Positions 1 to 64,000 of a stretch of 64,000 nt of DNA are shown here, one piece after another. Position 1 is the stretch's first letter. Every line of letters begins with the position of its first letter. The translations under genes were made by a program, and so were the position numbers. This DNA comes from Micromonospora pallida (lineage in GTDB: Bacteria; Actinomycetota; Actinomycetes; Mycobacteriales; Micromonosporaceae), in assembly GCF_900090325.1 (NCBI RefSeq), contig NZ_FMHW01000002.1, positions 5,581,001 through 5,645,000 on the forward strand. Direction: 5' to 3'. The notes beneath the pieces were generated by a model. The model was given only the letters and a program-made list of their open reading frames with translations, was not told where the DNA came from and made no database searches.

Positions 1-15
1 TGTACCAGGCGGTGA
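1..15 (+). CDS. 3' end of an upstream gene (partial)
   Basis: The first fifteen bases read Cys-Thr-Arg-Arg-stop in the frame that ends at 13-15, and the ribosome binding site of eccE follows directly. This probably is the last few codons of the preceding gene of a type VII secretion cluster, but nothing in so short a piece identifies it. Confidence 0.3.
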   Translation, partial: CTRR

Positions 16-33
16 CGGCGAAGGAGGCGCACG

Positions 34-1944
34 GTGACGGTGGCGACGACCGGGCGGCCCATTGCGGCGACCGGGAGCGGGGATCCGGCCCCGGCCGACC
101 GGCCGGACCGGGGTGCAGCCACGCCGGGCGTCGCGGCCGCGTCCCGACCCCCGTCGCCGGCCCGGTGGCCCGCGCGCCGGCCCCGCCCCGTGCTCGGCGT
201 ACGGGCCGGCCAGATCGTCGCCGCGCAGGTGGCGGTCGCCCTGGTCGGTGCCGCCCTGGGTCGGGGCGTCCTGGCCACCGCCGGCGCGGTGCTGGTCGCG
301 GTGCTGCTGCTGTCGGTCGCCTGGGTGCGACTCCGGGGACGGTGGCTCTTCGAGTGGCTGGGCACCGCCACCGGACATCTGACCCGGCGGCGGGTCCTCG
401 CTCCGTCCACCGACCCGGCCGCGCTGCTCGCCCTGGTCGCGCCGGACGCCTCGGTGCACGGCACCGAACTGGCCGGCGACCTCACCGCGGTCGTCGGCGA
501 CCCGGAGGGGCTGACCGTCCTGCTCGAGCTGACCGACCCGGGTGGCCTGCTCGGGGACGGGGAACGGCACCTGCCCACCCCGGCGGCCCTGCTGCCGCCG
601 GCCGGCCCGGACGCGCCACCGGTACGGATCCAGCTACTGCTCGCCGGTGCGCCCGCGCCCGTCCCCGGGGCGGGTGGCAGCCAGGTGGCGACCTCGTACC
701 GGCAGCTCACCGAGGGGCGGGTGCCCGGGTACGAGCGGGCGGTGCTGGCCGTTCGGGCGCTGCGGGTCGACGGCTGGTCCGACGAGGAGCTCCGGCGCGC
801 TCTCGCCGGGGCGCTGCGCAAGGTGGTTCGTCGTCTCGCCCCGGTCACCGCCCGTCCGCTCGGCGAGGAGGCCGCGCTGCGCGTACTGGGGGAACTGGCC
901 CATCACGACGGCGGCCAGCCGGCCCGGGAGAGCTGGCGAGCCCTCCGCCTGGGTGGTCTGGTGCAGTCCACCCACCGGCTGCGGCGCTGGCCCGACCCGC
1001 GCACCGAGGGTGGTCGCCGGCTGGTGCCGAGGCTGCTGGGGCTGCCCGCCACGGCGATCACCGTCCTGCTCTCGGCCGGGCCGCACGGCGGCGACCCGGC
1101 GAGGCCGCGCGGCGGCGACCCGGCGTCGCTCGAGCTGTCGGTACGGCTGGCCGCCGGCACCCCGGGTGACCTCTCCGTGGCCGAGCAGGCGCTCCGCCGC
1201 CTGGTCCACGGCCTGGGCGGGGCGGTACGTCGGCTCGACGGCGACCAGCTTCCCGGACTCACCGGCACCCTGCCGCTGGCCCGCGCCGGAGGCGGGGTGT
1301 CCGCCGTCGCCGGCCCGCTCGACGCGGTGGAGCTGCCCCTCGGCACCGCCGGGCTGATGATCGGCTTGAACCGGCACGGCTTGCCGGTCACCCTGCGGCT
1401 GTTCCGTCCCGAGGCCACCCGGATCGTCCTGGTCGGTGGCGTACGCGTCGCGCAACTGGTCGCCGTGCGCGCGATGGCGCTCGGGGCCCGAATCGTGGTG
1501 CAGACAGCCCGCCCCCGGGCCTGGGAGCCGTTCGTCCGGGGGGTCGGTGTGCCGGGAGGCGCGATCGTGATGGTCCCGCCCGGACGGCCGGTGGGCGGGG
1601 CGGGCTCGCCGCTGCGCCCGCTGCTGCTGGTGGTGGACGCCGGCCCGGTGGCCGCCGATCCCACGCCCGAACCGGGTTGGCAGGCCACCCTGGTCGTCCG
1701 GGACGAGCTGACCACGGCGGACGCCGACGCCCTCGCCCGGGCGGACCTGGCGGTGCTGCAACCGCTGGACGCGGCCGAGGCCACCGTCGCCGGTACGGCG
1801 CTCGGATTGGGCGGCTCCGCCCAGTGGCTGACCCGGATCCGGGAGGACATGGTGGCGGTGGTCAACCGACGGGCGCTGCGCTGGGCGCTGGTCGCCCCGA
1901 CCCTGGTCGAGGCGCAACTGATCGGCCCACCCACCCGCCGTTGA
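34..1944 (+). CDS. eccE: Type VII secretion protein EccE
   Basis: This 636-residue protein resembles EccE, the outer component of the ESX/type VII secretion membrane complex. After a Pro/Ala/Arg-rich N-terminus come two membrane segments at about residues 60-77 and 79-97, then a large domain without further membrane segments, the known EccE plan. The GTG start follows an AAGGAGG site at 21-27. The remaining ESX genes should lie to the left, outside the window. Assignment rests on architecture and the sequence around the membrane segments; the C-terminal domain is poorly conserved in this family. Confidence 0.8.
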   Translation: MTVATTGRPIAATGSGDPAPADRPDRGAATPGVAAASRPPSPARWPARRPRPVLGVRAGQIVAAQVAVALVGAALGRGVLATAGAVLVAVLLLSVAWVRLRGRWLFEWLGTATGHLTRRRVLAPSTDPAALLALVAPDASVHGTELAGDLTAVVGDPEGLTVLLELTDPGGLLGDGERHLPTPAALLPPAGPDAPPVRIQLLLAGAPAPVPGAGGSQVATSYRQLTEGRVPGYERAVLAVRALRVDGWSDEELRRALAGALRKVVRRLAPVTARPLGEEAALRVLGELAHHDGGQPARESWRALRLGGLVQSTHRLRRWPDPRTEGGRRLVPRLLGLPATAITVLLSAGPHGGDPARPRGGDPASLELSVRLAAGTPGDLSVAEQALRRLVHGLGGAVRRLDGDQLPGLTGTLPLARAGGGVSAVAGPLDAVELPLGTAGLMIGLNRHGLPVTLRLFRPEATRIVLVGGVRVAQLVAVRAMALGARIVVQTARPRAWEPFVRGVGVPGGAIVMVPPGRPVGGAGSPLRPLLLVVDAGPVAADPTPEPGWQATLVVRDELTTADADALARADLAVLQPLDAAEATVAGTALGLGGSAQWLTRIREDMVAVVNRRALRWALVAPTLVEAQLIGPPTRR

Positions 1945-1996
1945 TCCGGTTTCGGGCGGGTTCCCCCGGTTGGCCGGGCATGGCACCATCGCCGCC

Positions 1997-2374
1997 ATGA
2001 CCTCTCTGCTGATCCGGCTGGGGAGCACGGTGCTGGCCTTCTGGCTGGCCACCCTCCTGATTCCCGGGATCACCCTCGACTCCGACTCCCTCGTCGAGAC
2101 GGTGACCACGTTGGTCCTCGTCTCGGTGATCTTCGGCGTGGTCAACGCCGTGCTCCAGCCGATCATCAAGACCGTGGGCTGCGGTTTCTACCTGCTCACG
2201 CTCGGCCTCATCGCGCTGGTCGTCAACGGGCTGCTCTTCCTGCTCACCAGCGCGATCGCCGGGCGGGTCGGGCTGCCGTTCGAGGTGGACGGCTTCTGGC
2301 CGGCGGCGGTGCTCGGCGCCCTCCTGGTCAGCGTGGTCACCTGGCTGCTCGGCGCCCTCCTCGACCGGGACTGA
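1997..2374 (+). CDS. Small four-helix membrane protein, phage holin 4 (PF04020) family
   Basis: A 125-residue protein made almost entirely of four hydrophobic helices, with the pattern of the PF04020 'phage holin family 4' membrane proteins: an N-terminal helix ending in a Pro-Gly-Ile turn, a central Asn-Ala-Val-Leu-Gln-Pro motif and a C-terminal Leu-rich helix. These are common single bacterial genes of unknown function and not evidence of a prophage. I chose the ATG at 1997 over an in-frame start at 1970 because CACCAT (1984-1989), a weak -10-like box, ends seven bases before it, suggesting a leaderless transcript. Confidence 0.75.
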   Translation: MTSLLIRLGSTVLAFWLATLLIPGITLDSDSLVETVTTLVLVSVIFGVVNAVLQPIIKTVGCGFYLLTLGLIALVVNGLLFLLTSAIAGRVGLPFEVDGFWPAAVLGALLVSVVTWLLGALLDRD

Positions 2375-2435
2375 CCCTTGGGTGTCGTGGGCCGCATCCC
2401 GGGAAGTGGCTGCTGAACGGCCCGGTGACCGGGGT

Positions 2436-2441
2436 TAGCCT
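2436..2441 (+). promoter_or_regulatory. -10 box of a leaderless gene
   Basis: TAGCCT ends seven bases before the GTG at 2449, so transcription would begin on or next to the start codon. This favours 2449 over the GTG at 2425 as the start of the acetyltransferase. Confidence 0.5.
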
Positions 2442-2448
2442 CACGGAC

Positions 2449-2892
2449 GTGCTGACCCTGACCCGCGCCGACGGCTACCAACTCTGCACCGACCCGGACC
2501 GCCTAGACCTGGACCGGATCCACCACTGGCTCTCCACCGACGCGTACTGGGCGCTGGGGCGGGACCGGGAGACGGTGGCCCGGGCGTTCGCCAACTCCCT
2601 GCCGTTCGGCGTGTACCGGCCGGGTGACGGCGGTCAGGTGGCGGTGGCCCGGGTGGTCACCGACCGGGCCACTTTCGCCTGGCTCTGCGACGTCTACGTC
2701 GACCCGGCCGAGCGGGGCCGCAGGCTGGGCAGCTGGCTGGCCGAGGCGGTCCGCGACCACCTGGACGACCTCGGCGTACGCCGGATCCTCCTGGCCACGA
2801 ACGACGCGCACGGCGTGTACGCGAAGGTGGGTTTCCTGCCCATGACCGACCCGGACCGCTGGATGCTGCTCGACCGGCGCGGCCTGTCGTGA
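2449..2892 (+). CDS. GNAT family N-acetyltransferase
   Basis: A 147-residue single-domain GNAT protein, which would transfer an acetyl group from acetyl-CoA to an unknown amine. The acetyl-CoA loop is visible as the Arg-Gly-Arg-Arg-Leu-Gly motif after a Val-Asp-Pro strand, and the C-terminus has the usual Tyr-x-Lys-x-Gly-Phe. A GTG at 2425 would add eight residues, but the -10 box at 2436-2441 lies inside that extension. The last base pairs overlap the start of the downstream transporter gene (GTGA overlap), so the two are probably co-transcribed. Confidence 0.85.
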   Translation: MLTLTRADGYQLCTDPDRLDLDRIHHWLSTDAYWALGRDRETVARAFANSLPFGVYRPGDGGQVAVARVVTDRATFAWLCDVYVDPAERGRRLGSWLAEAVRDHLDDLGVRRILLATNDAHGVYAKVGFLPMTDPDRWMLLDRRGLS

Positions 2893-3947
2893 CCCCGCTG
2901 CGGCTGGGTTACCTCTACGCCTTCGGGGCGTACCTGGTGTGGGGGTTCTTCCCGCTCTACCTGCGGGAGCTGCGCCCGACCGGTCCGGTCGAGATCCTCG
3001 GCCACCGGATCGTCTGGTCGGCGCTCCTGGTGACAGTGCTGCTGGCCGCGCTGCGCGGGATCACCGTCCTGCGGGACCTGCTGCGCCGCCCCCGCACCCT
3101 CGCCGGGGTCACCCTCGCCGCCGTGCTGATCGCGGTGAACTGGGGGGTCTACGCCTACGGGGTCGACACCGACCAGGTGGTGGAGACCGCGCTCGGGTAC
3201 TTCGTCAACCCGCTGGTGTCGGTGCTGCTCGGGGTGACCGTGCTGCGGGAGCGGATGCGGCCGGCACAGTGGGCGGCAGTGGGCATCGGCGGGCTGGCGG
3301 TGGGCGTGCTCACCGTCGACTACGGCCGCCCGCCGTACCTGGCGCTGATCCTGGCGCTCAGCTTCGGCGGGTACGGGCTGGTCAAGAAGCGGCTCGGGCT
3401 GCCGGCCGCCGAGGGTCTCTTCGTCGAGTCGGCGGTGCTGTTCCTGCCCGCCCTCGGCTATCTGGGCTGGCTCTGGTCCGCCGGCGGGCTCACCTTCGGC
3501 CGGGTCTCGGCCGGGCACACCACGCTGCTGGTGCTGACCGGCGCGGCGACCGCTGCCCCGCTGCTCTGCTTCGCCGGCGCGGCCAACCGGCTGCCGCTGA
3601 CCGCGCTCGGCATGATGCAGTACCTCACCCCGACCCTCCAGCTCGCCTGCGGGGTGCTGATCCTGCACGAGCCGATGCCACCGGTCCGGCTGGCCGGTTT
3701 CACGCTGGTCTGGGCGGCGCTGGTGGTGTTCACCGTGGACGCCCTCCGGCATGCCCGCCGCCGGGCCACGGCCGCACGAACCGCCCCCGAGCCGGGCGCT
3801 ACAGGCCAGGCCGCCGTCGCAGGCCCAGCCGCCCCCGCCGACTCGGCCGCCGCCGCAGGCTCGACCGCCGCCGATCCAGCCGTCGTCGATTCCGCCGGGG
3901 GCTCCCGCGACGTGCCGCCGCCCTGGCCGGCTCAGCGGACGTCGTAG
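2889..3947 (+). CDS. rarD: RarD/EamA family transporter
   Basis: A 352-residue inner-membrane protein of the drug/metabolite transporter superfamily with about ten predicted helices. The N-terminal Trp-Gly-Phe-Phe-Pro-Leu-Tyr and the Gly-His-Arg-Ile-x-Trp-Ser motifs are hallmarks of the RarD subgroup ('chloramphenicol-sensitive protein'), whose substrate is not established. The GTG start overlaps the stop of the acetyltransferase by four bases. The last 60 residues are a low-complexity Ala/Pro tail absent from typical members. The 3' end overlaps the convergent anti-sigma gene by 16 bp. Confidence 0.85.
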   Translation: MTPLRLGYLYAFGAYLVWGFFPLYLRELRPTGPVEILGHRIVWSALLVTVLLAALRGITVLRDLLRRPRTLAGVTLAAVLIAVNWGVYAYGVDTDQVVETALGYFVNPLVSVLLGVTVLRERMRPAQWAAVGIGGLAVGVLTVDYGRPPYLALILALSFGGYGLVKKRLGLPAAEGLFVESAVLFLPALGYLGWLWSAGGLTFGRVSAGHTTLLVLTGAATAAPLLCFAGAANRLPLTALGMMQYLTPTLQLACGVLILHEPMPPVRLAGFTLVWAALVVFTVDALRHARRRATAARTAPEPGATGQAAVAGPAAPADSAAAAGSTAADPAVVDSAGGSRDVPPPWPAQRTS

Positions 3948-4615
3948 CCGAGCACGGGGGTGCCGTCGGCGCGGTGCAGCTCCAGCCGGACCAGGTCCGC
4001 GTCGGTGAACCGGGTCGTCCCGGTGAACCGGACCTCGTCGCCGGGGGCGGCCAGCCACGACCCGACCTGCTCCGACTCACCCCCCGGGCCGTACGCGACC
4101 AGCCGGAAGACGTACGCCTTCACGTAGTCGGGGCGCGCGTCGTACCCGCAGCGCATGGTGATCTCGGTGCCCCACTCGGTGCCGGTCAGCCCGATCTCGG
4201 CGTGCACCGGGGCGGTCCCGGCGACCGGCCGCATCGCCACCATCCGGGCGCGGTCGTCGGGTTGCCAGGCGGACCGCAGCGTGGTCACACCGAAGCCCAC
4301 GACCAGCGTGAACACGGCGGCGGTCAGCGCGGTCACGGCGTACCGCCAGCGGACCCGCCGCCGCTCCGCGTGGCGCTGCTGTTCGGCGGCGGCGAGCAGC
4401 GCCGGCACCCGGGGCTCCTCCGGCGCCGGCACCAGGTGCGCCACCTCGGTCGGGTCGAGGCGACCGAGCAACCCGGGCAGGACGGCGACCTCGGCGACCG
4501 CCGCCCGGCAGGCCGCGCAGCCAGCCAGGTGCCGCTCGTACGCGGCCCGCTCGGCCGGGGCCAGGGCGCCGAGCACGTACGCACCGTCGTCGTACGCGAA
4601 CTCGCAGCCCGTCAC
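3932..4615 (-). CDS. Anti-sigma factor with zinc-finger (ZAS) domain and one membrane helix
   Basis: A 227-residue protein expected to hold the adjacent ECF sigma factor inactive at the membrane. The N-terminus has the zinc-binding anti-sigma motif His29-x3-Cys33-x2-Cys36, a flexible stretch follows, and one membrane helix lies at about residues 93-113. The C-terminal 110 residues would be outside the cell and may sense the signal. The GTG start overlaps the TGA of the sigma gene by four bases (GTGA), so expression is translationally coupled. The family is known to release sigma when zinc coordination or the outer domain changes; which signal acts here is unknown. Confidence 0.85.
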   Translation of the reverse strand: MTGCEFAYDDGAYVLGALAPAERAAYERHLAGCAACRAAVAEVAVLPGLLGRLDPTEVAHLVPAPEEPRVPALLAAAEQQRHAERRRVRWRYAVTALTAAVFTLVVGFGVTTLRSAWQPDDRARMVAMRPVAGTAPVHAEIGLTGTEWGTEITMRCGYDARPDYVKAYVFRLVAYGPGGESEQVGSWLAAPGDEVRFTGTTRFTDADLVRLELHRADGTPVLGYDVR

Positions 4616-5094
4616 GTCGTCACTCCCATCTCGGCCAGCACCAACCGTAGTGACCGCAACGCGTAGTGGGTGCGAGACTTGACCGTCCCCGGCGGCACCC
4701 CGAGCCGGGCCGCCGCCTCGGCCACCGACCGTCCCCGGTAGAAGCACTCCACCAGCACCTCCCGGTGGTCCGGGGTGAGCCGGGACAACGCCTCGGCGAT
4801 GGTCCACGCCTCCACCGCCCGCTCGACCTCGTCGACCGTCGGCGGGGGTTCGGGCAGCGCGTCGGTGACCACCTCGCCGACCCGGCTGGACCGTCGCCGC
4901 CAGGCGTCGATGGCGAGGTTGCGGGCGGTGGTGAAGAGCCAGGCGCGCACCGAACCACGTTCCGGGTCCAGGGACGCGGGATTGCGCCAGGCCCGGAGCA
5001 GGGTCTCCTGGACCAGGTCCTCGGCCCGTTGCCGGTCACCGTCGACCAGGCGCAGGGCGTACGCGTGCAGCGCCTCGGCGTGCTCGTCGTGCAT
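4612..5094 (-). CDS. RNA polymerase ECF sigma factor
   Basis: A 160-residue sigma-70 family protein of the ECF class, with region 2 (Asp-Leu-Val-Gln-Glu-Thr at about 26-31 and the Trp-Leu-Phe-Thr-Thr-Ala-Arg-Asn segment) and region 4 (helix-turn-helix at about 120-145 ending in Gly-Thr-Val-Lys-Ser-Arg). It is coupled to the anti-sigma gene by a four-base overlap. Homology-like sequence continues in frame for about ten residues upstream, where a GAGGAG precedes an ATC codon, so the real start may be slightly earlier than this ATG. Probably autoregulated, see the promoter entry upstream. Confidence 0.9.
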   Translation of the reverse strand: MHDEHAEALHAYALRLVDGDRQRAEDLVQETLLRAWRNPASLDPERGSVRAWLFTTARNLAIDAWRRRSSRVGEVVTDALPEPPPTVDEVERAVEAWTIAEALSRLTPDHREVLVECFYRGRSVAEAAARLGVPPGTVKSRTHYALRSLRLVLAEMGVTT

Positions 5095-5168
5095 GGCCCG
5101 GAGCAGGTGGGCGTCGTGGTCGCTGATGGCGGTCTCCTCGCCGTCGCCGCAGCGGTCGTACGTCGGAA

Positions 5169-5196
5169 GATACGCGCGACCACCCGGATCGGTTCA
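5169..5196 (-). promoter_or_regulatory. Candidate ECF-type promoter of the sigma/anti-sigma operon
   Basis: On the minus strand TGAACC and CGTATC are separated by 16 bases, the spacing and GAAC-type -35 typical of ECF sigma promoters, about 75 bases upstream of the sigma start. This would fit autoregulation but is inferred from two short motifs only. Confidence 0.3.
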
Positions 5197-5330
5197 CTGA
5201 CCTGGAGGTGTTCACGTGCGGTTCATGTCGAGGCCGACGCCCGCTCAACCAGCCCTCTTAGCGTGCGGCAGGTACGCGCGCCGCCGAGAGGTTCCCGGCG
5301 CGCCCCCACCCTTCCAGGAGGCTCCTCCAC

Positions 5331-7445
5331 ATGAGCGACCGACGCCGGCTGCTTCCCCTGCTGGGCGCCAACCGCCACGGCAGCCGCGACTCGATGACCT
5401 GTCTCTACCGGTGTGGCAACGCGTGCGACCACCCGGTCCCCAACACCTCCGACAACCAGTACCTCGGTGACATGATCAGCACCGAGGTCTCCCGGCGCGG
5501 GGTCGTCCGGGCCGGCGCCATCGGGGCGCTCGTCCTCGGGGTCGGCGGTTCGCTCGCCGGAGCCGGCGCGGCCTCCGCCGCCCCGGCGGGTACCACCGCC
5601 GACGTGCCCGAGGTGGACTTCGCGGCCCGGCAGCAGTCCGGTAGCCGGGCGCTGACCTTCAAGGCGGTCCCGCCGAACAAGCTGGACAGCCTCATCGTGC
5701 CGAACGGGTACGACCACTCGGTGGTTCTCCGCTGGGGCGACGAGGTCGTGCCGGGCGCGCCCGCGCTGGACGTGCACAACCAGACCGGTGCCCGTCAGTC
5801 GAAGCAGTTCGGCTACAACAACGACTTCGTCGGCGTGCTCCCGCTGACCTCGAGCGGCAAGCGGGTGCTGCTCGTGGTCAACCACGAGTACACCAACGAG
5901 GACCTGATGTTCCCCGGCTTCACCAGCCAGGACGCGCTCACCGTCGAGCAGGTGAAGGCGGCCATGGCCGCGCACGGCCTCTCCGTGGTCGAGCTGGAGC
6001 GGGTCGACGACACCGGCGAGTACCGGGTACGCGACAACGGCTCCCGCAAGTACAACCGGCGGATCACCGCGCTGGCCACCAAGTTCGACGTGACCGGCCC
6101 GGCGGCCGGCTCGGCGTACCTGCAGACCGCCGCCGACCCGAAGGGCCGGACGGTCATCGGCACGCTGAACAACTGCGCCGGCGGCATCACCCCGTGGGGC
6201 ACGGTGCTCTCCGGCGAGGAGAACTTCAACCAGTACTTCGTCGGCGGCAACGAGGCGTCGGCGGACGTCAAGGCGAAGCTGTCCCGCTACGGCATCGACA
6301 CCACCAACCGCTACCCGTCGGGCAGCCGGAAGTGGGAGCGGGCCGACGAGCGCTTCGACCTGGCCAAGCACCCGAACGAGGCGAACCGGTTCGGCTGGAT
6401 CGTCGAGGTCGACCCGTTCGACCCGGAGAGCCGGCCGCGCAAGCACACCGCGCTGGGCCGGTTCAAGCACGAGGGCGCGAACGTCATCGTGGCGAAGAAC
6501 GGCCACGTGGTCGCGTACATGGGTGACGACGAGCGGTTCGACTACCTCTACAAGTTCGTCTCGGACAAGAAGTTCGAGAAGGGCAACTCCAACAAGGCCC
6601 GCGAGCACAACCTGACCCTGCTGGAGTCGGGCACGCTCTACGTGGCCAAGCTGGGCTACACCAGCGCCGCCGAGATCGACGGCTCGGGCAAGCTCCCCAG
6701 CGACGGCGCGTTCAACGGCCAGGGCCAGTGGATCAAGCTGGTCAGCGGTGACCAGTCGTTCGTCGAGGGGATGACCGCCGCCGAGGTGCTCACCTTCACC
6801 CGGCTCGCCGGTGACAAGGTCGGGGCGACCAAGATGGACCGCCCGGAGGACGTCGAGCCGAGCCTGGCCACCGGCAAGGTCTACGTGGCGCTGACCAACA
6901 ACACCGCTCGGGGCACCGGCAGCAACCCGAAGGCGGACGAGGCCAACCCGCGTACCAGCAACCGGCACGGGCACATCCTGGAGCTGGTCGAGGACGGTGG
7001 CGACAACACCTCCCTGACCTTCACCTGGTCGCTGCCGATCGTCTGCGGCGACCCGGCCGACCCGGCGACCTACTTCTCCGGGTACGACAAGACCAAGGTC
7101 TCCCCGATCTCCTGCCCGGACAACGTCGCCTTCGACAGCGTCGGCAACCTCTGGATCTCCACCGACGGCAACGCGCTGGGCAGCAACGACGGCCTCTTCG
7201 TGACGCCGATCGAGGGGCCGGAGAAGGGCCACCTGAAGCAGTTCCTCACCGTGCCGGTCGGCGGGGAGACCTGCGGCCCGTTCATCACCTCCGACGACCG
7301 CTCGGTCTTCGTGGCGGTGCAGCACCCCGGTGAGATCAGCGGGGCCAGCCTGGAGAACCCGGCCTCGAACTGGCCGGACGGCGACTTCGCCAAGCCGGGC
7401 GTGGTCGTGACCTGGCGGGTCGACGGCGGCCCGATCGGCGCCTGA
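5331..7445 (+). CDS. Tat-exported PhoX family protein (DUF839, alkaline phosphatase-like)
   Basis: A 704-residue secreted protein of the PhoX/DUF839 family (PF05787), calcium- and iron-dependent phosphatases in the characterised members. A strong AGGAGG site at about 5316-5321 supports the ATG. The Tat signal has its twin arginine at residues 55-56 (Ser-Arg-Arg-Gly-Val-Val), a hydrophobic stretch and a probable cleavage after an Ala-Ser-Ala near 83. The n-region before the twin arginine is unusually long (54 residues) and contains three cysteines at 24, 28 and 32. The mature part has the family's Gly-Glu-Glu-Asn-Phe and Asn-His-Glu motifs. Phosphatase activity is an inference from the family. 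Confidence 0.85.
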   Translation: MSDRRRLLPLLGANRHGSRDSMTCLYRCGNACDHPVPNTSDNQYLGDMISTEVSRRGVVRAGAIGALVLGVGGSLAGAGAASAAPAGTTADVPEVDFAARQQSGSRALTFKAVPPNKLDSLIVPNGYDHSVVLRWGDEVVPGAPALDVHNQTGARQSKQFGYNNDFVGVLPLTSSGKRVLLVVNHEYTNEDLMFPGFTSQDALTVEQVKAAMAAHGLSVVELERVDDTGEYRVRDNGSRKYNRRITALATKFDVTGPAAGSAYLQTAADPKGRTVIGTLNNCAGGITPWGTVLSGEENFNQYFVGGNEASADVKAKLSRYGIDTTNRYPSGSRKWERADERFDLAKHPNEANRFGWIVEVDPFDPESRPRKHTALGRFKHEGANVIVAKNGHVVAYMGDDERFDYLYKFVSDKKFEKGNSNKAREHNLTLLESGTLYVAKLGYTSAAEIDGSGKLPSDGAFNGQGQWIKLVSGDQSFVEGMTAAEVLTFTRLAGDKVGATKMDRPEDVEPSLATGKVYVALTNNTARGTGSNPKADEANPRTSNRHGHILELVEDGGDNTSLTFTWSLPIVCGDPADPATYFSGYDKTKVSPISCPDNVAFDSVGNLWISTDGNALGSNDGLFVTPIEGPEKGHLKQFLTVPVGGETCGPFITSDDRSVFVAVQHPGEISGASLENPASNWPDGDFAKPGVVVTWRVDGGPIGA

Positions 7446-7452
7446 GGTGTGT

Positions 7453-7498
7453 GCAGGGGTCCCCTGTTACCCAAAAAGCGGTAACAGGGGACCCCTGC
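7453..7498 (+). repeat. Perfect 19-bp palindrome directly behind phoX-like gene (dispersed element, copy A)
   Basis: Arms 7453-7471 and 7480-7498 are perfectly complementary around an 8-base A-rich loop, eight bases after the PhoX-like stop codon. The minus-strand reading of 7472-7496 is identical over 25 bases to 48868-48892 (copy B). It could act as a bidirectional terminator between the converging PhoX and IclR genes. Confidence 0.85.
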
Positions 7499-7534
7499 TA
7501 CCACCTGGGCCGGCGGCGCGACGCCTCGGCACAC

Positions 7535-7610
7535 GGTGGCATCCTGCTCGGTGGCATCGCGCTCGGTGGCATCGTGCTCGCCGGCCCAGGGGTTCGGTGG
7601 TTCACTGCTC
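7535..7610 (-). repeat. 15-nt tandem repeat at the stop codon of the IclR gene
   Basis: Three 15-base units at 7535-7549, 7550-7564 and 7565-7579 differ from one another by only one or two bases. A fourth, diverged unit at 7596-7610 contains the last two codons and stop codon of the IclR gene. This is the weakest of six similar cases in the window. Confidence 0.65.
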
Positions 7611-8384
7611 GGCGGTGAGCCCCTCGGCGACGGTCCGGGCCGCGGTGAGCAGCTTGGCGCGGACCGCCCGGGCGGAGGTCATCAGCTCGCCGATCGGCAT
7701 GGCACAGGCGAGCACCACCCGACGCTCGATGTCCTTGTCCGGGGCGACGAGCACCGCCGCGCACGCCACCCCCGGCCGGAACTGGCCCAGTTCCATCTGC
7801 ATGCCCCGCCGGTCGCCGGCGGCCAGGTCGGTCTCGAACGCCTCGACAGTGGTCAGCGTGCCGGAGGTGAACGGGCGCATGCCGTATTCCCGCAGGTAGC
7901 GGAAGCGCTGCTCGGCGGTGAGCGTGGCCAGCATGCCCTTGCCGAGCGCCGTGGCGTGGGCGGCCTCGTCGAAGCCGGGCATCAGATCCTCCAGGTACGG
8001 CGACCGCGCCCCCTCGGCCACCGCCGTGATCGCCACCTGGCCGCCCACGAACCGGCCGAGGAAGTGGCTGTACCCGCTGTCCAGGGCCGCTCGGCGCAGT
8101 GTCTCGCCGACCACGGGGGGACCTCGGAAGGCGGTCACCAGTTCCCGGTACCGGTCGGCGATCTCCAGGCCGACGATGTAGGTACCGTCCTCCCGTCGGA
8201 TCACGTATCCCTCGTAGGCGAGGGTCCGGACCAGGTGATACGTGGTGGCCACCGTCAACTCGCAGCGCCGGGCGATCTGCTTGACGGTCAGGCCCTTCGG
8301 GGCACGACCGACCGCCTCGAGCACTCGTAGCGCGCGGGACACGCTCCGGATGAGATCGGAAGGTTCCGCCAAGGGGTCGCGCAC
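7602..8384 (-). CDS. IclR family transcriptional regulator
   Basis: A 260-residue regulator with an N-terminal winged helix-turn-helix (about residues 10-70, with the Leu-Thr-Val-Ala-Thr-Thr-Tyr-His recognition helix) and a C-terminal GAF-like effector domain, in which Gly-Lys-Gly-Met-Leu-Ala is typical of IclR. I chose the GTG at 8384 because GGAGG (8390-8394) lies five bases upstream; a GTG at 8390 overlaps that site, and a much longer frame upstream lacks support. It is divergent from an MFS transporter gene and probably controls it through sites in the shared 185-bp spacer. The effector is unknown. Confidence 0.88.
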   Translation of the reverse strand: MRDPLAEPSDLIRSVSRALRVLEAVGRAPKGLTVKQIARRCELTVATTYHLVRTLAYEGYVIRREDGTYIVGLEIADRYRELVTAFRGPPVVGETLRRAALDSGYSHFLGRFVGGQVAITAVAEGARSPYLEDLMPGFDEAAHATALGKGMLATLTAEQRFRYLREYGMRPFTSGTLTTVEAFETDLAAGDRRGMQMELGQFRPGVACAAVLVAPDKDIERRVVLACAMPIGELMTSARAVRAKLLTAARTVAEGLTAEQ

Positions 8385-8429
8385 AACCACCTCCGCCGCC
8401 GGGGATCTACACCATATGAAAAACAGGCC

Positions 8430-8515
8430 TCGTACGAAATGCCTGCCCGATCGAGGATGCCAGATATCCATCGACTGTGTGTGCACCGACAGACACAGTG
8501 AGTTGATCGACTGTG
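8430..8515. promoter_or_regulatory. Candidate operator region between the iclR-type and MFS genes
   Basis: Three kinds of symmetry lie here: an 8-bp palindrome TCGTACGA at 8430-8437; a perfect 7-bp inverted repeat ACTGTGT/ACACAGT at 8474-8480 and 8493-8499; and a 10-bp direct repeat ATCGACTGTG at 8470-8479 and 8506-8515. They are plausible IclR-family binding sites. Confidence 0.4.
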
Positions 8516-8554
8516 ATCTGCGCCCGAATTAACCCTGCGGTGACCGCCGCTGGG

Positions 8555-8560
8555 TACGTT
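8555..8560 (+). promoter_or_regulatory. -10 box of near-leaderless MFS gene
   Basis: TACGTT lies nine bases before the ATG at 8570, giving a predicted leader of only about two bases, and no Shine-Dalgarno sequence is present. Confidence 0.45.
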
Positions 8561-8569
8561 GGCCGCACC

Positions 8570-9772
8570 ATGACCGACACCACCCCCGCCACCCGCGTTT
8601 CCCCTGCTCCGGCCCGTCCGGTACGCGTCGGCGTCGGCGCGATCGCCACCACCGTCGCCTGCGTGCTGCCCGTCTTCCTGCTCGGTGGCCTGGCCGTGCA
8701 GATGGGTGCCGAGCTGGGTTTCTCCCCCACCGGACTCGGGGTGGCCGTGGCCGTCTACTTCGGCGTGAGCGCGGTCGCCTCGATCCCCTCCGGGGCACTC
8801 GTGGAGCGGTACGGCCCCACCCGGGTCGCCCGCGCCGGCATCCTGCTGGCCGCCGGGTCACTGCTCGCCGTGGCGGCGTTCGCGCGGTCGTACCCGGTGC
8901 TGGTCGCCCTGCTGGCGGTCAGCGCCGCTGCCAACGCGCTCGGGCAGATCGCCAGCAACGCCGCACTGGCCCGGCACGTGCCCACCCGTCGCCAGGGGCT
9001 GTCGTTCGGGGCCAAGCAGGCCGCGATCCCGGTCGCCACCCTGCTGGCGGGTGCCGCCGTACCGGCTGTCGCGTTGACCGCCGGCTGGCGCTGGGCATTC
9101 GTGATCGCGGCGGGTGCGGCCGTGGCGGCGCTGGGCACCGTACCCGGGCGGGAACCCGAGCCCGTCCGACGGACCGGCCGTGGTCAGCGGGGGCGACCAC
9201 CGGTGCCGCTGGTGCTGGTCGGGGTGGCCGGGACGCTCGCCGCCGCCGCCGCGAACGCGCTCGGCACCTTCCTGGTCGACTCCGCCGCCGCCCGTGGACT
9301 GGATCCGGGGCTGGCCGGACTGACACTGACCCTGGGCAGCGCCGTCTGCGTCCTCGCCCGCGTGGGGTCCGGTTGGCTCGCCGACCGGCGAACCGGAAGC
9401 CACGTCGCGGTCATCGCCGGGATGCTCGGGGTGGGCGCGCTGGGGCTGGCGTTGCTCGCCGTGGCCGGAACGGTTCCGCTGGTGGTCGGCGTGGTGCTCG
9501 GCTTCGGCCTGGGCTGGGCCTGGCCCGGGGTGATGAACTTCGCCGTGGTCCGGCTGTACCCGCAGACACCGGCCGTCGCCACCTCGATCACCCAGACCGG
9601 CGTGTACGCGGGCGGCTGCCTCGGTCCGCTGGCGCTCGGTCTCCTGGCCGGCCGCCTCGGCTACCCGACCATGTGGGCCACCGGCGCAGCCGCCATGCTC
9701 CTGGCCGCCGCCCTGATGCTCCTGGCCACCCGCACCCTTCCCACCCCGCCGGCCCCGGCCTCAGCGGGTTGA
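8570..9772 (+). CDS. MFS transporter
   Basis: A 400-residue major facilitator superfamily protein with twelve predicted helices, split by a basic loop near the middle (about residues 188-210). The loop between helices 2 and 3 carries a Gly-Ala-Leu-Val-Glu-Arg-Tyr-Gly sequence related to the MFS signature. It is closest in character to the CynX/NimT-like or aromatic-acid exporters, but the substrate cannot be told. The divergent IclR gene is the likely regulator. A start at 8513 would cover the promoter and is not used. Confidence 0.8.
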   Translation: MTDTTPATRVSPAPARPVRVGVGAIATTVACVLPVFLLGGLAVQMGAELGFSPTGLGVAVAVYFGVSAVASIPSGALVERYGPTRVARAGILLAAGSLLAVAAFARSYPVLVALLAVSAAANALGQIASNAALARHVPTRRQGLSFGAKQAAIPVATLLAGAAVPAVALTAGWRWAFVIAAGAAVAALGTVPGREPEPVRRTGRGQRGRPPVPLVLVGVAGTLAAAAANALGTFLVDSAAARGLDPGLAGLTLTLGSAVCVLARVGSGWLADRRTGSHVAVIAGMLGVGALGLALLAVAGTVPLVVGVVLGFGLGWAWPGVMNFAVVRLYPQTPAVATSITQTGVYAGGCLGPLALGLLAGRLGYPTMWATGAAAMLLAAALMLLATRTLPTPPAPASAG

Positions 9773-9844
9773 ACAAGGAGTCGGCGGCACCGACTGACCG
9801 ACGCCGTAAGACGGAACCAGGGACGGGGTGCCGTAAAACAGGGG

Positions 9845-10930
9845 TCAGCTGGTGCGGTCGGCTACGAAGTCGCAGAGGGACTCGAGGGCCTGGCGGGCGG
9901 GACCCTCGGGCAGCGGCGAGAGCTGTTCCCGGGCCTCCTCGGCGTAGCTGTGCACCGTCTCCCGGGCCCGCTTCAGCGCCGGGCTCTCCCGGAGCAGACC
10001 GAGCGCCTCGGCGTGCAGGTCGTCGTCGGTGACCGGTCCGGTGGCCAGGATCTCCCGCAGCCGCACCGAGGAGGCGTCCGCGTCGTCCGAGGCCAGCGCG
10101 TAGAGCACCGGCAGGGTGGGGACGCCCTCGCGCAGGTCCGTGCCCGGGGTCTTGCCCGACTGCACCGACTCGGACGAGATGTCGAGCAGGTCGTCGGAGA
10201 GCTGGAAGGCCAGACCGATGGTCTCGCCGTACCCGGCGAGCGCCTCGACGTACGCGGCCGGGGCACCGGCGAACTTGGCACCGAACCGGGCCGAGGTCGC
10301 GATCAGCGAACCGGTCTTCTCGGCGATCACGTGCAGGTAGTGCTGGACCGGATCGTCCCCGGGGCGCGGCCCCACCGTCTCGGCGATCTGGCCGTGCACC
10401 AAGCGGGCGAAGGTGCGTGCCTGGAGACGGACCGCCTCGGTGCCCAGGTCGGCGGCGATGTCCGCGGCCCGGGCGAAGAGGTAGTCGCCGACCAGGATGG
10501 CGATCGAGTTGTTCCAACGGGAGTTGGCGCTGGGCGCACCCCGACGCACCGACGCCTCGTCCATCACGTCGTCGTGGTAGAGCGTGGCCAGGTGGGTGAG
10601 TTCCATCACCACCGCCCCCGGCGCCACCTGCGGGGCGGTCGGGTCGCCGAGTTGGGCACCGAGTGCCACCAGCAACGGCCGGAACCGCTTCCCGCCGGCC
10701 TCGACCAGGTGCCGGGCGGCCTCGGTGACGAGCGGGTCGGCACTCGCGACGCTCGACCTCAGCTCGGCCTCGACCGTTTCCAGCAGGCCAAGTACGGACG
10801 CCTCGATCTGGGCGTCGGCGAAGTAGAGGCCGAGCGAGTCGAATTGTCCCGCTCCCGGACGGGTCCGACGACCGCCGGAGCCGAGGGCACCTGTTCGCTG
10901 GCCAGCCGCTTTCTCCACGCCCTCAACCAT
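9845..10930 (-). CDS. Long-chain all-trans polyprenyl diphosphate synthase (menaquinone side chain)
   Basis: A 361-residue trans-isoprenyl diphosphate synthase that condenses isopentenyl diphosphate units. The first aspartate-rich motif, Asp-Asp-Val-Met-Asp, is at 120-124 and the second, Asp-Asp-Leu-Leu-Asp, at 246-250. Residues 115 and 116, just before the first motif, are Ala and Thr rather than aromatic, which in this family permits long products. The gene lies just downstream of nuoN on the same strand, and the operon terminator intervenes. Mycobacterial grcC1 and streptomycete relatives near nuo and menG have the same context, supporting a role in making the menaquinone tail. Confidence 0.9.
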   Translation of the reverse strand: MVEGVEKAAGQRTGALGSGGRRTRPGAGQFDSLGLYFADAQIEASVLGLLETVEAELRSSVASADPLVTEAARHLVEAGGKRFRPLLVALGAQLGDPTAPQVAPGAVVMELTHLATLYHDDVMDEASVRRGAPSANSRWNNSIAILVGDYLFARAADIAADLGTEAVRLQARTFARLVHGQIAETVGPRPGDDPVQHYLHVIAEKTGSLIATSARFGAKFAGAPAAYVEALAGYGETIGLAFQLSDDLLDISSESVQSGKTPGTDLREGVPTLPVLYALASDDADASSVRLREILATGPVTDDDLHAEALGLLRESPALKRARETVHSYAEEAREQLSPLPEGPARQALESLCDFVADRTS

Positions 10931-11095
10931 GCCACACCCCCTCGACCTGTTCCGGTCGGGGCGGCGCCGGTGCAATCCCGGGCACAGTCACCGTCGACCG
11001 GAAAACCGCTCAGCCGACCACCGACCCGGCAGGCATCCGGAAAACGGGCGCCCCGAGGGCGGGGTGGGGCGGAGAAGCGGAGCCAGGGTACGGAA

Positions 11096-11165
11096 ACGGC
11101 CGGTCCCGGCCACTGCCGTGGCACCCGGCGAACCGGAGGCGACGGCGGTGGCCGGGACCGGCCGT
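11096..11165 (-). terminator. Terminator of the nuo operon
   Basis: Perfect 18-bp arms at 11096-11113 and 11148-11165 flank a 34-base GC-rich loop just beyond the nuoN stop codon. No T tract follows, as is common in actinobacteria. The rest of the spacer to 10930 shows only the upstream region of the polyprenyl synthase gene. Confidence 0.75.
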
Positions 11166-11170
11166 GAGGG

Positions 11171-12727
11171 TTATCGAATGAACTGCGCGGCGCCGTCAGC
11201 CAGGTCGAGCAGCGGGGCCGGGGCCACGCCCAGGAACACCGTGGCGGCCACCCCGATCATCAGTGCGGCGGCGGTCAGTCCACCGGGCACGGTGACCGTC
11301 GGGGTGGAGTCGCCCGGCTCGGAGAGCCACATCATCACCACGACCCGCAGGTACGGGAAGGCGAGCACCATGCTGGTCAGCACACCGGCGATCACCAGCC
11401 ACGCCTGCCCGCCGTCCAGCGCCGGACCGAAGACCGCGACCTTGCTCATGAAGCCGCTGGTCAGCGGGATCCCGGCGAAGGCCAGCAGGATGAGGGTGAA
11501 CAGACCGGCGTAGAACGGCGACCGGCGCCCCAGACCCGCCCAGCGCGACAGGTGGGTGGCCTCGCCGTCGGCGTCCCGGACCAAGGTCACCACAGCGAAC
11601 GCGGCGAGCACCGAGAAGCCGTACGCGACCAGGTAGAACATCGTGCCGGAGAGGCCCTCGCTGCCCGGCGCGAGCACGCCGACCAGCAGATAACCGGCAT
11701 TGGCGATGGACGAGTACGCCAGCAGCCGCTTGATGTCGGTCTGGGTGACCGCCAACACCGCGCCGACCAGCATGGTGAGCACCGCCACCCCGCCGAGCAC
11801 CGGGGTGAAGTCCCAGGCGGCCCCGCCGAAGGCGACGTGGAAGATCCGCAGCAGGGCCCCGAAGGCGGCGACCTTGGTACAGGCGGCCATGAAGCCGGTG
11901 ATCGGGGTCGGCGCGCCCTGGTAGACGTCCGGGGTCCAGACGTGGAACGGAGCCGCCGCGGCCTTGAACAGCAGGCCGATGGCGAGCAGCGCGATGCCGG
12001 CGAAGAGCAGCACCCGGCTGGACGTGGACTCGGTCACCGCCGCGGCGACCGTGTTCAGGTCGACCCCGGCCTCCCGGTTCGGGATGCCGGAGGTGAAGCC
12101 GTAGATCAGCGCCACGCCGAACAGGAAGAACGCCGAGGCGTACGCGCCGAGCATGAAGTACTTCAGCGCGGCTTCCTGGCTCAGCAGCCGGCGCCGCCGG
12201 GCCAGCGCGCAGAGCAGGTAGAGCGGCAGCGAGAAGACCTCGAGGGCGATGAACATGGTCAGCAGGTCGTTCGCCGCCACGAAGATCAGCATGCCGGCGA
12301 TGGCGAAGGTGGTCAGCGGGTAGACCTCGGTCGCCCCGTGCTGCCCCTCGGCCTGCCGGCGGTCGTCGGTCGACTCGGCCCGGACCGCGGCCTGGGCCAC
12401 GAACGCCCCGCCCCGCTCGACGGTGCGCTCGCCGATCAGCAGCAGCGCCACCGCGGCGAGGATCAGGATGCCGCCCTGGAGGAAGAGGGTCGGCCCGTCC
12501 ACCGCGATCGCCCCGCCGATGGTGATGCCCTTGTGGTCGTCGGCGGCGACCACCGCCACGAACGCGACCAACACGGCCAGCAGGGCGAGCATGAGCTGGA
12601 CCGGGTGGCGGCCCCGGCGCGGCACGAACGCCTCCACCAGGACGCCGAGCAGGGCCGCGCCCAGCATGGTCAGGATCGGCAGGAGCGCCAGATAGTCGAT
12701 CGACGGCAACTCAAGTTGCTCGGTCAC
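11171..12727 (-). CDS. nuoN: NADH-quinone oxidoreductase subunit N
   Basis: A 518-residue, roughly fourteen-helix proton-pumping subunit of complex I, related to Mrp antiporters. The family's conserved charged residues sit in membrane segments around the Lys-Ala-Ala-Ala-Ala-Pro-Phe-His-Val-Trp-Thr-Pro-Asp motif, and Ser-Ser-Ile-Ala-Asn-Ala-Gly-Tyr is also present. The GTG start overlaps the nuoM stop (GTGA). It is the last gene of the operon, is followed by a strong hairpin, and ends with the only TAA stop I noticed among the nuo genes besides nuoF. Confidence 0.97.
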   Translation of the reverse strand: MTEQLELPSIDYLALLPILTMLGAALLGVLVEAFVPRRGRHPVQLMLALLAVLVAFVAVVAADDHKGITIGGAIAVDGPTLFLQGGILILAAVALLLIGERTVERGGAFVAQAAVRAESTDDRRQAEGQHGATEVYPLTTFAIAGMLIFVAANDLLTMFIALEVFSLPLYLLCALARRRRLLSQEAALKYFMLGAYASAFFLFGVALIYGFTSGIPNREAGVDLNTVAAAVTESTSSRVLLFAGIALLAIGLLFKAAAAPFHVWTPDVYQGAPTPITGFMAACTKVAAFGALLRIFHVAFGGAAWDFTPVLGGVAVLTMLVGAVLAVTQTDIKRLLAYSSIANAGYLLVGVLAPGSEGLSGTMFYLVAYGFSVLAAFAVVTLVRDADGEATHLSRWAGLGRRSPFYAGLFTLILLAFAGIPLTSGFMSKVAVFGPALDGGQAWLVIAGVLTSMVLAFPYLRVVVMMWLSEPGDSTPTVTVPGGLTAAALMIGVAATVFLGVAPAPLLDLADGAAQFIR

Positions 12728-14256
12728 TTTGCTGCCTCCTGGACGCTGCCGACCGTCGGAGCGGGGTCGGTCTTGCCGACGTCCTGCATGGTCGCCTGGA
12801 CGGCGGGGTTGATGACATCGGTGAGCGGCTTGGGATAGAAGCCGAGCAGCACGATCAGCGCGATCAGCGGGGCGACCACGACCTTCTCCCGCAGGTTCAG
12901 GTCCCGCTTCATGCCCTCGACCTCGGTCAACGCCGGGTTCAGGGTGCCCTGCGTGGTGCGCTGCACCATCCAGAGCACGTACGCCGCGGCCAGGATGATG
13001 CCGAGCGTGGCGATCACCGCGACCGGCTTGTTCACCGTGAACGTGCCGATCAGCACCAGGAACTCGGAGATGAACGGCGCGGTGCCGGGCAGCGCCAGCG
13101 AGGCGAGACCAGCAAAGAAGAGCACCCCGGCCAGGACCGGGACCAGCTTGCCCGCACCGCCGAAGTCGCTGATCAGCGCCGAGCCGCGCCGGGCGATCAA
13201 CATGCCGACCACCAGGAAGAGCAGACCGGTGGCGAGGCCGTGGTTGACCATGTAGAGGACCGCGCCGGTGCCGGCCTGGGTGGTGAAGGCGAAGATGCCG
13301 ACGCCGATGAACCCGAAGTGCGCGATCGAGGTGTACGACACCAGCCGCTTCAGGTCGTTCTGCCCGACCGCCAGCAGCGCGGCGTAGATGATGCCGATCA
13401 CGCCCAGCGCCAGCGCCCAGGGCGCGAACCACTTCGACGCCTCCGGGAACATCGGCAGGCAGTAGCGCAGGATGCCGAAGGTGCCGACCTTGTCCATGAC
13501 GCCGACGAGCAGCGCGGCGGAGCCGGCCGGGGCCGCGCCACCGGCGTCCGGGAGCCAGGTGTGGAACGGGAAGAACGGCGCCTTGATCGCGAAGGCGATG
13601 AAGAAGCCGAGGAAGAGCCAGCGCTCGGTGCCGGCGGAGATGTCCGCCTGCACCAGCGCCTGCCAGTCGAAGGTCTTCCCGCCGACGACCCAGAGGCCGA
13701 TCACCGCGGCGAGCATGAACAGACCGCCGACCAGCGAGTAGAGGAAGAACTTCACCGCGGCGTACTGGCGCTGGTGACCGCCGTAGCTACCGATGATGAA
13801 GTACATCGGCACCAGCATGACCTCGAAGAACAGGTAGAAGAGGAAGACGTCGGCGGCGGCGAAGACGCCGATCATCGTGCTCTCGAGCACCAGCAGCAGC
13901 GCGAAGTAGGCCGGCACGGACCGCTTCGAGTGCTCGGCGTCGTGCCAGGAGGCCAGGATCACCAGCGGCACCAGCACCGCGATGAGCATCAGCATCACCA
14001 GGGCGATGCCGTCCGCGGCGAAGGTGAACCGCGCGTCCCACTGCGGAATCCAGGTGTAGGACTCGCGGAACTGGAACCGCTCGCCACCGGTCTTGAAGGC
14101 CACCCACATGACCACGGTCAGCGCCAGCACCGCCAGCGACCAGACGAACGCGACCTGCTTGGCGAACTCCGGCCGGCTACGCGGCAGGAAGGCCACGATC
14201 AGGGCGCCGACCAGCGGCGCCACGGTCAGCACCGAGAGGAAGGGGAAGTCGGACAT
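12724..14256 (-). CDS. nuoM: NADH-quinone oxidoreductase subunit M
   Basis: A 510-residue antiporter-like proton-pumping subunit. The Phe-Glu-Val-Met-Leu-Val-Pro-Met-Tyr segment carries the conserved membrane glutamate, and Lys-Ala-Pro-Phe-Phe-Pro-Phe-His-Thr-Trp-Leu-Pro-Asp is the family's signature. The ATG start follows nuoL after a 64-base spacer and the stop overlaps the nuoN start by four bases. Length is normal for the family. Confidence 0.97.
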   Translation of the reverse strand: MSDFPFLSVLTVAPLVGALIVAFLPRSRPEFAKQVAFVWSLAVLALTVVMWVAFKTGGERFQFRESYTWIPQWDARFTFAADGIALVMLMLIAVLVPLVILASWHDAEHSKRSVPAYFALLLVLESTMIGVFAAADVFLFYLFFEVMLVPMYFIIGSYGGHQRQYAAVKFFLYSLVGGLFMLAAVIGLWVVGGKTFDWQALVQADISAGTERWLFLGFFIAFAIKAPFFPFHTWLPDAGGAAPAGSAALLVGVMDKVGTFGILRYCLPMFPEASKWFAPWALALGVIGIIYAALLAVGQNDLKRLVSYTSIAHFGFIGVGIFAFTTQAGTGAVLYMVNHGLATGLLFLVVGMLIARRGSALISDFGGAGKLVPVLAGVLFFAGLASLALPGTAPFISEFLVLIGTFTVNKPVAVIATLGIILAAAYVLWMVQRTTQGTLNPALTEVEGMKRDLNLREKVVVAPLIALIVLLGFYPKPLTDVINPAVQATMQDVGKTDPAPTVGSVQEAAK

Positions 14257-14320
14257 TATTCGGCCTTACCTCCGTCGTTACTGCGCGGTCCGCCGGCAGC
14301 GGCGGCCGGGAAGAGGTCGA

Positions 14321-16246
14321 TCACGCCAACCACCCCGCCTGTACGGCCAGGAACGCCGCCACCACCAGCAGCGCGCCGGTCAGGATCGACGTCGCGTACG
14401 ACCGGACGAAGCCGGTCTGGAGCCGCCGGAGCCGGCCGGAGCCCCCGCCGACCGCGGCGGCGAGGCCGTTGACCAGCCCGTCGACGCCCCGGTTGTCCAG
14501 GAAGACGAGCGCCCGGGTGAGGAAGATGCCCGGCTTCTCGAAGACCGCCTCGTTGAACGCGTCGGTGTAGAGGTTCCGCCGGGCGGCGGTGACCAGCACC
14601 CCGGCCGGCTGCGGCGTGGTGGCGGTGCCGTTGCGGAACAGCATCCAGGCCAGCCCGGCACCGAGCACCGTGACCAGCAGGGAGAGCACGGTGAGCACAC
14701 TGTGCGGCAGGACCGACTCGTGGTGGCCTTCCTCGCCGCCCAGCCCGGCGGTGGCGGTGAGCCAGTCCGGCACAGAGGTGGCGAGCAGGAAGCCGGCGGC
14801 GACCGAGCCGACCGCCAGCAGGATCAGCGGGATCGTCATCAGGGCCGGCGACTCGTGCGGGTGCTCGATGTCCTCGGTCCACCGCTTCGGGCCGTGGAAG
14901 GTGAGCACGAAGAGCCGGGTCATGTAGAACGCGGTCAGTCCGGCGCCGAGCAGCGCCGCCCCGCCGAACAGCCAGGCCGTCCAGTCCTCCCGCTCGAAGG
15001 CGGCCACGATGATCGGCTCCTTGGAGAAGAAGCCGGAGAACGGGAACATGCCGATGATGGCGAGCCAGCCCATCATGAAGGTGAGCCAGGTGATCTTCAT
15101 GTGCGTGGACAGTCCGCCGAAGCGCCGGATGTCCACCTGGTCCTTCATGCCGTGCATGACCGAGCCGGCCCCGAGGAACATGTTGGCCTTGAAGAAGCCG
15201 TGCGCCAGCAGGTGCACGATGGCCAGCGCGTACGCCGCGCCACCGAGGCCCACGCCGAGGAACATGTAGCCGATCTGGCTCACCGTCGACCAGGCCAGCA
15301 CCCGCTTGATGTCGTCCTTGGCCGCGCCGATGAGGCAGCCGATCAGCAGGGTGAGCGCGCCGACGCTGACCACCACGAGTTGGAGCGTCTCGTTAGCGGA
15401 GAAGACCGGGTTGGAGCGGGCGATCAGGTAGACGCCCGCGGTGACCATGGTGGCCGCGTGGATGAGCGCCGACACCGGGGTCGGGCCCTCCATCGCGTCC
15501 GGCAGCCACGCCTGGAGCGGGAACTGACCGGACTTGCCGGTCGCGCCGAGCAGGAGCAGCAGGCCGAGGGCCAGGACGGTGCCGCCGGCCAGGCCGCCGA
15601 CCCCGTTGAACACCTCGTCGTACTGGGTGGTGCCGAGGGTGGCAAACATGATGAAGATGCCGATGGCCAGGCCGGCGTCGCCGACCCGGTTCATCAGGAA
15701 CGCCTTCTTGCCGGCGGTGGCCGCGCTCGGCCGGTCGTACCAGAAGGAGATCAGCAGGTACGACGCCAGACCGACGCCCTCCCAGCCGAAGTAGAGCATC
15801 ACGTAGTTGTTGCCGAGCACCAGCAGGAGCATGGCGGCGACGAACAGGTTGAAGTACGCGAAGAAGCGCCGCCGCCCGGCGTCGTGCGCCATGTACTCGA
15901 CCGCGTACAGGTGGATCAGGAAGCCCACGCCGGTGATCAGCAGGACGAAGACCGCGGCCAGCGGGTCGAAGAGCAGGCCGAAGTCCACCCGGAAGTCACC
16001 GACGGCGATGAAGTCCCAGAGACTCCGCTCGACCGACTTGTTCTCCAGGCCACGCAGCTGGAAGAAGTAGGTGAGACCGAGGACGAAGGCGGCACCGATG
16101 GCGGCCACGCCGAGCCAGTGCCCCCACCGGTCGGCCCGCCGGCCCAGCAGCAGCAGGATCGCCGCGCTGACCAGGGGGATGGCCACCAGCAGCCAGACGC
16201 TGCCGAGCAAACCCGTGGCCTCTGCGTAACGCACAGTTTCTTCCAC
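14321..16246 (-). CDS. nuoL: NADH-quinone oxidoreductase subunit L
   Basis: A 641-residue subunit, the largest of the three antiporter-like pumps, with the C-terminal extra helix region that anchors the lateral arm. The Tyr-Phe-Gly-Trp-Glu-Gly-Val-Gly-Leu-Ala-Ser-Tyr motif carries the conserved glutamate, and Gly-Lys-Ser-Gly-Gln-Phe-Pro-Leu-Gln-Ala-Trp-Leu-Pro-Asp-Ala-Met is diagnostic of NuoL. It starts at a GTG 13 bases after nuoK. Confidence 0.97.
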   Translation of the reverse strand: MEETVRYAEATGLLGSVWLLVAIPLVSAAILLLLGRRADRWGHWLGVAAIGAAFVLGLTYFFQLRGLENKSVERSLWDFIAVGDFRVDFGLLFDPLAAVFVLLITGVGFLIHLYAVEYMAHDAGRRRFFAYFNLFVAAMLLLVLGNNYVMLYFGWEGVGLASYLLISFWYDRPSAATAGKKAFLMNRVGDAGLAIGIFIMFATLGTTQYDEVFNGVGGLAGGTVLALGLLLLLGATGKSGQFPLQAWLPDAMEGPTPVSALIHAATMVTAGVYLIARSNPVFSANETLQLVVVSVGALTLLIGCLIGAAKDDIKRVLAWSTVSQIGYMFLGVGLGGAAYALAIVHLLAHGFFKANMFLGAGSVMHGMKDQVDIRRFGGLSTHMKITWLTFMMGWLAIIGMFPFSGFFSKEPIIVAAFEREDWTAWLFGGAALLGAGLTAFYMTRLFVLTFHGPKRWTEDIEHPHESPALMTIPLILLAVGSVAAGFLLATSVPDWLTATAGLGGEEGHHESVLPHSVLTVLSLLVTVLGAGLAWMLFRNGTATTPQPAGVLVTAARRNLYTDAFNEAVFEKPGIFLTRALVFLDNRGVDGLVNGLAAAVGGGSGRLRRLQTGFVRSYATSILTGALLVVAAFLAVQAGWLA

Positions 16247-16259
16247 TGCGTCGGCCCCT

Positions 16260-16559
16260 CTAGTACTTGAGCAGGTTGGCGTCGTCGACGCTCGCCGAGC
16301 GTCGAGTCCGGAAGATCGACATGATGATCGCGAGTCCGACCACGACCTCGGCGGCGGCCACCACCATCACGAAGAAGGCCATGATCTGCCCGTTCAGGTC
16401 ACCGTTGATCCGGGCGAAGGTGACCAGGGTCAGGTTGGCCGCGTTCAGCATCAGCTCGATGCACATGAACAGCACGATCGCGTTGCGACGGATGAGCACC
16501 CCGACCGCACCGATGGTGAACAGCACCGCGGCCAGGATCAGGTAGTTGTCCGGCGTCAT
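16260..16559 (-). CDS. nuoK: NADH-quinone oxidoreductase subunit K
   Basis: A 99-residue, three-helix membrane subunit. The conserved glutamate-containing helix ([11 protein letters not shown]) and the second one (Ala-Ala-Ala-Glu-Val-Val-Val-Gly-Leu) are both present. Unlike its neighbours it does not overlap the previous gene: two 60-bp tandem repeat units lie between nuoJ and its ATG. Confidence 0.97.
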
Positions 16560-16560
16560 C

Positions 16561-16680
16561 CCTGAGCCTGCCTTTCGTTCGCGACTGCGGGGCTCCGCTC
16601 CGCTGCACTCCTCGCGCTCACGGATGCCTGCCTTTCGTTCGCGACTGCGGGGCTCCGCTCCGCTGCACTCCTCGCGCTCA
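16561..16680 (-). repeat. Two 60-bp tandem units between nuoJ and nuoK, each starting with the nuoJ stop codon sequence
   Basis: Positions 16566-16620 and 16626-16680 are identical over 55 bases. Read in the direction of transcription each unit starts with TGAGCGCGAGGAGTGCAGCG, so the first TGA is the nuoJ stop and the second is a duplicate 60 bases later, in the same frame. A third copy with one mismatch lies at 36859-36909 behind paaC. Each unit contains a GAGGAG that could resemble a ribosome binding site. Confidence 0.95.
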
Positions 16681-17448
16681 CCGGTCGGTCCCCTTCAGCG
16701 TCGTCTCCTCCGCGCTCAGCTCCCGGACCGGCATGATCTCGGGGATGCTGCGCTCGGTCAGCCGGCCGTCGGGCAGGCGGGCCGGGGTGGCCACCGAGGA
16801 GGAGGTGGCGAAGACACCCGGACCGGGCTTCGGGCCGGGGTAGCTGCCGGGCCGGAACCGGGCCTTCATGGTCGCGATCTGGTCGACCTTGTCCTCGCGT
16901 CGCCGCTCGATGTGCGCCAGCACCATCGCCCCGACCGCGGCGGTGATCAGCAGCGCCGAGGTCAACTCGAAGGCGAAGACGTACTTGGTGAAGAGAAGCC
17001 GGGCGATGCCCTGCACGTTCCCCTCGGCGTTGGCCTCGTCCAGGCCGACCGCGGTGGTGCCGTCGAGCGCCCGGGCCAGACCACCGGCGACCAGGCCGGC
17101 GAAACCGAGGCCGAGCAGGATCGCCGCGACCCGCTGCCCGCGCAACGTCTCGATCAGCGAGTCGGACGAGTCCCGGCCGACCAGCATCAGCACGAACAGG
17201 AACAGCATCATGATCGCGCCGGTGTAGACGATGATCTGCACCATGCCGATGAACGGGCCTGCCTGGAGCACGTAGAACACGCCTAGGCAGAGCATGGTCA
17301 GCACCAGCCAGAGCGCCGAGTGCACCGCGTTGCGGGCCCAGAGCATGCCGATCGCGCCGAGCAGCGCCAACGGGGCGAGGATCCAGAAGGTGACCTCCTC
17401 GCCGCCGGACACCTCGCCCGCCGCGGCCAGCACCGTCTGCGTGGTCAT
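16678..17448 (-). CDS. nuoJ: NADH-quinone oxidoreductase subunit J
   Basis: A 256-residue membrane subunit with five helices in the first 180 residues ([15 protein letters not shown] is the conserved third helix). A roughly 75-residue hydrophilic C-terminal tail is longer than in Escherichia coli but usual for actinobacteria. The ATG overlaps the nuoI stop. Its own TGA forms the first bases of the repeated element that follows. Confidence 0.96.
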
Positions 17449-18095
17449 GCCCTGTCTCCCTTGCTGCCCTTGGCCGCCTCGGCCCGCTGGGCCGCCTGCT
17501 CGGCGCCGGGGAAGGTCACGCCGGGGGTCTCGTCGAGCGCGTACCGGCCCGGTCCCATCGGGGAGCGCTCGGCCCCGGCCGAGGTGCCCGGGTTCTCCAG
17601 CGCGCCGACGTAGTAGTCCTTCTCGCTGTCGCCCAGTCGCATCGGGTGGGGCGGCTGCTCCATCCCGGCCAGCAGCGGCGCGAGCAACTGCTCCTTGGTG
17701 AAGATCAGGTCCTGCCGGCTGTCCCGGGCCAGCTCGTACTCGTTGCTCATGGTCAGCGAACGGGTCGGGCAGGCCTCGATGCAGAGCCCGCAGAAGATGC
17801 AGCGGGCGTAGTTGATCTGGTAGGTGCTGGCGTACCGCTCACCCGGCGAGAAGCGCTGCTCGTCGGTGTTGTCGCCACCCTCGACGTAGATCGCGTCCGC
17901 CGGGCAGGCCCAGGCGCACAGCTCGCAGCCGATGCACTTCTCCAACCCGTCCGGGTGCCGGTTGAGGATGTGCCGCCCGTGGTAGCGCGGCGCCGGGGTC
18001 GGCGGCTTGAACGGGTAGTCGGTCGTGACGACCTTCCTGAACATGTGCGAGAAGGTGACGCCGAAGCCCTTGAACGTTCCGGTGATCCCGCCCAC
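17445..18095 (-). CDS. nuoI: NADH-quinone oxidoreductase subunit I
   Basis: A 216-residue peripheral-arm subunit carrying two 4Fe-4S clusters. Both ferredoxin motifs are intact: Cys-Ile-Gly-Cys-Glu-Leu-Cys-x3-Cys-Pro and Cys-Ile-Phe-Cys-Gly-Leu-Cys-x3-Cys-Pro. The GTG at 18095 has an AAGGAGG eight bases upstream, overlapping the end of nuoH; the frame is open further upstream but without homology. The C-terminal 60 residues are an Ala/Glu-rich actinobacterial extension. Confidence 0.96.
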
Positions 18096-18096
18096 G

Positions 18097-19452
18097 TCAC
18101 ACCTCCTTCGAGTCCGGGCCGGTACCGATGTTGGCCGGCTCCCGCTCGGCCACCACGCGCCGGGTGCGCGGGCTCGGTGGCACCTGCAGGTCCATGGGGG
18201 GCACCGGGAAACTGCCGTGCGGTCGCTTGTCGACCTGCTCCTGCGGGGTGAGCTTCCGCTCCGGCTTGCGGTTCGGCCAGAGCAGTACGACCAGCAGCAG
18301 CACACCGGCCAGCACGCCGATGCCGACCAGCCGGCTCTGGCCCTCCCAGTCCTCGATCGAGCGCAGCCAGGCCAGCACCAGGATCCAGACGAGGTTGATC
18401 GGCAGCAGGACCTTCCAGCCCAGCCGCATGAACTGGTCGTACCGGAGCCGGGGCAGGGTGCCCCGCAGCCAGACGAAGACGAAGACCAGCATGATGACCT
18501 TGGCGAAGAACCACAGCATCGGCCACCAGCCGGAGTTCGCGCCCTCCCAGAAGGTGGTGATCGGCGCGGGGGCCCGCCAGCCGCCGAGGAACAGCGTCAC
18601 GGTAAACGCCGACATGGTCACCATGGCGACGTACTCGGAGAGCATGAAGAGCGCGAACTTCAGCGAGCTGTACTCGGTCATGAAGCCCGCGACCAGCTCC
18701 GACTCCGCCTCCGGCAGGTCGAACGGCGCCCGGTTGGTCTCGCCGACCGTGGCGATGAAGAAGATGATGAAGCTCGGCATGAGCAGGATGGCGTACCAGC
18801 CCGGGGCGGAGAACTCCATCCCGAAGATGTTGAGCTGGGAGCCGTGCGCCTGGGCGGCGACGATCCCGCTGGTGGACATCGTGCCGGCGGTCATGAAGAC
18901 GGCGACGATGCTCAGCCCGAGCGCGACCTCGTACGAGATCATCTGGGCGCTGGAGCGGAGACCACCGAGCAGCGGGTACGTCGAGCCGGAGGCCCAGCCG
19001 CCGAGCACGATGCCGTAGACCGCCATCGAGGAGCAGGCCAGCACCACCAGCACCGCCACCGACACGTCGGTGACCTGCAACGGCGTCCGGTGGCCGAAGA
19101 TGCTCACCATCGGGCCGAACGGGATCACCGACAGCGCGGTGACCGCGCAGATCACCGACACCGCCGGGGCGAAGAAGTAGACGACCTTGTCCGCAGCCTT
19201 CGGGAGGATGTCCTCCTTGAAGGCCATCTTCAGGCCGTCGGCGAGGGTCTGCAGCAGACCGAGCGGGCCGATCTGGTTCGGGCCCGGCCGGACCTGCATG
19301 TAACCCACCACACGCCGCTCGAACCAGACGCCGAGCAGGGTGGCCAGCACCGCGAAGACGAACGCGAAGAGGATCTTGACCAGGACCAGCCACCACGGGT
19401 CCCGGCCGAAGTCGGCCAGCGTCGGGTCCTGCGCGAGGTAGACCGCGTTCAC
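18097..19452 (-). CDS. nuoH: NADH-quinone oxidoreductase subunit H
   Basis: A 451-residue membrane subunit that forms the quinone pocket at the junction with the peripheral arm. Conserved loops are visible: [15 protein letters not shown], and [16 protein letters not shown]. The last 60 residues form a Pro/Arg-rich tail. The GTG start overlaps the nuoG stop. Confidence 0.97.
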
Positions 19453-21947
19453 TGGGATACACCCCCGGTGTTGAGGAGCGGACCCGGGCGGTCAGCGGCG
19501 TCCGCGGCGACCAGAGCGGTCGCGGCGGCCTGGACGCGTACCACCGTGCCGGACGTCGCGCCGAGGCTGCGCCGGACGGTCGAACCGGGTGAATTGGTCG
19601 GCAGCCAGACGACGCCGTCCGGCATCTCGGTGATCTCCGCCGGCAGGGTCAGCGCCCCCCGGTCGGTACCCACCGTCACCGCGTCACCGTCGGCGACGCC
19701 GAGCGCCTCGGCGGTGCCCTTGCCCAGCCGCACCACCGGCGGCCGGGCGGTGCCGCCCAGGTGCTCGTCGCCGTCGATGAGGCTGCCCAGGTCGATGAGC
19801 TGGTGCCAGGTGGCGAGGACCGCCTCGCCGTCGCCCGGTCGGGGCGCCGGCTGCGGCTCCACCGACGGGGCCGTCGGGCGGTCGGTGCGGGTGGCCGGCA
19901 GGGCGCCCAACTCGCGGCGGACGCTCAGCACGTCGCCGGTGCCGAGCTGGACGCCGAGCCGGTCGGCGAGCGCGTCGAGCACCCGGCCGTCGGACATCGC
20001 CGGCGTCTGGAGCACCGCGTCGAACGGACGCAGCCGCCCCTCCCAGTCCAGGAAGCTGCCGGCCTTCTCGACCACCGGGGCGACCGGGAAGACCACGTCC
20101 GCCCGGCGGGCCACCGCGCTCATCCGCAGCTCCAGGCTGACCAGGAAGGGCACCGCGTCCAGGGCCTGCTCGGCCAGGCGCGGGTCGGCCAGGTCGGCCG
20201 GGTCGACCCCGGCCACCACCAGCGCGCCCAACTGACCGGCCGCCGCCGCCGCGACGATGCCGTCGGTGTCCCGGCCGGCCTGGCTGGGGATCACCCCGGC
20301 CGCGATGTCCCACGCCTCGCCCAGCTCCGCGCGGGCCGCCGGCTCGGTGACCAGCCGACCGCCGGGAAGCAGGTTCGGCAGGCAGCCGGTGTCGACCGCA
20401 CCCCGGTCACCCGCGCGCCGCGGCACCCAGGCCAACCTCGCCCCGGTACGCCGGGCCACGTCGGCGGCGGCGCTGAGGCCACCCGGGACACTGGCCAGCC
20501 GCTCGCCGACGACCAGGATCGCGCCCTCGGCGCTGAGCGCCTCGCGGACCGTGTCGTGTTCGGCCAGCAGCAGCGCCTCCTCGCCCGGCACCACCCGGGC
20601 GAGCTTCGCGCCGAGTTTCTCCAGGCCGCGGGTGGCGAACGGCGCCAGCGCGTACACCTTCAGCTTCTTCTTCTGGTACGCCTTGCGCAGCCGCAGGAAG
20701 AGGATCGGGCACTCCTCCTCCGGCTCCAGGCCGGCCAGCACCACCGCCGAGGCGTTCTCGACGTCGGCGTAGGTGACCTCGGTGATCCCGGCGACGTTGC
20801 TGGCCAGGAACTCGGTCTCCTCGCGGGAGACCGGACGGGCCCGGAAGTCGATGTCGTTGGTGTTCAGCGCGACCCGGGCGAACTTCGCGTACGCGTAGGC
20901 GTCCTCGACGGTCAGCCGGCCACCGGTGAGCACCGCGGTGCCCTGCCCGCCGTCCCGGGCGGCGGCCAGCCCCTCGGCGGCCACCGTGAGCGCCTCGCTC
21001 CAGGACGCCTCGCGCAGCTCACCGGTCTTGGCGTCCCGCACCAGCGGGGTGGTGATCCGGTCGAAGGCGCGGGCGTACTGGAAGCCCCAGCGGCCCTTGT
21101 CGCAGTTCCACTCCTCGTTGACCTGCGCATCGTCACCGGCGAGCCGGCGCAGCACCTTGCCCCGCCGCCAGTCGGTGCGCTGTGCGCAGCCGGCCGAGCA
21201 GTGCTCGCAGACGCTCGGGGTGGAGACCAGGTCGAACGGGCGGGCCCGGAAGCGGTACTGGGCACCGGTGAGCGCACCCACCGGGCAGATCTGCACGGTG
21301 TTGCCGGAGAAGTACGAGTTGAACGGCACGTCGCCGGTCTCCTCGCCCTCCTCCACCCCGTACGCCTCGTCCCGGTAGATGTTGATCTCCTCGGCGGAGG
21401 ACCGGCCCATCAGGTCGATGAACTTGTCCCCGGCGATCTCCTCGGAGAACCGGGTGCACCGCTGGCAGAGCACGCAGCGTTCCCGGTCCAGCAGGACCTG
21501 GCTGGAGATGTTCAGCGGCTTCTCGTACTCCCGCTTGTGCTCGTGGAAGCGGGAGTCGCTGCGGCCGCTGGACATCGCCTGGTTCTGCAGCGGGCACTCA
21601 CCACCCTTGTCGCACATCGGGCAGTCGAGCGGGTGGTTCATCAGCAGCAGCTCCATCACCCCGTCCTGCGCCTTCTTGGCCACCGGGGAGGTGAGCTGGG
21701 TCCGGACCACCATGCCCTCGGCCACCGTCTGGGTGCAGGAGGCAACCGGCTTGCGCTGCCCCTCCACGTCGACGAGGCACTGCCGGCACGCGCCGGCCGG
21801 GGCCAGCAGCGGGTGGTCGCAGAACCGGGGGATCGCGATGCCCATCTGCTCGGCGACCCGGATCAGCAGTGCTCCCTTCGGAGCGGTGACCTGGATGCCG
21901 TCGATGGTGAGGGTGACGGTCTCGGTCTGCTTCGCTACGTCGGTCAT
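19449..21947 (-). CDS. nuoG: NADH-quinone oxidoreductase subunit G
   Basis: An 832-residue iron-sulfur subunit. The N-terminus binds a 2Fe-2S cluster (Cys-Asp-His, then Cys-Arg-Gln-Cys), followed by the Cys-x2-Cys-x5-Cys 4Fe-4S segment [10 protein letters not shown] and a further Cys-x2-Cys-x2-Cys ferredoxin-like motif. The rest is a molybdopterin-oxidoreductase-like domain without its own cofactor function in complex I. The additional Cys-Glu-His-Cys-Ser-Ala-Gly-Cys (N7-like) motif is present. The ATG overlaps the nuoF stop by one base (TAATG). Confidence 0.96.
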
Positions 21948-23263
21948 TAGTGCGCCCCTACCAGGGTCTTCTCCGACAACTTGGGAGCAGTGCGTCCCTC
22001 GATGTAGTCGAGGTAGTCCTGCTTGAAGAACTTCAGGGACGAGGTCACCGGACTGGTCGCACCGTCACCCAGACCACAGAACGAGCGGCCGAGGATGTTG
22101 TCACAGGTGTCGAGCAGGGTGTCCAGGTCCTCGTGGGTGCCCTTGCCGGCAAGGATCCGCCGGTAGACCCGGACCATCCAGTAGTTGCCCTCCCGGCACG
22201 GGGTGCACTTGCCGCACGACTCGTGGTGGTAGAACTCCAGCCACCGGTAGGTCGCGTAGACCGGGCAGTCCTGGTCGGAGAAGATCTGGGTGGCCGTGGT
22301 GCCGAGAATCGAGCCGGCCGCCCCCACGCCCTCGAAGTCCAGCGGCACGTCGAGGTGGTCGGCGGTGAGCAGCGGCGTCGACGACCCGCCCGGCGTCCAG
22401 AACCGCAGGTTGTGACCGGGCTGCATGCCACCGGCCAACTCCAGCAGCTCACGTAGCGTGATGCCCATCGAGCACTCGTACTGGCCGGGGTTGACGATCC
22501 GGCCGGAAAGCGAGTAGATCATCGGCCCGGAGGACTTCTCCGTACCCATGGTCTTCCACCAGTCGGCCCCGCCGAGCACGATATACGGCACGCTGGCGAT
22601 GGTGCCGACGTTGTTGACCACCGTCGGGCTGGCGTACAGGCCGTGGGTCGCCGGGAAGGGCGGACGCAGCCGGGGCTGACCCCGGAAGCCCTCCAGCGAG
22701 TCCAGCAGTGCCGTCTCCTCGCCGCAGATGTACGCGCCCGCGCCGGAGTGCACCACCAGATCCAGGTCGAACCCGGAGCCCTGGATGTTCCGCCCGAGGT
22801 AGCCCCGGTCGTACGCCTCCCGCACCGCGTTGCGCAGCCGGCGGGCGGCGTGCACCGCCTCACCACGGATGTAGATGTACGCGCGGTCGGCCCGGATCGC
22901 GTACGACGCGATGATCACGCCCTCGACCAGCGAGTGCGGGTCGTGCGTCATCAGCGGCAGGTCCTTGCAGGTGCCCGGCTCGCCCTCGTCGGCGTTGACC
23001 ACGAGGTAGTGCGGCTTGCCGTCGCCCTGCGGGATGAAGCCCCACTTCAGGCCGGTCGGGAAGCCGGCACCACCGCGACCGCGCAGCCCGGAGTCCTTGA
23101 TGAGCTGGATCAGGTCGTCCGGGTGGGCCTTGAGCGCCTTGCGCAGGGCGGCGTAGCCGTCCAGCTTCTGGTAGGTGTCGATCTGCCAGGCGTCCGGCGA
23201 GAGCCAGCGCTTGGTGAGTACCGGGGTCAGCTTGGCCAGCGTCTCCGGCCGAGGAGTCGTCAC
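21947..23263 (-). CDS. nuoF: NADH-quinone oxidoreductase subunit F (NADH- and FMN-binding)
   Basis: A 438-residue subunit that takes the hydride from NADH onto FMN. The [10 protein letters not shown] nucleotide loop, the Asn-Ala-Asp-Glu-Gly-Glu-Pro-Gly-Thr FMN segment and the 4Fe-4S motif Ser-Cys-Gly-Lys-Cys-x2-Cys-Arg-Glu-Gly are all intact. The GTG start overlaps nuoE by four bases. Its presence with nuoE and nuoG shows a full NADH-oxidising complex I rather than an F420- or ferredoxin-linked version. Confidence 0.97.
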
Positions 23264-24363
23264 TTGTTGGCCTCCGCTTCCTTGAGCGAGCGCTCCTGCG
23301 CAGCGGCGTCGTCCCCGGCGGGCTTGCCGTCGCCAGCCGGCGCGTTGGCCGCCGCGCCCTCCGCCTCGGCGGCCCGCGCGTCGCGCGGGGCCGGCGGCGC
23401 GGTGTCGACCGGCACCTTGGTGCCCGGCGCGTCCGCGACGGCGGTCTTCGCGTCCGGCTGCCGAGTCTCGGCGGCGCGCACCTCGGGCGACTTGTCGTCC
23501 GGTGCCTTGACGTCCGGGGCGGTGCTGCCGGTCGCCTCGGCGGGTCGGGCCGGCTCACCCGCACCGGCGTTGCCGGTCGAGGCGGCCGGCGCAGTCGCCG
23601 GCTTCGGCTCGGGTGCCGGGGCCGGCTTGGCGGCCTCGGCCTTCGCCTTGGCCTCGGCAGCGGCCCGGTCGGCCTCGGCCTTGCTGCGGATCGGGGTGCT
23701 CGGGTCGAAGCCGGGCACCGAGATGCCGTGCTGCTGCGCCAGGCGCAGCCCGCGCAGGGTCGGCTCGCCCGGCACGCCGTCGGCCACCGCGCCCTCCCGC
23801 TCGTCGGCGAAGCCGGCGAGCTGGACCGACATCTCCTTCAGCGTGCACAGGCGGGCCCCCCGGCTCGGCGTGGGCCGGCTCCCGGCGCGCAGCTCCTCGA
23901 CCACCCCGAGAGCGGCCTGCGGGTCGACCCCGTCGAAGAAGTCGTAGTTGACCGTCATCACCGGGCCGTAGTCGCAGGCCGCGAGGCACTCGGCGTGCTC
24001 CAGGGTGATCTTCCCGTCGGCGGTGGTCTCGTCGTGTCCCACGCCGAGGTGCTCGGCGAGGGTGTCGTAGACCTCCTGGCCGCCGAGCACGTTGCACATG
24101 GTGTTGGTGCAGACGCTGACCAGGTAGTCACCGGTCGGCCGGCGCTTGTACATGGTGTAGAAGGTGGCGACCGCGCCGACCTGGGCCTTGTTCAGGCCGA
24201 GCACCTCGGCACAGAACTCGACCCCGGCCGGGGAGACGTACCCCTCCTCGGACTGCACCAGGTGCAGCAGCGGGAGCAGCGCGGAACGCGACCGGTCGGC
24301 CGGATAGCGCGCGATGATCTCCCGCGCCCGAGCCCGGGTCTCGTCGGTGAAAGTCGTCGTCAT
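23260..24363 (-). CDS. nuoE: NADH-quinone oxidoreductase subunit E with long C-terminal extension
   Basis: A 367-residue protein whose first 150 residues form the thioredoxin-like 2Fe-2S subunit of the NADH module, with ligands in Cys-Thr-Asn-Thr-Met-Cys and Glu-Cys-Leu-Ala-Ala-Cys. A conserved actinobacterial stretch follows to about residue 225. The remaining 140 residues are low complexity, rich in Ala, Pro, Lys, Asp and Glu, and probably disordered; E. coli NuoE is 166 residues. The ATG overlaps the nuoD stop and the 3' end overlaps nuoF. What the tail does is unknown. Confidence 0.95.
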
Positions 24364-25685
24364 CGGTCACAACCACCCATCACGGGGTCCAGCGAGGCAC
24401 CACCGGCGATCACGTCGGCGATCAGGCCGCCCTCGGCCATCGCCGGGAGCGCCTGGAGGTTGACGAAGCTCGGCTCCCGGTAGTGCACCCGGTAGGGCCG
24501 GGTGCCGCCGTCGGAGACCGCGTGCACGCCCAGCTCGCCACGGGGCGCCTCGATCGCCACGTAGACCTGGCCCGGCGGAACCCGGAAGCCCTCGGTGACG
24601 AGCTTGAAGTGGTGGATCAGCGACTCCATCGACTGACCCATGATCTTCGCCACGTGCTCCAGCGAGTTGCCCATGCCGTCGACGCCGATGGCGAGCTGCG
24701 CCGGCCAGGCGATCTTCTTGTCGGCGACCATCACCGGGCCCGGCTTCAGCCGGTCCAGCGCCTGCTCGACGAGCTTGAGCGACTCCCGCATCTCGGCGAG
24801 CCGAACCTGGTAGCGGCCCCAGACGTCGCCGTCCGGGTGGGTCGGCACGTCGAACTCGTACGTCTCGTAGCCGCAGTACGGCATGGTCTTACGCAGGTCC
24901 CAGGGGAGCCCGGCGGAGCGGAGCACCGGACCGGTGACGCCGAGCGCCAGGCAGGCGGTCACGTCGAGCACGGCGACGTTCTTCGTCCGCTCGACCCAGA
25001 TCGGCTGACCGGAGAGGAGGTCCTCGTACTCCTTGAGCTTCTTCGGCATCTCCTTGAGGAACCTGCGGATCTTGACGATCGCCTCGTCCGGCACGTCCTG
25101 GGCGACCCCGCCGGGCCGGACGTACGCGTGGTTCATCCGCAGGCCGGTGATGAGCTCGAAGATCTCGAGGATGTACTCCCGCTCGCGGAAGCCGTAGAGC
25201 ATGATCGAGATCGCGCCCAGCTCCATGCCGGTGGTGGCCAGCCAGACCAGGTGCGAGGAGATCCGGTTCAGCTCCATCATGAGCACCCGGATGGTGGTCG
25301 CCCGGTCGGTGATCTGCTCCTCGATGCCGAGCAGCTTCTCCACCGCCAGCGCGTACGCCGTCTCGTTGAAGATCGGGGCGAGGTAGTCCATCCGGGTCAC
25401 GAAGGTCGACCCCTGCACCCAGTTGCGGTACTCGAGGTTCTTCTCGATCCCGGTGTGCAGGTAACCGACGACCGACCGCATCTCGCGGACGGTTTCGCCC
25501 TCCAGCTCCAGGATCAGCCGCAGCACGCCGTGCGTGGACGGGTGCTGCGGACCCATGTTGACGACGATCCGCTCGTCGTTGATCGGATCGGTGCCGGAGA
25601 CGACCTGGTCCCAGTCCCCGCCGGTGACGGTGAAGACCCTGCCCTCGGTCGTCTCGCGCTCGGTGGCGTAGCTCGGGGTGCTCAC
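24360..25685 (-). CDS. nuoD: NADH-quinone oxidoreductase subunit D
   Basis: A 441-residue subunit that forms the quinone-reduction site with NuoB. The N-terminal Gly-Pro-Gln-His-Pro-Ser-Thr-His-Gly motif is exact, as is the C-terminal Asp-Pro-Val-Met-Gly-Gly-Cys-Asp-Arg. The GTG at 25685 overlaps the nuoC stop; the frame is open for another 130 codons upstream but that is antisense-like sequence within nuoC. It is not fused to NuoC here, unlike in E. coli. Confidence 0.97.
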
Positions 25686-26419
25686 TGGTAGGACCTCCGC
25701 TGGTCTGGCGGTGGGATCTCCGCGCCCTTGTACTCGACGGGAACGCCGCCGAGCGGGTAGTCCTTGCGCTGCGGGTGCCCCTCCCAGTCGTCCGGCATGA
25801 GGATCCGGGTCAGGCTGGGGTGGCCGTCGAAGACGACGCCGAACATGTCGTACGTCTCCCGCTCCTGCCAGTCGGCGGTCGGGTAGACGCTGGTCACGCT
25901 CGGCAGGTGCGGGTTCTCCGCCGAAACGGCGGCCTCCAGGCGCACCCGACGGCGGTAGGTCATCGAGGTCAGGTGGTAGACCACGTGCAGCCGGCGCTCG
26001 TCCGCGCCGAGGTAGTCCGCCCCGGAGACCGAGGAGCAGAGCTCGAAGCGGAGGGCGAGGTCGTCCCGCATCACCTGGCACACCTCGGCGATCTTCTCCG
26101 GGCGCACGTGCAGGGTCAGCTCACCCCGGTCGACGACGACCTTCTCGATCGCCTCGTCGAATCCCGGGTACGCCTCCTCCAGCGCGTCACGGACCTCGTC
26201 GAAGTAGCTGCCGTACGGCCGGCTGGCCTCCTCGATCGGCCGGCGCGGCCGGACCAGGCCGCCGAAGCCGGAGGTGTCACCGGAGCCCTGAATGCCGAAC
26301 ATGCCCCGACCAGCCGGGCTGGCCGGCGGGTACTCGGCCGGCGCGGTGGTGCTCGCGCCGGCCGGCGTCACCGGTACCGGAACGCCCCCGTCGTTCGGCT
26401 TGTCGTGTGGCGCCGTCAT
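25682..26419 (-). CDS. nuoC: NADH-quinone oxidoreductase subunit C
   Basis: A 245-residue hydrophilic subunit of the connecting module. The signature [10 protein letters not shown] and the [12 protein letters not shown]-x-Arg-Lys-Asp-Tyr-Pro motif are intact. The first 65 residues are an actinobacterial Pro/Ala-rich extension. The ATG at 26419 overlaps the nuoB stop (ATGA), which decides the start over an in-frame site at 26515. Confidence 0.96.
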
Positions 26420-27093
26420 TTGATGCCCCCGTACGGGTGGAGGTGGTTCTGGGCCTTCATCCAGTTCTCGATCCGGAGTTGCTCCTCGCGCCCCTCCCGG
26501 ACCGCCTGGGTCCACTCGGCGCGGCGGGCCCGGTCCTCGCGGTACGACGACGGCATCGAGCCGTACGGAACGACGGGCACGTCACCGCGGGCCTTGCGGG
26601 CCTCGAGCATCTTGCGGCCGTTCGGGCCGAGCGGCTCGTGCCCGATCTTCTCGCGAAGCTTGAGGACCGCGTCGATCAGCATCTCCGGCCGGGGCGGGCA
26701 GCCGGGGAGGTACATGTCGACCGGGACGACGTGGTCGACGCCCTGGACGATGGCGTAGTTGTTGAACATGCCGCCGCTGCTGGCGCAGACGCCCATCGAG
26801 AGCACCCAGCGGGGCTCGGCCATCTGGTCGTAGATCTGCCGCAGGACCGGGGCCATCTTTTGGCTGACCCGGCCGGCGACGATCATCAGGTCGGCCTGAC
26901 GGGGCGAGGCACGGAAGACCTCCATGCCCCAGCGGCCCATGTCGTAGTGCGGACCACCGGCGGCCATCATCTCGATCGCGCAGCAGGCCAGGCCGAAGGT
27001 GGCGCCCCAGACCGACGACTTCCGCGACCAGTTGACCAGCTTCTCCACCGAGGTCAGCAGGATGCCGGCGGGAAGCTTCTCCTCGATTCCCAT
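26416..27093 (-). CDS. nuoB: NADH-quinone oxidoreductase subunit B
   Basis: A 225-residue subunit that carries cluster N2, the last electron carrier before quinone. The four ligands are visible in [15 protein letters not shown] and Leu-Pro-Gly-Cys-Pro-Pro-Arg-Pro. The C-terminal 50 residues are basic and typical of actinobacterial NuoB. It follows nuoA after 12 bases with an AGGAA site. Confidence 0.97.
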
Positions 27094-27105
27094 GTGGTTC
27101 CTCCC

Positions 27106-27471
27106 TCAGTCCCAGTCCAGGCCGCCACGCCGCCACACGTAGGCGTACGCGACGAAGACCGCGACGATGAACAGGACCATCTCCACGAAGCCGAAGATCG
27201 GCAGGGCGTCGAACGAGACCGCCCAGGGGTAGAGGAAGATGATCTCGATGTCGAAGACGATGAAGAGCATCGCCGTCAGGTAGAACTTGATCGGGAACCG
27301 GCCACCGCCGACCGGTTGCGGGCTCGGCTCGATGCCGCATTCGTACGCCTCGAGCTTGGCCTTGTTGTTGCGGCGCGGGCCGGCGAGGCGGGCGCCGGCG
27401 ATCGAGAAGAGCGCGAACGCTGCGGCGAGGGCGAACAGCCCGATGATGGGTGCGTAAGGCGAGAGCGTCAT
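27106..27471 (-). CDS. nuoA: NADH-quinone oxidoreductase subunit A
   Basis: A 121-residue, three-helix subunit and the first gene of the fourteen-gene operon. Diagnostic sequences are Glu-Ala-Tyr-Glu-Cys-Gly-Ile-Glu-Pro and Phe-Asp-Ile-Glu-Ile-Ile-Phe-Leu-Tyr-Pro-Trp-Ala. A purine-rich GGAG precedes the ATG by about six bases, and a probable promoter lies 48 bases upstream. Confidence 0.97.
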   Translation of the reverse strand: MTLSPYAPIIGLFALAAAFALFSIAGARLAGPRRNNKAKLEAYECGIEPSPQPVGGGRFPIKFYLTAMLFIVFDIEIIFLYPWAVSFDALPIFGFVEMVLFIVAVFVAYAYVWRRGGLDWD

Positions 27472-27518
27472 GGTTGTCTCCTGCTCGTCCTTCCCTGCCC
27501 TCGATGGTTGGCGAATTC

Positions 27519-27524
27519 ACACTA
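27519..27524 (-). promoter_or_regulatory. Candidate -10 box of the nuo operon
   Basis: TAGTGT on the minus strand lies 48 bases upstream of the nuoA start. The -35 is unclear (GCAAGT with 18 bases between, or TTGCCG with 13). I looked for a Rex operator here and found only one TGTGAA half-site overlapping this box, with no symmetric partner. Confidence 0.4.
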
Positions 27525-27561
27525 CGAACTTCACCTCCGGCAACTTGCGCCGGGGTGTGAC

Positions 27562-28836
27562 CTAGACCGCTGGAGCCACCTTCGTCATCGCGTTGATGAC
27601 CCGATCCATCGCGTCCCCGCCGCGCGGATCGGTCAGGTTGGCCAACAGCTTCAGCACGAAGCGCATGAGCAGCGGCTGCGGCAGGCCGTGCTTGGTGGCG
27701 AGCCGCATGATCTCCGGTCGGCCGATCAGCTTCACGAAGATCCCGCCGAGCCGGTAGTAGCCGCCGAACCGCGCCTTCAACTCCGTCGGGTACGCCGACA
27801 GCGCCCGCTCACGCTCCGCGCCCGCCGGACGGGCCAGCGCCTGCACCGCGATCTCCGCGGCCAGCTCGCCGGACTCCATCGCGTACGCGATGCCCTCACC
27901 GTTGAAGGGGTTGACCATGCCACCGGAGTCACCGACCAGCAGCACGCCCCGGGTGTAGTGCGGCACCCGGTTGAAGCCCATCGGCAGCGCCGCGCCGAGA
28001 ATCGGGCCCTCGGCGTTCGCCTCGTCGGTCATGCCCCAGTCGTCCGGGGTGTTGGCCAGCCAGTCGGTGAGCAGCCGCCGGTAGTTCGTCTTGCCGAAGG
28101 CGGAGGAGGAGTTGAGCACGCCCAGGCCGACGTTGACCCGGCCGTCACCGAGGCCGAAGATCCAGCCGTACCCGGGCAGCAGCGCGTCGCTGCCCTTGCT
28201 GCGCAGTTCGAGCCAGGACTCGAGGTAGTTGTCGTCGTGCTTGGCCGGGCAGCGGTAGTAGCGCCGGACCGCGACCCCGATCGGGCGGTCCTCCCGCTTG
28301 GCCAGGCCGAGCGCCAGCGGGAACCGGCCGGAGACGCCGTCGGCGGCGACCACCAGCGGGGCGTGGAAGGTGGCCGGGGCCTTGTCCGGGCCTACCTCGG
28401 CCTCGACGCCGGTCACCCGGCCGCTGCCGTCGAGCACCGGGCCGACCACGTTCACGCCGGTGCGCAGCTCGGCGCCGGCGGACACGGCCTGCCGGGCGAG
28501 CAGGTCGTCGAAGTCCAGCCGGGTGCGGACGAGACCGTAGTTGGGGAAGCTGGCCAGGTCGGGCCAGTCCAGTTCGAGCCGGAGGCCGCCGCCGATCACC
28601 CGCAGGCCCCGGTTCTGCAGCCAGCCGGCCTCGGGCGAGGTGTCCACACCCATCCGGACGAGCTGCCGGACTGCGCGCGGGGTCAGCCCGTCGCCGCAGA
28701 CCTTCTCCCGGGGGAACTCGGTCTTCTCGAGCAGCAGCACCCGCACCCCGTGCCGCGCCAAGTGGTACGCGGTCGCCGAGCCGCCGGGACCGGCGCCCAC
28801 GACGATCACGTCGGCGTCTTGCTCCACCGTCGTCAT
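27562..28836 (-). CDS. menJ: Geranylgeranyl reductase family FAD enzyme, probable menaquinone reductase MenJ
   Basis: A 424-residue flavoprotein with an N-terminal Gly-x-Gly-x2-Gly dinucleotide fold (Val-Gly-Ala-Gly-Pro-Gly-Gly-Ser), the family motif around Cys-Gly-Asp-Gly-Leu near residue 47 and the FAD contact Gly-Asp-Ser-Gly-Gly-Met-Val-Asn-Pro. In Mycobacterium tuberculosis the homologue MenJ (Rv0561c) saturates one isoprene of menaquinone and is encoded near menG and a polyprenyl synthase, the same company as here. The name is therefore inferred from family and context. The start has GGAGGAGG upstream. A near-perfect Rex operator lies 22-39 bases upstream of the ATG. Confidence 0.85.
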   Translation of the reverse strand: MTTVEQDADVIVVGAGPGGSATAYHLARHGVRVLLLEKTEFPREKVCGDGLTPRAVRQLVRMGVDTSPEAGWLQNRGLRVIGGGLRLELDWPDLASFPNYGLVRTRLDFDDLLARQAVSAGAELRTGVNVVGPVLDGSGRVTGVEAEVGPDKAPATFHAPLVVAADGVSGRFPLALGLAKREDRPIGVAVRRYYRCPAKHDDNYLESWLELRSKGSDALLPGYGWIFGLGDGRVNVGLGVLNSSSAFGKTNYRRLLTDWLANTPDDWGMTDEANAEGPILGAALPMGFNRVPHYTRGVLLVGDSGGMVNPFNGEGIAYAMESGELAAEIAVQALARPAGAERERALSAYPTELKARFGGYYRLGGIFVKLIGRPEIMRLATKHGLPQPLLMRFVLKLLANLTDPRGGDAMDRVINAMTKVAPAV

Positions 28837-28857
28837 CCGGGCCTCCTCCCCATACGC

Positions 28858-28875
28858 TCGTGAAACACTTCACAA
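28858..28875. promoter_or_regulatory. Predicted Rex (NADH/NAD+ sensor) operator upstream of menJ
   Basis: TCGTGAAACACTTCACAA matches the Rex consensus TTGTGAA-N4-TTCACAA at 13 of 14 defined positions, with GTGAA/TTCAC perfectly symmetric. It sits between the menJ start (28836) and a plus-strand TACGCT -10-like box at 28853-28858, so Rex bound here could block both directions. Confidence 0.6.
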
Positions 28876-28894
28876 GCCCATCGGGGAGGAGTCT

Positions 28895-28924
28895 ATGACC
28901 GTCATTACCCCCACCCAGGGTTAG
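28895..28924 (+). CDS. Nine-codon open frame with strong ribosome binding site (leader-peptide-like)
   Basis: GGGGAGGAG at 28883-28891 is followed after three bases by ATG and the frame Met-Thr-Val-Ile-Thr-Pro-Thr-Gln-Gly-stop. A TACGCT box at 28853-28858 could be its promoter. Its stop codon overlaps a palindrome. No larger gene follows on this strand, so it may be chance. Confidence 0.25.
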   Translation: MTVITPTQG

Positions 28925-28939
28925 GTGACCCTAACTTGC
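28920..28939. promoter_or_regulatory. Candidate IdeR/DmdR-type iron box or palindromic site
   Basis: GTTAGG and CCTAAC form a perfect 6-bp inverted repeat with four bases between (28920-28935). The 19 bases from 28921 match the actinobacterial iron-box consensus TTAGGTTAGGCTAACCTAA at 13 positions. It lies between the menJ start and the end of the 76-codon gene. Confidence 0.35.
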
Positions 28940-28972
28940 CTGAAGGGGACTCTCCGGCGACTGAGTGGCCAC

Positions 28973-29203
28973 TCAGGAATGACCGGGAGTCGCCCGGTCC
29001 AGCCCCACATCGAGCCGGATCGCCTCGGGCAACTGGTCGCGCAGCGCCCCACCGGCCACCCGGTCCAGCGCCGTCAACACCTCCGCCACCACCTGCCGGA
29101 CGGTGGCCGGATCGGCGCCGGCGAGCTGCCTGAGCTGGGCGACGAGTTCGCGTGTGTCGTCCTCGTCACCGGCCACCCGGTGCGCCTCGTCTGCTCCCGT
29201 CAT
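28973..29203 (-). CDS. Small acidic protein of unknown function, between menG and menJ
   Basis: A 76-residue acidic protein without membrane segments or cysteines, predicted mostly helical (Asp-Ala-Thr-like start, then Val-Arg-Gln-Val-Val-Ala-Glu-Val-Leu-Thr-Ala-Leu-Asp-Arg-Val). I do not recognise a family. Support for a real gene is the TAGGCT -10 box ending seven bases before its ATG, the same arrangement as at mqnC, and its position in line with menG and menJ. Confidence 0.6.
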   Translation of the reverse strand: MTGADEAHRVAGDEDDTRELVAQLRQLAGADPATVRQVVAEVLTALDRVAGGALRDQLPEAIRLDVGLDRATPGHS

Positions 29204-29210
29204 GGCGGAC

Positions 29211-29216
29211 AGCCTA
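29211..29216 (-). promoter_or_regulatory. -10 box of a leaderless gene
   Basis: TAGGCT on the minus strand ends seven bases before the ATG at 29203. The same hexamer serves mqnC (32899-32904) and mqnE (55569-55574). Confidence 0.5.
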
Positions 29217-29231
29217 CGGGCGCAAAGGCCG

Positions 29232-29251
29232 CCAAAAAGGGATAACAGGGA
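29232..29251. repeat. Degenerate half-copy of the phoX/btuF palindrome family (copy C)
   Basis: The twenty bases match 7471-7491 of copy A apart from one substitution and one missing base, but the partner arm is missing. It lies 12 bases beyond the menG stop codon, in the same orientation relative to the gene as copy B. Confidence 0.45.
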
Positions 29252-29263
29252 ACGTGAGAGTGG

Positions 29264-29974
29264 CTAGTCGCGGACTGCCCGGTGCAGCGCCGCGATCCCT
29301 CCGGTCAGGTTGCGCCACGCCACCCGACCCCACCCCGCCGCGCCGATCCGCGCGGCCAACGCAGGCTGGTCGGGCCAGGCCCGGATCGACTCGGCAAGGT
29401 ACACATAGGCGTCCGGGTTGCTGGAGACCGTCCGGGCCACCGTCGGCAGCGAACGCATCAGGTACGACAGGTAGACGGTGCGGAACGCCGGGTTGGTGGG
29501 GCTGCTGAACTCGCAGACCACCAGCCGCCCGCCGGGACGGGTGACCCGGGCGAACTCGCGCAGGGCCGCATCCGGGTCCGACACGTTGCGCAACGCGAAG
29601 GAGATGGTCACCGCGTCGAACGTGGCGTCGGCGAACGGCAGCCGCAGCGCGTCCCCGGCCAGCAGCGGCACCTCCGGCCGGACCCGCCGCCCGGCGGCGA
29701 GCATGCCCAGGCTCAGGTCGGCGCCGACGGCGTACGCCCCGGAGCGGGCCAGTTCCTCGGTGGACACCCCGGTGCCCGCCCCCACGTCCAGCACCCGCTC
29801 GCCGGGCTCGAGCGCGAGGGCGAGCCGGGTCGCCCGGCGCCATCCCCGGTCCTGCCCGAAGGAGAGCACGGTGTTGGTCAGGTCGTATCGGGCGGCCACG
29901 CCGTCGAACATCGCGGCGACCTCGTGCGGCTGCTTGTCCAGACTGGCGCGCTGGCCCTGCGGGGTACGGCTCAC
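29264..29974 (-). CDS. menG: Demethylmenaquinone methyltransferase
   Basis: A 236-residue class I SAM methyltransferase of the UbiE/MenG family that adds the ring methyl group in the last ring-modifying step of menaquinone synthesis. Motif I is Val-Leu-Asp-Val-Gly-Ala-Gly-Thr-Gly, and the family motifs Phe-Asp-Gly-Val-Ala-x-Arg-Tyr-Asp near the N-terminus and Phe-Ala-Leu-Arg-Asn-Val are present. I chose the GTG at 29974 because CAGAGT ends six bases before it (leaderless). It lies upstream of menJ and nuo, and with mqnA, mqnC and mqnE elsewhere in the window supplies this pathway. Confidence 0.93.
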
Positions 29975-29980
29975 GCCCCC

Positions 29981-29986
29981 ACTCTG
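29981..29986 (-). promoter_or_regulatory. -10 box of leaderless menG
   Basis: CAGAGT on the minus strand ends six bases before the menG GTG, and no Shine-Dalgarno sequence is present. Confidence 0.4.
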
Positions 29987-30051
29987 CCAGCACCAAGCCC
30001 GACGGGGCCGGGCGGGATGGTCGCCCATCCCACCCGGCCCCGGGTGGTTCG

Positions 30052-31266
30052 TCAGTTGACGGTCTTCTCGTCGGCCGGGGTCACCAGCAGCACCCGACGC
30101 CGCCGGGCGAGCAGCAGCAGCGCGCCACCGACGAGCAGGACGCTGCCGCCCACGCCGCCGATCAGGCCGGCCTGCACACCGGTCACCGGCAGCCCACCCT
30201 CGCCGCCACCGCCACCACCGGCGGCCGGCGGGACGGTCGGCGACGCCGTCGGCGAGGTGGTCGGGCCCTGCGTCGGAGCGGTCAGGTCGACGAAGACGTC
30301 GAAGACCGCCTGGTTGTCGGAGTCGTCGGCCTCGACGAAGGTCCGGCGCTGCGCCTCACGGACGGGCTGCGGCTCCTCCTCCGGCTCGCCCTCGAGGAGC
30401 CCGTCCAGGCCGTAGGCGAAGATCTCGCCGACCCGCAGCACCGGCTGGGTGGCCTCCTCGGACACCTTCACCCGCACGACGTCGGTGTAGAACTGGCCCG
30501 GCTTGATCAGCACCGAGAGGTCCTCGCAGAAGGCCCGGGCGGTCCCGAGGAAGTCCTCCTGGACGCAGTTCTCGGGCAGCTCGGCGAAGCTGACCCCGGC
30601 CGGCAGGACGATGCCGTAGAACAGTCCGGTCGCCCGCCGGCTGCCACCGTTGTAGACAGCCCAGTCCAGAGGGGCCGTCTCGCCCGGCCGAACCGGCCGC
30701 AGACCGGTCTCGGACTCCTCGTCACCGTCGACCACGACGTCGGCGTAGACGTCCTGCGCCCAGGTGACCAGGTCGTAACCGGGCTTGGTCACGGTGAGGT
30801 CGACCTCGACCGTGTTGTCCTCCAGGTTCGGGTCGGTGGTGTCCGCGCTGATGGTGACCACCAGGGTGCCGGCGGCACCGCGCGTACCGGTGCTGAACAG
30901 CGGAATGCCGAAGTCCTCGCTGGTCCCGGCGGTCAGGTCACCGAGAAGGCAGGAGTAGACGGCCGCCTCCTGCACCTGGCAGCCCTCGGGGGCGAAGAAG
31001 CCGACCTTCTTCTGCTTGACCTTCCGGGCGTCCACCTTGACGGTGACGTTCCGGGCGTCGACCGCGCCTCGCGTGTTGTCCACGGTGAACTTGAAGGGCT
31101 TGGCCTTGGCCTCGGTGACGCCCTTGGCGATCTGGCTGCTGACCGGAATGAGTGCCAGGTCGGCCTGGTCGGCCGCCTGCGCCGGGGCACCGACCGCGAC
31201 CAGCCCCGCGGTGAGCAGGGTCGCGGCGCCGGCCCGGGCCAACGCCGGACGGGTGAACAGGTTCAT
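30052..31266 (-). CDS. Exported LPXTG-type cell wall anchored protein
   Basis: A 404-residue secreted protein. Residues 1-40 form a signal peptide with probable cleavage after Ala-Gln-Ala; two Ig-like or CARDB-like beta-rich segments with two cysteine pairs follow; a Pro/Thr/Gly spacer leads to Leu-Pro-Val-Thr-Gly, a hydrophobic helix and an Arg-Arg-Arg-Arg stop-transfer, the complete sortase sorting signal. The ATG at 31266 is preceded by GAGGGA; an upstream GTG would only lengthen the signal peptide. The function is unknown and no sortase is encoded nearby. Confidence 0.85.
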
Positions 31267-31653
31267 GGGTTCCCTCGATGTTGCGGACATGGATGGAAGG
31301 AACGTCGGGACAGCCCGAAAAAGGTTGTCCGGAAGACGGCGGGAGCGGGACGGTCACCCATCCCGCCCCCACTGCGGTGCGTTATGTAGACGGCCCGCAC
31401 GGGCCGGTTGAGGACGAAGGATCCCCCGGCGGGGACGAAGCGCCAGCGCGTCCGGGTATGCCACCCGTCCGGGAATTTCCGATCGCACGCTAGCGGTCCG
31501 CGTTCAGGCCCGCTACCCCGTCGGCGAATCGGCGGTGAGCTGCCCGGCTAAGAATCACTTAAGGATTGTCCGAATTGCTGGCGCTTGCGCGGCGGACCCT
31601 CGGCCACGGTAGCCCCAACGGGCACCGGAATCGGCCCGGGTGCCGAACGACGA
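31267..31653. other. Gene-free spacer between the LPXTG gene and mqnC terminator
   Basis: About 390 bases without a convincing gene on either strand. It contains a perfect 7-bp hairpin CGGCCCG/CGGGCCG with a two-base loop around 31391 and the upstream region of the wall protein gene. I see no RNA gene or repeat family member. Confidence 0.5.
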
Positions 31654-31686
31654 CTGCCCGTTCGGTCGATCCGACCGAACGGGCAG
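31654..31686 (-). terminator. Terminator of mqnC
   Basis: Perfect 15-bp arms at 31654-31668 and 31672-31686 with a 3-base loop start 15 bases beyond the mqnC TAA stop. Confidence 0.8.
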
Positions 31687-31700
31687 CGATTACTCAGCGT

Positions 31701-32891
31701 TTACTTGACATCAACCAATGGCAGCGGTCGGCCGATCCCGCCACCCGGAATGGCGATCGACGAGAAGTGCGAGACGACCCGGTCGTCGGTCGGGTCGTCG
31801 GCCGGCGTGTGGTGCACGGCCAGGCGGCGGTAGAGGGTGTCGCGCTGGGCCGGGATCCGGTCGGCGGACCGGATCATCGCGATCAGCTCGTGCAGGTTGG
31901 ACCGGTGCCGGGCACCGGCCGAGGAGATGACGTTCTCCTCCAGCATGATCGAGCCGAGGTCGTCCACCCCCATGTGCAGGGCCAGCTGGCCGACGTCCTT
32001 GCCGGTGGTCAGCCAGGACGCCTGGAGGTGCGGGACGGTCTCGAAGAAGAGCCGGGCCACCGCGACCAGGCGCAGGTACTCGAGGGTGGTCGCCTGGGTG
32101 CGCCCCTTGAGGTGGTTGTTCTCCGGCTGGTACGTCCACGGGATGAAGGCGCGGAAGCCCTTCGTCCGGTCCTGCACGTCGCGGATCATCCGCAGGTGCT
32201 CGATCCGTTCGGCGTTGGTCTCGCCGGTGCCCATCATCATGGTGGCCGTCGACTCGACCCCCTGCCGGTGGGCCAGTTCCATGACCTCCAGCCAGCGCTC
32301 GCCGGACTCCTTCAGCGGCGCGATGGCCTTCCGAGGGCGCTCCGGCAGCATCTCCGCCCCAGCCCCGGCGATCGAGTCCAGCCCGGCGGCCTTGATCCGG
32401 GCGATCGCCTCGTCCAGGCCGACGCCGGAGACCTTCGCCATGTGCAGGATCTCGCTCGGCCCGATCGAGTGGATGGCGAGCTGCGGGTATGCCTTCTTCA
32501 CCGAGGAGAACAGTTCCTCGTAGTACTCGACGCCGTAGTCCGGGTGGTGGCCGCCCTGGAGCATCACCTGCGTCGCGCCCAACTCGACCGCCTCGCCGCA
32601 GCGGCGCAGGATCTCCTCGGTCGGGTGGGTCCACCCCTCCTGGTGCTTCGGCGCCCGGTAGAAGGCGCAGAACTTGCACGCGGTCACGCAGACGTTGGTG
32701 TAGTTGATGTTGCGGTCGATCAGGTACGTGACGATGTTGTCCGGGTACCGCCGCCGCCGTACCGCGTCGGCCGCCTCACCGAGGGCGTGGAAGGGCGCCT
32801 CGGTGTAGAGCAGCAGCGCCTCCTCGGGCGTGATCCGCCCGCCGTCCGCACCACGCTGCAGGATGTCGTCGATCTCCCGGCTCACACTCAC
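31701..32891 (-). CDS. mqnC: Cyclic dehypoxanthinyl futalosine synthase
   Basis: A 396-residue radical SAM enzyme that cyclises dehypoxanthine futalosine in the futalosine route to menaquinone. The cluster ligands are Cys68-x3-Cys72-x2-Cys75, preceded by Asn-Ile-Asn-Tyr-Thr-Asn-Val; Gln-Gly-Gly-His-His-Pro and Trp-Thr-Tyr-Gln-Pro-Glu-Asn are typical of MqnC rather than MqnE. The GTG at 32891 follows a TAGGCT -10 box by seven bases and is taken as a leaderless start; GTG at 32885 is two codons further in. A strong hairpin follows the stop. Confidence 0.94.
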   Translation of the reverse strand: MSVSREIDDILQRGADGGRITPEEALLLYTEAPFHALGEAADAVRRRRYPDNIVTYLIDRNINYTNVCVTACKFCAFYRAPKHQEGWTHPTEEILRRCGEAVELGATQVMLQGGHHPDYGVEYYEELFSSVKKAYPQLAIHSIGPSEILHMAKVSGVGLDEAIARIKAAGLDSIAGAGAEMLPERPRKAIAPLKESGERWLEVMELAHRQGVESTATMMMGTGETNAERIEHLRMIRDVQDRTKGFRAFIPWTYQPENNHLKGRTQATTLEYLRLVAVARLFFETVPHLQASWLTTGKDVGQLALHMGVDDLGSIMLEENVISSAGARHRSNLHELIAMIRSADRIPAQRDTLYRRLAVHHTPADDPTDDRVVSHFSSIAIPGGGIGRPLPLVDVK

Positions 32892-32898
32892 ACCCGCG

Positions 32899-32904
32899 AG
32901 CCTA
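32899..32904 (-). promoter_or_regulatory. -10 box of leaderless mqnC
   Basis: TAGGCT ends seven bases before the GTG. The surrounding 13 bases CGACGTAGGCTCG are identical to the promoter of mqnE. Confidence 0.5.
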
Positions 32905-32985
32905 CGTCGGCGGTCCGACCACCGGCACGCGCCTCCGACCAGGTGACGCAGACCGCATCCGCCACCCACTCCAACTGGCCGCGAT

Positions 32986-33129
32986 CTGCGTACGCTCGTC
33001 CGGGCCGGGTTGGTGGAGCAGCACGGCCAGACACGGGGCCGGTACTACCTCGCCTCCCCCACGCTTCGCGAGATCTCGGCACCGACCCTACGACCGGGCG
33101 TGATCGTGAATCCGTACGACGGCAGGTAG
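32986..33129 (+). pseudogene. Remnant of a Fic-family protein (C-terminal winged helix)
   Basis: Forty-seven codons and a TAG stop encode Leu-Val-Arg-Ala-Gly-Leu-Val-Glu-Gln-His-Gly-Gln-Thr-Arg-Gly-Arg-Tyr-Tyr-Leu and a tail, which looks like the DNA-binding winged helix found at the C-terminus of many Fic (AMP-transferase-type) proteins. There is no Fic catalytic domain, start codon or ribosome binding site upstream; the frame begins only about 95 bases from mqnC. The remaining 140 bases before the next gene hold no recognisable gene. Confidence 0.4.
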
Positions 33130-33269
33130 GGGACGAGGCACTCCGACAGCCGACTTCCACGAGCCTTACCGCCTCGGCACCGTCGTTCGACCTGTGGCGC
33201 AGCATCGCCTACTCAGGGTCCCGAGCTGACCGGCCCGACCGGGTGGCGTGACCTGATCATGATGGCGGA

Positions 33270-34172
33270 ATGTTGCTCGTACCCGCCGACCCGCTTCGCC
33301 CCCGCCACCCGGACCCGCACTTCGCCCCCGAGGCCCTGACCGCCCGGGAGGCCGGCGTACCAGTCGCGCTGGTCGACCACGACGCGCTCGCCCGAGGCGA
33401 CGCCGACGCCGCTCTACGACGCCTGCCCGGCGAGGGTGAGGCGGTCTACCGAGGCTGGATGCTCCACGCCGACCGGTACGCCGCCTTCGCCGAGGCGTTA
33501 GCCACCCGGGGCGTCACCCTACGCACCCGCCCCGACCAGTACCGACGCGCGCACGAACTGCCCGGCTGGTACGCGGACCTGGCCCCGGTGACCCCGGTGA
33601 CCGTCTGGACGTCCGGCGACGGACGGGACGCCTTCGACCAGGCCCGCACGGAACTCGGTGACGGCCCGGCGGTGCTCCGCGACTACTGCAAGTCCATGAA
33701 GCACTACTGGCACGAGGCGACCCTCATCCCCGACCTGGCCGACGCCGAGGCGGCCTGGGCGGTCGCTCGCCGCTTCCGGGAACTCCGCGAGGACGACTTC
33801 GTCGGTGGCTTCGTGCTCCGCCGCTTCGAGCAGTTCACCTCGGCAGAGGTACGCACCTGGTGGCGGGACGGCCAGTGCGTCCTGGTCGGCCCACATCCGG
33901 ACACGCCCAACCTGCCCCCCGACACCACCCCCGACCTGACCACCATCACGCCACTGGTGGCCGCCCTCTCCCTGCCCTTCGTCACCGTCGACCTAGCGCA
34001 GCGCGACGACGGCGTCTGGCGCGTGGTCGAGCTGGGCGACGCCCAGGTCAGCGACCGCCCCGCCACCATCACCCCAGCCCGCCTACTCACCCCACTGCTA
34101 CCCCCCACCCCCACCCCCCACCCCACGCCCCCTGACCGCCCCGTCGATCATGGAGTTGTGGCGCCCAATTAG
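33270..34172 (+). CDS. ATP-grasp domain protein (DUF4343-like)
   Basis: A 300-residue protein resembling small ATP-grasp proteins of unknown substrate, with Val-Leu-Arg-Asp-Tyr-Cys-Lys-Ser-Met-Lys as the nucleotide-binding lysine region, an acidic Arg-Phe-Glu-Gln-Phe segment and Val-Val-Glu-Leu-Gly-Asp-Ala-Gln-Val-Ser near the end as the metal site. There is no Shine-Dalgarno; CATGAT lies six bases before the ATG. Codon 77 is TTA, rare in this DNA and a possible bldA-dependent control point. The last 12 codons and the stop come from an inserted palindromic element, so the native C-terminus has probably been replaced. Confidence 0.7.
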   Translation: MLLVPADPLRPRHPDPHFAPEALTAREAGVPVALVDHDALARGDADAALRRLPGEGEAVYRGWMLHADRYAAFAEALATRGVTLRTRPDQYRRAHELPGWYADLAPVTPVTVWTSGDGRDAFDQARTELGDGPAVLRDYCKSMKHYWHEATLIPDLADAEAAWAVARRFRELREDDFVGGFVLRRFEQFTSAEVRTWWRDGQCVLVGPHPDTPNLPPDTTPDLTTITPLVAALSLPFVTVDLAQRDDGVWRVVELGDAQVSDRPATITPARLLTPLLPPTPTPHPTPPDRPVDHGVVAPN

Positions 34173-34220
34173 TGGTGATTGCGAAGTTTGAGCGGTGCCC
34201 AAAGTCCATGATCGACGGGG
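34139..34220. repeat. MITE-like imperfect palindrome with 16-bp terminal inverted repeats
   Basis: Perfect 16-bp arms 34139-34154 and 34205-34220 (CCCCGTCGATCATGGA and its complement) flank a 50-base centre whose outer part is also imperfectly complementary. It supplies the stop codon of the ATP-grasp gene. Similar elements built on GTCGATCATGGAGTTGTGG are, from memory, common in Micromonosporaceae genomes. Confidence 0.8.
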
Positions 34221-34283
34221 TGGGTGGGGGCGGGGAGACGGGGAGACGGGTGGGGCTTAGCAGATGGGGGGTTGATCAGGGGG

Positions 34284-34311
34284 TTTTCCACAGGGGGCGG
34301 GGTTGTCCACA
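34284..34311 (+). promoter_or_regulatory. Pair of DnaA-box-like sequences in a G-rich tract
   Basis: TTTTCCACA (34284-34292) and TTGTCCACA (34303-34311) lie 19 bases apart in the same orientation. The second is the exact actinobacterial DnaA box. The surrounding 34221-34350 is extremely G-rich on this strand and could form quadruplexes. They stand 50-80 bases upstream of the AbiEi-like gene; two boxes are too few for an origin. Confidence 0.5.
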
Positions 34312-34363
34312 GGTTGGGGTGACGGGGTGGAGGAGGGTGGGGAGGGCGGCGAGCATCAGCGGG

Positions 34364-35236
34364 GTGGCCGATGACCTGTATCGCTATCCCGAATTGCTCT
34401 CCGGCGGCAAGACCCGAGGTGCCGTCCGGCACGCTGTCGATGCTGGGCGCCTTCGCCGGGTGACCCGGGGAATCTACGCCGGCTCGGACCGCGAGCTTGG
34501 CGCGGAGTTACGGGCGTTGTTCATGCGGCTGCCGGCCGGGGCGGTGGTCGGTTTCCATACCGGAGCCCGCCTGCACGGATTCGGTGACGTGCCGCAGGAT
34601 GTCCTGCACGTGATCGTGCCAGCCGGCTCGGTAGTGCCGAAAATCGCCGGGGTGACCGTCCACGAGGCGATGTTGCCGGTACGCGATCCGGTGCTGCTCT
34701 CCGGCGTGCCGGCTGCCCCGGCCGCCCGCTGTGCCGTCGACCTGGCCCGCACGCTGCGGCGGATCGACGTGCTGCCCCTCCTCGATCTCGCGCTGCGGTC
34801 CGGTGCCTGCCTGCCGGCCGACCTTGCGCAGGAGGTGACGCGACATGCCCGGTTGCGCGGCGTACGGCAGGCCTGCGAGCTCGTGTCCTTGGCGGACGCC
34901 AGGTCGGAGTGTCGGCAGGAGAGCCAGTTACGTCTGGTGCTCGTCGACGGCGGCCTGCCCCGCCCCGAGCCGCAGATCTGGATCGCCGACGAGTGGGGGC
35001 ACCCGGCCTTCCGGCTCGACCTGGGTTACCGCGCCCACCGGGTCGGCGTCGAGTACGACGGCAGTTCCCACCTGACCCGCGAGCGCCTCCGGAACGACCG
35101 AGCCAGGATGAACTGGCTGTCGGCCCGCGGCTGGACCATGCGGCACTTCACCGACCGGGACCTCTACCGTCGCCCGGATCACATCGTCCAGGAGGTCCGT
35201 CGAGCCCTCTCGCCTGGGCTGGTGGCGGGGAGTTGA
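34364..35236 (+). CDS. AbiEi-like antitoxin-domain protein with C-terminal Vsr/DUF559-like nuclease fold
   Basis: A 290-residue protein. The N-terminal 70 residues (Gly-Lys-Thr-Arg-Gly-Ala-Val-Arg-His-Ala-Val-Asp-Ala-Gly-Arg-Leu) are the AbiEi-type winged helix; a central domain with Gly-Phe-His-Thr-Gly-Ala-Arg-Leu-His-Gly follows; and the end (Val-Gly-Val-Glu-Tyr-Asp-Gly-x-x-His, then Arg-x-Arg-Asn-Asp-Arg-x-Arg-Met-Asn-x-Leu) is the endonuclease fold of DUF559/Vsr relatives. No AbiEii toxin gene is next to it. Two leucines are encoded by TTA (34508, 34928). The start is uncertain: GTG at 34337 is also in frame. Confidence 0.72.
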   Translation: MADDLYRYPELLSGGKTRGAVRHAVDAGRLRRVTRGIYAGSDRELGAELRALFMRLPAGAVVGFHTGARLHGFGDVPQDVLHVIVPAGSVVPKIAGVTVHEAMLPVRDPVLLSGVPAAPAARCAVDLARTLRRIDVLPLLDLALRSGACLPADLAQEVTRHARLRGVRQACELVSLADARSECRQESQLRLVLVDGGLPRPEPQIWIADEWGHPAFRLDLGYRAHRVGVEYDGSSHLTRERLRNDRARMNWLSARGWTMRHFTDRDLYRRPDHIVQEVRRALSPGLVAGS

Positions 35237-35262
35237 CGACCGGGACGGGGTGGCGGCTGGGC

Positions 35263-36381
35263 TCAGGCGTCGTAGTCGATTACGACCTGGTCGGTGGTCG
35301 GGGAGGACTGGCAGGTCAGGACGTACCCGGCGGCCACCTCGTCCGGCTCGAGCGCGTAGTTACGGGCCATCGAGACCTCGCCGGACACCACCTTCGCCCG
35401 GCAGGTCGAGCAGACCCCACCCTTGCAGGCGTACGGCAGTTCGCCGCGCACCTTCAGGGCGGCGTCGAGCACCCGCTGCTCGCGTCCCATGGTGAAGGTC
35501 GACGCCCGGCCGTCGAGCAGGATGGTGACCTCGGCACCGGCTCCCGGCACGTCGGCCGGTCGGCGCGGCGGCTCCGGGGGCGCGTCGACGTGGAACAGCT
35601 CGGTGTGCACCGCCGAAGCCGGGACACCCCGGTCGGTCAGTACCGCCTTGGCGTCGACCACCATGCCGTACGGGCCGCAGAGGAACCACTCGTCGATCTG
35701 GTCACCGGGAACGATGCTGGCCAGCAGGCGGCCGAGCCGGTCGGCATCGATCCGGCCGGAGAGCAGGGGCGACTCCCCCGGCTCCCGAGAGAGCACGTGC
35801 ACCAGGTGCAGCCGGGTGGGGTACCGGTCCTTCAGGTCGGCCAGTTCCTCGGCGAACATCACGCTGTTCGCCGTACGGTTGCCGTACACCAGGGTGAAGG
35901 TGCTGGTGGGTTCGACGGCCAGCGCGGTCGCGACCAGCGCGAGCACCGGGGTGATGCCGGAGCCGGCCACCACCGCGCCGTAGTGGCGGACCCGGTCCGG
36001 CGCGAACGCCGTGGTGAAGTGCCCCAGCGGCGGCAGCACCTCGACGGTGTCGCCGGAGCGCAGCGCCCCGCAGGCGAAGGTGGAGAACGCGCCGCCGGGG
36101 ACCTCCCGCACCCCGATCCGCAGCCGACCGTGCCGGGCCAGGTCGTCCGGGGTCGAGCAGATCGAGTACGAGCGGCGCACGTCGCCGTCGTCGGCATCCG
36201 CGGAGCCGGGGCGCCGGACGGTGAGATGCTGGCCGGCGCGGAACGCGAACGTCGCGCGCAGTTCCTCCGGTACGGCGAAGGTGATCGCCACGGCGTCGTC
36301 GGTGAGCCGGTCGACGGCGGCGACCGGCAGCGGGTGGAAGACCGGGCGGCGACGGACCGGCCGGGTGATCGTGACAGTCAC
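35263..36381 (-). CDS. paaE: 1,2-phenylacetyl-CoA epoxidase reductase subunit
   Basis: A 372-residue reductase that passes electrons from NAD(P)H to the PaaA di-iron oxygenase. It has an N-terminal FAD domain (Arg-Ser-Tyr-Ser-Ile-Cys-Ser), a nucleotide domain (Gly-Ser-Gly-Ile-Thr-Pro, then Phe-Leu-Cys-Gly-Pro-Tyr-Gly-Met) and a C-terminal plant-type 2Fe-2S ferredoxin domain with Cys-Lys-Gly-Gly-Val-Cys-Ser-Thr-Cys and a later Thr-Cys. The GTG start overlaps paaD by four bases. It is the last gene of the paaABCDE cluster. Confidence 0.95.
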   Translation of the reverse strand: MTVTITRPVRRRPVFHPLPVAAVDRLTDDAVAITFAVPEELRATFAFRAGQHLTVRRPGSADADDGDVRRSYSICSTPDDLARHGRLRIGVREVPGGAFSTFACGALRSGDTVEVLPPLGHFTTAFAPDRVRHYGAVVAGSGITPVLALVATALAVEPTSTFTLVYGNRTANSVMFAEELADLKDRYPTRLHLVHVLSREPGESPLLSGRIDADRLGRLLASIVPGDQIDEWFLCGPYGMVVDAKAVLTDRGVPASAVHTELFHVDAPPEPPRRPADVPGAGAEVTILLDGRASTFTMGREQRVLDAALKVRGELPYACKGGVCSTCRAKVVSGEVSMARNYALEPDEVAAGYVLTCQSSPTTDQVVIDYDA

Positions 36382-36851
36382 AGCGCCTTCAGGTGGTCGA
36401 AGGGTTCACGGCAGGATCGGCAGCGCCAGAGCGCCTTGCAGGCGGTGGAGCCGAACCGGCTGATCTGCTCGGTCTCCGGTGACCCGCAGCGCGGGCAGCG
36501 GACGGCCAGGGTCAGCGGCACCGCACCGCCGGTCCGGGTTGACGCTGGTGGGGCGATGCCGGCGGTAGCCAGTTTGGCCCGCCCGGCCTCGGAGATCCAG
36601 TCGGTGCTCCAGGCGGGCATGAGCACCGTGCGGACCTCGGCGTCGGGGTGGCCGGCGGCGGCGAGTGCGCGGCGGATGTCGGCGCGGATCACGTCCATCG
36701 CCGGGCAGCCGGTGTAGGTGGGAGTGATGGTGACCACCACCCGGCCGGTGGCCGGGTCCTCCTCGACCGAGCGCAGGATGCCGAGGTCGTCGATGGTGAG
36801 CACCCGGATCTCCGGGTCCACCACCGCCGCCACGACGACCCGTGGGTTCAA
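36378..36851 (-). CDS. paaD: Phenylacetate-CoA oxygenase assembly protein PaaD
   Basis: A 157-residue protein with an N-terminal MIP18/SufT-like domain (Asp-Pro-Glu-Ile-Arg-Val-Leu-Thr-Ile-Asp-Asp-Leu-Gly-Ile, then Tyr-Thr-Gly-Cys-Pro-Ala) and a C-terminal zinc ribbon Cys-Pro-Arg-Cys-Gly-Ser ... Cys-Arg-Ser-Cys. It is thought to help load metal into the epoxidase. The only suitable start is TTG at 36851, preceded by AAAGG inside the repeated element that separates it from paaC; the frame stays open through that element but has no other start codon. Confidence 0.93.
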   Translation of the reverse strand: MNPRVVVAAVVDPEIRVLTIDDLGILRSVEEDPATGRVVVTITPTYTGCPAMDVIRADIRRALAAAGHPDAEVRTVLMPAWSTDWISEAGRAKLATAGIAPPASTRTGGAVPLTLAVRCPRCGSPETEQISRFGSTACKALWRCRSCREPFDHLKAL

Positions 36852-36858
36852 CGGTGTC

Positions 36859-36909
36859 GCCTTTCGTTCGCGACTGCGGGGCTCCGCTGCGCTGCACTCC
36901 TCGCGCTCA
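36859..36909 (-). repeat. Third copy of the nuoJ/nuoK intercistronic element, between paaC and paaD
   Basis: Fifty of 51 bases match 16570-16620. As at nuoJ, the element begins on the coding strand with the stop codon of the upstream gene (paaC TGA at 36907-36909) and ends a few bases before the next start codon. Confidence 0.95.
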
Positions 36910-37659
36910 CCACACGGCTCCGGGATGGGCGCGGTGGAGCACCTGCATCTCGGCGAGCAGGTACGACAGGTGCTCGGTGTGTACGCCGTCGCGACCGCCG
37001 GACGGGGCCCAGCCGTCGGCCGGGCGGGTCAGCGTCGCGTCGGCGAGCACCGCTTCCACCGTCTCCAGCCACTGGTCCCGCAGGGTCGACGGGGCGGCGG
37101 CCAGCCCGGCCGCGTCCAGCCGGGCGGTCAGCTCGTCGGCGGCGAAGAGTTCGTGGGTGTACGGCCAGATCTCGTCCACCGCCGCCTGCATCCGCCGGTG
37201 CGACTCCTCGGTGCCGTCGCCGAGCCGGCGCACCCAGAGCGCGGCGTGGTCGAGGTGGTAGGCGGACTCCTTGCGGGCCTTCGCGGCGATCGCGTGGATC
37301 CGTTCGTCGGTGGACGCCACCAGCCACTCGTAGAGCAGATGCTGGTAGGCGGCGAGGAAGAGCAGCTTCGCCATGGTCACCGCGAAGTCGCCGTTCGGCA
37401 GCTCGACCAGGAGGCAGTTGCGGAACTCGCGATCGTCGCGCAGGTACGCCAGCGCGTCCTCGTCCCGCCCGGCGGCCTCCAGCTCACCGGCGTACGTCAG
37501 CAGCAGCCGGGCCGCGCCGAGCTGGTCGAGGGCGATGTTGGACAGCGCGACGTCCTCCTCCATCTCCGGTGCCCGGCTGGTCCACTCGGCGAGGCGCTGG
37601 GCGGCGATCAGGGCGTCGTCGCCGACCCGGAGCGTGAACTCGTGCAGGTCGCGGTTCAC
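36907..37659 (-). CDS. paaC: 1,2-phenylacetyl-CoA epoxidase structural subunit PaaC
   Basis: A 250-residue ferritin-like subunit that pairs with PaaA to hold and stabilise the oxygenase. Typical sequences are Asp-Asp-Ala-Leu-Ile-Ala-Ala-Gln-Arg-Leu-x-Glu-Trp, Asn-Ile-Ala-Leu-Asp-Gln-Leu-Gly and Lys-Glu-x-x-Tyr-His. The GTG start overlaps the paaB stop. Its stop codon is the first triplet of the dispersed element that follows. Confidence 0.95.
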   Translation of the reverse strand: MNRDLHEFTLRVGDDALIAAQRLAEWTSRAPEMEEDVALSNIALDQLGAARLLLTYAGELEAAGRDEDALAYLRDDREFRNCLLVELPNGDFAVTMAKLLFLAAYQHLLYEWLVASTDERIHAIAAKARKESAYHLDHAALWVRRLGDGTEESHRRMQAAVDEIWPYTHELFAADELTARLDAAGLAAAPSTLRDQWLETVEAVLADATLTRPADGWAPSGGRDGVHTEHLSYLLAEMQVLHRAHPGAVW

Positions 37660-37943
37660 AGGTGGGCCACCCCGTCTGGCACCTGGTAGAAGGTGGGGTG
37701 ACGGTAGACCTTGTCGGCCGCCGGGTCGAAGAAGGCGTCCTTCTCGTCCGGGCTGGACGCGGTGATCACGCCGGCCGGGACCACCCAGATCGAGACCCCT
37801 TCCTGTCGCCGGGTGTAGAGGTCCCGGGCGTGCCGGAGGGCGACCTCGGCGTCGGGGGCGTGCAGGCTGCCGACGTGGGTGTGCGACAGCCCGCGCCGGG
37901 CCCGGACGAACACCTCCCACAGCGGGGACAGTTCCTGGCTCAT
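37656..37943 (-). CDS. paaB: 1,2-phenylacetyl-CoA epoxidase subunit PaaB
   Basis: A 95-residue small subunit (PF06243) needed for a stable, active epoxidase. The Glu-Val-Phe-Val-Arg-x-Arg-Arg-Gly-Leu-Ser-His-x-His-Val-Gly-Ser-Leu-His-Ala motif is exact. The ATG overlaps the paaA stop and its own stop overlaps paaC, so the first three genes are tightly coupled. Confidence 0.95.
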
Positions 37944-39010
37944 GCGGCGACCCGCTCCTTCTTCCGTTCCGCCTGCTTGGCCGCGTACGCCGCGGCGGCC
38001 TCGCGCACCCAGGCGCCCTCGGTGTGGGCGCGGCGGCGGTGTTCCAGCCGTTGCCGGTTGCACGGCCCGTCGCCCTTGATCACCCGCATCAGCTCGGCGT
38101 AGTCCGGCTGGGTGTAGTCGTACGCCTGCCGCTGCTCGTTCCAGCGCAGGTCGGGATCGGGCAGGGTGAGGCCGAGAATCTCGGCCTGCTGGACGCACAT
38201 GTCGACGAAGCGCTGGCGCAGCTCGTCGTTGGAGAAGCGCTTGATCTTCCAGGCCATGGACTGCGCGGAGTGCGTGGAGTCGCCGTCCGGCGGGCCGAAC
38301 ATCGCTAGCGACGGATACCACCAGCGGTCGACGGAGTCCTGGGCCATCGCCTTCTGTGCCGGCGTGCCGTGCGCGAGGACGTGCAGGATCTCGTAGCCCT
38401 GGCGCTGGTGGAAGGACTCTTCCTTGCAGACCCGGATCATCGCCCGTGCGTACGGCCCGTACGAGCAGCGGCACAGCGGCACCTGGTTGACGATTGCCGC
38501 GCCGTCCACCAGCCAGCCGATCGCGCCGACGTCCGCCCAGGTCAGCGTCGGGTAGTTGAAGATCGAGCTGTACTTCTGCCGGCCGGTCACCAGCATCTCG
38601 ACCAGTTCGTCCCGGCTGACCCCGAGGGTCTCGGCGGCGGAGTAGAGGTAGAGGCCGTGGCCGGCCTCGTCCTGGACCTTGGCCAGCAGGATCGCCTTGC
38701 GCTTGAGCGAGGGGGCGCGGCTGATCCAGTTTCCCTCCGGCTGCATGCCGATGATCTCGGAGTGGGCGTGCTGGGCGATCTGCCGGATCAGCGTCTTCCG
38801 GTACGCCTCGGGCATCCAGTCGCGGGGTTCGATCTTCTGGTCGGCCTCGATCACCTCGGCGAAGTACGCCGCCAGGTCCGTCCCGGGTGGGGCACCGTCG
38901 GGACGCCCCCGGGCGGCGGCCTCCCGCAGGGCCGCTTCCGCCGCCTCGACCTGATCGAGCAGACCCCCGCCGGGAGCCTCGTCCGGGTTCGCGAAGTCGT
39001 TGCCGTACAC
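37940..39010 (-). CDS. paaA: 1,2-phenylacetyl-CoA epoxidase catalytic subunit PaaA
   Basis: A 356-residue di-iron oxygenase that epoxidises the ring of phenylacetyl-CoA, the first committed step of aerobic phenylacetate breakdown. The two Glu-x2-His iron motifs are visible in Gln-Asp-Glu-Ala-Gly-His-Gly and Glu-Glu-Ser-Phe-His-Gln-Arg. The start is GTG at 39010 with no good Shine-Dalgarno; the upstream region carries a wide 7-bp inverted repeat that may bind a repressor. The cluster lacks paaG, paaZ, paaJ, paaK and a regulator here, so the rest of the pathway must be elsewhere. Confidence 0.96.
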
Positions 39011-39018
39011 AGGTCAAG

Positions 39019-39058
39019 TGTTACAGCTCACCACAGCGGGCGCTAGAGGCATGTAACA
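39019..39058. promoter_or_regulatory. Candidate operator of the paa operon
   Basis: TGTTACA (39019-39025) and TGTAACA (39052-39058) are perfect inverted copies with starts 33 bases apart, about three helical turns, immediately upstream of paaA. TetR-type PaaR repressors control paa genes in other actinobacteria; binding here is inferred. Confidence 0.35.
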
Positions 39059-39378
39059 GCGATCCAGAGCAGGCGGCTCCCGGCCGAACCGAGCACCGCC
39101 AGCGACATCGGACGGGGCGATCCGCACGCGAGTGGGAGACATCACATCCGCCAGGCAGGAAAAGCTGCGCTAATGTGCCATATGTCGTGATTTTGGGGCG
39201 ACTCGGCGAGCCTCGGGTTCTGGCGTGTCCCGGTTCCGGACGTAGACTTTGCCGGTCACACCGATCGGTTCCGGACGATCGCCGTCCCCGACAGGCCGCA
39301 TCCCAGGCCTCGGCCGTCCACCGACGTACATCGGAAAAGTTGGTCCCCCGGCCCTGACTTCTGGGAGTTCACCCACTC
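39059..39378 (+). other. Intergenic region upstream of the serine-hydrolase pair, with -10 box and direct repeat
   Basis: No gene seen. TAGACT at 39243-39248 is a likely -10 box, which gives a leader of about 125 bases before the ATG at 39379. An 11-bp direct repeat GGTTCCGGACG (39232-39242 and 39267-39277) flanks that box and could be an operator. GGGAG at 39363-39367 is the ribosome binding site. I could not fit the leader to a known riboswitch. Confidence 0.45.
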
Positions 39379-40311
39379 ATGCGTCCCCGCGTGACCCTGG
39401 TGCTCGCCATCCTGGCGGTTCTGCTCGGTGGCGGCATGCTGGTCCCCACCGCATACGCCCGGCTCGCCGCCGACGACAGTTCGGACGGCGGCACGGAGAG
39501 CGTCGCGGCCCCGCCGCCCGCCGCACCGCAGCCGCCCACGCTGGCGAACGCCGCCGTGTCGGTGCCCTTCGACGGAAAGTACTTCTCCTGGGCCCTGATG
39601 GACCGGGAGACCGGCACGATCTCGGGTGCGAAGAACCTCACCACCACCAACTCCACCGAGTCGATGATCAAGGTCTGGATCGTCTCCGACTACCTGCGCC
39701 GCCTCGGGGACAAGCCGTTGACCGCCGAGCGGCGCAAGCAGACCAGCACCGCCATCCGGGACAGCAACGACACCGCCGCCCAGTCGCTCTACAAGGCCGG
39801 CGGCAGCCGGGCCGTCATCGAGCGGTTGATCAGCACCTGCAAGCTGACCGACACCGAGATCAACGCGCAGGGGTGGGCGTACACCCAGATGTCGCCCCGG
39901 GACGCGGTCCGGATGGGCGACTGCATCGCCGACGGCACGGCCGCCGGCCCGAAGTGGACGTCGTACGTGCTGGACGAGATGAGCAAGGTCCGGGGTACCA
40001 CGGCTCCCGAGGACCAGCAGCTCAAGGAGGGCGGCGGCCGGTGGGGGATCATCGACGGCCTGCCGTCGTCGATCACCACCCAGGGGCCGGTCAGCATCAA
40101 GAACGGCTGGACGATGCTCTGGGCTGACCTCCAGTGGCACCTGAACTGTCTGGCCGTGACCGACAAGTGGAGTCTCGCGGTGATGATGCGGTATCCGAAG
40201 GACCACGGTCTGGACTACGGCGCGGAAGTCTGCCAGAGCGTCACCACGCAGCTCGTCACCCCGCAGCCGGGTGCCGCGCTCAAGGTTCCGCCGCCGGTGG
40301 CGAAGCCCTGA
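39379..40311 (+). CDS. Exported beta-lactamase-fold serine hydrolase, first paralogue
   Basis: A 310-residue protein with an N-terminal signal or anchor helix (residues 5-25), a Pro/Ala linker and a domain of the penicillin-binding/class A beta-lactamase superfamily. The three active-site motifs appear in order: Ser95-Met-Ile-Lys98, Ser129-Asn130-Asp131, and Lys241-Asn-Gly243 in place of the usual Lys-Thr-Gly. Two cysteine pairs are shared with the downstream paralogue. The class A glutamate is not obvious, so beta-lactam hydrolysis is not claimed; a peptidoglycan-related or lost activity is equally possible. The stop overlaps the next ATG by one base. Confidence 0.75.
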   Translation: MRPRVTLVLAILAVLLGGGMLVPTAYARLAADDSSDGGTESVAAPPPAAPQPPTLANAAVSVPFDGKYFSWALMDRETGTISGAKNLTTTNSTESMIKVWIVSDYLRRLGDKPLTAERRKQTSTAIRDSNDTAAQSLYKAGGSRAVIERLISTCKLTDTEINAQGWAYTQMSPRDAVRMGDCIADGTAAGPKWTSYVLDEMSKVRGTTAPEDQQLKEGGGRWGIIDGLPSSITTQGPVSIKNGWTMLWADLQWHLNCLAVTDKWSLAVMMRYPKDHGLDYGAEVCQSVTTQLVTPQPGAALKVPPPVAKP

Positions 40312-41270
40312 TGGCCGGCACCCCTCGAACCGGCCGGAAGGGCGGCGATCCCTCGCCGCTGCGGCTGATCGGCATCGCCGTCGTCCTGATCGGGCTGGTA
40401 CTGGTCTCCCTCCGGCTGCTGCCCGGCTCGCCGTTCGAGTCGGACGCGGCAGTCCGCTGGGGCACCAGCGACCAGGCCAGCCGGACCACCGACGCGGCCA
40501 CCGACCGCAGCGCGCGGAGCACGCAGAGCCCGTCGCCGTCGCCGTCCCCCTCGCCCACGCTGGAGCCGCTGCCGGTCCGCCCGACCGAGGTCGAGCTGGA
40601 CGCCGAGGGCTGGTGGAGCTGGAGTCTGCTGGACACCCGGACCGGCGAGATCGCCGGGTCGGAGACCATGACCGAGACCAACACCACCGCCTCACTGATC
40701 AAGGCCTGGATCGTCGCGGACTACCTGCGCCGCGCGGACGAGGCCGGCCGTACGGTGAGCAAGGCCAAGCTCGCCGACGCCACCAAGATCATTCGGGACA
40801 GCGACAACACCCGGACCCAGCAGTTCTACGAGGCGCTCGGCGGCGTGCCCTCGATCAAGCGGTTGATCTCCACCTGCAAGCTGACCGACAGCAGCCCGGC
40901 CGCCGACGGCGGCTGGAGCCGGACCAACCTCTCCGCGCGGGACACCGCCCGGATGGGGGCCTGCATCGCCGACGGCCGGGCCGCCGGGCCGGAGTGGACC
41001 GACTGGCTGCTCAACGAGATGAAGCTGGTCCGGGGCACCGGTGACTTCGGCATCCGCAAGGCGTTCCCGGCGGCCGAGCAGAAGCAGATCGCCATCAAGA
41101 ACGGCTGGGTCGACCGGACCCGCGAGCAGGAGATCCACGTCAACTGCCTGGCCATCGGCGACGGCTGGACCATGGGCGTGATGGTCCGCTACCCGATCAA
41201 CCTGGGCTACGAGTACGGCATGAACAACTGCGAGAAAATCGCCGAGCAGCTCCGGGCAGCCGCCACCTGA
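40311..41270 (+). CDS. Exported beta-lactamase-fold serine hydrolase, second paralogue
   Basis: A 319-residue paralogue of the preceding protein. It has a single membrane helix at about 18-36, a Ser/Pro-repeat linker (residues 72-82) and the motifs Ser128-Leu-Ile-Lys131, Ser164-Asp165-Asn166 and Lys263-Asn-Gly265. The second motif is the canonical Ser-Asp-Asn, whereas the first paralogue has Ser-Asn-Asp. The ATG overlaps the upstream stop (TGATG), so the two are made together and may form a pair. Confidence 0.78.
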   Translation: MAGTPRTGRKGGDPSPLRLIGIAVVLIGLVLVSLRLLPGSPFESDAAVRWGTSDQASRTTDAATDRSARSTQSPSPSPSPSPTLEPLPVRPTEVELDAEGWWSWSLLDTRTGEIAGSETMTETNTTASLIKAWIVADYLRRADEAGRTVSKAKLADATKIIRDSDNTRTQQFYEALGGVPSIKRLISTCKLTDSSPAADGGWSRTNLSARDTARMGACIADGRAAGPEWTDWLLNEMKLVRGTGDFGIRKAFPAAEQKQIAIKNGWVDRTREQEIHVNCLAIGDGWTMGVMVRYPINLGYEYGMNNCEKIAEQLRAAAT

Positions 41271-41303
41271 TCCCCGCCGGCCTGCCCGCCGGGGCGCGTC
41301 CCC

Positions 41304-42321
<1,018 letters not shown>

Positions 42322-43617
42322 TCACCGGACGGGGGTGGGAGTGGCCCACCCAGCACCGGCGGCACCGTCCGGGGCCGACCGGGACTGCCGGTCGCTCCGT
42401 ACCGCGCGGGCGGCCGGCACCACGAAGGCGGCCACCACCAGCAGGCCCGCCACACCGCAGGCAGCGACCAGCGGACGCGGACCGGTCGCCTCCAGCGCGA
42501 GCCCACCGATCAGGTAGCCGACCATCGCCGCGCCCTGGGTGGCCCCGCCGAAGACCGCGAAGGCCCGGCCCCGGGCCGCCTCGGGCACCCGGCGGGTCAG
42601 CAGGAGGTTGTTCAGCACGCTGTCGCCGCCGTTGGCGATCCCGCCGAGCAGCCAGCACGGCACCACCAGCAGCGCGGTCGGCACCACCGCCCCGACCAGG
42701 ACCATCAGGCAGCAGACCGCCAGCAGGACCAGTCCGCCCCACAGCAGCGCGGCGTCGTCGGCGAATCTCGGGGCCAGCCGGGCGAGCAGCCATGCTCCGG
42801 GCAGGATGCCGAACGGCCAGGCCGCGGTGACCACGCCGAACAGGGTCGCGGAGGCGTCCAGGGTCTCCCGCAGGTAGAAGACCTCGACCACCCCGAGCGC
42901 GCCGAGCGCACCGACCACCGTGGCCATCGTGCCGACCATCGCCACCAGCAACGGGTCACTCCGCAGCCGCCAGGCCCGCACCACCGGGCGTTCGTCTCCC
43001 GGTGCGGCCGTCGTCGCGGATCGGGCCCCACCCCGACGGGTACGGATCACCAGCCCGGCCAGCACCAGCGCGAGGTAGCTGGCCGCGTCGACGAGCAGTG
43101 GCACCCGGGTGCCGAACTGGCCCACCAGCAGCCCGGCCAGTGCCGGCCCGCCGAGCATCCCGATGGTGGCGGCGGTCTGGTTGAAGGCGCTGGCGCGGGG
43201 CAGGTCCTCGGTCCGGACCATCGCGGGCAGCAACGCGGCCAGCACCGGCTGGGTGAGCGCGAGACCGCTGGCGAGCAGCGCCACCAACGCGACGATCAGG
43301 ACCGGGTGCCCGGCGTACGCGAGCCCCAGGCAGACCGCCGCCTGGGCCAGTCCGGCACCGACCAACAGGGTCCGGCTGTCCACCCGGTCGGCCAGCCGTC
43401 CGGTCAGCGGGGCGAGGACCACCAGGGGCAGGGTCGCGGCCAGCAGCAGCGCCGACACCGCCAGCCCACCGGCGCCGGCGGACTGGAGAGCCAGGGTCAG
43501 CGCGGTGGCGGCGAGGAAGTCCCCGCAGATGGAGATTCCCCGGGCGGCGGTCGCGAACCCGACGTCGGTCCAGCGTGAGGTCGGCGGGCCCGCCGGCAGG
43601 GCGGAGGTGGTGGGCAT
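42322..43617 (-). CDS. MFS transporter, drug-exporter type
   Basis: A 431-residue major facilitator protein with twelve predicted helices, of the enterobactin-exporter/MdtG-like 'DHA3' character: Gly-Arg-Leu-Ala-Asp-Arg-Val-Asp-Ser-Arg in the 2-3 loop and Phe-Asn-Gln-Thr after helix 4. The ATG at 43617 is chosen because TACGTT ends seven bases before it and a TTGACC -35 lies 18 bases further up; a GTG at 43635 would lie upstream of this -10. A 17-bp inverted repeat covers the -35. It is divergent from a HelD-like helicase gene. Confidence 0.82.
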   Translation of the reverse strand: MPTTSALPAGPPTSRWTDVGFATAARGISICGDFLAATALTLALQSAGAGGLAVSALLLAATLPLVVLAPLTGRLADRVDSRTLLVGAGLAQAAVCLGLAYAGHPVLIVALVALLASGLALTQPVLAALLPAMVRTEDLPRASAFNQTAATIGMLGGPALAGLLVGQFGTRVPLLVDAASYLALVLAGLVIRTRRGGARSATTAAPGDERPVVRAWRLRSDPLLVAMVGTMATVVGALGALGVVEVFYLRETLDASATLFGVVTAAWPFGILPGAWLLARLAPRFADDAALLWGGLVLLAVCCLMVLVGAVVPTALLVVPCWLLGGIANGGDSVLNNLLLTRRVPEAARGRAFAVFGGATQGAAMVGYLIGGLALEATGPRPLVAACGVAGLLVVAAFVVPAARAVRSDRQSRSAPDGAAGAGWATPTPVR

Positions 43618-43624
43618 TTCGCGG

Positions 43625-43657
43625 AACGTAGTCACGGGCGTTCGGCTCGGTCAATCG
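43625..43657 (-). promoter_or_regulatory. Promoter of the leaderless MFS gene
   Basis: On the minus strand TTGACC (43649-43654 region) and TACGTT (43625-43630) are separated by 18 bases, and the start codon follows seven bases later. This is the best two-box promoter in the window. Confidence 0.6.
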
Positions 43658-43693
43658 GTTAACGTCCGCCCGGGGCAACCGGTTGACCGAGCC
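43644..43693. promoter_or_regulatory. 17-bp inverted repeat (16 of 17) over the MFS promoter
   Basis: Arms 43644-43660 and 43677-43693 match at 16 of 17 positions around a 16-base spacer. The left arm contains the MFS -35 box, so a dimeric or paired repressor would block that promoter. The right arm is 54 bases from the -10 box of the divergent helicase gene. Confidence 0.55.
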
Positions 43694-43746
43694 GGCTCTC
43701 CCGGGCGCGTCGGGGAAAACCCGCAACGTCGGCGGCCGCCGGGGCG

Positions 43747-43752
43747 TAGACT
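43747..43752 (+). promoter_or_regulatory. -10 box of the HelD-like gene
   Basis: TAGACT implies a transcript start near 43759 and a leader of about 110 bases, which contains a GCGGTG/CACCGC hairpin at 43774-43791. Confidence 0.4.
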
Positions 43753-43870
43753 CTGTCGTTCCCGCCGACGGCCGCGGTGATCGAGCACCGCAGCGGACGT
43801 CCCGCGCCGACCCACCTGGTCGGAAACGCGAGCGGAAGTGTCTTCTCCCCCGCGTCGAGGAGTACGTCGG

Positions 43871-45940
43871 ATGTCCCTGCACGCCCCCGTGTCCCTGGCG
43901 GACGAACTCGCCGCCGAACAGGCCCACCTGGCCGCGTCCCGCACGGCGTTGCGCCGGATGCGCGAACGCGCCGAGGCCCTCTTCGCCGGTGGCGACAAGG
44001 TCGCGGGTGACGCCTACACCGCCGAGCAGCTCGGCCGGCACATGGCCCGGCGGGTCGCCGAACTCGCCGACGACCCCACCACCCCGCTCTTCTTCGGCCG
44101 GCTCGACTTCGGCTACTTGGCCAACGAGCAGCACGGCGGCGACACGGACTCGGAGCACGCCGGGCACCGGTACCACGTCGGGCGGCGACACGTCACCGAC
44201 GAGGCCGGCGAACCGTTGGTGCTGGACTGGCGGGCCCCGGTCTCGCGCTCGTTCTACCGGGCCAGCGCCCGCGACCCGCAGGGTGTGACGACCCGACGCC
44301 GGTTCGGCTTCAGCAGCGGCACGCTGACCAGTTTCGAGGACGAGCACCTCGACCGGGGTGAGGAACTCGGCACGGCCAGCCGGATCCTCGCCGCCGAGAT
44401 CGAGCGGCCGCGCGTCGGGCCGATGCGGGACATCGTCGCCACCATCCAACCCGAGCAGGACGAACTGGTCCGGGCCGACCTGGCCGACTCGATCTGTGTG
44501 CAGGGGGCGCCGGGCACCGGCAAGACGGCGGTCGGCCTGCACCGGGCCGCGTACCTGCTCTATCTGCACCGGGAACGGCTGCGCCGGTCCGGCGTCCTGA
44601 TCGTCGGGCCGAACCGGGCGTTCCTGTCGTACATCGCGGCGGTGCTGCCGGCGCTCGGCGAGGTCGAGGTGGACCAGTCCACCGTGGAGGACCTGCTCGG
44701 CCGGGTCACCGTCCGGGCGGTCGACGACCCGGCGGTGGCGACGCTCAAGCACGATCCACGGATGGCGGCGGTGCTGCGCCGGGCGGTCGAGTCGCACGTG
44801 GTCGGACCGACCGAGCCGATGGTGGTCCCGGACGGCTCGTACCGCTGGCGGATCGGACTGAACCCGCTGCACCGGCTGGTCGAGGAGATCCACCGGGAGC
44901 GGCTGCCGTACGCCACCGGACGGGAACGGGTCCGGGCCCGGGTGGTCGGACTGCTGCAACGGCAGGCCGAGGCGCGGCGGGGTGAGTCACCTAGCGACGC
45001 CTGGCTACGCCGGATGGGGAAGTCCCGACCGGTCACCGCCTACCTCGACGCGGTCTGGCCGGCACTCACCCCGGAAGGGCTGGTGCACCGGCTGCTCGCC
45101 GACCCGCAGTTCCTGGCCGACGCGGCCGACGGCCTGCTCACCCCGGCCGAACAGGCCCTGCTGACCTGGGCGAAGCCAGCCCGGACCCCGAAGGCCACCC
45201 GGTGGAGCGCCGCGGACGCGGTGCTCGTCGACGAGGCCGCCGGCCTGATCGAACGCCCCGGCGGCTACGGACACGTGGTGGTGGACGAGGCCCAGGACCT
45301 CTCCCCGATGCAGTGCCGGGCCATCGCCCGACGCAGCGAACACGGCTCGATCACCCTCCTCGGCGACCTGGCGCAGGGCACCGCCCCGTGGGCCGCCACC
45401 GACTGGCGGGAAAGCCTGGCCCACCTGGGCAAGCCGGGCGCGGCGGTGGTCCCGCTGACCGTCGGCTTCCGGGTACCGGCCGTGGTGGTGGCCTTCGCCA
45501 ACCGGCTGCTCCCGGCGCTCGCCGTCGACGTCCCGCCGGCCGAGTCGCTGCGGCACGACGGGGCGCTCGATGTGCGTACCGTGACCGACCTGACGGCGGC
45601 GACGGTCGCCGAGGTACACGCGGCGCTGGCCCACGATGGTTCGGTCGGTGTGATCGCTGCCGACGACACGGTCGACGGGCTACGCGCCGCGCTGGACGCG
45701 GCGGGTGTCCCGACCGGCAGTGCCGACGACGTCGAGGCCGCCGCGCGGGTCACCGTCGTCCCCGCCACCCTGGTCAAGGGCCTGGAGTACGACCACGTGG
45801 TCGTCGTCGAGCCGGCGGCGATCGTCGCCGCCGAGCCGCGCGGCCTGCACCGCCTCTACGTGGTGCTCACCCGGGCGGTCTCCCGCCTCGCCGTCCTGCA
45901 CGCCACCCCTCTGCCCACCCTGCTCACCGAAGCGGGGTAG
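43871..45940 (+). CDS. helD: HelD-like UvrD/Rep family helicase (RNA polymerase recycling factor type)
   Basis: A 689-residue superfamily 1 ATPase. The N-terminal 60 residues are helical and coiled-coil-like, as in HelD, where they enter the RNA polymerase secondary channel. Walker A (Gly-Ala-Pro-Gly-Thr-Gly-Lys-Thr) is at about 212-219, Walker B with Asp-Glu-Ala-Gln-Asp at about 470, and the C-terminus has Val-Lys-Gly-Leu-Glu-Tyr-Asp and Tyr-Val-Val-Leu-Thr-Arg. Actinobacterial HelD proteins remove stalled or rifampicin-bound polymerase; HelR gives rifampicin tolerance in Streptomyces. I see no rifamycin-associated element upstream. The start has GAGGAG ten bases before it. Confidence 0.82.
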   Translation: MSLHAPVSLADELAAEQAHLAASRTALRRMRERAEALFAGGDKVAGDAYTAEQLGRHMARRVAELADDPTTPLFFGRLDFGYLANEQHGGDTDSEHAGHRYHVGRRHVTDEAGEPLVLDWRAPVSRSFYRASARDPQGVTTRRRFGFSSGTLTSFEDEHLDRGEELGTASRILAAEIERPRVGPMRDIVATIQPEQDELVRADLADSICVQGAPGTGKTAVGLHRAAYLLYLHRERLRRSGVLIVGPNRAFLSYIAAVLPALGEVEVDQSTVEDLLGRVTVRAVDDPAVATLKHDPRMAAVLRRAVESHVVGPTEPMVVPDGSYRWRIGLNPLHRLVEEIHRERLPYATGRERVRARVVGLLQRQAEARRGESPSDAWLRRMGKSRPVTAYLDAVWPALTPEGLVHRLLADPQFLADAADGLLTPAEQALLTWAKPARTPKATRWSAADAVLVDEAAGLIERPGGYGHVVVDEAQDLSPMQCRAIARRSEHGSITLLGDLAQGTAPWAATDWRESLAHLGKPGAAVVPLTVGFRVPAVVVAFANRLLPALAVDVPPAESLRHDGALDVRTVTDLTAATVAEVHAALAHDGSVGVIAADDTVDGLRAALDAAGVPTGSADDVEAAARVTVVPATLVKGLEYDHVVVVEPAAIVAAEPRGLHRLYVVLTRAVSRLAVLHATPLPTLLTEAG

Positions 45941-46057
45941 GCCGGCTGGTCGACCTCGGGTGGGTTCTGGCCGGATCCCCGGACACGACCGGCCCGCCGG
46001 TGCCAGGATGCCGGCAGGGCGCGCCGACAGGGCGGGCCCCTGCCGAGAGGGGGCGCG

Positions 46058-46825
46058 GTGCACGGTTCCGTTCCGCCGGGTACGCCCTGCTGGACCGACC
46101 TGGCCACGCCCGAACTGGCGGACGCGCGGCGCTTCTACCCGGAGTTGTTCGGCTGGACGGCGCACGTCGCGCCGGAGCCGGACGCGCAGGGGTACACCAC
46201 CTTCCGCTGCGGCGGCCGGGCGGTCGCCGGTGCGGGGCCGCCGGCCGCCCCGGGCCAGGTGCCGATCTGGTCCACGTACGTGGCCACGGACGACGCGGAC
46301 CTGCTCACCGGCCGGGTCACCGCCGCCGGTGGTCGGGTCTTCGTCCCGCCGTTCGAGGTCTTCGACCAGGGCCGGATGGCGGTCTTCAGCGACCCGGCGG
46401 GAGCCGTGCTGTCGGTCTGGCAGCCGATGGCGATGCCCGGCGCGGAACTGTTCGGCACGCCGGGCGCGATGGCCTGGAACGAGCTGGTGACCCCCGACCC
46501 GGAGGGGGCGAAGGCCTTCTACGAGCTGGTCTTCGGCTGGCATCCGGAGGAGCAGCCGATGGACGGGCCCTACACCGGCTGGCGGCTCGGGGAGCGGATC
46601 GTCGCGGGGATGATGCCGCCTCTCGGGGACGGTTTCCCGGCCGAGATGCCCGCGTACTGGACGGTGTACTTCGCGGTGGACGACGCCGACGCGACGGCTG
46701 ACCGCGCAGTCCGGCTCGGTGGGGAGGTCCTGGTGCCGCCCCGGGACAGCCCGGCCGGCCGGCACGCCGCCCTCCGCGACCCACAGGGCGCCCTCTTCTC
46801 CGTCGTCGCCCTCGCCCCGGGGTAG
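46058..46825 (+). CDS. Two-domain VOC (glyoxalase/bleomycin-resistance fold) protein
   Basis: A 255-residue protein made of two vicinal-oxygen-chelate domains, each beginning with a Pro-x-Trp-x-Asp-Leu or Trp-Asn-Glu-Leu strand followed by Ala-x-x-Phe-Tyr-x-x-Leu-Phe-Gly-Trp. Proteins of this plan are often annotated as hydroxylases or glyoxalase-like in streptomycetes, but no substrate is known. The GTG start follows GAGAGGGGG. It is convergent with the ABC transporter genes. Confidence 0.82.
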   Translation: MHGSVPPGTPCWTDLATPELADARRFYPELFGWTAHVAPEPDAQGYTTFRCGGRAVAGAGPPAAPGQVPIWSTYVATDDADLLTGRVTAAGGRVFVPPFEVFDQGRMAVFSDPAGAVLSVWQPMAMPGAELFGTPGAMAWNELVTPDPEGAKAFYELVFGWHPEEQPMDGPYTGWRLGERIVAGMMPPLGDGFPAEMPAYWTVYFAVDDADATADRAVRLGGEVLVPPRDSPAGRHAALRDPQGALFSVVALAPG

Positions 46826-46830
46826 GCATC

Positions 46831-46920
46831 AAACCGGTGGCCGGCAGCAAGGTGGAGCATCAGGGCGTGGCCGGCACCGAGGTACGGCGTCAGGGCGTGG
46901 CCGGCATGGGGCGGACCGGA
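46831..46920 (-). repeat. 30-nt tandem repeat reiterating the 3' end and stop codon of the ABC ATPase gene
   Basis: Units 46831-46860, 46861-46890 and 46891-46920. The ATPase stop is TGA at 46890-46892; the same last codons (Pro-Ala-Thr-Pro-stop) recur exactly 30 bases later and, degenerate, 60 bases later. Because the period is ten codons, the second stop is in frame. Confidence 0.85.
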
Positions 46921-47768
46921 ACCACCAGCGGGCCGTGGGTGCCGTCGACGACCCGGACCCGGGCCCGGTAGTGGGTGGCGAGCAGTTCCTCGGTGAGCAC
47001 CTCGCGCGGGGTGCCGGTGGCGACCGCCCGGCCGCCGGCGACCAGCACCAGGCGGTCGGCGTACTCGCCGGCGACGGTGAGGTCGTGCATGGTGGCGAGC
47101 ACGGTCAGCCCGTGCGCCTGGCGGAGCTGGTCGACCAGCTCCAACACCTCCTGCTGGTGGCCGATGTCCAGGGCACTGGTCGGCTCGTCGAGCAGCAGCA
47201 GCGTGGCTCCCTGCGCCAGGGCCCGGGCCAGGAAGACCCGCTGCCGTTCCCCACCGGAGAGGGTGGCCAGCTCGCGGCGGGCGAAGCCGGTCAGGTCGAG
47301 CCGGTCGAGGACCTCGCGCACGGCGGCCAGGTCCGTGGCGGATTCCCGGCCCAGTGGCGGGACGTACGGGGTGCGCCCGAGCAGCACGTAGTCGAAGACG
47401 GACATGCCGGCCGGGACGGCCGGGGACTGGGCCACCGTGGCGACCACCCGGGCCCGGTCCCGGCGGCGCAGGGCGGCGCTCGGCGTACCGAAGAGGGAGA
47501 TGGCGCCGGTCGCGGGGAGCAGGCCGCCGACGGCGCGCAGCAGGGTGGACTTGCCCGCGCCGTTCGGGCCGATCACGGTGACCCACTCGCCGACCGCGAC
47601 GGTCAGGTCGACCCCGGTGAGGATCGGGACACGGTCCAGACTGACGTGCAACCCCCGGACCTCGACGGCGACGCCCGCGTGAGCAGGCGCCGGGCGGTCG
47701 GCGCTCAGGTAACCAGGCGCTGGGCGGTCGGCGGTCACGTGATCAGGTGCCGGGCGGTCGGCGGTCAC
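46890..47768 (-). CDS. btuD: ABC transporter ATPase, cobalamin uptake (BtuD type)
   Basis: A 292-residue ATPase of the iron-siderophore/B12 family. Walker A Gly-Pro-Asn-Gly-Ala-Gly-Lys-Ser-Thr, signature Leu-Ser-Gly-Gly-Glu-Arg-Gln-Arg and Walker B Leu-Leu-Leu-Leu-Asp-Glu-Pro are intact. The first 30 residues are three near-identical ten-residue units (Thr-Ala-Asp-Arg-Pro-Ala-Pro) produced by a DNA repeat at the permease/ATPase junction, so the real start may be in a later unit. B12 specificity is inferred from the riboswitch upstream of the operon. Confidence 0.85.
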   Translation of the reverse strand: MTADRPAPDHVTADRPAPGYLSADRPAPAHAGVAVEVRGLHVSLDRVPILTGVDLTVAVGEWVTVIGPNGAGKSTLLRAVGGLLPATGAISLFGTPSAALRRRDRARVVATVAQSPAVPAGMSVFDYVLLGRTPYVPPLGRESATDLAAVREVLDRLDLTGFARRELATLSGGERQRVFLARALAQGATLLLLDEPTSALDIGHQQEVLELVDQLRQAHGLTVLATMHDLTVAGEYADRLVLVAGGRAVATGTPREVLTEELLATHYRARVRVVDGTHGPLVVPVRPMPATP

Positions 47769-47790
47769 GTGATCACCCGCCGGGCGGTGC
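47671..47790 (-). repeat. 30-nt tandem repeat across the permease stop and ATPase start
   Basis: Four aligned units: 47671-47700, 47701-47730, 47731-47760 and 47761-47790. The unit in the permease gene contains its last codons and TGA (47765-47767); the others lie in the ATPase gene in another frame and encode its Thr-Ala-Asp-Arg-Pro-Ala-Pro repeats. Confidence 0.9.
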
Positions 47791-48814
47791 GCAGCACCAG
47801 GACGAAGAACGGTCCGCCGAGCAGGGCGGTGACCACGCCGATCGGCACCTCGGCGGGGGCGGCGGCGGTCCGGGCGACCACGTCGGTCAGGGCCAGGAAC
47901 GCCCCGCCGAAGAGCATCGACAGCGGCAGGATCGCCCGGTAGCTGGAGCCGGCGAGCAGCCGTACGGTGTGCGGCACGATGATCCCCACGAAGCCGATCA
48001 GACCGGACGCGGACACGGCAGCGGCGGTGCCGAGCGACGCGGCGGCGATCAGCAGGTACCGGGACCGCTGCGGATGCAGGCCGAGGCTGGTGGCCTCGTC
48101 GTCGCCGAGGGCGAGCACGTCGAGTTCCCGCCGGTGCAGCAGCACCACCACGACGGTCACCGCGAAGTACGGCAGGACCAGCAGCACGTCGTGCCAGCCG
48201 GCGGTGGCCAGCCGTCCGAGCAGCCAGGAGTAGACCTGCTGGATGTTGTCGGAGTGGCGTTGCAGCAGGTAGGTCTGGCCGGCGGAGAGGAACGCCGAGA
48301 CCGCCGCCCCGGCCAGGATCAGGGTGGCCGTGGAGCGGTCGCGCCCCCCGGCGGCACCGAGCAGGTAGGTCATCGCCACCGCCCCGAGCGAGCCGACGAA
48401 CGCGGCCAGCGGAATGGTGAGCGGCAACCGGGTCAGCGTGCCGTCGGTGCCCCCGAGGGCGATCACCACGGTGACCGCGAGGCCCGCCCCGGCCGCCACC
48501 CCGAGCAGGTACGGGTCGGCCAACGGGTTGCGGAAGACGCCCTGGTAGCAGCCCCCGGCCAGGGCGAGCATCCCACCGACGAGCAGACCGAGCACGGTGC
48601 GGGGCAGGCGCAGCTCGGTGATGATCGCGATCTCGCGTTCGGTCAGCCCGCTGTCGAGGCGTACCCCGGGAACGAGGTTGAGCAGTTCGACGGCGACGCT
48701 GCCGGGCGGCAGGCTGACCGCGCCGAACGACACCCCGGCGACGAGCGCGACGAGCACCGCGAGGATCCCGGTGGCCAGCCAGGTCAGCCGCAACCCGGCC
48801 GGCCGGGGCGTCAC
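47765..48814 (-). CDS. btuC: ABC transporter permease, cobalamin uptake (BtuC/FecCD type)
   Basis: A 349-residue FecCD-family permease with about ten helices. Arg-Leu-Pro-Arg-Thr-x3-Gly-x3-Gly-x2-Leu-Ala-Gly near residue 70 and the coupling segment Gly-x-Ile-Gly-Phe-Val-Gly-Ile-Ile-Val-Pro-His are typical. The start is ambiguous: GTG at 48814 fits the family's length, while an ATG at 48895 in the same frame lies inside the palindromic repeat (copy B) and would add 27 residues of unlikely sequence. Its stop overlaps the ATPase start. Confidence 0.85.
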   Translation of the reverse strand: MTPRPAGLRLTWLATGILAVLVALVAGVSFGAVSLPPGSVAVELLNLVPGVRLDSGLTEREIAIITELRLPRTVLGLLVGGMLALAGGCYQGVFRNPLADPYLLGVAAGAGLAVTVVIALGGTDGTLTRLPLTIPLAAFVGSLGAVAMTYLLGAAGGRDRSTATLILAGAAVSAFLSAGQTYLLQRHSDNIQQVYSWLLGRLATAGWHDVLLVLPYFAVTVVVVLLHRRELDVLALGDDEATSLGLHPQRSRYLLIAAASLGTAAAVSASGLIGFVGIIVPHTVRLLAGSSYRAILPLSMLFGGAFLALTDVVARTAAAPAEVPIGVVTALLGGPFFVLVLRTARRVIT

Positions 48815-48867
48815 CCCGAGCGCAGGAGCCGTGCCCTTGCCCGTGCCCGCCCCGCCCAGGTGTGAGG

Positions 48868-48909
48868 AGGGGTCCCCTGTTACCGCTTTTTGCATAGGAG
48901 GGGACCCCT
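48868..48909 (+). repeat. Palindromic element, copy B, between btuF-like and btuC-like genes
   Basis: Arms 48868-48878 and 48899-48909 are perfectly complementary. Bases 48868-48892 are identical to the complement of 7472-7496. The element sits 18 bases behind the substrate-binding-protein stop, within the operon, and contains an ATG in frame with the permease gene. As an attenuator it would lower permease and ATPase expression relative to the binding protein. Confidence 0.8.
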
Positions 48910-48927
48910 GCTACCAGCTCGGTACGG

Positions 48928-49866
48928 TCACGCGACCGGGGCCTTGGCGACGGCGTCCACGATGGCGCGGAGCAGGTCGACCACGCGCGGCCCCCACCGG
49001 GAGGCGATGTCGTCGTCGAGCGGCACGACCTGGTTGTTCTTCACCGCGGTGAGACCGGCCCAGCCGCCGCGCGCGCCCACGGTCTGCGCGCTCTGCTGGC
49101 AGCACTTGGTATCGGCCAGGAAGATGAAGTCCGGGTCGGCCTTGACGATCACTTCCTGGGAGAGCTGCGGGTAGCCGCCGTTCTTGCCGTCGGCGTCGGA
49201 CGGGTCGGCGATGTTCTCCAGCCCGACCAGCGCGTACAGCGAGCCGATGTAGGTCTTGCTGGTCGCGGTGTACAGCTCCGGGCCCAGCTCGTGGTAGTAG
49301 GTGAGCTTCTCGGTGCGCTTCGGCAGGCCCTCGACCAGCTTGGCGATGTCGTCCTTCATCCGGCGGGTCACGTCGGCCGCCTCGTCGGCCTGCCCGGTGA
49401 GCTGGCCCAGCTCGGTGATCTGTCGGTACGTGTCGTCCAGGGTCTGTGCCGCCGGCACGAGGTGGACCGGGATCTTCAGGGCGGCGAGCTGGTCGACGAT
49501 CTTGTTCCTGTCGTCGGAGAGCACGACGAGGTCCGGGCTCTTCGCGGAGATCGCCTCGGCGTTCGGCTGGAAGCCGGACAGGTCGGTCTTCGGCGCCTCC
49601 GGCGGGTAATTCGACTGGTCGTCGACCGCGGTGACCTGCGGGCCCGCGCCGATGGCGAAGAGCATCTCGGTGGCGGCGGCGGAGAGCGAGACGATCTTCT
49701 CGGGCCGCTTCTCCAAGGTCAGGTTGCCGACCGTGACGGGGAACTGGCCAGCCCCGCTGCTCGCGCCGGCGGTCGGCTCGTCGGTGGTCTGTTCGGCGCA
49801 GGCACCGAGCGCGAGCGCGGTGACCGCGAGCGCCACGGTGAGGAGTCGAGGGGTACGTCTGGACAT
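48928..49866 (-). CDS. btuF: Cobalamin-binding lipoprotein (BtuF-type ABC substrate-binding protein)
   Basis: A 312-residue lipoprotein. The signal peptide ends in Leu-Gly-Ala-Cys with Cys23 as the lipidation site; the rest is a class III periplasmic-binding-protein fold (two lobes joined by one helix), with Ile-Val-Ser-Leu-Ser-Ala-Ala-Ala-Thr-Glu-Met-Leu-Phe-Ala-Ile-Gly-Ala typical of BtuF and siderophore-binding relatives. The ATG has AGGAGG upstream, partly paired in a hairpin below a cobalamin riboswitch, which is why I name it BtuF rather than an iron carrier. Confidence 0.88.
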   Translation of the reverse strand: MSRRTPRLLTVALAVTALALGACAEQTTDEPTAGASSGAGQFPVTVGNLTLEKRPEKIVSLSAAATEMLFAIGAGPQVTAVDDQSNYPPEAPKTDLSGFQPNAEAISAKSPDLVVLSDDRNKIVDQLAALKIPVHLVPAAQTLDDTYRQITELGQLTGQADEAADVTRRMKDDIAKLVEGLPKRTEKLTYYHELGPELYTATSKTYIGSLYALVGLENIADPSDADGKNGGYPQLSQEVIVKADPDFIFLADTKCCQQSAQTVGARGGWAGLTAVKNNQVVPLDDDIASRWGPRVVDLLRAIVDAVAKAPVA

Positions 49867-49873
49867 CTGACCT

Positions 49874-49906
49874 CCTGTCGGTCGAGGAGTGTGCTTCGCC
49901 GACAGG
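49874..49906 (-). promoter_or_regulatory. Hairpin that masks the btuF ribosome binding site
   Basis: Read on the minus strand, CCTGTCGG (49899-49906) pairs perfectly with CCGACAGG (49874-49881), whose end overlaps the AGGAGG of btuF. It is a plausible translational expression platform for the cobalamin riboswitch directly upstream. Confidence 0.55.
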
Positions 49907-49959
49907 GGCCTGGGCCCGACCGCCCGCGAGGCGCCCTTCCTCGAGAGCGCGTGTCGCGA

Positions 49960-50097
49960 CCGTCCGCAGGCGGCCTGGCTCGTCCTTCCGTCCGGCGTGG
50001 AGCCGGCGCGTCCCCGACCGGCGGCCGGGGTGGAAGGCGTCACAGTTGCGGGACAGCGCCGGATTCGGACCGGCTTCGCTGCGGGTGGTCCGGGGGA
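49960..50097 (-). promoter_or_regulatory. Cobalamin riboswitch
   Basis: On the minus strand the aptamer core is clear: GCCGGTCCGAATCCGGCGCT followed by GTCCCGCAACTGTGACGCC, then, after variable hairpins, GAGCCAGGCCGCCTGCGG, the equivalent of the B12-box region GAAGCCAGGxxxCCTGCC. A TACCGT -10-like box at 50098-50103 would start the RNA at its 5' edge. Such riboswitches shut off B12 uptake or synthesis genes when adenosyl- or methylcobalamin is plentiful. Confidence 0.85.
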
Positions 50098-50114
50098 ACG
50101 GTAGCGCACCACGG

Positions 50115-50155
50115 ACGGTGGGGGCGGCCCGGTGTGCCCGGCCCGCCCCCACCGT
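50115..50155 (-). terminator. Terminator of the carboxypeptidase gene
   Basis: ACGGTGGGGGCGG and its complement form a 13-bp perfect stem that continues with nearly complementary inner bases, seven bases beyond the M14 peptidase stop and just before the riboswitch promoter. Confidence 0.75.
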
Positions 50156-50161
50156 CGCTGG

Positions 50162-51862
50162 TCAGACCGTCAGGGTCCAGGTATTGATGTAGCCGGTGTC
50201 GGTGGTGTAGATGTCCCGCGCCTGCAACCGCCAGGTGCCGTCGGCCGTCTCGCCCGACACGTCCACCGTGTAGGTGGTGTTGACGTTGTCCGCGCTGTCC
50301 GAACTGCTGCTGTTCTTCAGCCGGTAGGCGGTGCCGTCCGGGGCGAGCAGGTCGATGACCAGGTCACCCCGGTAGGTGTGCGGGATGTCCACGGCCACGC
50401 TGGCGGTGGCCGAGGCCGCCCGGCCGCAGTCAGCGATGGTGATCGCGCTCGTCACCGCCGTACCGCCGTCCGGGATGGCGACGTCCGTGCCGTTGGTGGC
50501 CGTGCAGCCGGTCGGGTCCGGCGGCGGGGTGCCGCCACCGCAGTAGGTGCCCTGCTTGCCGATCGCCCGGTACGGGCAGTCGGCGTACTCACTGAGCAGC
50601 AGCACCGCGTCCTTGTTCCGGGTGGTCTCCCGGCTGATCACCTCGTCGGGCGGGTAGAAGCCGCCGCTGAAGGCGTTCTTCGGGTACATCTCGAAGGTGT
50701 ACGCCCAGATCTTGTGCTGCCCCCACATCCAGTCGAGGCTGTCGCCGTCGGTGATGTACAGGTCGCTGGACTGCTCCGGGGTGTAGCCGTTGAGGGCCGC
50801 CATCTGCTGGCCGATGGCGGCGAAGGTGTTGTACTGGTCGGTGGTCATCCCCGGGGCGGTGTTGTTGTACGTGTAGCCGAACGGCCAGAGCACCAGCTCC
50901 GAGTAGGTGTGGAAGTCGATGTTCGCCTTGATCTGCTGGACGCCGCCGATCACCCGGCTGTTGACGAAGTTCCGGAAGGCCGCGGTCTCCGGCGCGGAGA
51001 ACGCCGACGGGCCACGGTAGGTCTCCGACGAGGGCGAGCTGGACGAGCCGCCGCAGCAGCCCCACTGGTAGCCCCAGTTCCGGTTCAGGTCGGTGCCGAC
51101 CGCCGTCGAGCCGCTGTTCGGCTGCCGGTTCTTCCGCCAGGACCGGTACGAGCCGGTGGCGATGTCGTACTCGCTGCCGTCCGGGTTCACCGTCGGGATG
51201 ATCCACAGTTCCCGGCTGTTGACCACGTTGGTCACCCGCGAGTCGGTGCCGTAGCTGTCGGTGAAGAGGTTGAGCAGGTAGATCGCCATCTCGACGGTCA
51301 GGTGCTCCCGGGCGTGCTGCTGGGAGTTGAACACGATCTCCGGCTCGTCCTCGTCGGTGGCGACGTTGTCGGAGATCTTGACCGCCATCAGGTCGCGGCC
51401 CTCGTACGACTGACCGATGCTGATCTTGCGGGCGAGGGTGGGGTGGTCGGCGACCACCTGGTTCACCACGGCGGTCAGCTCGGCGTAGTCGTGGTAGTTC
51501 GAGTCGGCCGGCGGGAAGGCGGCCGGGCCGACCTCCGACGACTCGTCCGCGTGGTCGTGCGGGGCGGCCATCGGGTCGAGCCGGAAGCCGAGCTTCTTGA
51601 TCTCGGCGGCCTCGGCCGGGGTGGCCGAGACGACCAGCCGGCCGTGCTCGATGCCGTCGATGCTGGCCCCGGTACGGGCCACCGCGCTGCGGTCGTCGAC
51701 CGTACGCGGGCCGTGCACCTGGTACTGCGTGGCGACCGACTCTGAACGGTCACCTCGCGGCTCCGCTGAGACCGGCCCGGAGACCACGGCGAAGAGTCCC
51801 ACCGCGGCGCTGACGGCGAGCACCAACCCACGCCGGAGTGTGACGGATTTTCGGAAGGCCAT
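50162..51862 (-). CDS. Secreted M14 zinc carboxypeptidase with C-terminal P domain
   Basis: A 566-residue exported enzyme. Signal peptide to about residue 33; a propeptide; the M14 domain with zinc ligands His183 and Glu186 (His-Ala-Arg-Glu-His), His318 (Phe-His-Thr-Tyr-Ser-Glu) and catalytic Glu391 (Thr-Phe-Glu-Met-Tyr-Pro); then a roughly 110-residue proprotein-convertase P-domain (His-Thr-Tyr-Arg-Gly-Asp-Leu ... Gly-Thr-Trp-x-Leu). This is the plan of streptomycete zinc carboxypeptidases of the CPT type with a P domain. The ATG follows GGAGG at a good distance; an in-frame start at 51922 lacks support. It presumably trims secreted or environmental peptides. Confidence 0.9.
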
Positions 51863-52076
51863 GCCAACCTCCTGACAGTGCGGAGCGTCTCCGCTGGTGG
51901 ACCACACTTCACCACCGGCCACATAGTCATAGCAACATCGACGGCCTTCTCTTTCATGCCAAGCGGATCCTCACATCGGCAAAAATCTTCCCCCAGTGGA
52001 CATCTGGCGAAACTTCCCACCAAACGAGATAGTGAAAGACAGCGATGCATAACTCCCTACCAGCAGTGGAGCTTCC

Positions 52077-53422
52077 ATGGCCGGACCACGTCTACGCGCG
52101 GTCGCCGTCGTCGGCGTCACCGCGTTCGCCCTCCTCGCGACCACCGCGACCGCCACCGTCGCGTCCCCCGGCTCCGCCTCGCGCGGCAAGGCCACCCACG
52201 ACGAACAGATCACCTGGCAGGACTGGGCCGGGTCGACTGACTGGAGCCAGGGCACGGCCGCCGGCACGGTCACCACCCCCACCGGGCTCACCCTCGGCGT
52301 CCCGGCCGGCACCACCACCTACCGGGATCCGCACACCGGCATCAAACGGGCCTGGGCGTACGGAACGTGGACCTCGCCGGTCACCCCGATCGGGTTCGAC
52401 GCGAGCGAGATGATCGCCTCCTGGAACGCGGCCACCCCGGCCGGCACCTGGCTCCAGGTCGAGTTGCAGGGCCGCTACACCGACGGCGTCCAGACCCCGT
52501 GGTACGTCATGGGCCGCTGGGCCTCGGGGACGCCGACATCCGGCGGACCACCGTCGACAAGCAGAGAGACGGACGCTCCGACGTCTGGACGGACACCCTC
52601 TCCGTACGGAACAAGGTGGCCGGACCGTTGCTGCGCGCGTACCAGCTCCGGCTGACCCTGTACCGGGCCTCCGACCAGCAGGCCGCCCCGGTGGTCCGGA
52701 TGGTCGGCGCGATGAGCTCGGACGTCCCCGACCGGTTCACGGTCACCCCGAGCGCCGGGGGCATCGCCTGGGGCGTCGAGCTACCCGTGCCCCGCTACTC
52801 GCAGATGATCCACTCCGGCCACTACCCGGAGTACGACGGCGGTGGTCAGGCGTGGTGCTCCCCCACCTCGACCGAGATGGTGGTGGAGTACTGGGGGCGC
52901 CGCCCGACCGCCGAGGAGACCGCCTGGGTCGACCCGACGTACCCGGACCCGACGGTCAACCACGCCGCCCGGAGCGTCTACGACTACACCTACTCCGGGG
53001 CCGGCAACTGGCCCTTCAACACCGCGTACGCGGCCAGCTTCCCCGGCCTGGAGGGACGGGTCACCCGGCTGCACTCCCTCGACGAACTGGAGCGCTTCAT
53101 CGCCGCCGGCATCCCGGTGGTGACCAGCCAGTCGTTCCTCGCCAGCGAACTCGACGGCTCGAACTACGGCACCTCCGGCCACCTTTTCGTGGTGGTGGGC
53201 TTCACCGCCGACGGCGACGTGGTCGTCAACGACCCGGCCTCGTCCAGCAACGACGTGGTGCGCAACGTCTACCCGCGGGAGCAGTTCGAGCAGATCTGGC
53301 TGCGGACCAAGCGGACCACGGCCAGTGGTGGCGTGGCCAGCGGCCCCGGGGGCGTCGCCTACCTGATCAAGCCGGTGGACCGCCCCTGGCCGGTACGCCC
53401 GGACGGTTCCACCAACTGGTAG
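52077..53422 (+). pseudogene. Secreted C39-like cysteine peptidase gene with a single-base frameshift
   Basis: Two overlapping frames together encode a roughly 448-residue protein: signal peptide and N-terminal beta domain in frame from 52077, then from about 52526 the rest in the frame ending at 53422. The break falls at GGGG (52526-52529); one extra G would join Ala-Ser-Gly to Asp-Ala-Asp-Ile-Arg-Arg. The second part has the catalytic Cys in Ala-Trp-Cys-Ser-Pro-Thr-Ser and His in Ser-Gly-His-Leu-Phe-Val-Val-Val-Gly, then Asn-Asp-Pro, as in C39-like peptidases. It may be a true pseudogene, a sequencing error in the G run, or frameshift-expressed. Confidence 0.75.
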
Positions 53423-53474
53423 TTCAGAAGGTCGGCTGACCCGGCGACGCGCGTCGCGTTTACCCGTACGCCGG

Positions 53475-53780
53475 TCAGCGCCGAGGCCCGTCGGGGGCAT
53501 CGCTCCCCGGCGGGGCCTCGGACGTGCTGTCGGACTCGTCGTCGCCGGCCAGGGCGGAGCGGAGCCGCTCCTTCTCGGTCCGGCGGCGATCGGCCGTGAC
53601 GGCCATATCCTCGGCCATCTCGTCCCGCCAGCCCCGCAGGAAGAAGAAGGAGAGCCCGGCGGAGAAGGCCAACGCCAACATCAGCTTGAGGTAGACGTTC
53701 AGCCCGACCGGCCAGAGGGCGAGCAGCACCACCACGAAGAGCCCGATCCTGCCCAGCGTGTACTTGACGCCCGCGCTCAC
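53475..53780 (-). CDS. DUF4229 family small membrane protein
   Basis: A 101-residue protein with two closely spaced helices (about residues 8-24 and 27-45) and an acidic/basic C-terminal tail, as in the actinobacterial DUF4229 family, whose function is unknown. The GTG at 53780 follows AAGGAG by nine bases. In mycobacteria and streptomycetes relatives often lie next to menaquinone genes; mqnE is 600 bases upstream here. Confidence 0.8.
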   Translation of the reverse strand: MSAGVKYTLGRIGLFVVVLLALWPVGLNVYLKLMLALAFSAGLSFFFLRGWRDEMAEDMAVTADRRRTEKERLRSALAGDDESDSTSEAPPGSDAPDGPRR

Positions 53781-53795
53781 GTTCCCACTCCTTCT

Positions 53796-53895
53796 TCCGC
53801 GTTCAGCCGGCACGCTGGCCGGCCGTTCAGCCCGTCCGCCGGGCCGGCCGTTCAGCCAGAATGCCGGGCCAGCCGTTCAGCCCGTGCGTCGGGCC
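53796..53895 (-). repeat. 25-nt tandem repeat reiterating the 3' end of the 142-codon gene
   Basis: Units 53821-53845, 53846-53870 and 53871-53895, with a looser fourth at 53796-53820. Each contains the complement of a TGA at the same place; the one at 53877-53879 is the stop of the membrane protein gene, and the units repeat its Ala-Arg-Arg-Thr-Gly-stop ending. Confidence 0.85.
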
Positions 53896-54305
53896 AGCCA
53901 GTGCACGCCCTGGAACCAGACGACGGCGTAGACGACGGTGAAGACCGTCGCCGCCAGCGTGCCCGAGGCCAACGGCGACAGACCGTCGGTCAGCCCCGCC
54001 ACCAGCAGGCCACCGGCCACCCCCAGCACCACGGCCACCAGCGCGGCGACCACCCGGGCGGCCCCGAAGCTCCAGGCCCGGAAGTCCTCCAGGAAGAGCC
54101 AGGCCGGCAGGATCACCGCGAGCCAGCCGTTGGCCTGGCCAAAGTCGCCCGAGCCGATCAGCTCGAACGCCCAGTCGAACAGGATCAGGGCCAACACCCC
54201 GATGACCACCCCGGCCAGGGTCACCCCGAGCAGGTCGCCCAGGGCGACGACCCGCCCCTCGGCGTCCCGTCGGGGGAAGCTGTCCCGTGTCTCGCGCTCG
54301 CTCAT
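53877..54305 (-). CDS. Four-helix membrane protein of unknown function
   Basis: A 142-residue protein with a hydrophilic N-terminus and four hydrophobic helices (about 23-44, 57-72, 81-106 and 114-134). I do not recognise the family. TACCCT (54315-54320) lies nine bases before the ATG, suggesting a nearly leaderless transcript. It follows mqnE on the same strand and precedes the DUF4229 gene, so it may belong to a small membrane-protein group around menaquinone genes. Confidence 0.75.
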   Translation of the reverse strand: MSERETRDSFPRRDAEGRVVALGDLLGVTLAGVVIGVLALILFDWAFELIGSGDFGQANGWLAVILPAWLFLEDFRAWSFGAARVVAALVAVVLGVAGGLLVAGLTDGLSPLASGTLAATVFTVVYAVVWFQGVHWLARRTG

Positions 54306-54314
54306 GACGCTTGC

Positions 54315-54320
54315 AGGGTA
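54315..54320 (-). promoter_or_regulatory. -10 box of near-leaderless membrane protein gene
   Basis: TACCCT on the minus strand, nine bases before the ATG at 54305; no Shine-Dalgarno sequence present. Confidence 0.35.
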
Positions 54321-54363
54321 CGTGAGCAGACCGGTCGACCGACGGCGACCGGCCCGACGGCGG

Positions 54364-55533
54364 TCAGGCCCACACCTGCTGCGGCTCGGCCCGCCGCTCG
54401 GCCAGCGCCGGGGCCGGGTCGTACTCGCGGACTACCTCGTAGCGGGTGTTCCGCTCGACCGGGCGGAACCCGGCGTCCCAGATCAGGTGGAGCAGGTCGT
54501 CGCGGTGCATGGTGTTCGGCGTGCCGTAGGAGTCCGCGTCATGGGTGATCTTGTATTCGACGACCGAGCCGTCCAGGTCGTCCACGCCGAAGTTGAGCGA
54601 GAGTTGCGCCACCGAGAGGCCGTGCATCACCCAGAAGCACTTGACGTGCGGGACGTTGTCGAAGAGCAGCCGGGACACCGCGAAGGTCTTCAGCGACTCG
54701 GCCGGCGAGGCCATCGTCGTCCGGGCCTGGATCCGGTTCCGGATCTTGCCGTCCGCCGAGTCGACGAAGTCATGCTGGTAGCGCAGCGGGATGAAGACCG
54801 CGAAGCCGCCGGTCTCGTCCTGGAGTTCCCGCAGCCGCAGCACGTGGTCCACCCGGTGCCGAGGCTCCTCGATGTGGCCGTAGAGCATGGTGGACGGCGT
54901 CTTCATCCCCTTGCTGTGGGCCAGCCGGTGGATCCGGGACCAGTCCTCCCAGTGGCACGCGTGGTCCACGATGTGCTGCCGGACCTCCCAGTCGAAGATC
55001 TCCGCGCCGCCACCGGTCAGCGACTCCAGACCGGCGTCCATCAGCTCGTCGAGGATCGCGTCCGCGGGCAGGCCGCTGATCTTCTCGAACCACTGCACCT
55101 CGGTCGCGGTGAACGCCTTGAGCGTGACGTTCGGCAGCGCCGCCTTCAGCTCGCGCAGCACCTTGGGGTAGTAGCGCCAGGGCAGCGTCGGGTGCAGACC
55201 GTTGACGATGTGCAGCTCGGTGAGCTGCTCGTCCTCCATCTCCTTGGCCTTGCGGACGGCCTCGTCGATGCGCATCGTGTAGGCGTCCTTCTCGCCCGGC
55301 TTGCGCTGGAACGAGCAGTACGCGCAGCTCGCGCTGCACACGTTGGTCAGGTTGAGGTGCCGGTTGACGTTGAACATCACCCGGTCGCCGTTGCGCTCGG
55401 TCCGCCGGTGGTGCGCCAACCGGCCCAACCAGGTGAGGTCGTCGCTGTCGTAGAGGGCGATGCCGTCCTCCCGGGTCAGCCGCTCACCCGCGTACACCTT
55501 GGCTTCGAGCTCGCGCTTGAGTCCGGCATCCAT
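54364..55533 (-). CDS. mqnE: Aminofutalosine synthase
   Basis: A 389-residue radical SAM enzyme that joins 3-enolpyruvylbenzoate to the adenosyl moiety of SAM, the second step of the futalosine pathway after MqnA. The cluster motif is Cys66-x3-Cys70-x2-Cys73 in [10 protein letters not shown], and Thr-Ala-Thr-Glu-Val-Gln-Trp and Leu-Thr-Gly-Gly-Gly-Ala-Glu-Ile-Phe distinguish it from MqnC. The ATG at 55533 is preferred to a GTG at 55554. The promoter at 55569-55574 shares 13 bases with that of mqnC. MqnB and MqnD were not found in the window. Confidence 0.94.
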
Positions 55534-55568
55534 CGAAAAGCCCGTCCCTTCCACCTGGTTCCGGGTCG

Positions 55569-55574
55569 AGCCTA
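55569..55574 (-). promoter_or_regulatory. -10 box of mqnE
   Basis: TAGGCT within CGACGTAGGCTCG, identical over 13 bases to the mqnC promoter. The left arm (55572-55580) of a 9-bp inverted repeat CTACGTCGC/GCGACGTAG, whose right arm is at 55615-55623, overlaps the box. Confidence 0.5.
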
Positions 55575-55766
55575 CGTCGCGGGGTCGGCCGGTCGTCCGG
55601 GGCGGGCCGACGCAGCGACGTAGTTCACCGGACTCTCAGGCTGTCGTTACCGCCGCACCATCGACACCGGCGAAACATTCAGGTAAGACAAAGTAGGACG
55701 CGCAACACTGCGGCCGGACGCCGCGCTCCACGAGGGCGCGGCTTCGCCACGTCGGACGGGAGCGGG

Positions 55767-57326
55767 ATGAGCGACAACGAGCGCACGCGACGGACACGAC
55801 GACGGGCACCGATCGTCTCCCCGGTCCTGCGCCCCAGGCTCTGGTCCGCGCTGCTCGGCATGGTCGCCGCGGCGGCCATCGCCACCCCGGTCTTCGCCGA
55901 CCCCACGCTGCCCCAGACCGTCCCGGACACCGGCGCCCGTCCGGTCGCGGCCGGGCCGGTGTACCTGCCCGGCGGCCCCACCGGCGGCGGTGGTCAGTCC
56001 GGCACCACCCCGATCACCCCGGTCGGCAACGGCCCGCTCGCCGCGCAGATCGACGCCGCGCGGGCCCAGGTCGGGCTGCTCGGCCAGGAGCTACTCCGAC
56101 TCGAACAACTCCAGAGCGACGCGAAGACGCAGCTCGCCACCGCCGACCGGGACCGGAAGCTCGCCCAGGACACCCTCGCCCGCGCCCAGCGGGAGGCCGA
56201 CGCCGCCGCCGCCGAGGCGATCAAGGCCGCCGCCAAGCTGCCTCCCGGCGACTTCGCGTCCGAACTGCACGGCCTGAGCGTGCTGGAGCGGATCTACCGG
56301 GGCGAGGAGGTCGAGGGCACCACCACCGCCGCGACCGGCGAGCTGAACCGGGCCCGCACCGGCGAGCAGGCCGCCAGTCAGGCGTACGCGGCGGCGGAGA
56401 CCCGGCTGCGTACCGCGACGGAGCAGTTCACCACCACCCAGAAGACCTACCGCACCCAGGAAGCGGCCCTGCTCAAGCTGCAGCAGGACAACGCCACCCA
56501 GCTCGCCGAGATCGAACGGCAGCAGGAGGCCGAGGAGCAGCGCCTCGGCGAGCAGTACCTGCAGGGTGCGACTGCCAACGGGCTGACCTCCCACCCGCGC
56601 GCGATGGCCGCCGTCCGGTACGCCCTGGCACAGCTCGGCGACCCGTACCTCTGGGCGGCCGAAGGGCCGGACCGGTTCGACTGCTCCGGCCTGGTCTGGG
56701 CCGCGTACCGGTCGAAGGGCGCCGACTACTCCGGCCTGCCCCGGGTCTCCCGAGACCAGTACAACGCCACCAAGGGCAAGACCGTCAGCCGGAGTGCCCT
56801 ACTCCCCGGCGACCTGGTCTTCTACGCCTCGGGCAGCAGCTGGACGACGATCCACCACATGGGCATGTACATCGGCAACGGCAAGATGGTGCACGCCCCG
56901 ACCACCGGCGACGTCGTGAAGATCTCCAACGTCCGGTGGTCGCGGCTGTACGCCGCCACCCGGGTCATCGACGCGGTCCCGGCCCCGGGTGCCACCCCGA
57001 CGCCGACTCCGACTCCGACGCCGAGTCCGACGAAGACCGGCACCCCGAAGCCGACGAACACCACCACGCCCAAGCCGACCAACTCGGCCACGCCCAAGCC
57101 GACCGGCAGCGCCAGCCCGACGCCGACCGGCAGCGCAACGCCGACGCCGACCCCCACGCCGACCCCCACCCCCACCGCGGCCCCGTCGGAGAGCGACACG
57201 ACCTCGCCGTCGCCAAGCAAGAGCAGCACCAGCGGTGGCAGCCCGAGCGCCTCGGTCAGCGGCACCGGCGAGCCCGGCGGGAGCCCGGCGCAGAGCGGGT
57301 CGGCGAGCCCGGACGCCGAGGGCTGA
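55767..57326 (+). CDS. Secreted NlpC/P60 peptidoglycan hydrolase with coiled coil and Pro/Thr-rich tail
   Basis: A 519-residue exported protein: basic n-region and signal helix to about residue 45; a long coiled coil (about 90-275) rich in Ala, Glu and Gln; an NlpC/P60 domain with the catalytic Cys in Phe-Asp-Cys-Ser-Gly-Leu (about residue 309) and His in Ile-His-His-Met-Gly-Met-Tyr; then about 110 residues of Thr-Pro-Thr/Ser repeats. This is the RipA-like arrangement in which the coiled coil restrains a D-glutamyl-meso-DAP endopeptidase involved in cell separation. The tail is probably wall-embedded. Confidence 0.88.
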
Positions 57327-57433
57327 CCGGTAACCCGACTCCGGCTGTGCGGCCGGACCAGAATGTGGCACCGTGAGAGCCAGGCACTCCCGGCTCGGCG
57401 CCACGGGTCCGGGTGCGAGCGCGGAGGACGAAC

Positions 57434-58885
57434 ATGGGCGAGCAGCAGGTTCCCGCTGAGACCGTCGAATCCGGCCCCGAGCCCCGCCCGCTGACCGATC
57501 CAGCCGGCACCGGACCGGCCACCGCCGGACCGGCCACCGCCGCACCGGGCTCCGCCGAGAGCCCGCCGGCCGTGTCCACCTTGGTCACCGACGGAGCCAC
57601 GCCGGCCACGTCCGCCTCGGCCAACGCCGCTACGGCCGGGGCCGGAAATCCGGATGGCCAGCCGGCCGCCGACGCCGGGCAGCAGTCAGCCAGGGCAGCC
57701 ACCACCGCCCCGGCACGTGGCCGGGCCAGCATCGCCGCTGCCGGCACAGCCGGGGGCGCGCCGAACACGCCCCTGGTGCCGGCCCAGCGCAGTCCCTCCT
57801 GGGCACGGGCCAGCGCCGCCGTACCGGCACTGCACCGGGTGTCGCCGCAGGAGGCCGGCATCGCCGCCGGGGTGCGTACCGGCGGGACGAAGGTGTACCG
57901 GTCCACCGAGACCCCACCCACCGAACCCACCCCGCCCACCGAGCCCACACCGGCCGAGCCACCCTCGCCCGGTCCCGCACCGGTCCCGGCTCCGGAACCC
58001 GCGCCGCTGACCCCACCTGCGCCCACGCCGAAACCCGGGCCGCTGCCGGAGCCACCCGTACCGACGCCGACGCCGCCCCTGCCGAAGCCGTCACCCACGC
58101 CGCCGGGACCGTCCCCCACCCCGCCCGGTCCGGTGCCACCGACGCCGAGTCCGCCGGCACCGCCGCCCGGCCCGCCGATCCCGTCCCCTCCGCCACCACC
58201 CGGGCCGATGCCGGCTCCGCCGTTCCCACCGCCGCCGGCCGCCGCCACCCGGGTCGCCGGCCCCGCCACGCCCGGCGGACCGCCGCCGGTACGGGTCACC
58301 GGCAGCGCCACCGTCCCCGGACCGTCGGCCCCGGCCTCCGGAGCACCGTGGACCACCCCGACGTCCGGCCCGCCGGCACCGCCGGTCGTCCCGGAGCCGG
58401 CCAGGCCGACCTGGCCCACCCCGACCGAAGCGGGCGGACCGGGTGCGACTGCCCCGTGGTCGACGCCGGCCGGGCCCTCGCCACTCGCGCCCACCAGCGG
58501 CGGGACACCGGTGGGCGGTTCCGTGCACCACCTACCGCCGAACGGGGTCTCCGCCGCCCCGGCCACCACCGGCCAGGCCGGTACCGCCGGTACGGCGGGT
58601 ACGCCCGGCCGCCCCGGGACCGTCTACGGCGGTTCCGTCACCGAGGGGCCCGGCTTCGCCACGGTCGCCCTGCCGCCCGGGAACCCGGTCGAGAACACTG
58701 GCTCCCTGACCGGGCACATCCTCGCCCAGGGCTGGGCCGACACCCCCGTCGAACGGTCCCGCACCACCAGGGTGGTGCTCGTGCTGATCGCCTCGCTCGG
58801 GCTGCTGGTCGCGATCAGCCTGGTGCTGGTGCTGATGGCGAACGACGCGATGGGCGGCCTGATGGAAAACCTGATCAACGGGTGA
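57434..58885 (+). CDS. Proline/alanine-rich protein with a C-terminal membrane anchor
   Basis: A 483-residue protein with no signal peptide. Residues 1-430 are low complexity, dominated by Pro, Ala, Gly and Thr with a Pro-Pro/Thr-Pro core at about 155-270, and a single hydrophobic helix at about 448-468 lies near the C-terminus, so it should be tail-anchored with its long arm in the cytoplasm (or outside, if inserted the other way). I know no function. GGAGG (57423-57427) precedes the ATG. It follows the NlpC/P60 gene by about 100 bases on the same strand. Confidence 0.7.
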   Translation: MGEQQVPAETVESGPEPRPLTDPAGTGPATAGPATAAPGSAESPPAVSTLVTDGATPATSASANAATAGAGNPDGQPAADAGQQSARAATTAPARGRASIAAAGTAGGAPNTPLVPAQRSPSWARASAAVPALHRVSPQEAGIAAGVRTGGTKVYRSTETPPTEPTPPTEPTPAEPPSPGPAPVPAPEPAPLTPPAPTPKPGPLPEPPVPTPTPPLPKPSPTPPGPSPTPPGPVPPTPSPPAPPPGPPIPSPPPPPGPMPAPPFPPPPAAATRVAGPATPGGPPPVRVTGSATVPGPSAPASGAPWTTPTSGPPAPPVVPEPARPTWPTPTEAGGPGATAPWSTPAGPSPLAPTSGGTPVGGSVHHLPPNGVSAAPATTGQAGTAGTAGTPGRPGTVYGGSVTEGPGFATVALPPGNPVENTGSLTGHILAQGWADTPVERSRTTRVVLVLIASLGLLVAISLVLVLMANDAMGGLMENLING

Positions 58886-58985
58886 GCCGTCAGTCCGGGC
58901 ACCGTCGTCCGGGGGCCGGCGACCGGCCGGGGTGAGCCCGCCCACTACCCTGTCGCGGCGTGCTGGCCGATCGGCCGGCTCGCCG

Positions 58986-58991
58986 TACACT
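58986..58991 (+). promoter_or_regulatory. -10 box of the DEAD-box helicase gene
   Basis: TACACT implies a leader of about 115 bases before the TTG start, long as in many cold- or stress-regulated RNA helicase genes. A perfect 12-bp palindrome GGCCGATCGGCC at 58965-58976 stands just upstream. Confidence 0.45.
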
Positions 58992-59112
58992 GTTATTGAT
59001 CACTGACCTGGTGCGCGTCGTCGCGTGCCCATGGGCGATCTTGCGGGCGAACCGGCGGCGTCACTTTCGCGGCGGGCCATCGCGAAGATGCGCCCCGCTG
59101 GAGAGGTATTTC

Positions 59113-60846
59113 TTGACGACCTTTGCTGACCTCAGCACGTCCCCGTCCGCCTTCGACACCCCGCCGGTGACCACCGGCGACGACACCGTCCCCCCCACCA
59201 CCACCGACGACGTCGACTTCGCCGGTCTGGGGCTCCCCCAGCCGCTCGTCCGGGCTCTGGCCCGGCAGGGCATCACCACCCCGTTCGAGATCCAGCGGGC
59301 CACCATGCCCGACGCCCTCGCCGGACGGGACGTCCTCGGCCGGGGCCAGACCGGCTCCGGCAAGACCCTCGCCTTCGGCCTGCCGCTGCTGGCCCGGGTC
59401 GCCGACGGTGAGCGGGCCCGGCCGCTGCACCCCCGGGCCCTGGTCCTGGTGCCCACCCGGGAACTCGCCATGCAGGTCAACGACGCGCTCGTGCCGCTGG
59501 GCAAGGCGGTCGGGGTCTTCCTCAAGACCGCCGTGGGCGGGGTCCCCTACGACCGCCAGATCGACGCCCTCCGGCGCGGCGTGGAGATCATCGTTGCCAC
59601 GCCGGGCCGACTCGGCGACCTGATCTCGCGGCAGGTGTGCCACCTCGACGACGTCGAGGTCACCGTGCTGGACGAGGCCGACCAGATGGCCGACATGGGC
59701 TTCCTGCCGGAGGTCACCGAGCTGTTGGCGAAGACGCCGGCCGGTGCCCAGCGGCTGCTCTTCTCGGCCACTCTGGACAACGACGTGGACTCGCTGGTCA
59801 AGCGGTTCATGACCGACCCGGTGACGCACTCCACCGCCCCGGCCACCGCTGCTGTCGCCACCATGGACCACCACCTGCTGCTGATCCCGCCGCACGACAA
59901 GTTCGCGGTGGCGGCGTCGATCGCGGCCCGTTCCGGTCGGACCATGATGTTCGCCCGTACCCAGCTCGGCGTGGACCGGCTGGTCGAGCAGCTCGGCGCG
60001 GTGGGCGTCCGGGCCGGTGGCCTGCACGGCGGCAAGACCCAGCGGATGCGTACCCGCACCCTGGCCGAGTTCCGTGAGGGACGGATGAACGTGCTGGTCG
60101 CCACGGACGTGGCCGCCCGGGGCATCCATGTGGACGGTGTCTCGCTCGTGATGCACGTCGACCCGCCGAAGGACCCGAAGGACTACCTGCACCGGGCCGG
60201 GCGTACCGCGCGGGCCGGCGAGTCCGGCGCGGTGGTCACGCTGGTCCTGCCGAAACAGCGACGGACCACGCTGGCGATGCTGGAGAAGGCCGGGGTCGAG
60301 CCGGCCGAACTGCGGGTGCGGGCGGGTGACCCGGAGCTGGCCGAGCTGACCGGCGCCCGGCAGCCCAGTGGCGTACCGGTGTCCAACGAGCTGCAGGAGC
60401 CACGCCGGCACGGCGACCGGCCCGGCGGCCAGCGACGGTTCGGCGACCGGCCGGGCGGCTACCACCGCTCGGGCGACCGCGACCAGGGGGACCGCCGCTT
60501 CGGTGACCGCGCATCGGGCGACCGCCGCTTCGGCGACCGGGACGGCCGGGCCGAACGGCGGTACCCGGAGCGGGAGGCCCGCTTCGGCGACCGCGACAGC
60601 CAAGGCGGACGGCCGTACCCCGAGCGGGAGGCCCGCTTCGGCGACCGCGACGGCCGGGGCGGACGCGGCTACAGCGGCCGGCCCGAACACCGGCACGGTC
60701 CCGGCGAGCAGCGCCACACCAGCCGTGACGGGGGACGCCACGCTGGCCGCGACGAGCGGCGCGTCGGTGACGATCGACCGGGCTACCGCAGCCGGACCGA
60801 CGACCGGCGCGGTTTCGGCGGCCGGGCCTCGGCGCGCAGCTACTGA
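59113..60846 (+). CDS. DEAD-box ATP-dependent RNA helicase with Arg/Gly/Asp-rich C-terminal repeats
   Basis: A 577-residue helicase of the RhlE/DeaD group. Motif I (Gly-Gln-Thr-Gly-Ser-Gly-Lys-Thr) is at about 77-84, Asp-Glu-Ala-Asp at about 188-191, Ser-Ala-Thr after it, and motif VI (His-Arg-Ala-Gly-Arg-Thr-Ala-Arg) at about 359. From residue 430 on, the chain is a disordered RNA-binding-like tail with repeated Arg-Phe-Gly-Asp-Arg-Asp and Pro-Glu-Arg-Glu-Ala units. The TTG at 59113 has GGAGAGG eight bases upstream, which decides it over an earlier in-frame start at 58960 that would cover the promoter. Confidence 0.9.
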   Translation: MTTFADLSTSPSAFDTPPVTTGDDTVPPTTTDDVDFAGLGLPQPLVRALARQGITTPFEIQRATMPDALAGRDVLGRGQTGSGKTLAFGLPLLARVADGERARPLHPRALVLVPTRELAMQVNDALVPLGKAVGVFLKTAVGGVPYDRQIDALRRGVEIIVATPGRLGDLISRQVCHLDDVEVTVLDEADQMADMGFLPEVTELLAKTPAGAQRLLFSATLDNDVDSLVKRFMTDPVTHSTAPATAAVATMDHHLLLIPPHDKFAVAASIAARSGRTMMFARTQLGVDRLVEQLGAVGVRAGGLHGGKTQRMRTRTLAEFREGRMNVLVATDVAARGIHVDGVSLVMHVDPPKDPKDYLHRAGRTARAGESGAVVTLVLPKQRRTTLAMLEKAGVEPAELRVRAGDPELAELTGARQPSGVPVSNELQEPRRHGDRPGGQRRFGDRPGGYHRSGDRDQGDRRFGDRASGDRRFGDRDGRAERRYPEREARFGDRDSQGGRPYPEREARFGDRDGRGGRGYSGRPEHRHGPGEQRHTSRDGGRHAGRDERRVGDDRPGYRSRTDDRRGFGGRASARSY

Positions 60847-60860
60847 CCCAGCCGGACGCC

Positions 60861-60888
60861 GCCCTGGTGGTGGAGAACCCGCCAGGGC
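60861..60888 (+). terminator. Possible terminator of the helicase gene
   Basis: GCCCTGG and CCAGGGC form a perfect 7-bp stem with a 14-base loop, 14 bases after the stop codon. Confidence 0.45.
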
Positions 60889-60964
60889 TGCGTCGGGGTG
60901 GCGTCGCTGTCTGCCGACGGCGGCCGGGTCGCCGCGATCGAATGCCCGAGGTGCCGGCCTGCCG

Positions 60965-60970
60965 TAGTGT
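60965..60970 (+). promoter_or_regulatory. -10 box of a leaderless gene
   Basis: TAGTGT ends seven bases before the ATG at 60978. Confidence 0.5.
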
Positions 60971-60977
60971 CCGGCTC

Positions 60978-61604
60978 ATGCCGACCATGCCGAAGTCGCT
61001 GTTCTGGAGCCGCCTGGACACCACCGGCTGCGAGCACACGCTGCTGGACGACGCGCGCGGCCTTACCGCCCGGGGCCAGGTGCAGGCCGTCGACCCGGTC
61101 CCGTACACCTGCCGGTACACCCTGACCACCACGCCGGAGTGGGCGACCGTCCGGCTGGAGGTCGAGGTCGAGGGGTCGGGCTGGGCACGCGGGGTCCGAC
61201 TGGAACGGCAGCCGGACCGCTGGCGGGTGGTGACCAGCGAGCAGGGTGACCTCGACGTCGCGCTCCGCGCGGCCGGTCGACCCCCGGTCGGGCTGCCCGG
61301 CACGGACGACCCGGGCCGGCTGGCCGACGCGGTGGACGTCGACCTGGGCGCGTCGGCGCTGTTCAACACCCTTCCGGTACGCCGACTCGGGCTACGGGAC
61401 GCCGCGCCGGGCACCGAACGGCGGATCGAGGTCGCCTGGGTGCAGGTGCCGAGCCTGCTGGTGCTGCCCGCCACGCAGACGTACACGGCGCTCGGCGCCG
61501 GCCGGGTCCGGTTCGCCAGCGGCGACTTCACCGCCGACCTGGACGTCGACCCCGACGGCTTCGTACGCCACTACCCGGGGCTCGTCGACCGGGTCGGTCG
61601 CTGA
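60978..61604 (+). CDS. Putative glycolipid-binding family protein (PF06475)
   Basis: A 208-residue, beta-rich cytoplasmic protein resembling the PF06475 'putative glycolipid-binding' family: Phe-Trp-Ser-Arg-Leu-Asp near the N-terminus, Leu-Glu-Val-Glu-Val-Glu-Gly and a central Asp-Val-Asp-Leu-Gly-Ala-Ser-Ala-Leu-Phe-Asn-Thr-Leu-Pro-Val-Arg-Arg. Its ligand is unproven in any species I can name. The ATG is leaderless by the position of the -10 box. Confidence 0.8.
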   Translation: MPTMPKSLFWSRLDTTGCEHTLLDDARGLTARGQVQAVDPVPYTCRYTLTTTPEWATVRLEVEVEGSGWARGVRLERQPDRWRVVTSEQGDLDVALRAAGRPPVGLPGTDDPGRLADAVDVDLGASALFNTLPVRRLGLRDAAPGTERRIEVAWVQVPSLLVLPATQTYTALGAGRVRFASGDFTADLDVDPDGFVRHYPGLVDRVGR

Positions 61605-61661
61605 CCGTACGGCGACCGACCCGTCGGCCCCGGCGCGGCCGGACCAGGGCGCGGGGCGGCT

Positions 61662-62306
61662 TCAGTCGCCGCGCCCGGCACCGCGATCGGGTGCGCTCAT
61701 GTCCCCCGTCCCGGGCGTGCCGTCGGCGAGCCCGTAGCGCAGGTACACGGTGCCCTTCGGACCGGCCACCGGCGGTTCGAGAAGCGTGACGTTCGTGGGC
61801 ACCGCACCACCGTCGAACACCTTCTTCCCGACGCCGAGCACGATCGGGTGCACCCAGAGGTCGAGACGGTCGAAGAGCTTCTCGCGCAGGAGGGTCTGCA
61901 CCAGGTTCAGGCTCCCGACCACCTTCACATGCTCGTGCCGGTCCCGGATCTCGCGCACCGCGCCGGCCAGATCCGGGCCGAGCTGGGTGGACCCGGCCCA
62001 CGAGAGGTCGGGCCGGCCACGGGAGGCCACGTACTTCGGGACGCGGTTGAAGAGCGTGGCGATGTCGTTGTCCGCGCCACCCTCCTGGTACGGCCAGTAG
62101 GCGGCGAAGATGTCGTACGTCCGCCGGCCGAGCAGGAGGGCGTCGGTGCCCTCGTACGCGGCACCGACCTGCGCCCCGGTGACCTCGTCCAGCAGGGGCG
62201 CCTGCCAGCCACCGAACGGGAACCCCAACGGGTCCTCCTCGGGGCCGCCGGGCGACTGGCCGACGAGGTCGAGGGTTGCGAACAGCTCGATGTGGACGAG
62301 GCCCAT
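61662..62306 (-). CDS. Dihydrofolate reductase / RibD C-terminal family protein
   Basis: A 214-residue protein of the RibD_C (PF01872) superfamily, which reduces pyrimidine or pteridine rings with NADPH in known members. The N-terminal strand, Leu-Leu-Leu-Gly-Arg-Arg-Thr-Tyr-Asp, and Lys-Val-Val-Gly-Ser-Leu-Asn-Leu-Val-Gln are the usual conserved parts. It is one of several such stand-alone proteins common in actinobacteria; substrate unknown. GGGAG precedes the ATG. Confidence 0.85.
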   Translation of the reverse strand: MGLVHIELFATLDLVGQSPGGPEEDPLGFPFGGWQAPLLDEVTGAQVGAAYEGTDALLLGRRTYDIFAAYWPYQEGGADNDIATLFNRVPKYVASRGRPDLSWAGSTQLGPDLAGAVREIRDRHEHVKVVGSLNLVQTLLREKLFDRLDLWVHPIVLGVGKKVFDGGAVPTNVTLLEPPVAGPKGTVYLRYGLADGTPGTGDMSAPDRGAGRGD

Positions 62307-62419
62307 GCCCTACTCCCGATGAGTTGGTCGTCTCGGTCGGGCGGTAGACCTGGGGCACCGACAGACCCGTCGCTGCGCCGGCACTCGACCCCGGACTCGT
62401 CTACCGCCTGCGACCGAAC

Positions 62420-63514
62420 CTAGTCGACGGGCCAGGCTCCGGTGGCGAGGAAGCGCTCGACGGTGGCGAGGTGCGGGGTCAGGTCCAGGCCCTGGGCAGC
62501 CACCCAGTCGTCGGCGTAGTACGTGTCGGCGTACCGGTCGCCGGCGTCGCAGATGAGCGTCACCACCGATCCGGTGCGCCCCTCGGCGAGCATGGCGGCG
62601 ATCAGCCCGAAGGCGCCCCAGAGGTTGGTGCCGGTGGAGCCGCCCACCCGACGGCCGAGCACCGCCGAGCCGGCCCGCATCGCGGCCAGCGAGGCGGCGT
62701 CGGGCACCTGCACCATCCGGTCGACCACGCTGGGCAGGAAGGACGCCTCGACCGTGGGCCGGCCGATCCCCTCGATCCGGGAGCCCCGACCGGTGCGGAC
62801 GGACCAGTCGGCCGCCTGCCACGCCGGGTAGAACGCGGAGTTCTCCGGGTCGACCACGCAGAGTTTGGTGGGCAGCCGGCGGTACCGGGTGAACCGGCCG
62901 ATGGTGGCGCCGGTGCCGCCGGTGCCCGCGCCCACCACGATCCAGGCCGGCACCGGGTGCCGTTCCAGGGTGAGCTGGGCGTAGATCGACTCGGCGATGT
63001 TGTTGTTGCCCCGCCAGTCGGTGGCCCGCTCGGCGTAGGTGAACTGGTCCATGAAGTGCCCGCCGGCGTCCTCGGCCAGCCAGCGGGCCTCGACGACCAC
63101 CTTCGCCGGGTCGTCGACCAGGTGGCAGCGGCCCCCCTGGAACTCGATCTGGGCGATCTTCTCCGGTGAGGTGGAGGCGGGCATCACCGCGACGAAGGGC
63201 AGCCCCAGCATCCGTGCGAAGTACGCCTCGGAGACGGCGGTCGAGCCGGAGGACGCCTCGACGATCGTGGTGTCCGGACCGATCCAGCCGTTGCACAGCC
63301 CGTAGAGGAAGAGCGAGCGGGCCAGCCGGTGCTTCAGCGAGCCGGTCGGGTGCACCGACTCGTCCTTGAGGTAGAGGTCGATGCCCCACTGTTTCGGCAG
63401 CGGGAACGGCAGCAGGTGGGTGTCGGCCGACCGGTTCGCGTCGGCCTCCACGGCGGCGATCGCCTCGGTCACCCACGCCCGGACAACCTCGTCGCACCGG
63501 TCGAGATGAGTCAC
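62420..63514 (-). CDS. PLP-dependent cysteine synthase/desulfhydrase family protein (Cds1-like)
   Basis: A 364-residue fold-type II PLP enzyme. The PLP lysine is Lys61 in Pro-Thr-Gly-Ser-Leu-Lys-His-Arg, the substrate loop is Ser-Ser-Gly-Ser-Thr and the phosphate loop Gly-Ala-Gly-Thr-Gly-Gly-Thr. It resembles M. tuberculosis Cds1 (Rv3684), an L-cysteine desulfhydrase that releases H2S, more than CysK or CysM, but the reaction is inferred. The GTG start follows TAGTTT by six bases (leaderless). Confidence 0.83.
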
Positions 63515-63520
63515 GCCGAA

Positions 63521-63526
63521 AAACTA
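63521..63526 (-). promoter_or_regulatory. -10 box of a leaderless gene
   Basis: TAGTTT on the minus strand ends six bases before the GTG at 63514. Confidence 0.45.
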
Positions 63527-63557
63527 GCAATCCTCACGTCCGGCCGGTAGCGGCCGT

Positions 63558-64000
63558 TCACCCGCGCTCGAGCCGGCGGCGCTGGCGGCGCTGCCCGACC
63601 CGGCCGGCGGCCCGGACCAGCGGACCCAGCCGGATCGCCAGCCCGGGCAGCGCGTCGAGCAGTCGGACCTGCGCGCCCCGCCAGCGGGGCAGCGTGACGA
63701 CCGGCCGGGGGTGCCGGGCCAGCCGCGCGGCCCGCCGGGCCACCCGCTGCGGCGACAGCAGCGTCCCGGTGAAGGACGCCACCGCGCCGGGGTCGTCCAG
63801 CCGGTCGTGCAGCATCGGCGTCCAGATACCGTCCGGGCAGAGACACGAGACGTGTACGTCCCGATGCCCGGCCAGCCGCAGGTCGGCGAGGGTGCCGAGG
63901 CTGAACGCGAGCAGGGCGTGCTTGCTGGCCGCGTAGATGGTCTCGCCGGGCGGGGCGACCAGGCCGGCGAGCGAGACGACGTTCAGCACGTGTCCCCACC
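63558..64000 (-). CDS. Short-chain dehydrogenase/reductase (partial, 5' end outside the window)
   Basis: About 147 codons of an SDR are present, starting inside the strand that carries Gly-His-Val-Leu-Asn-Val-Val-Ser-Leu-Ala-Gly. The catalytic Tyr-x3-Lys is seen as Tyr-Ala-Ala-Ser-Lys and the Cys-Pro-Asp-Gly segment that follows is usual. The NAD(P)-binding N-terminus lies to the right of the window. The C-terminus is basic (Arg-rich). Substrate unknown. Confidence 0.85.
   Translation of the reverse strand, partial: WGHVLNVVSLAGLVAPPGETIYAASKHALLAFSLGTLADLRLAGHRDVHVSCLCPDGIWTPMLHDRLDDPGAVASFTGTLLSPQRVARRAARLARHPRPVVTLPRWRGAQVRLLDALPGLAIRLGPLVRAAGRVGQRRQRRRLERG

Follow-up and report, generated by a model that had tools for sequence, protein, structure and literature searches.

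The tandem repeats that follow gene ends in the genome of Micromonospora pallida seem to reflect two processes mixed in the same DNA, a reading to which we assign a probability of roughly 80%: a tolerated, slippage-like duplication of gene ends, and a dispersed element at start codons that would couple translation at nuoJ/nuoK and paaC/paaD. In the former, short segments spanning a stop codon or located just behind it would undergo tandem duplication through a process resembling slippage, and the resulting arrays would arise lineage by lineage out of local DNA, without a stop-related function. Since the first copy keeps the gene intact, any unit length would be tolerated there, unlike inside genes or before starts. 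As for the latter, nuoJ/nuoK and paaC/paaD harbor copies of a 54–63 bp element placed at start codons, in most cases where a stop and a start overlap as NTGA within operons. The element supplies a GTG overlapping the upstream stop, a mini-ORF of about 20 codons, a stretch resembling a ribosome site, and a TGA that overlaps the following start. Such a layout, from the GTG/stop overlap to the TGA/start overlap, points to a hand-over in which the ribosome ending the upstream gene would be passed via the mini-ORF to the downstream gene.

Arrays in the window

An initial annotation of the window (the whole stretch of 64,000 nucleotides analyzed, contig NZ_FMHW01000002.1, positions 5,581,001 to 5,645,000) described tandem arrays at six genes, and all six are present in the sequence close to where they were reported. 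The arrays, together with the second window site of the dispersed element, are as follows:

7534–7580, minus strand: iclR, 15-nt array of three units that begins 21 nt past the stop
16566–16681, minus strand: nuoJ/nuoK array of two head-to-tail element units (16622–16681 and 16566–16621), based on the sequence and on the orthologous junction in relatives, with or without the element
16556–16681, minus strand: nuoJ/nuoK mini-ORF of 41 codons, in frame through both units (NuoK by NCBIfam)
36848–36910, minus strand: paaC/paaD, second window site of the element, single copy (PaaC and PaaD by NCBIfam)
41302–41392, minus strand: mqnA, separate 37-nt array farther downstream, with 0 stop copies
41409–41462, minus strand: mqnA, 17–18 nt array of 3 degenerate gene-end copies (TGA, TGG, TGA)
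46837–46906, minus strand: btuD-like (ABC ATPase) gene, 30-nt array spanning the stop
47678–47788, minus strand: btuC-like (FecCD) stop and GTG start of the ABC ATPase, 30-nt array over both
53800–53899, minus strand: membrane gene (142 codons), 25-nt array in which the final bases of the gene, including TGA, occur 4 times

According to the annotation, the stop recurs in every unit, which is correct for nuoJ, the btuD-like and btuC-like genes and the membrane gene, partly correct for mqnA, and incorrect for iclR. The stop is found in all 4 units of the membrane-gene array, in both full units of the btuD-like array, whose gene is convergent with a glyoxalase-family gene, and in 2 of the 3 units of the 17–18 nt mqnA array, the middle one reading TGG, while TGA is present in 0 of the 3 iclR units. 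The btuC-like array is mostly coding: its 30-nt unit begins in the last FecCD codons, the FecCD TGA overlaps the GTG with which the ABC ATPase starts, and three units encode the N-terminus of the ATPase as an in-frame 10-residue repeat.

The nuoJ array, which had been taken to be like the rest, is instead the dispersed element, anchored as much at the downstream start as at the upstream stop. The first GTGA of this array overlaps the nuoJ stop (16678–16680), and the TGA of its mini-ORF (16556–16558) overlaps the ATG of nuoK (16557–16559). The paaC/paaD site is the simple form of the element layout, with GTGA on the paaC stop (36907–36909), 20 codons, and TTGA at the paaD start, where the mini-ORF TGA (36848–36850) overlaps the TTG (36849–36851). 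An Rfam search of positions 16400–16800, the nuoJ/nuoK region, returned no family. The earlier statement that the arrays are not one mobile repeat stands for the six as a set and needs to be amended for the nuoJ unit, which by itself is a member of a dispersed family. The idea that all six arrays share one mobile repeat was rejected, as 41 of 44 stop arrays of the genome sample described below had no similar sequence elsewhere (E 1e-4; 2.0 Mb sample plus window), the matches of the other 3 being weak.

Tandem arrays and gene ends across the genome

The genome (7.76 Mb, 4 contigs) was sampled as 100 stretches of 20 kb spread evenly on the main contig (2.0 Mb), with genes called by a home-made codon-usage finder that was spot-checked against the window only (1783 genes, 86.3% coding) and tandem arrays called by TRF (score of at least 50, period of at least 10). 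The 532 arrays obtained include 44 over a stop and 11 over a start (5 of them over both), 338 fully coding and 143 fully intergenic; stop-overlapping arrays in the window number 5, whereas the sample predicts 1.4 (Poisson P 0.015). Among gaps of 30–600 bp, an array is present in 56/230 convergent, 65/651 co-directional, and 17/246 divergent ones (convergent vs. divergent, P 1e-7). Counted within gaps at a score of at least 50, gaps with an array amount to 115/1127 in the real sequence vs. 1, 3, 8, and 6 in four dinucleotide shuffles. The same comparison in 80 loci of up to 8 kb taken from named relatives, after removal of 32 element arrays, gave arrays in 10/47 convergent, 13/164 co-directional, and 0/75 divergent gaps, 8 of 160 arrays being located over a stop and 0 over a start. 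The proposal of a recurrent event tied to gene ends is thus borne out, the frequency of arrays being higher near stops than in the rest of the intergenic DNA, and the check suggested for it, a comparison of repeats at stops with those in other intergenic DNA, yields an excess at stops that is repeated in the 80 loci of relatives. The placement of all six window arrays on the minus strand, however, is a local accident, with 24 plus and 21 minus gene–array pairs in the sample.

Per 1000 genes with room, the array borders around the stop number 9 from −40 to −20 nt, 28 from −20 to 0, and 44 from 0 to 20, then 29 from 20 to 40, 19–25 from 40 to 120, and 11–17 beyond, with 9–16 before starts and 0–3 inside gene beginnings. 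In convergent gaps, arrays cover 9–15% of the DNA within about 100 nt of the stop and 2–5% beyond 125 nt, the latter being lower than in divergent gaps at a distance from starts (5%). Given that arrays are enriched only within about 100 nt past stops, a lack of constraint may not be a sufficient explanation for them. Gene ends could be a true mutational hotspot for tandem duplication, beyond tolerance, for instance by means of terminators, R-loops, or head-on transcription, which would agree with the peak of borders 0–20 nt past stops and with the drop in coverage beyond about 100 nt, in convergent gaps too. Nevertheless, this peak exceeds the border rate over the following 80 nt by a factor of only about two, and a position-dependent terminator constraint would yield the same shape, and a true hotspot is considered rather unlikely.

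Nature and origin of the gene-end arrays

The replication slippage suggested initially fares well, since slippage-type local duplication fits the gene-end arrays. These arrays have a median period of 25 nt, and the periods of stop arrays are multiples of three in 12/44 cases vs. 300/340 inside genes in the sample. Copies of the gene ends were searched for in 24 genomes for mqnA, 25 for the membrane gene, and 25 for iclR, the own genome included. The membrane gene has four gene-end copies in its own genome, the best further copy with 2 edits in 18, and 19 of the 24 relatives are without a further copy, the remaining 5 exhibiting a weak echo (3–4 edits in 18), where shuffled probes would give 0.8 of 25. 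For mqnA, there is a further copy with 3 edits in the own genome, and 1/23 relatives has one at 4 edits. According to these sequence comparisons, the arrays of the membrane gene and mqnA are the own last bases of each gene, amplified in this lineage, and the membrane-gene echoes in 5/24 relatives suggest that not every gene-end duplication is private to one lineage. Gene-end copying does not account for the iclR array. Its interpretation as a degenerate gene-end copy was dropped, since a search of this genome at up to 4 edits did not reveal the iclR gene end a second time; among the 24 relatives, one (G033) has its own copy of the iclR end, with 1 edit in 18 and the stop included, and the iclR array of the window was seen in none of the relatives compared.

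The arrays might otherwise be tandem transcription terminators or other 3′-end hairpins, as the annotation had also considered. They favor convergent gaps, and some membrane-gene units can be written by eye as short stems. However, the units fold no better than shuffled DNA, with a mean z vs. dinucleotide shuffles of about 0 in every class (0.05 for the 44 stop arrays), and the same applies to the dispersed element, in which no secondary structure was found (z 0.16, 0.83, 1.45, and −1.31), making hairpins quite improbable. Selection of the stop copies as back-up stop codons, also proposed earlier, can practically be dismissed: each full unit over a stop repeats the stop by construction and TGA is a leaky stop codon, but stop bases match the next copy no better than the surrounding bases (0.796 vs. 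0.801 in the 36/44 scorable stop arrays), with 21/36 stop copies still being stops and 57% of other triplets intact, an in-frame stop copy occurs in 5/36 scored arrays, and the periods, as given above, ignore the frame.

Distribution of the dispersed element

Apart from the duplication of gene ends, the 60-nt unit of nuoJ belongs to a dispersed element. It has 41 matches in its own genome at E ≤ 10, some in tandem; 25 of them, including both units of the window, reach E < 0.05. Many of these copies are old and degenerate. The 25 matches are located at 20 loci, in 12 of which the GTGA of the element contains the upstream stop, and two of the element entries were flagged as inside a called gene, one of them with its right-hand gene on the opposite strand. 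The element is present at E ≤ 0.001 in 25/25 genomes of the genus, with at least 5–65 matches each, and an exact tandem pair was found in 55/200 genomes and 10/44 genera of the family. Among 197 genomes of the class, with up to 4 candidates scored per genome, it was found only in 3 genomes of its own genus. Plasmid records contain it on one plasmid, of Micromonospora terminaliae, in 2 places, and a search of phage records found none.

For the analysis of the layout, at least 80 loci were picked by an exact core 22-mer in named genomes, and the matches listed comprise 72 from Micromonospora, 3 from Plantactinospora, 2 from Phytohabitans, 1 from Paractinoplanes, and 2 from an unplaced Micromonosporaceae. 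A profile search of 80 loci picked in this way gave 140 matches in 82 arrays, consisting of one unit in 46, two in 22, three in 13, and four in 1.

Empty and filled junctions in relatives

Orthologous junctions are seen directly as empty, single, or tandem. The nuoJ/nuoK junction is filled in 9/19 genomes, two of the nine with two units, and empty in 10/19, each of the ten empty junctions being a plain RTGA overlap. The btuC/btuD junction is filled in 1/24 readable genomes, and a unit flagged there by the script in G031 proved by eye to be inside coding sequence and was not counted. The junction between the membrane gene and DUF4229 is filled in 3/25 genomes, with 1, 2, and 3 units. In these counts, G010 ended at a contig end and a possible degraded unit in G035 was left uncounted. 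At DUF4229 the element is located at the start, about 30–50 nt past the upstream stop and not on it, which indicates that the start codon is the anchor; the upstream stop is affected because, in operons, it overlaps the start of the next gene.

These junctions suggest that the element moves by insertion. Vertical inheritance with loss here and there, and no mobility, would be in line with the many old, degenerate copies, but it is at odds with the filled minority at nuoJ/nuoK (9/19), btuC/btuD (1/24 readable), and membrane gene/DUF4229 (3/25), as well as with empty sites that are plain NTG starts, and seems improbable.

Layout and reading phase of the element

The layout of the element can be read directly from its copies. 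Only 2 of the 82 arrays are inside a called gene, and 72/75 flanked elements are located between genes that both run in the direction of the element. The upstream stop lies exactly at the TGA of the element GTGA in 57 of the 73 cases with a same-direction upstream gene and elsewhere in 16/73; as background, a 4-nt overlap occurs in 201/1125 co-directional gene pairs of the genome sample. In the 74 arrays with a close downstream gene, the TGA of the mini-ORF read from the element GTG overlaps the downstream start in 54, the mini-ORF continues in frame into the downstream gene in 13, and the others overlap without a start codon (2) or end otherwise (5), 8 arrays being without a close downstream gene. 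The mini-ORF has 20 codons in 29 cases, 19 in 11, 21 in 10, and different lengths in 4 others. A ribosome-site-like stretch precedes the next start in 98/115 element copies vs. 1007/1703 genes in general by the same rule, the starts of the latter having been picked by a finder that rewards such sites. The fourth base is A at 64/71 downstream starts vs. 656/1703 genes.

The phase was counted in 115 distinct element copies (11 dropped), which are related, so that the counts are not independent events. The length from the GTG to the next start leaves 2 modulo 3 in 76 copies, 0 in 35, and 1 in 4, whereas independence of the core and linker phases would put 26 copies in the last class (0/20,000 permutations reach 4). 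Similarly, the unit periods of tandem pairs in the family survey leave 0, 1, and 2 in 44, 3, and 65 cases. The linker phase thus compensates the core phase. Two lengths of the core are common, 40 and 45 nt when measured up to where the GCAGTCGCGA motif ends. The second halves of these two are read in different frames, giving unlike peptides, and the linker length restores the phase. Therefore, although an intact reading frame in 111/115 copies, with 4/115 out of phase, could be taken to mean that the element is kept for its encoded peptide, this is very unlikely given the unlike peptides of the two core classes; the length of the element keeps the reading phase and the peptide is not conserved.

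With coupling as its preferred role, it may further be proposed, tentatively and at slightly less than even odds, that Micromonosporaceae possess their own mobile translation-coupling cassette, which would target NTGA starts, would have arisen independently of mycobacterial MIRUs, would be moved by a dedicated machinery, and would have its linker re-tuned during or after insertion to keep the phase and not the peptide.

Implications and comparison with known systems

If the layout works as read, the MIRU lifestyle (insertion at start codons, an own ORF and ribosome site, and harmlessness through coupling) would not be only mycobacterial and would have evolved or spread more widely. Moreover, the many junctions that are naturally empty or contain one, two, or three units would lend themselves to testing translational coupling in high-GC bacteria, and the tolerance of gene ends to tandem duplication would bias surveys of repeats, terminators, and C-terminal evolution in such genomes. 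In the literature of 2007–2020, no paper joining "interspersed repetitive units" with "Micromonospora" was found, a weak check of the novelty of the family.

The gene-end arrays resemble bacterial minisatellites or VNTRs in being tandem repeats of 10–60 nt that vary from species to species (in a comparison of one genome for each species), but their unit is the own end of a gene, with its stop, and they crowd behind genes. Marine Beggiatoaceae, in the account given in PMC4679880, harbor abundant intergenic TAACTGA direct repeats, which are likewise intergenic direct repeats containing stop triplets; as described there, these consist of one fixed heptamer, in contrast with the locus-specific units of about 25 nt of the gene-end arrays.

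The dispersed element, for its part, finds its counterpart in the MIRUs, which, as portrayed in a 2025 review (PMC12548453), appear to be mobile and to insert at start codons, where the gene is coupled to an ORF within the repeat with a spacing of −4 nt, and whose copy number varies according to PMC3635867. Like them, the Micromonospora element is a short dispersed repeat with many copies (25/25 same-genus genomes), occurs singly or in tandem (82 arrays, 1–4 units), is located at start codons that lack it in some relatives (nuoJ/nuoK, 9 filled and 10 empty), and has an inner ORF that meets the downstream gene at −4 nt in 54/74 cases, with 13 more in frame. Unlike them, it is found in Micromonosporaceae, and the likeness is one of layout. 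Since the layout matches each testable MIRU feature, the element seems to work like a MIRU, being kin by behavior and not necessarily by descent.

Repeats in and around genes

In the relative's locus L242 (genome G033), a copy of the end of its own iclR gene, stop included and with 1 edit in 18, lies behind iclR; here a gene end was duplicated independently. In the membrane-gene array (window 53800-53899), where a 25-nt unit repeats the end of a 142-codon gene, the units can be drawn by eye as short stems with varying loops.

At the btuC/btuD junction of L197 (G035), the sequence immediately 3' of the stop resembles a degraded core of the dispersed MIRU-like element, and this candidate was left out of the element counts. 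The ABC ATPase begins with 10-residue repeats at its N-terminus in the window (47678-47788), and in L194 it opens with a different repeat; it is a protein with a variable start. Crowded arrays with units of 6-54 nt, within or close to predicted genes, occupy window 56997-58177 and 60411-60665 and are probably low-complexity protein parts.

Dispersed inverted motif

An inverted motif of the GGTAGCAGGGG...CCCCTGCTACC type recurs in the window:
7461-7502, inverted motif
near 34092, inverted motif
48874-48915, inverted motif

In the 2.0 Mb sample of the same genome, it has 158 matches at ≤1 mismatch, 112 of them intergenic, including 48 with both flanks in convergent gaps. Since the reversed pattern already yields 119 matches overall (a total without breakdown by place), the excess lies in placement. 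The motif may be a dispersed terminator or a REP-like hairpin.
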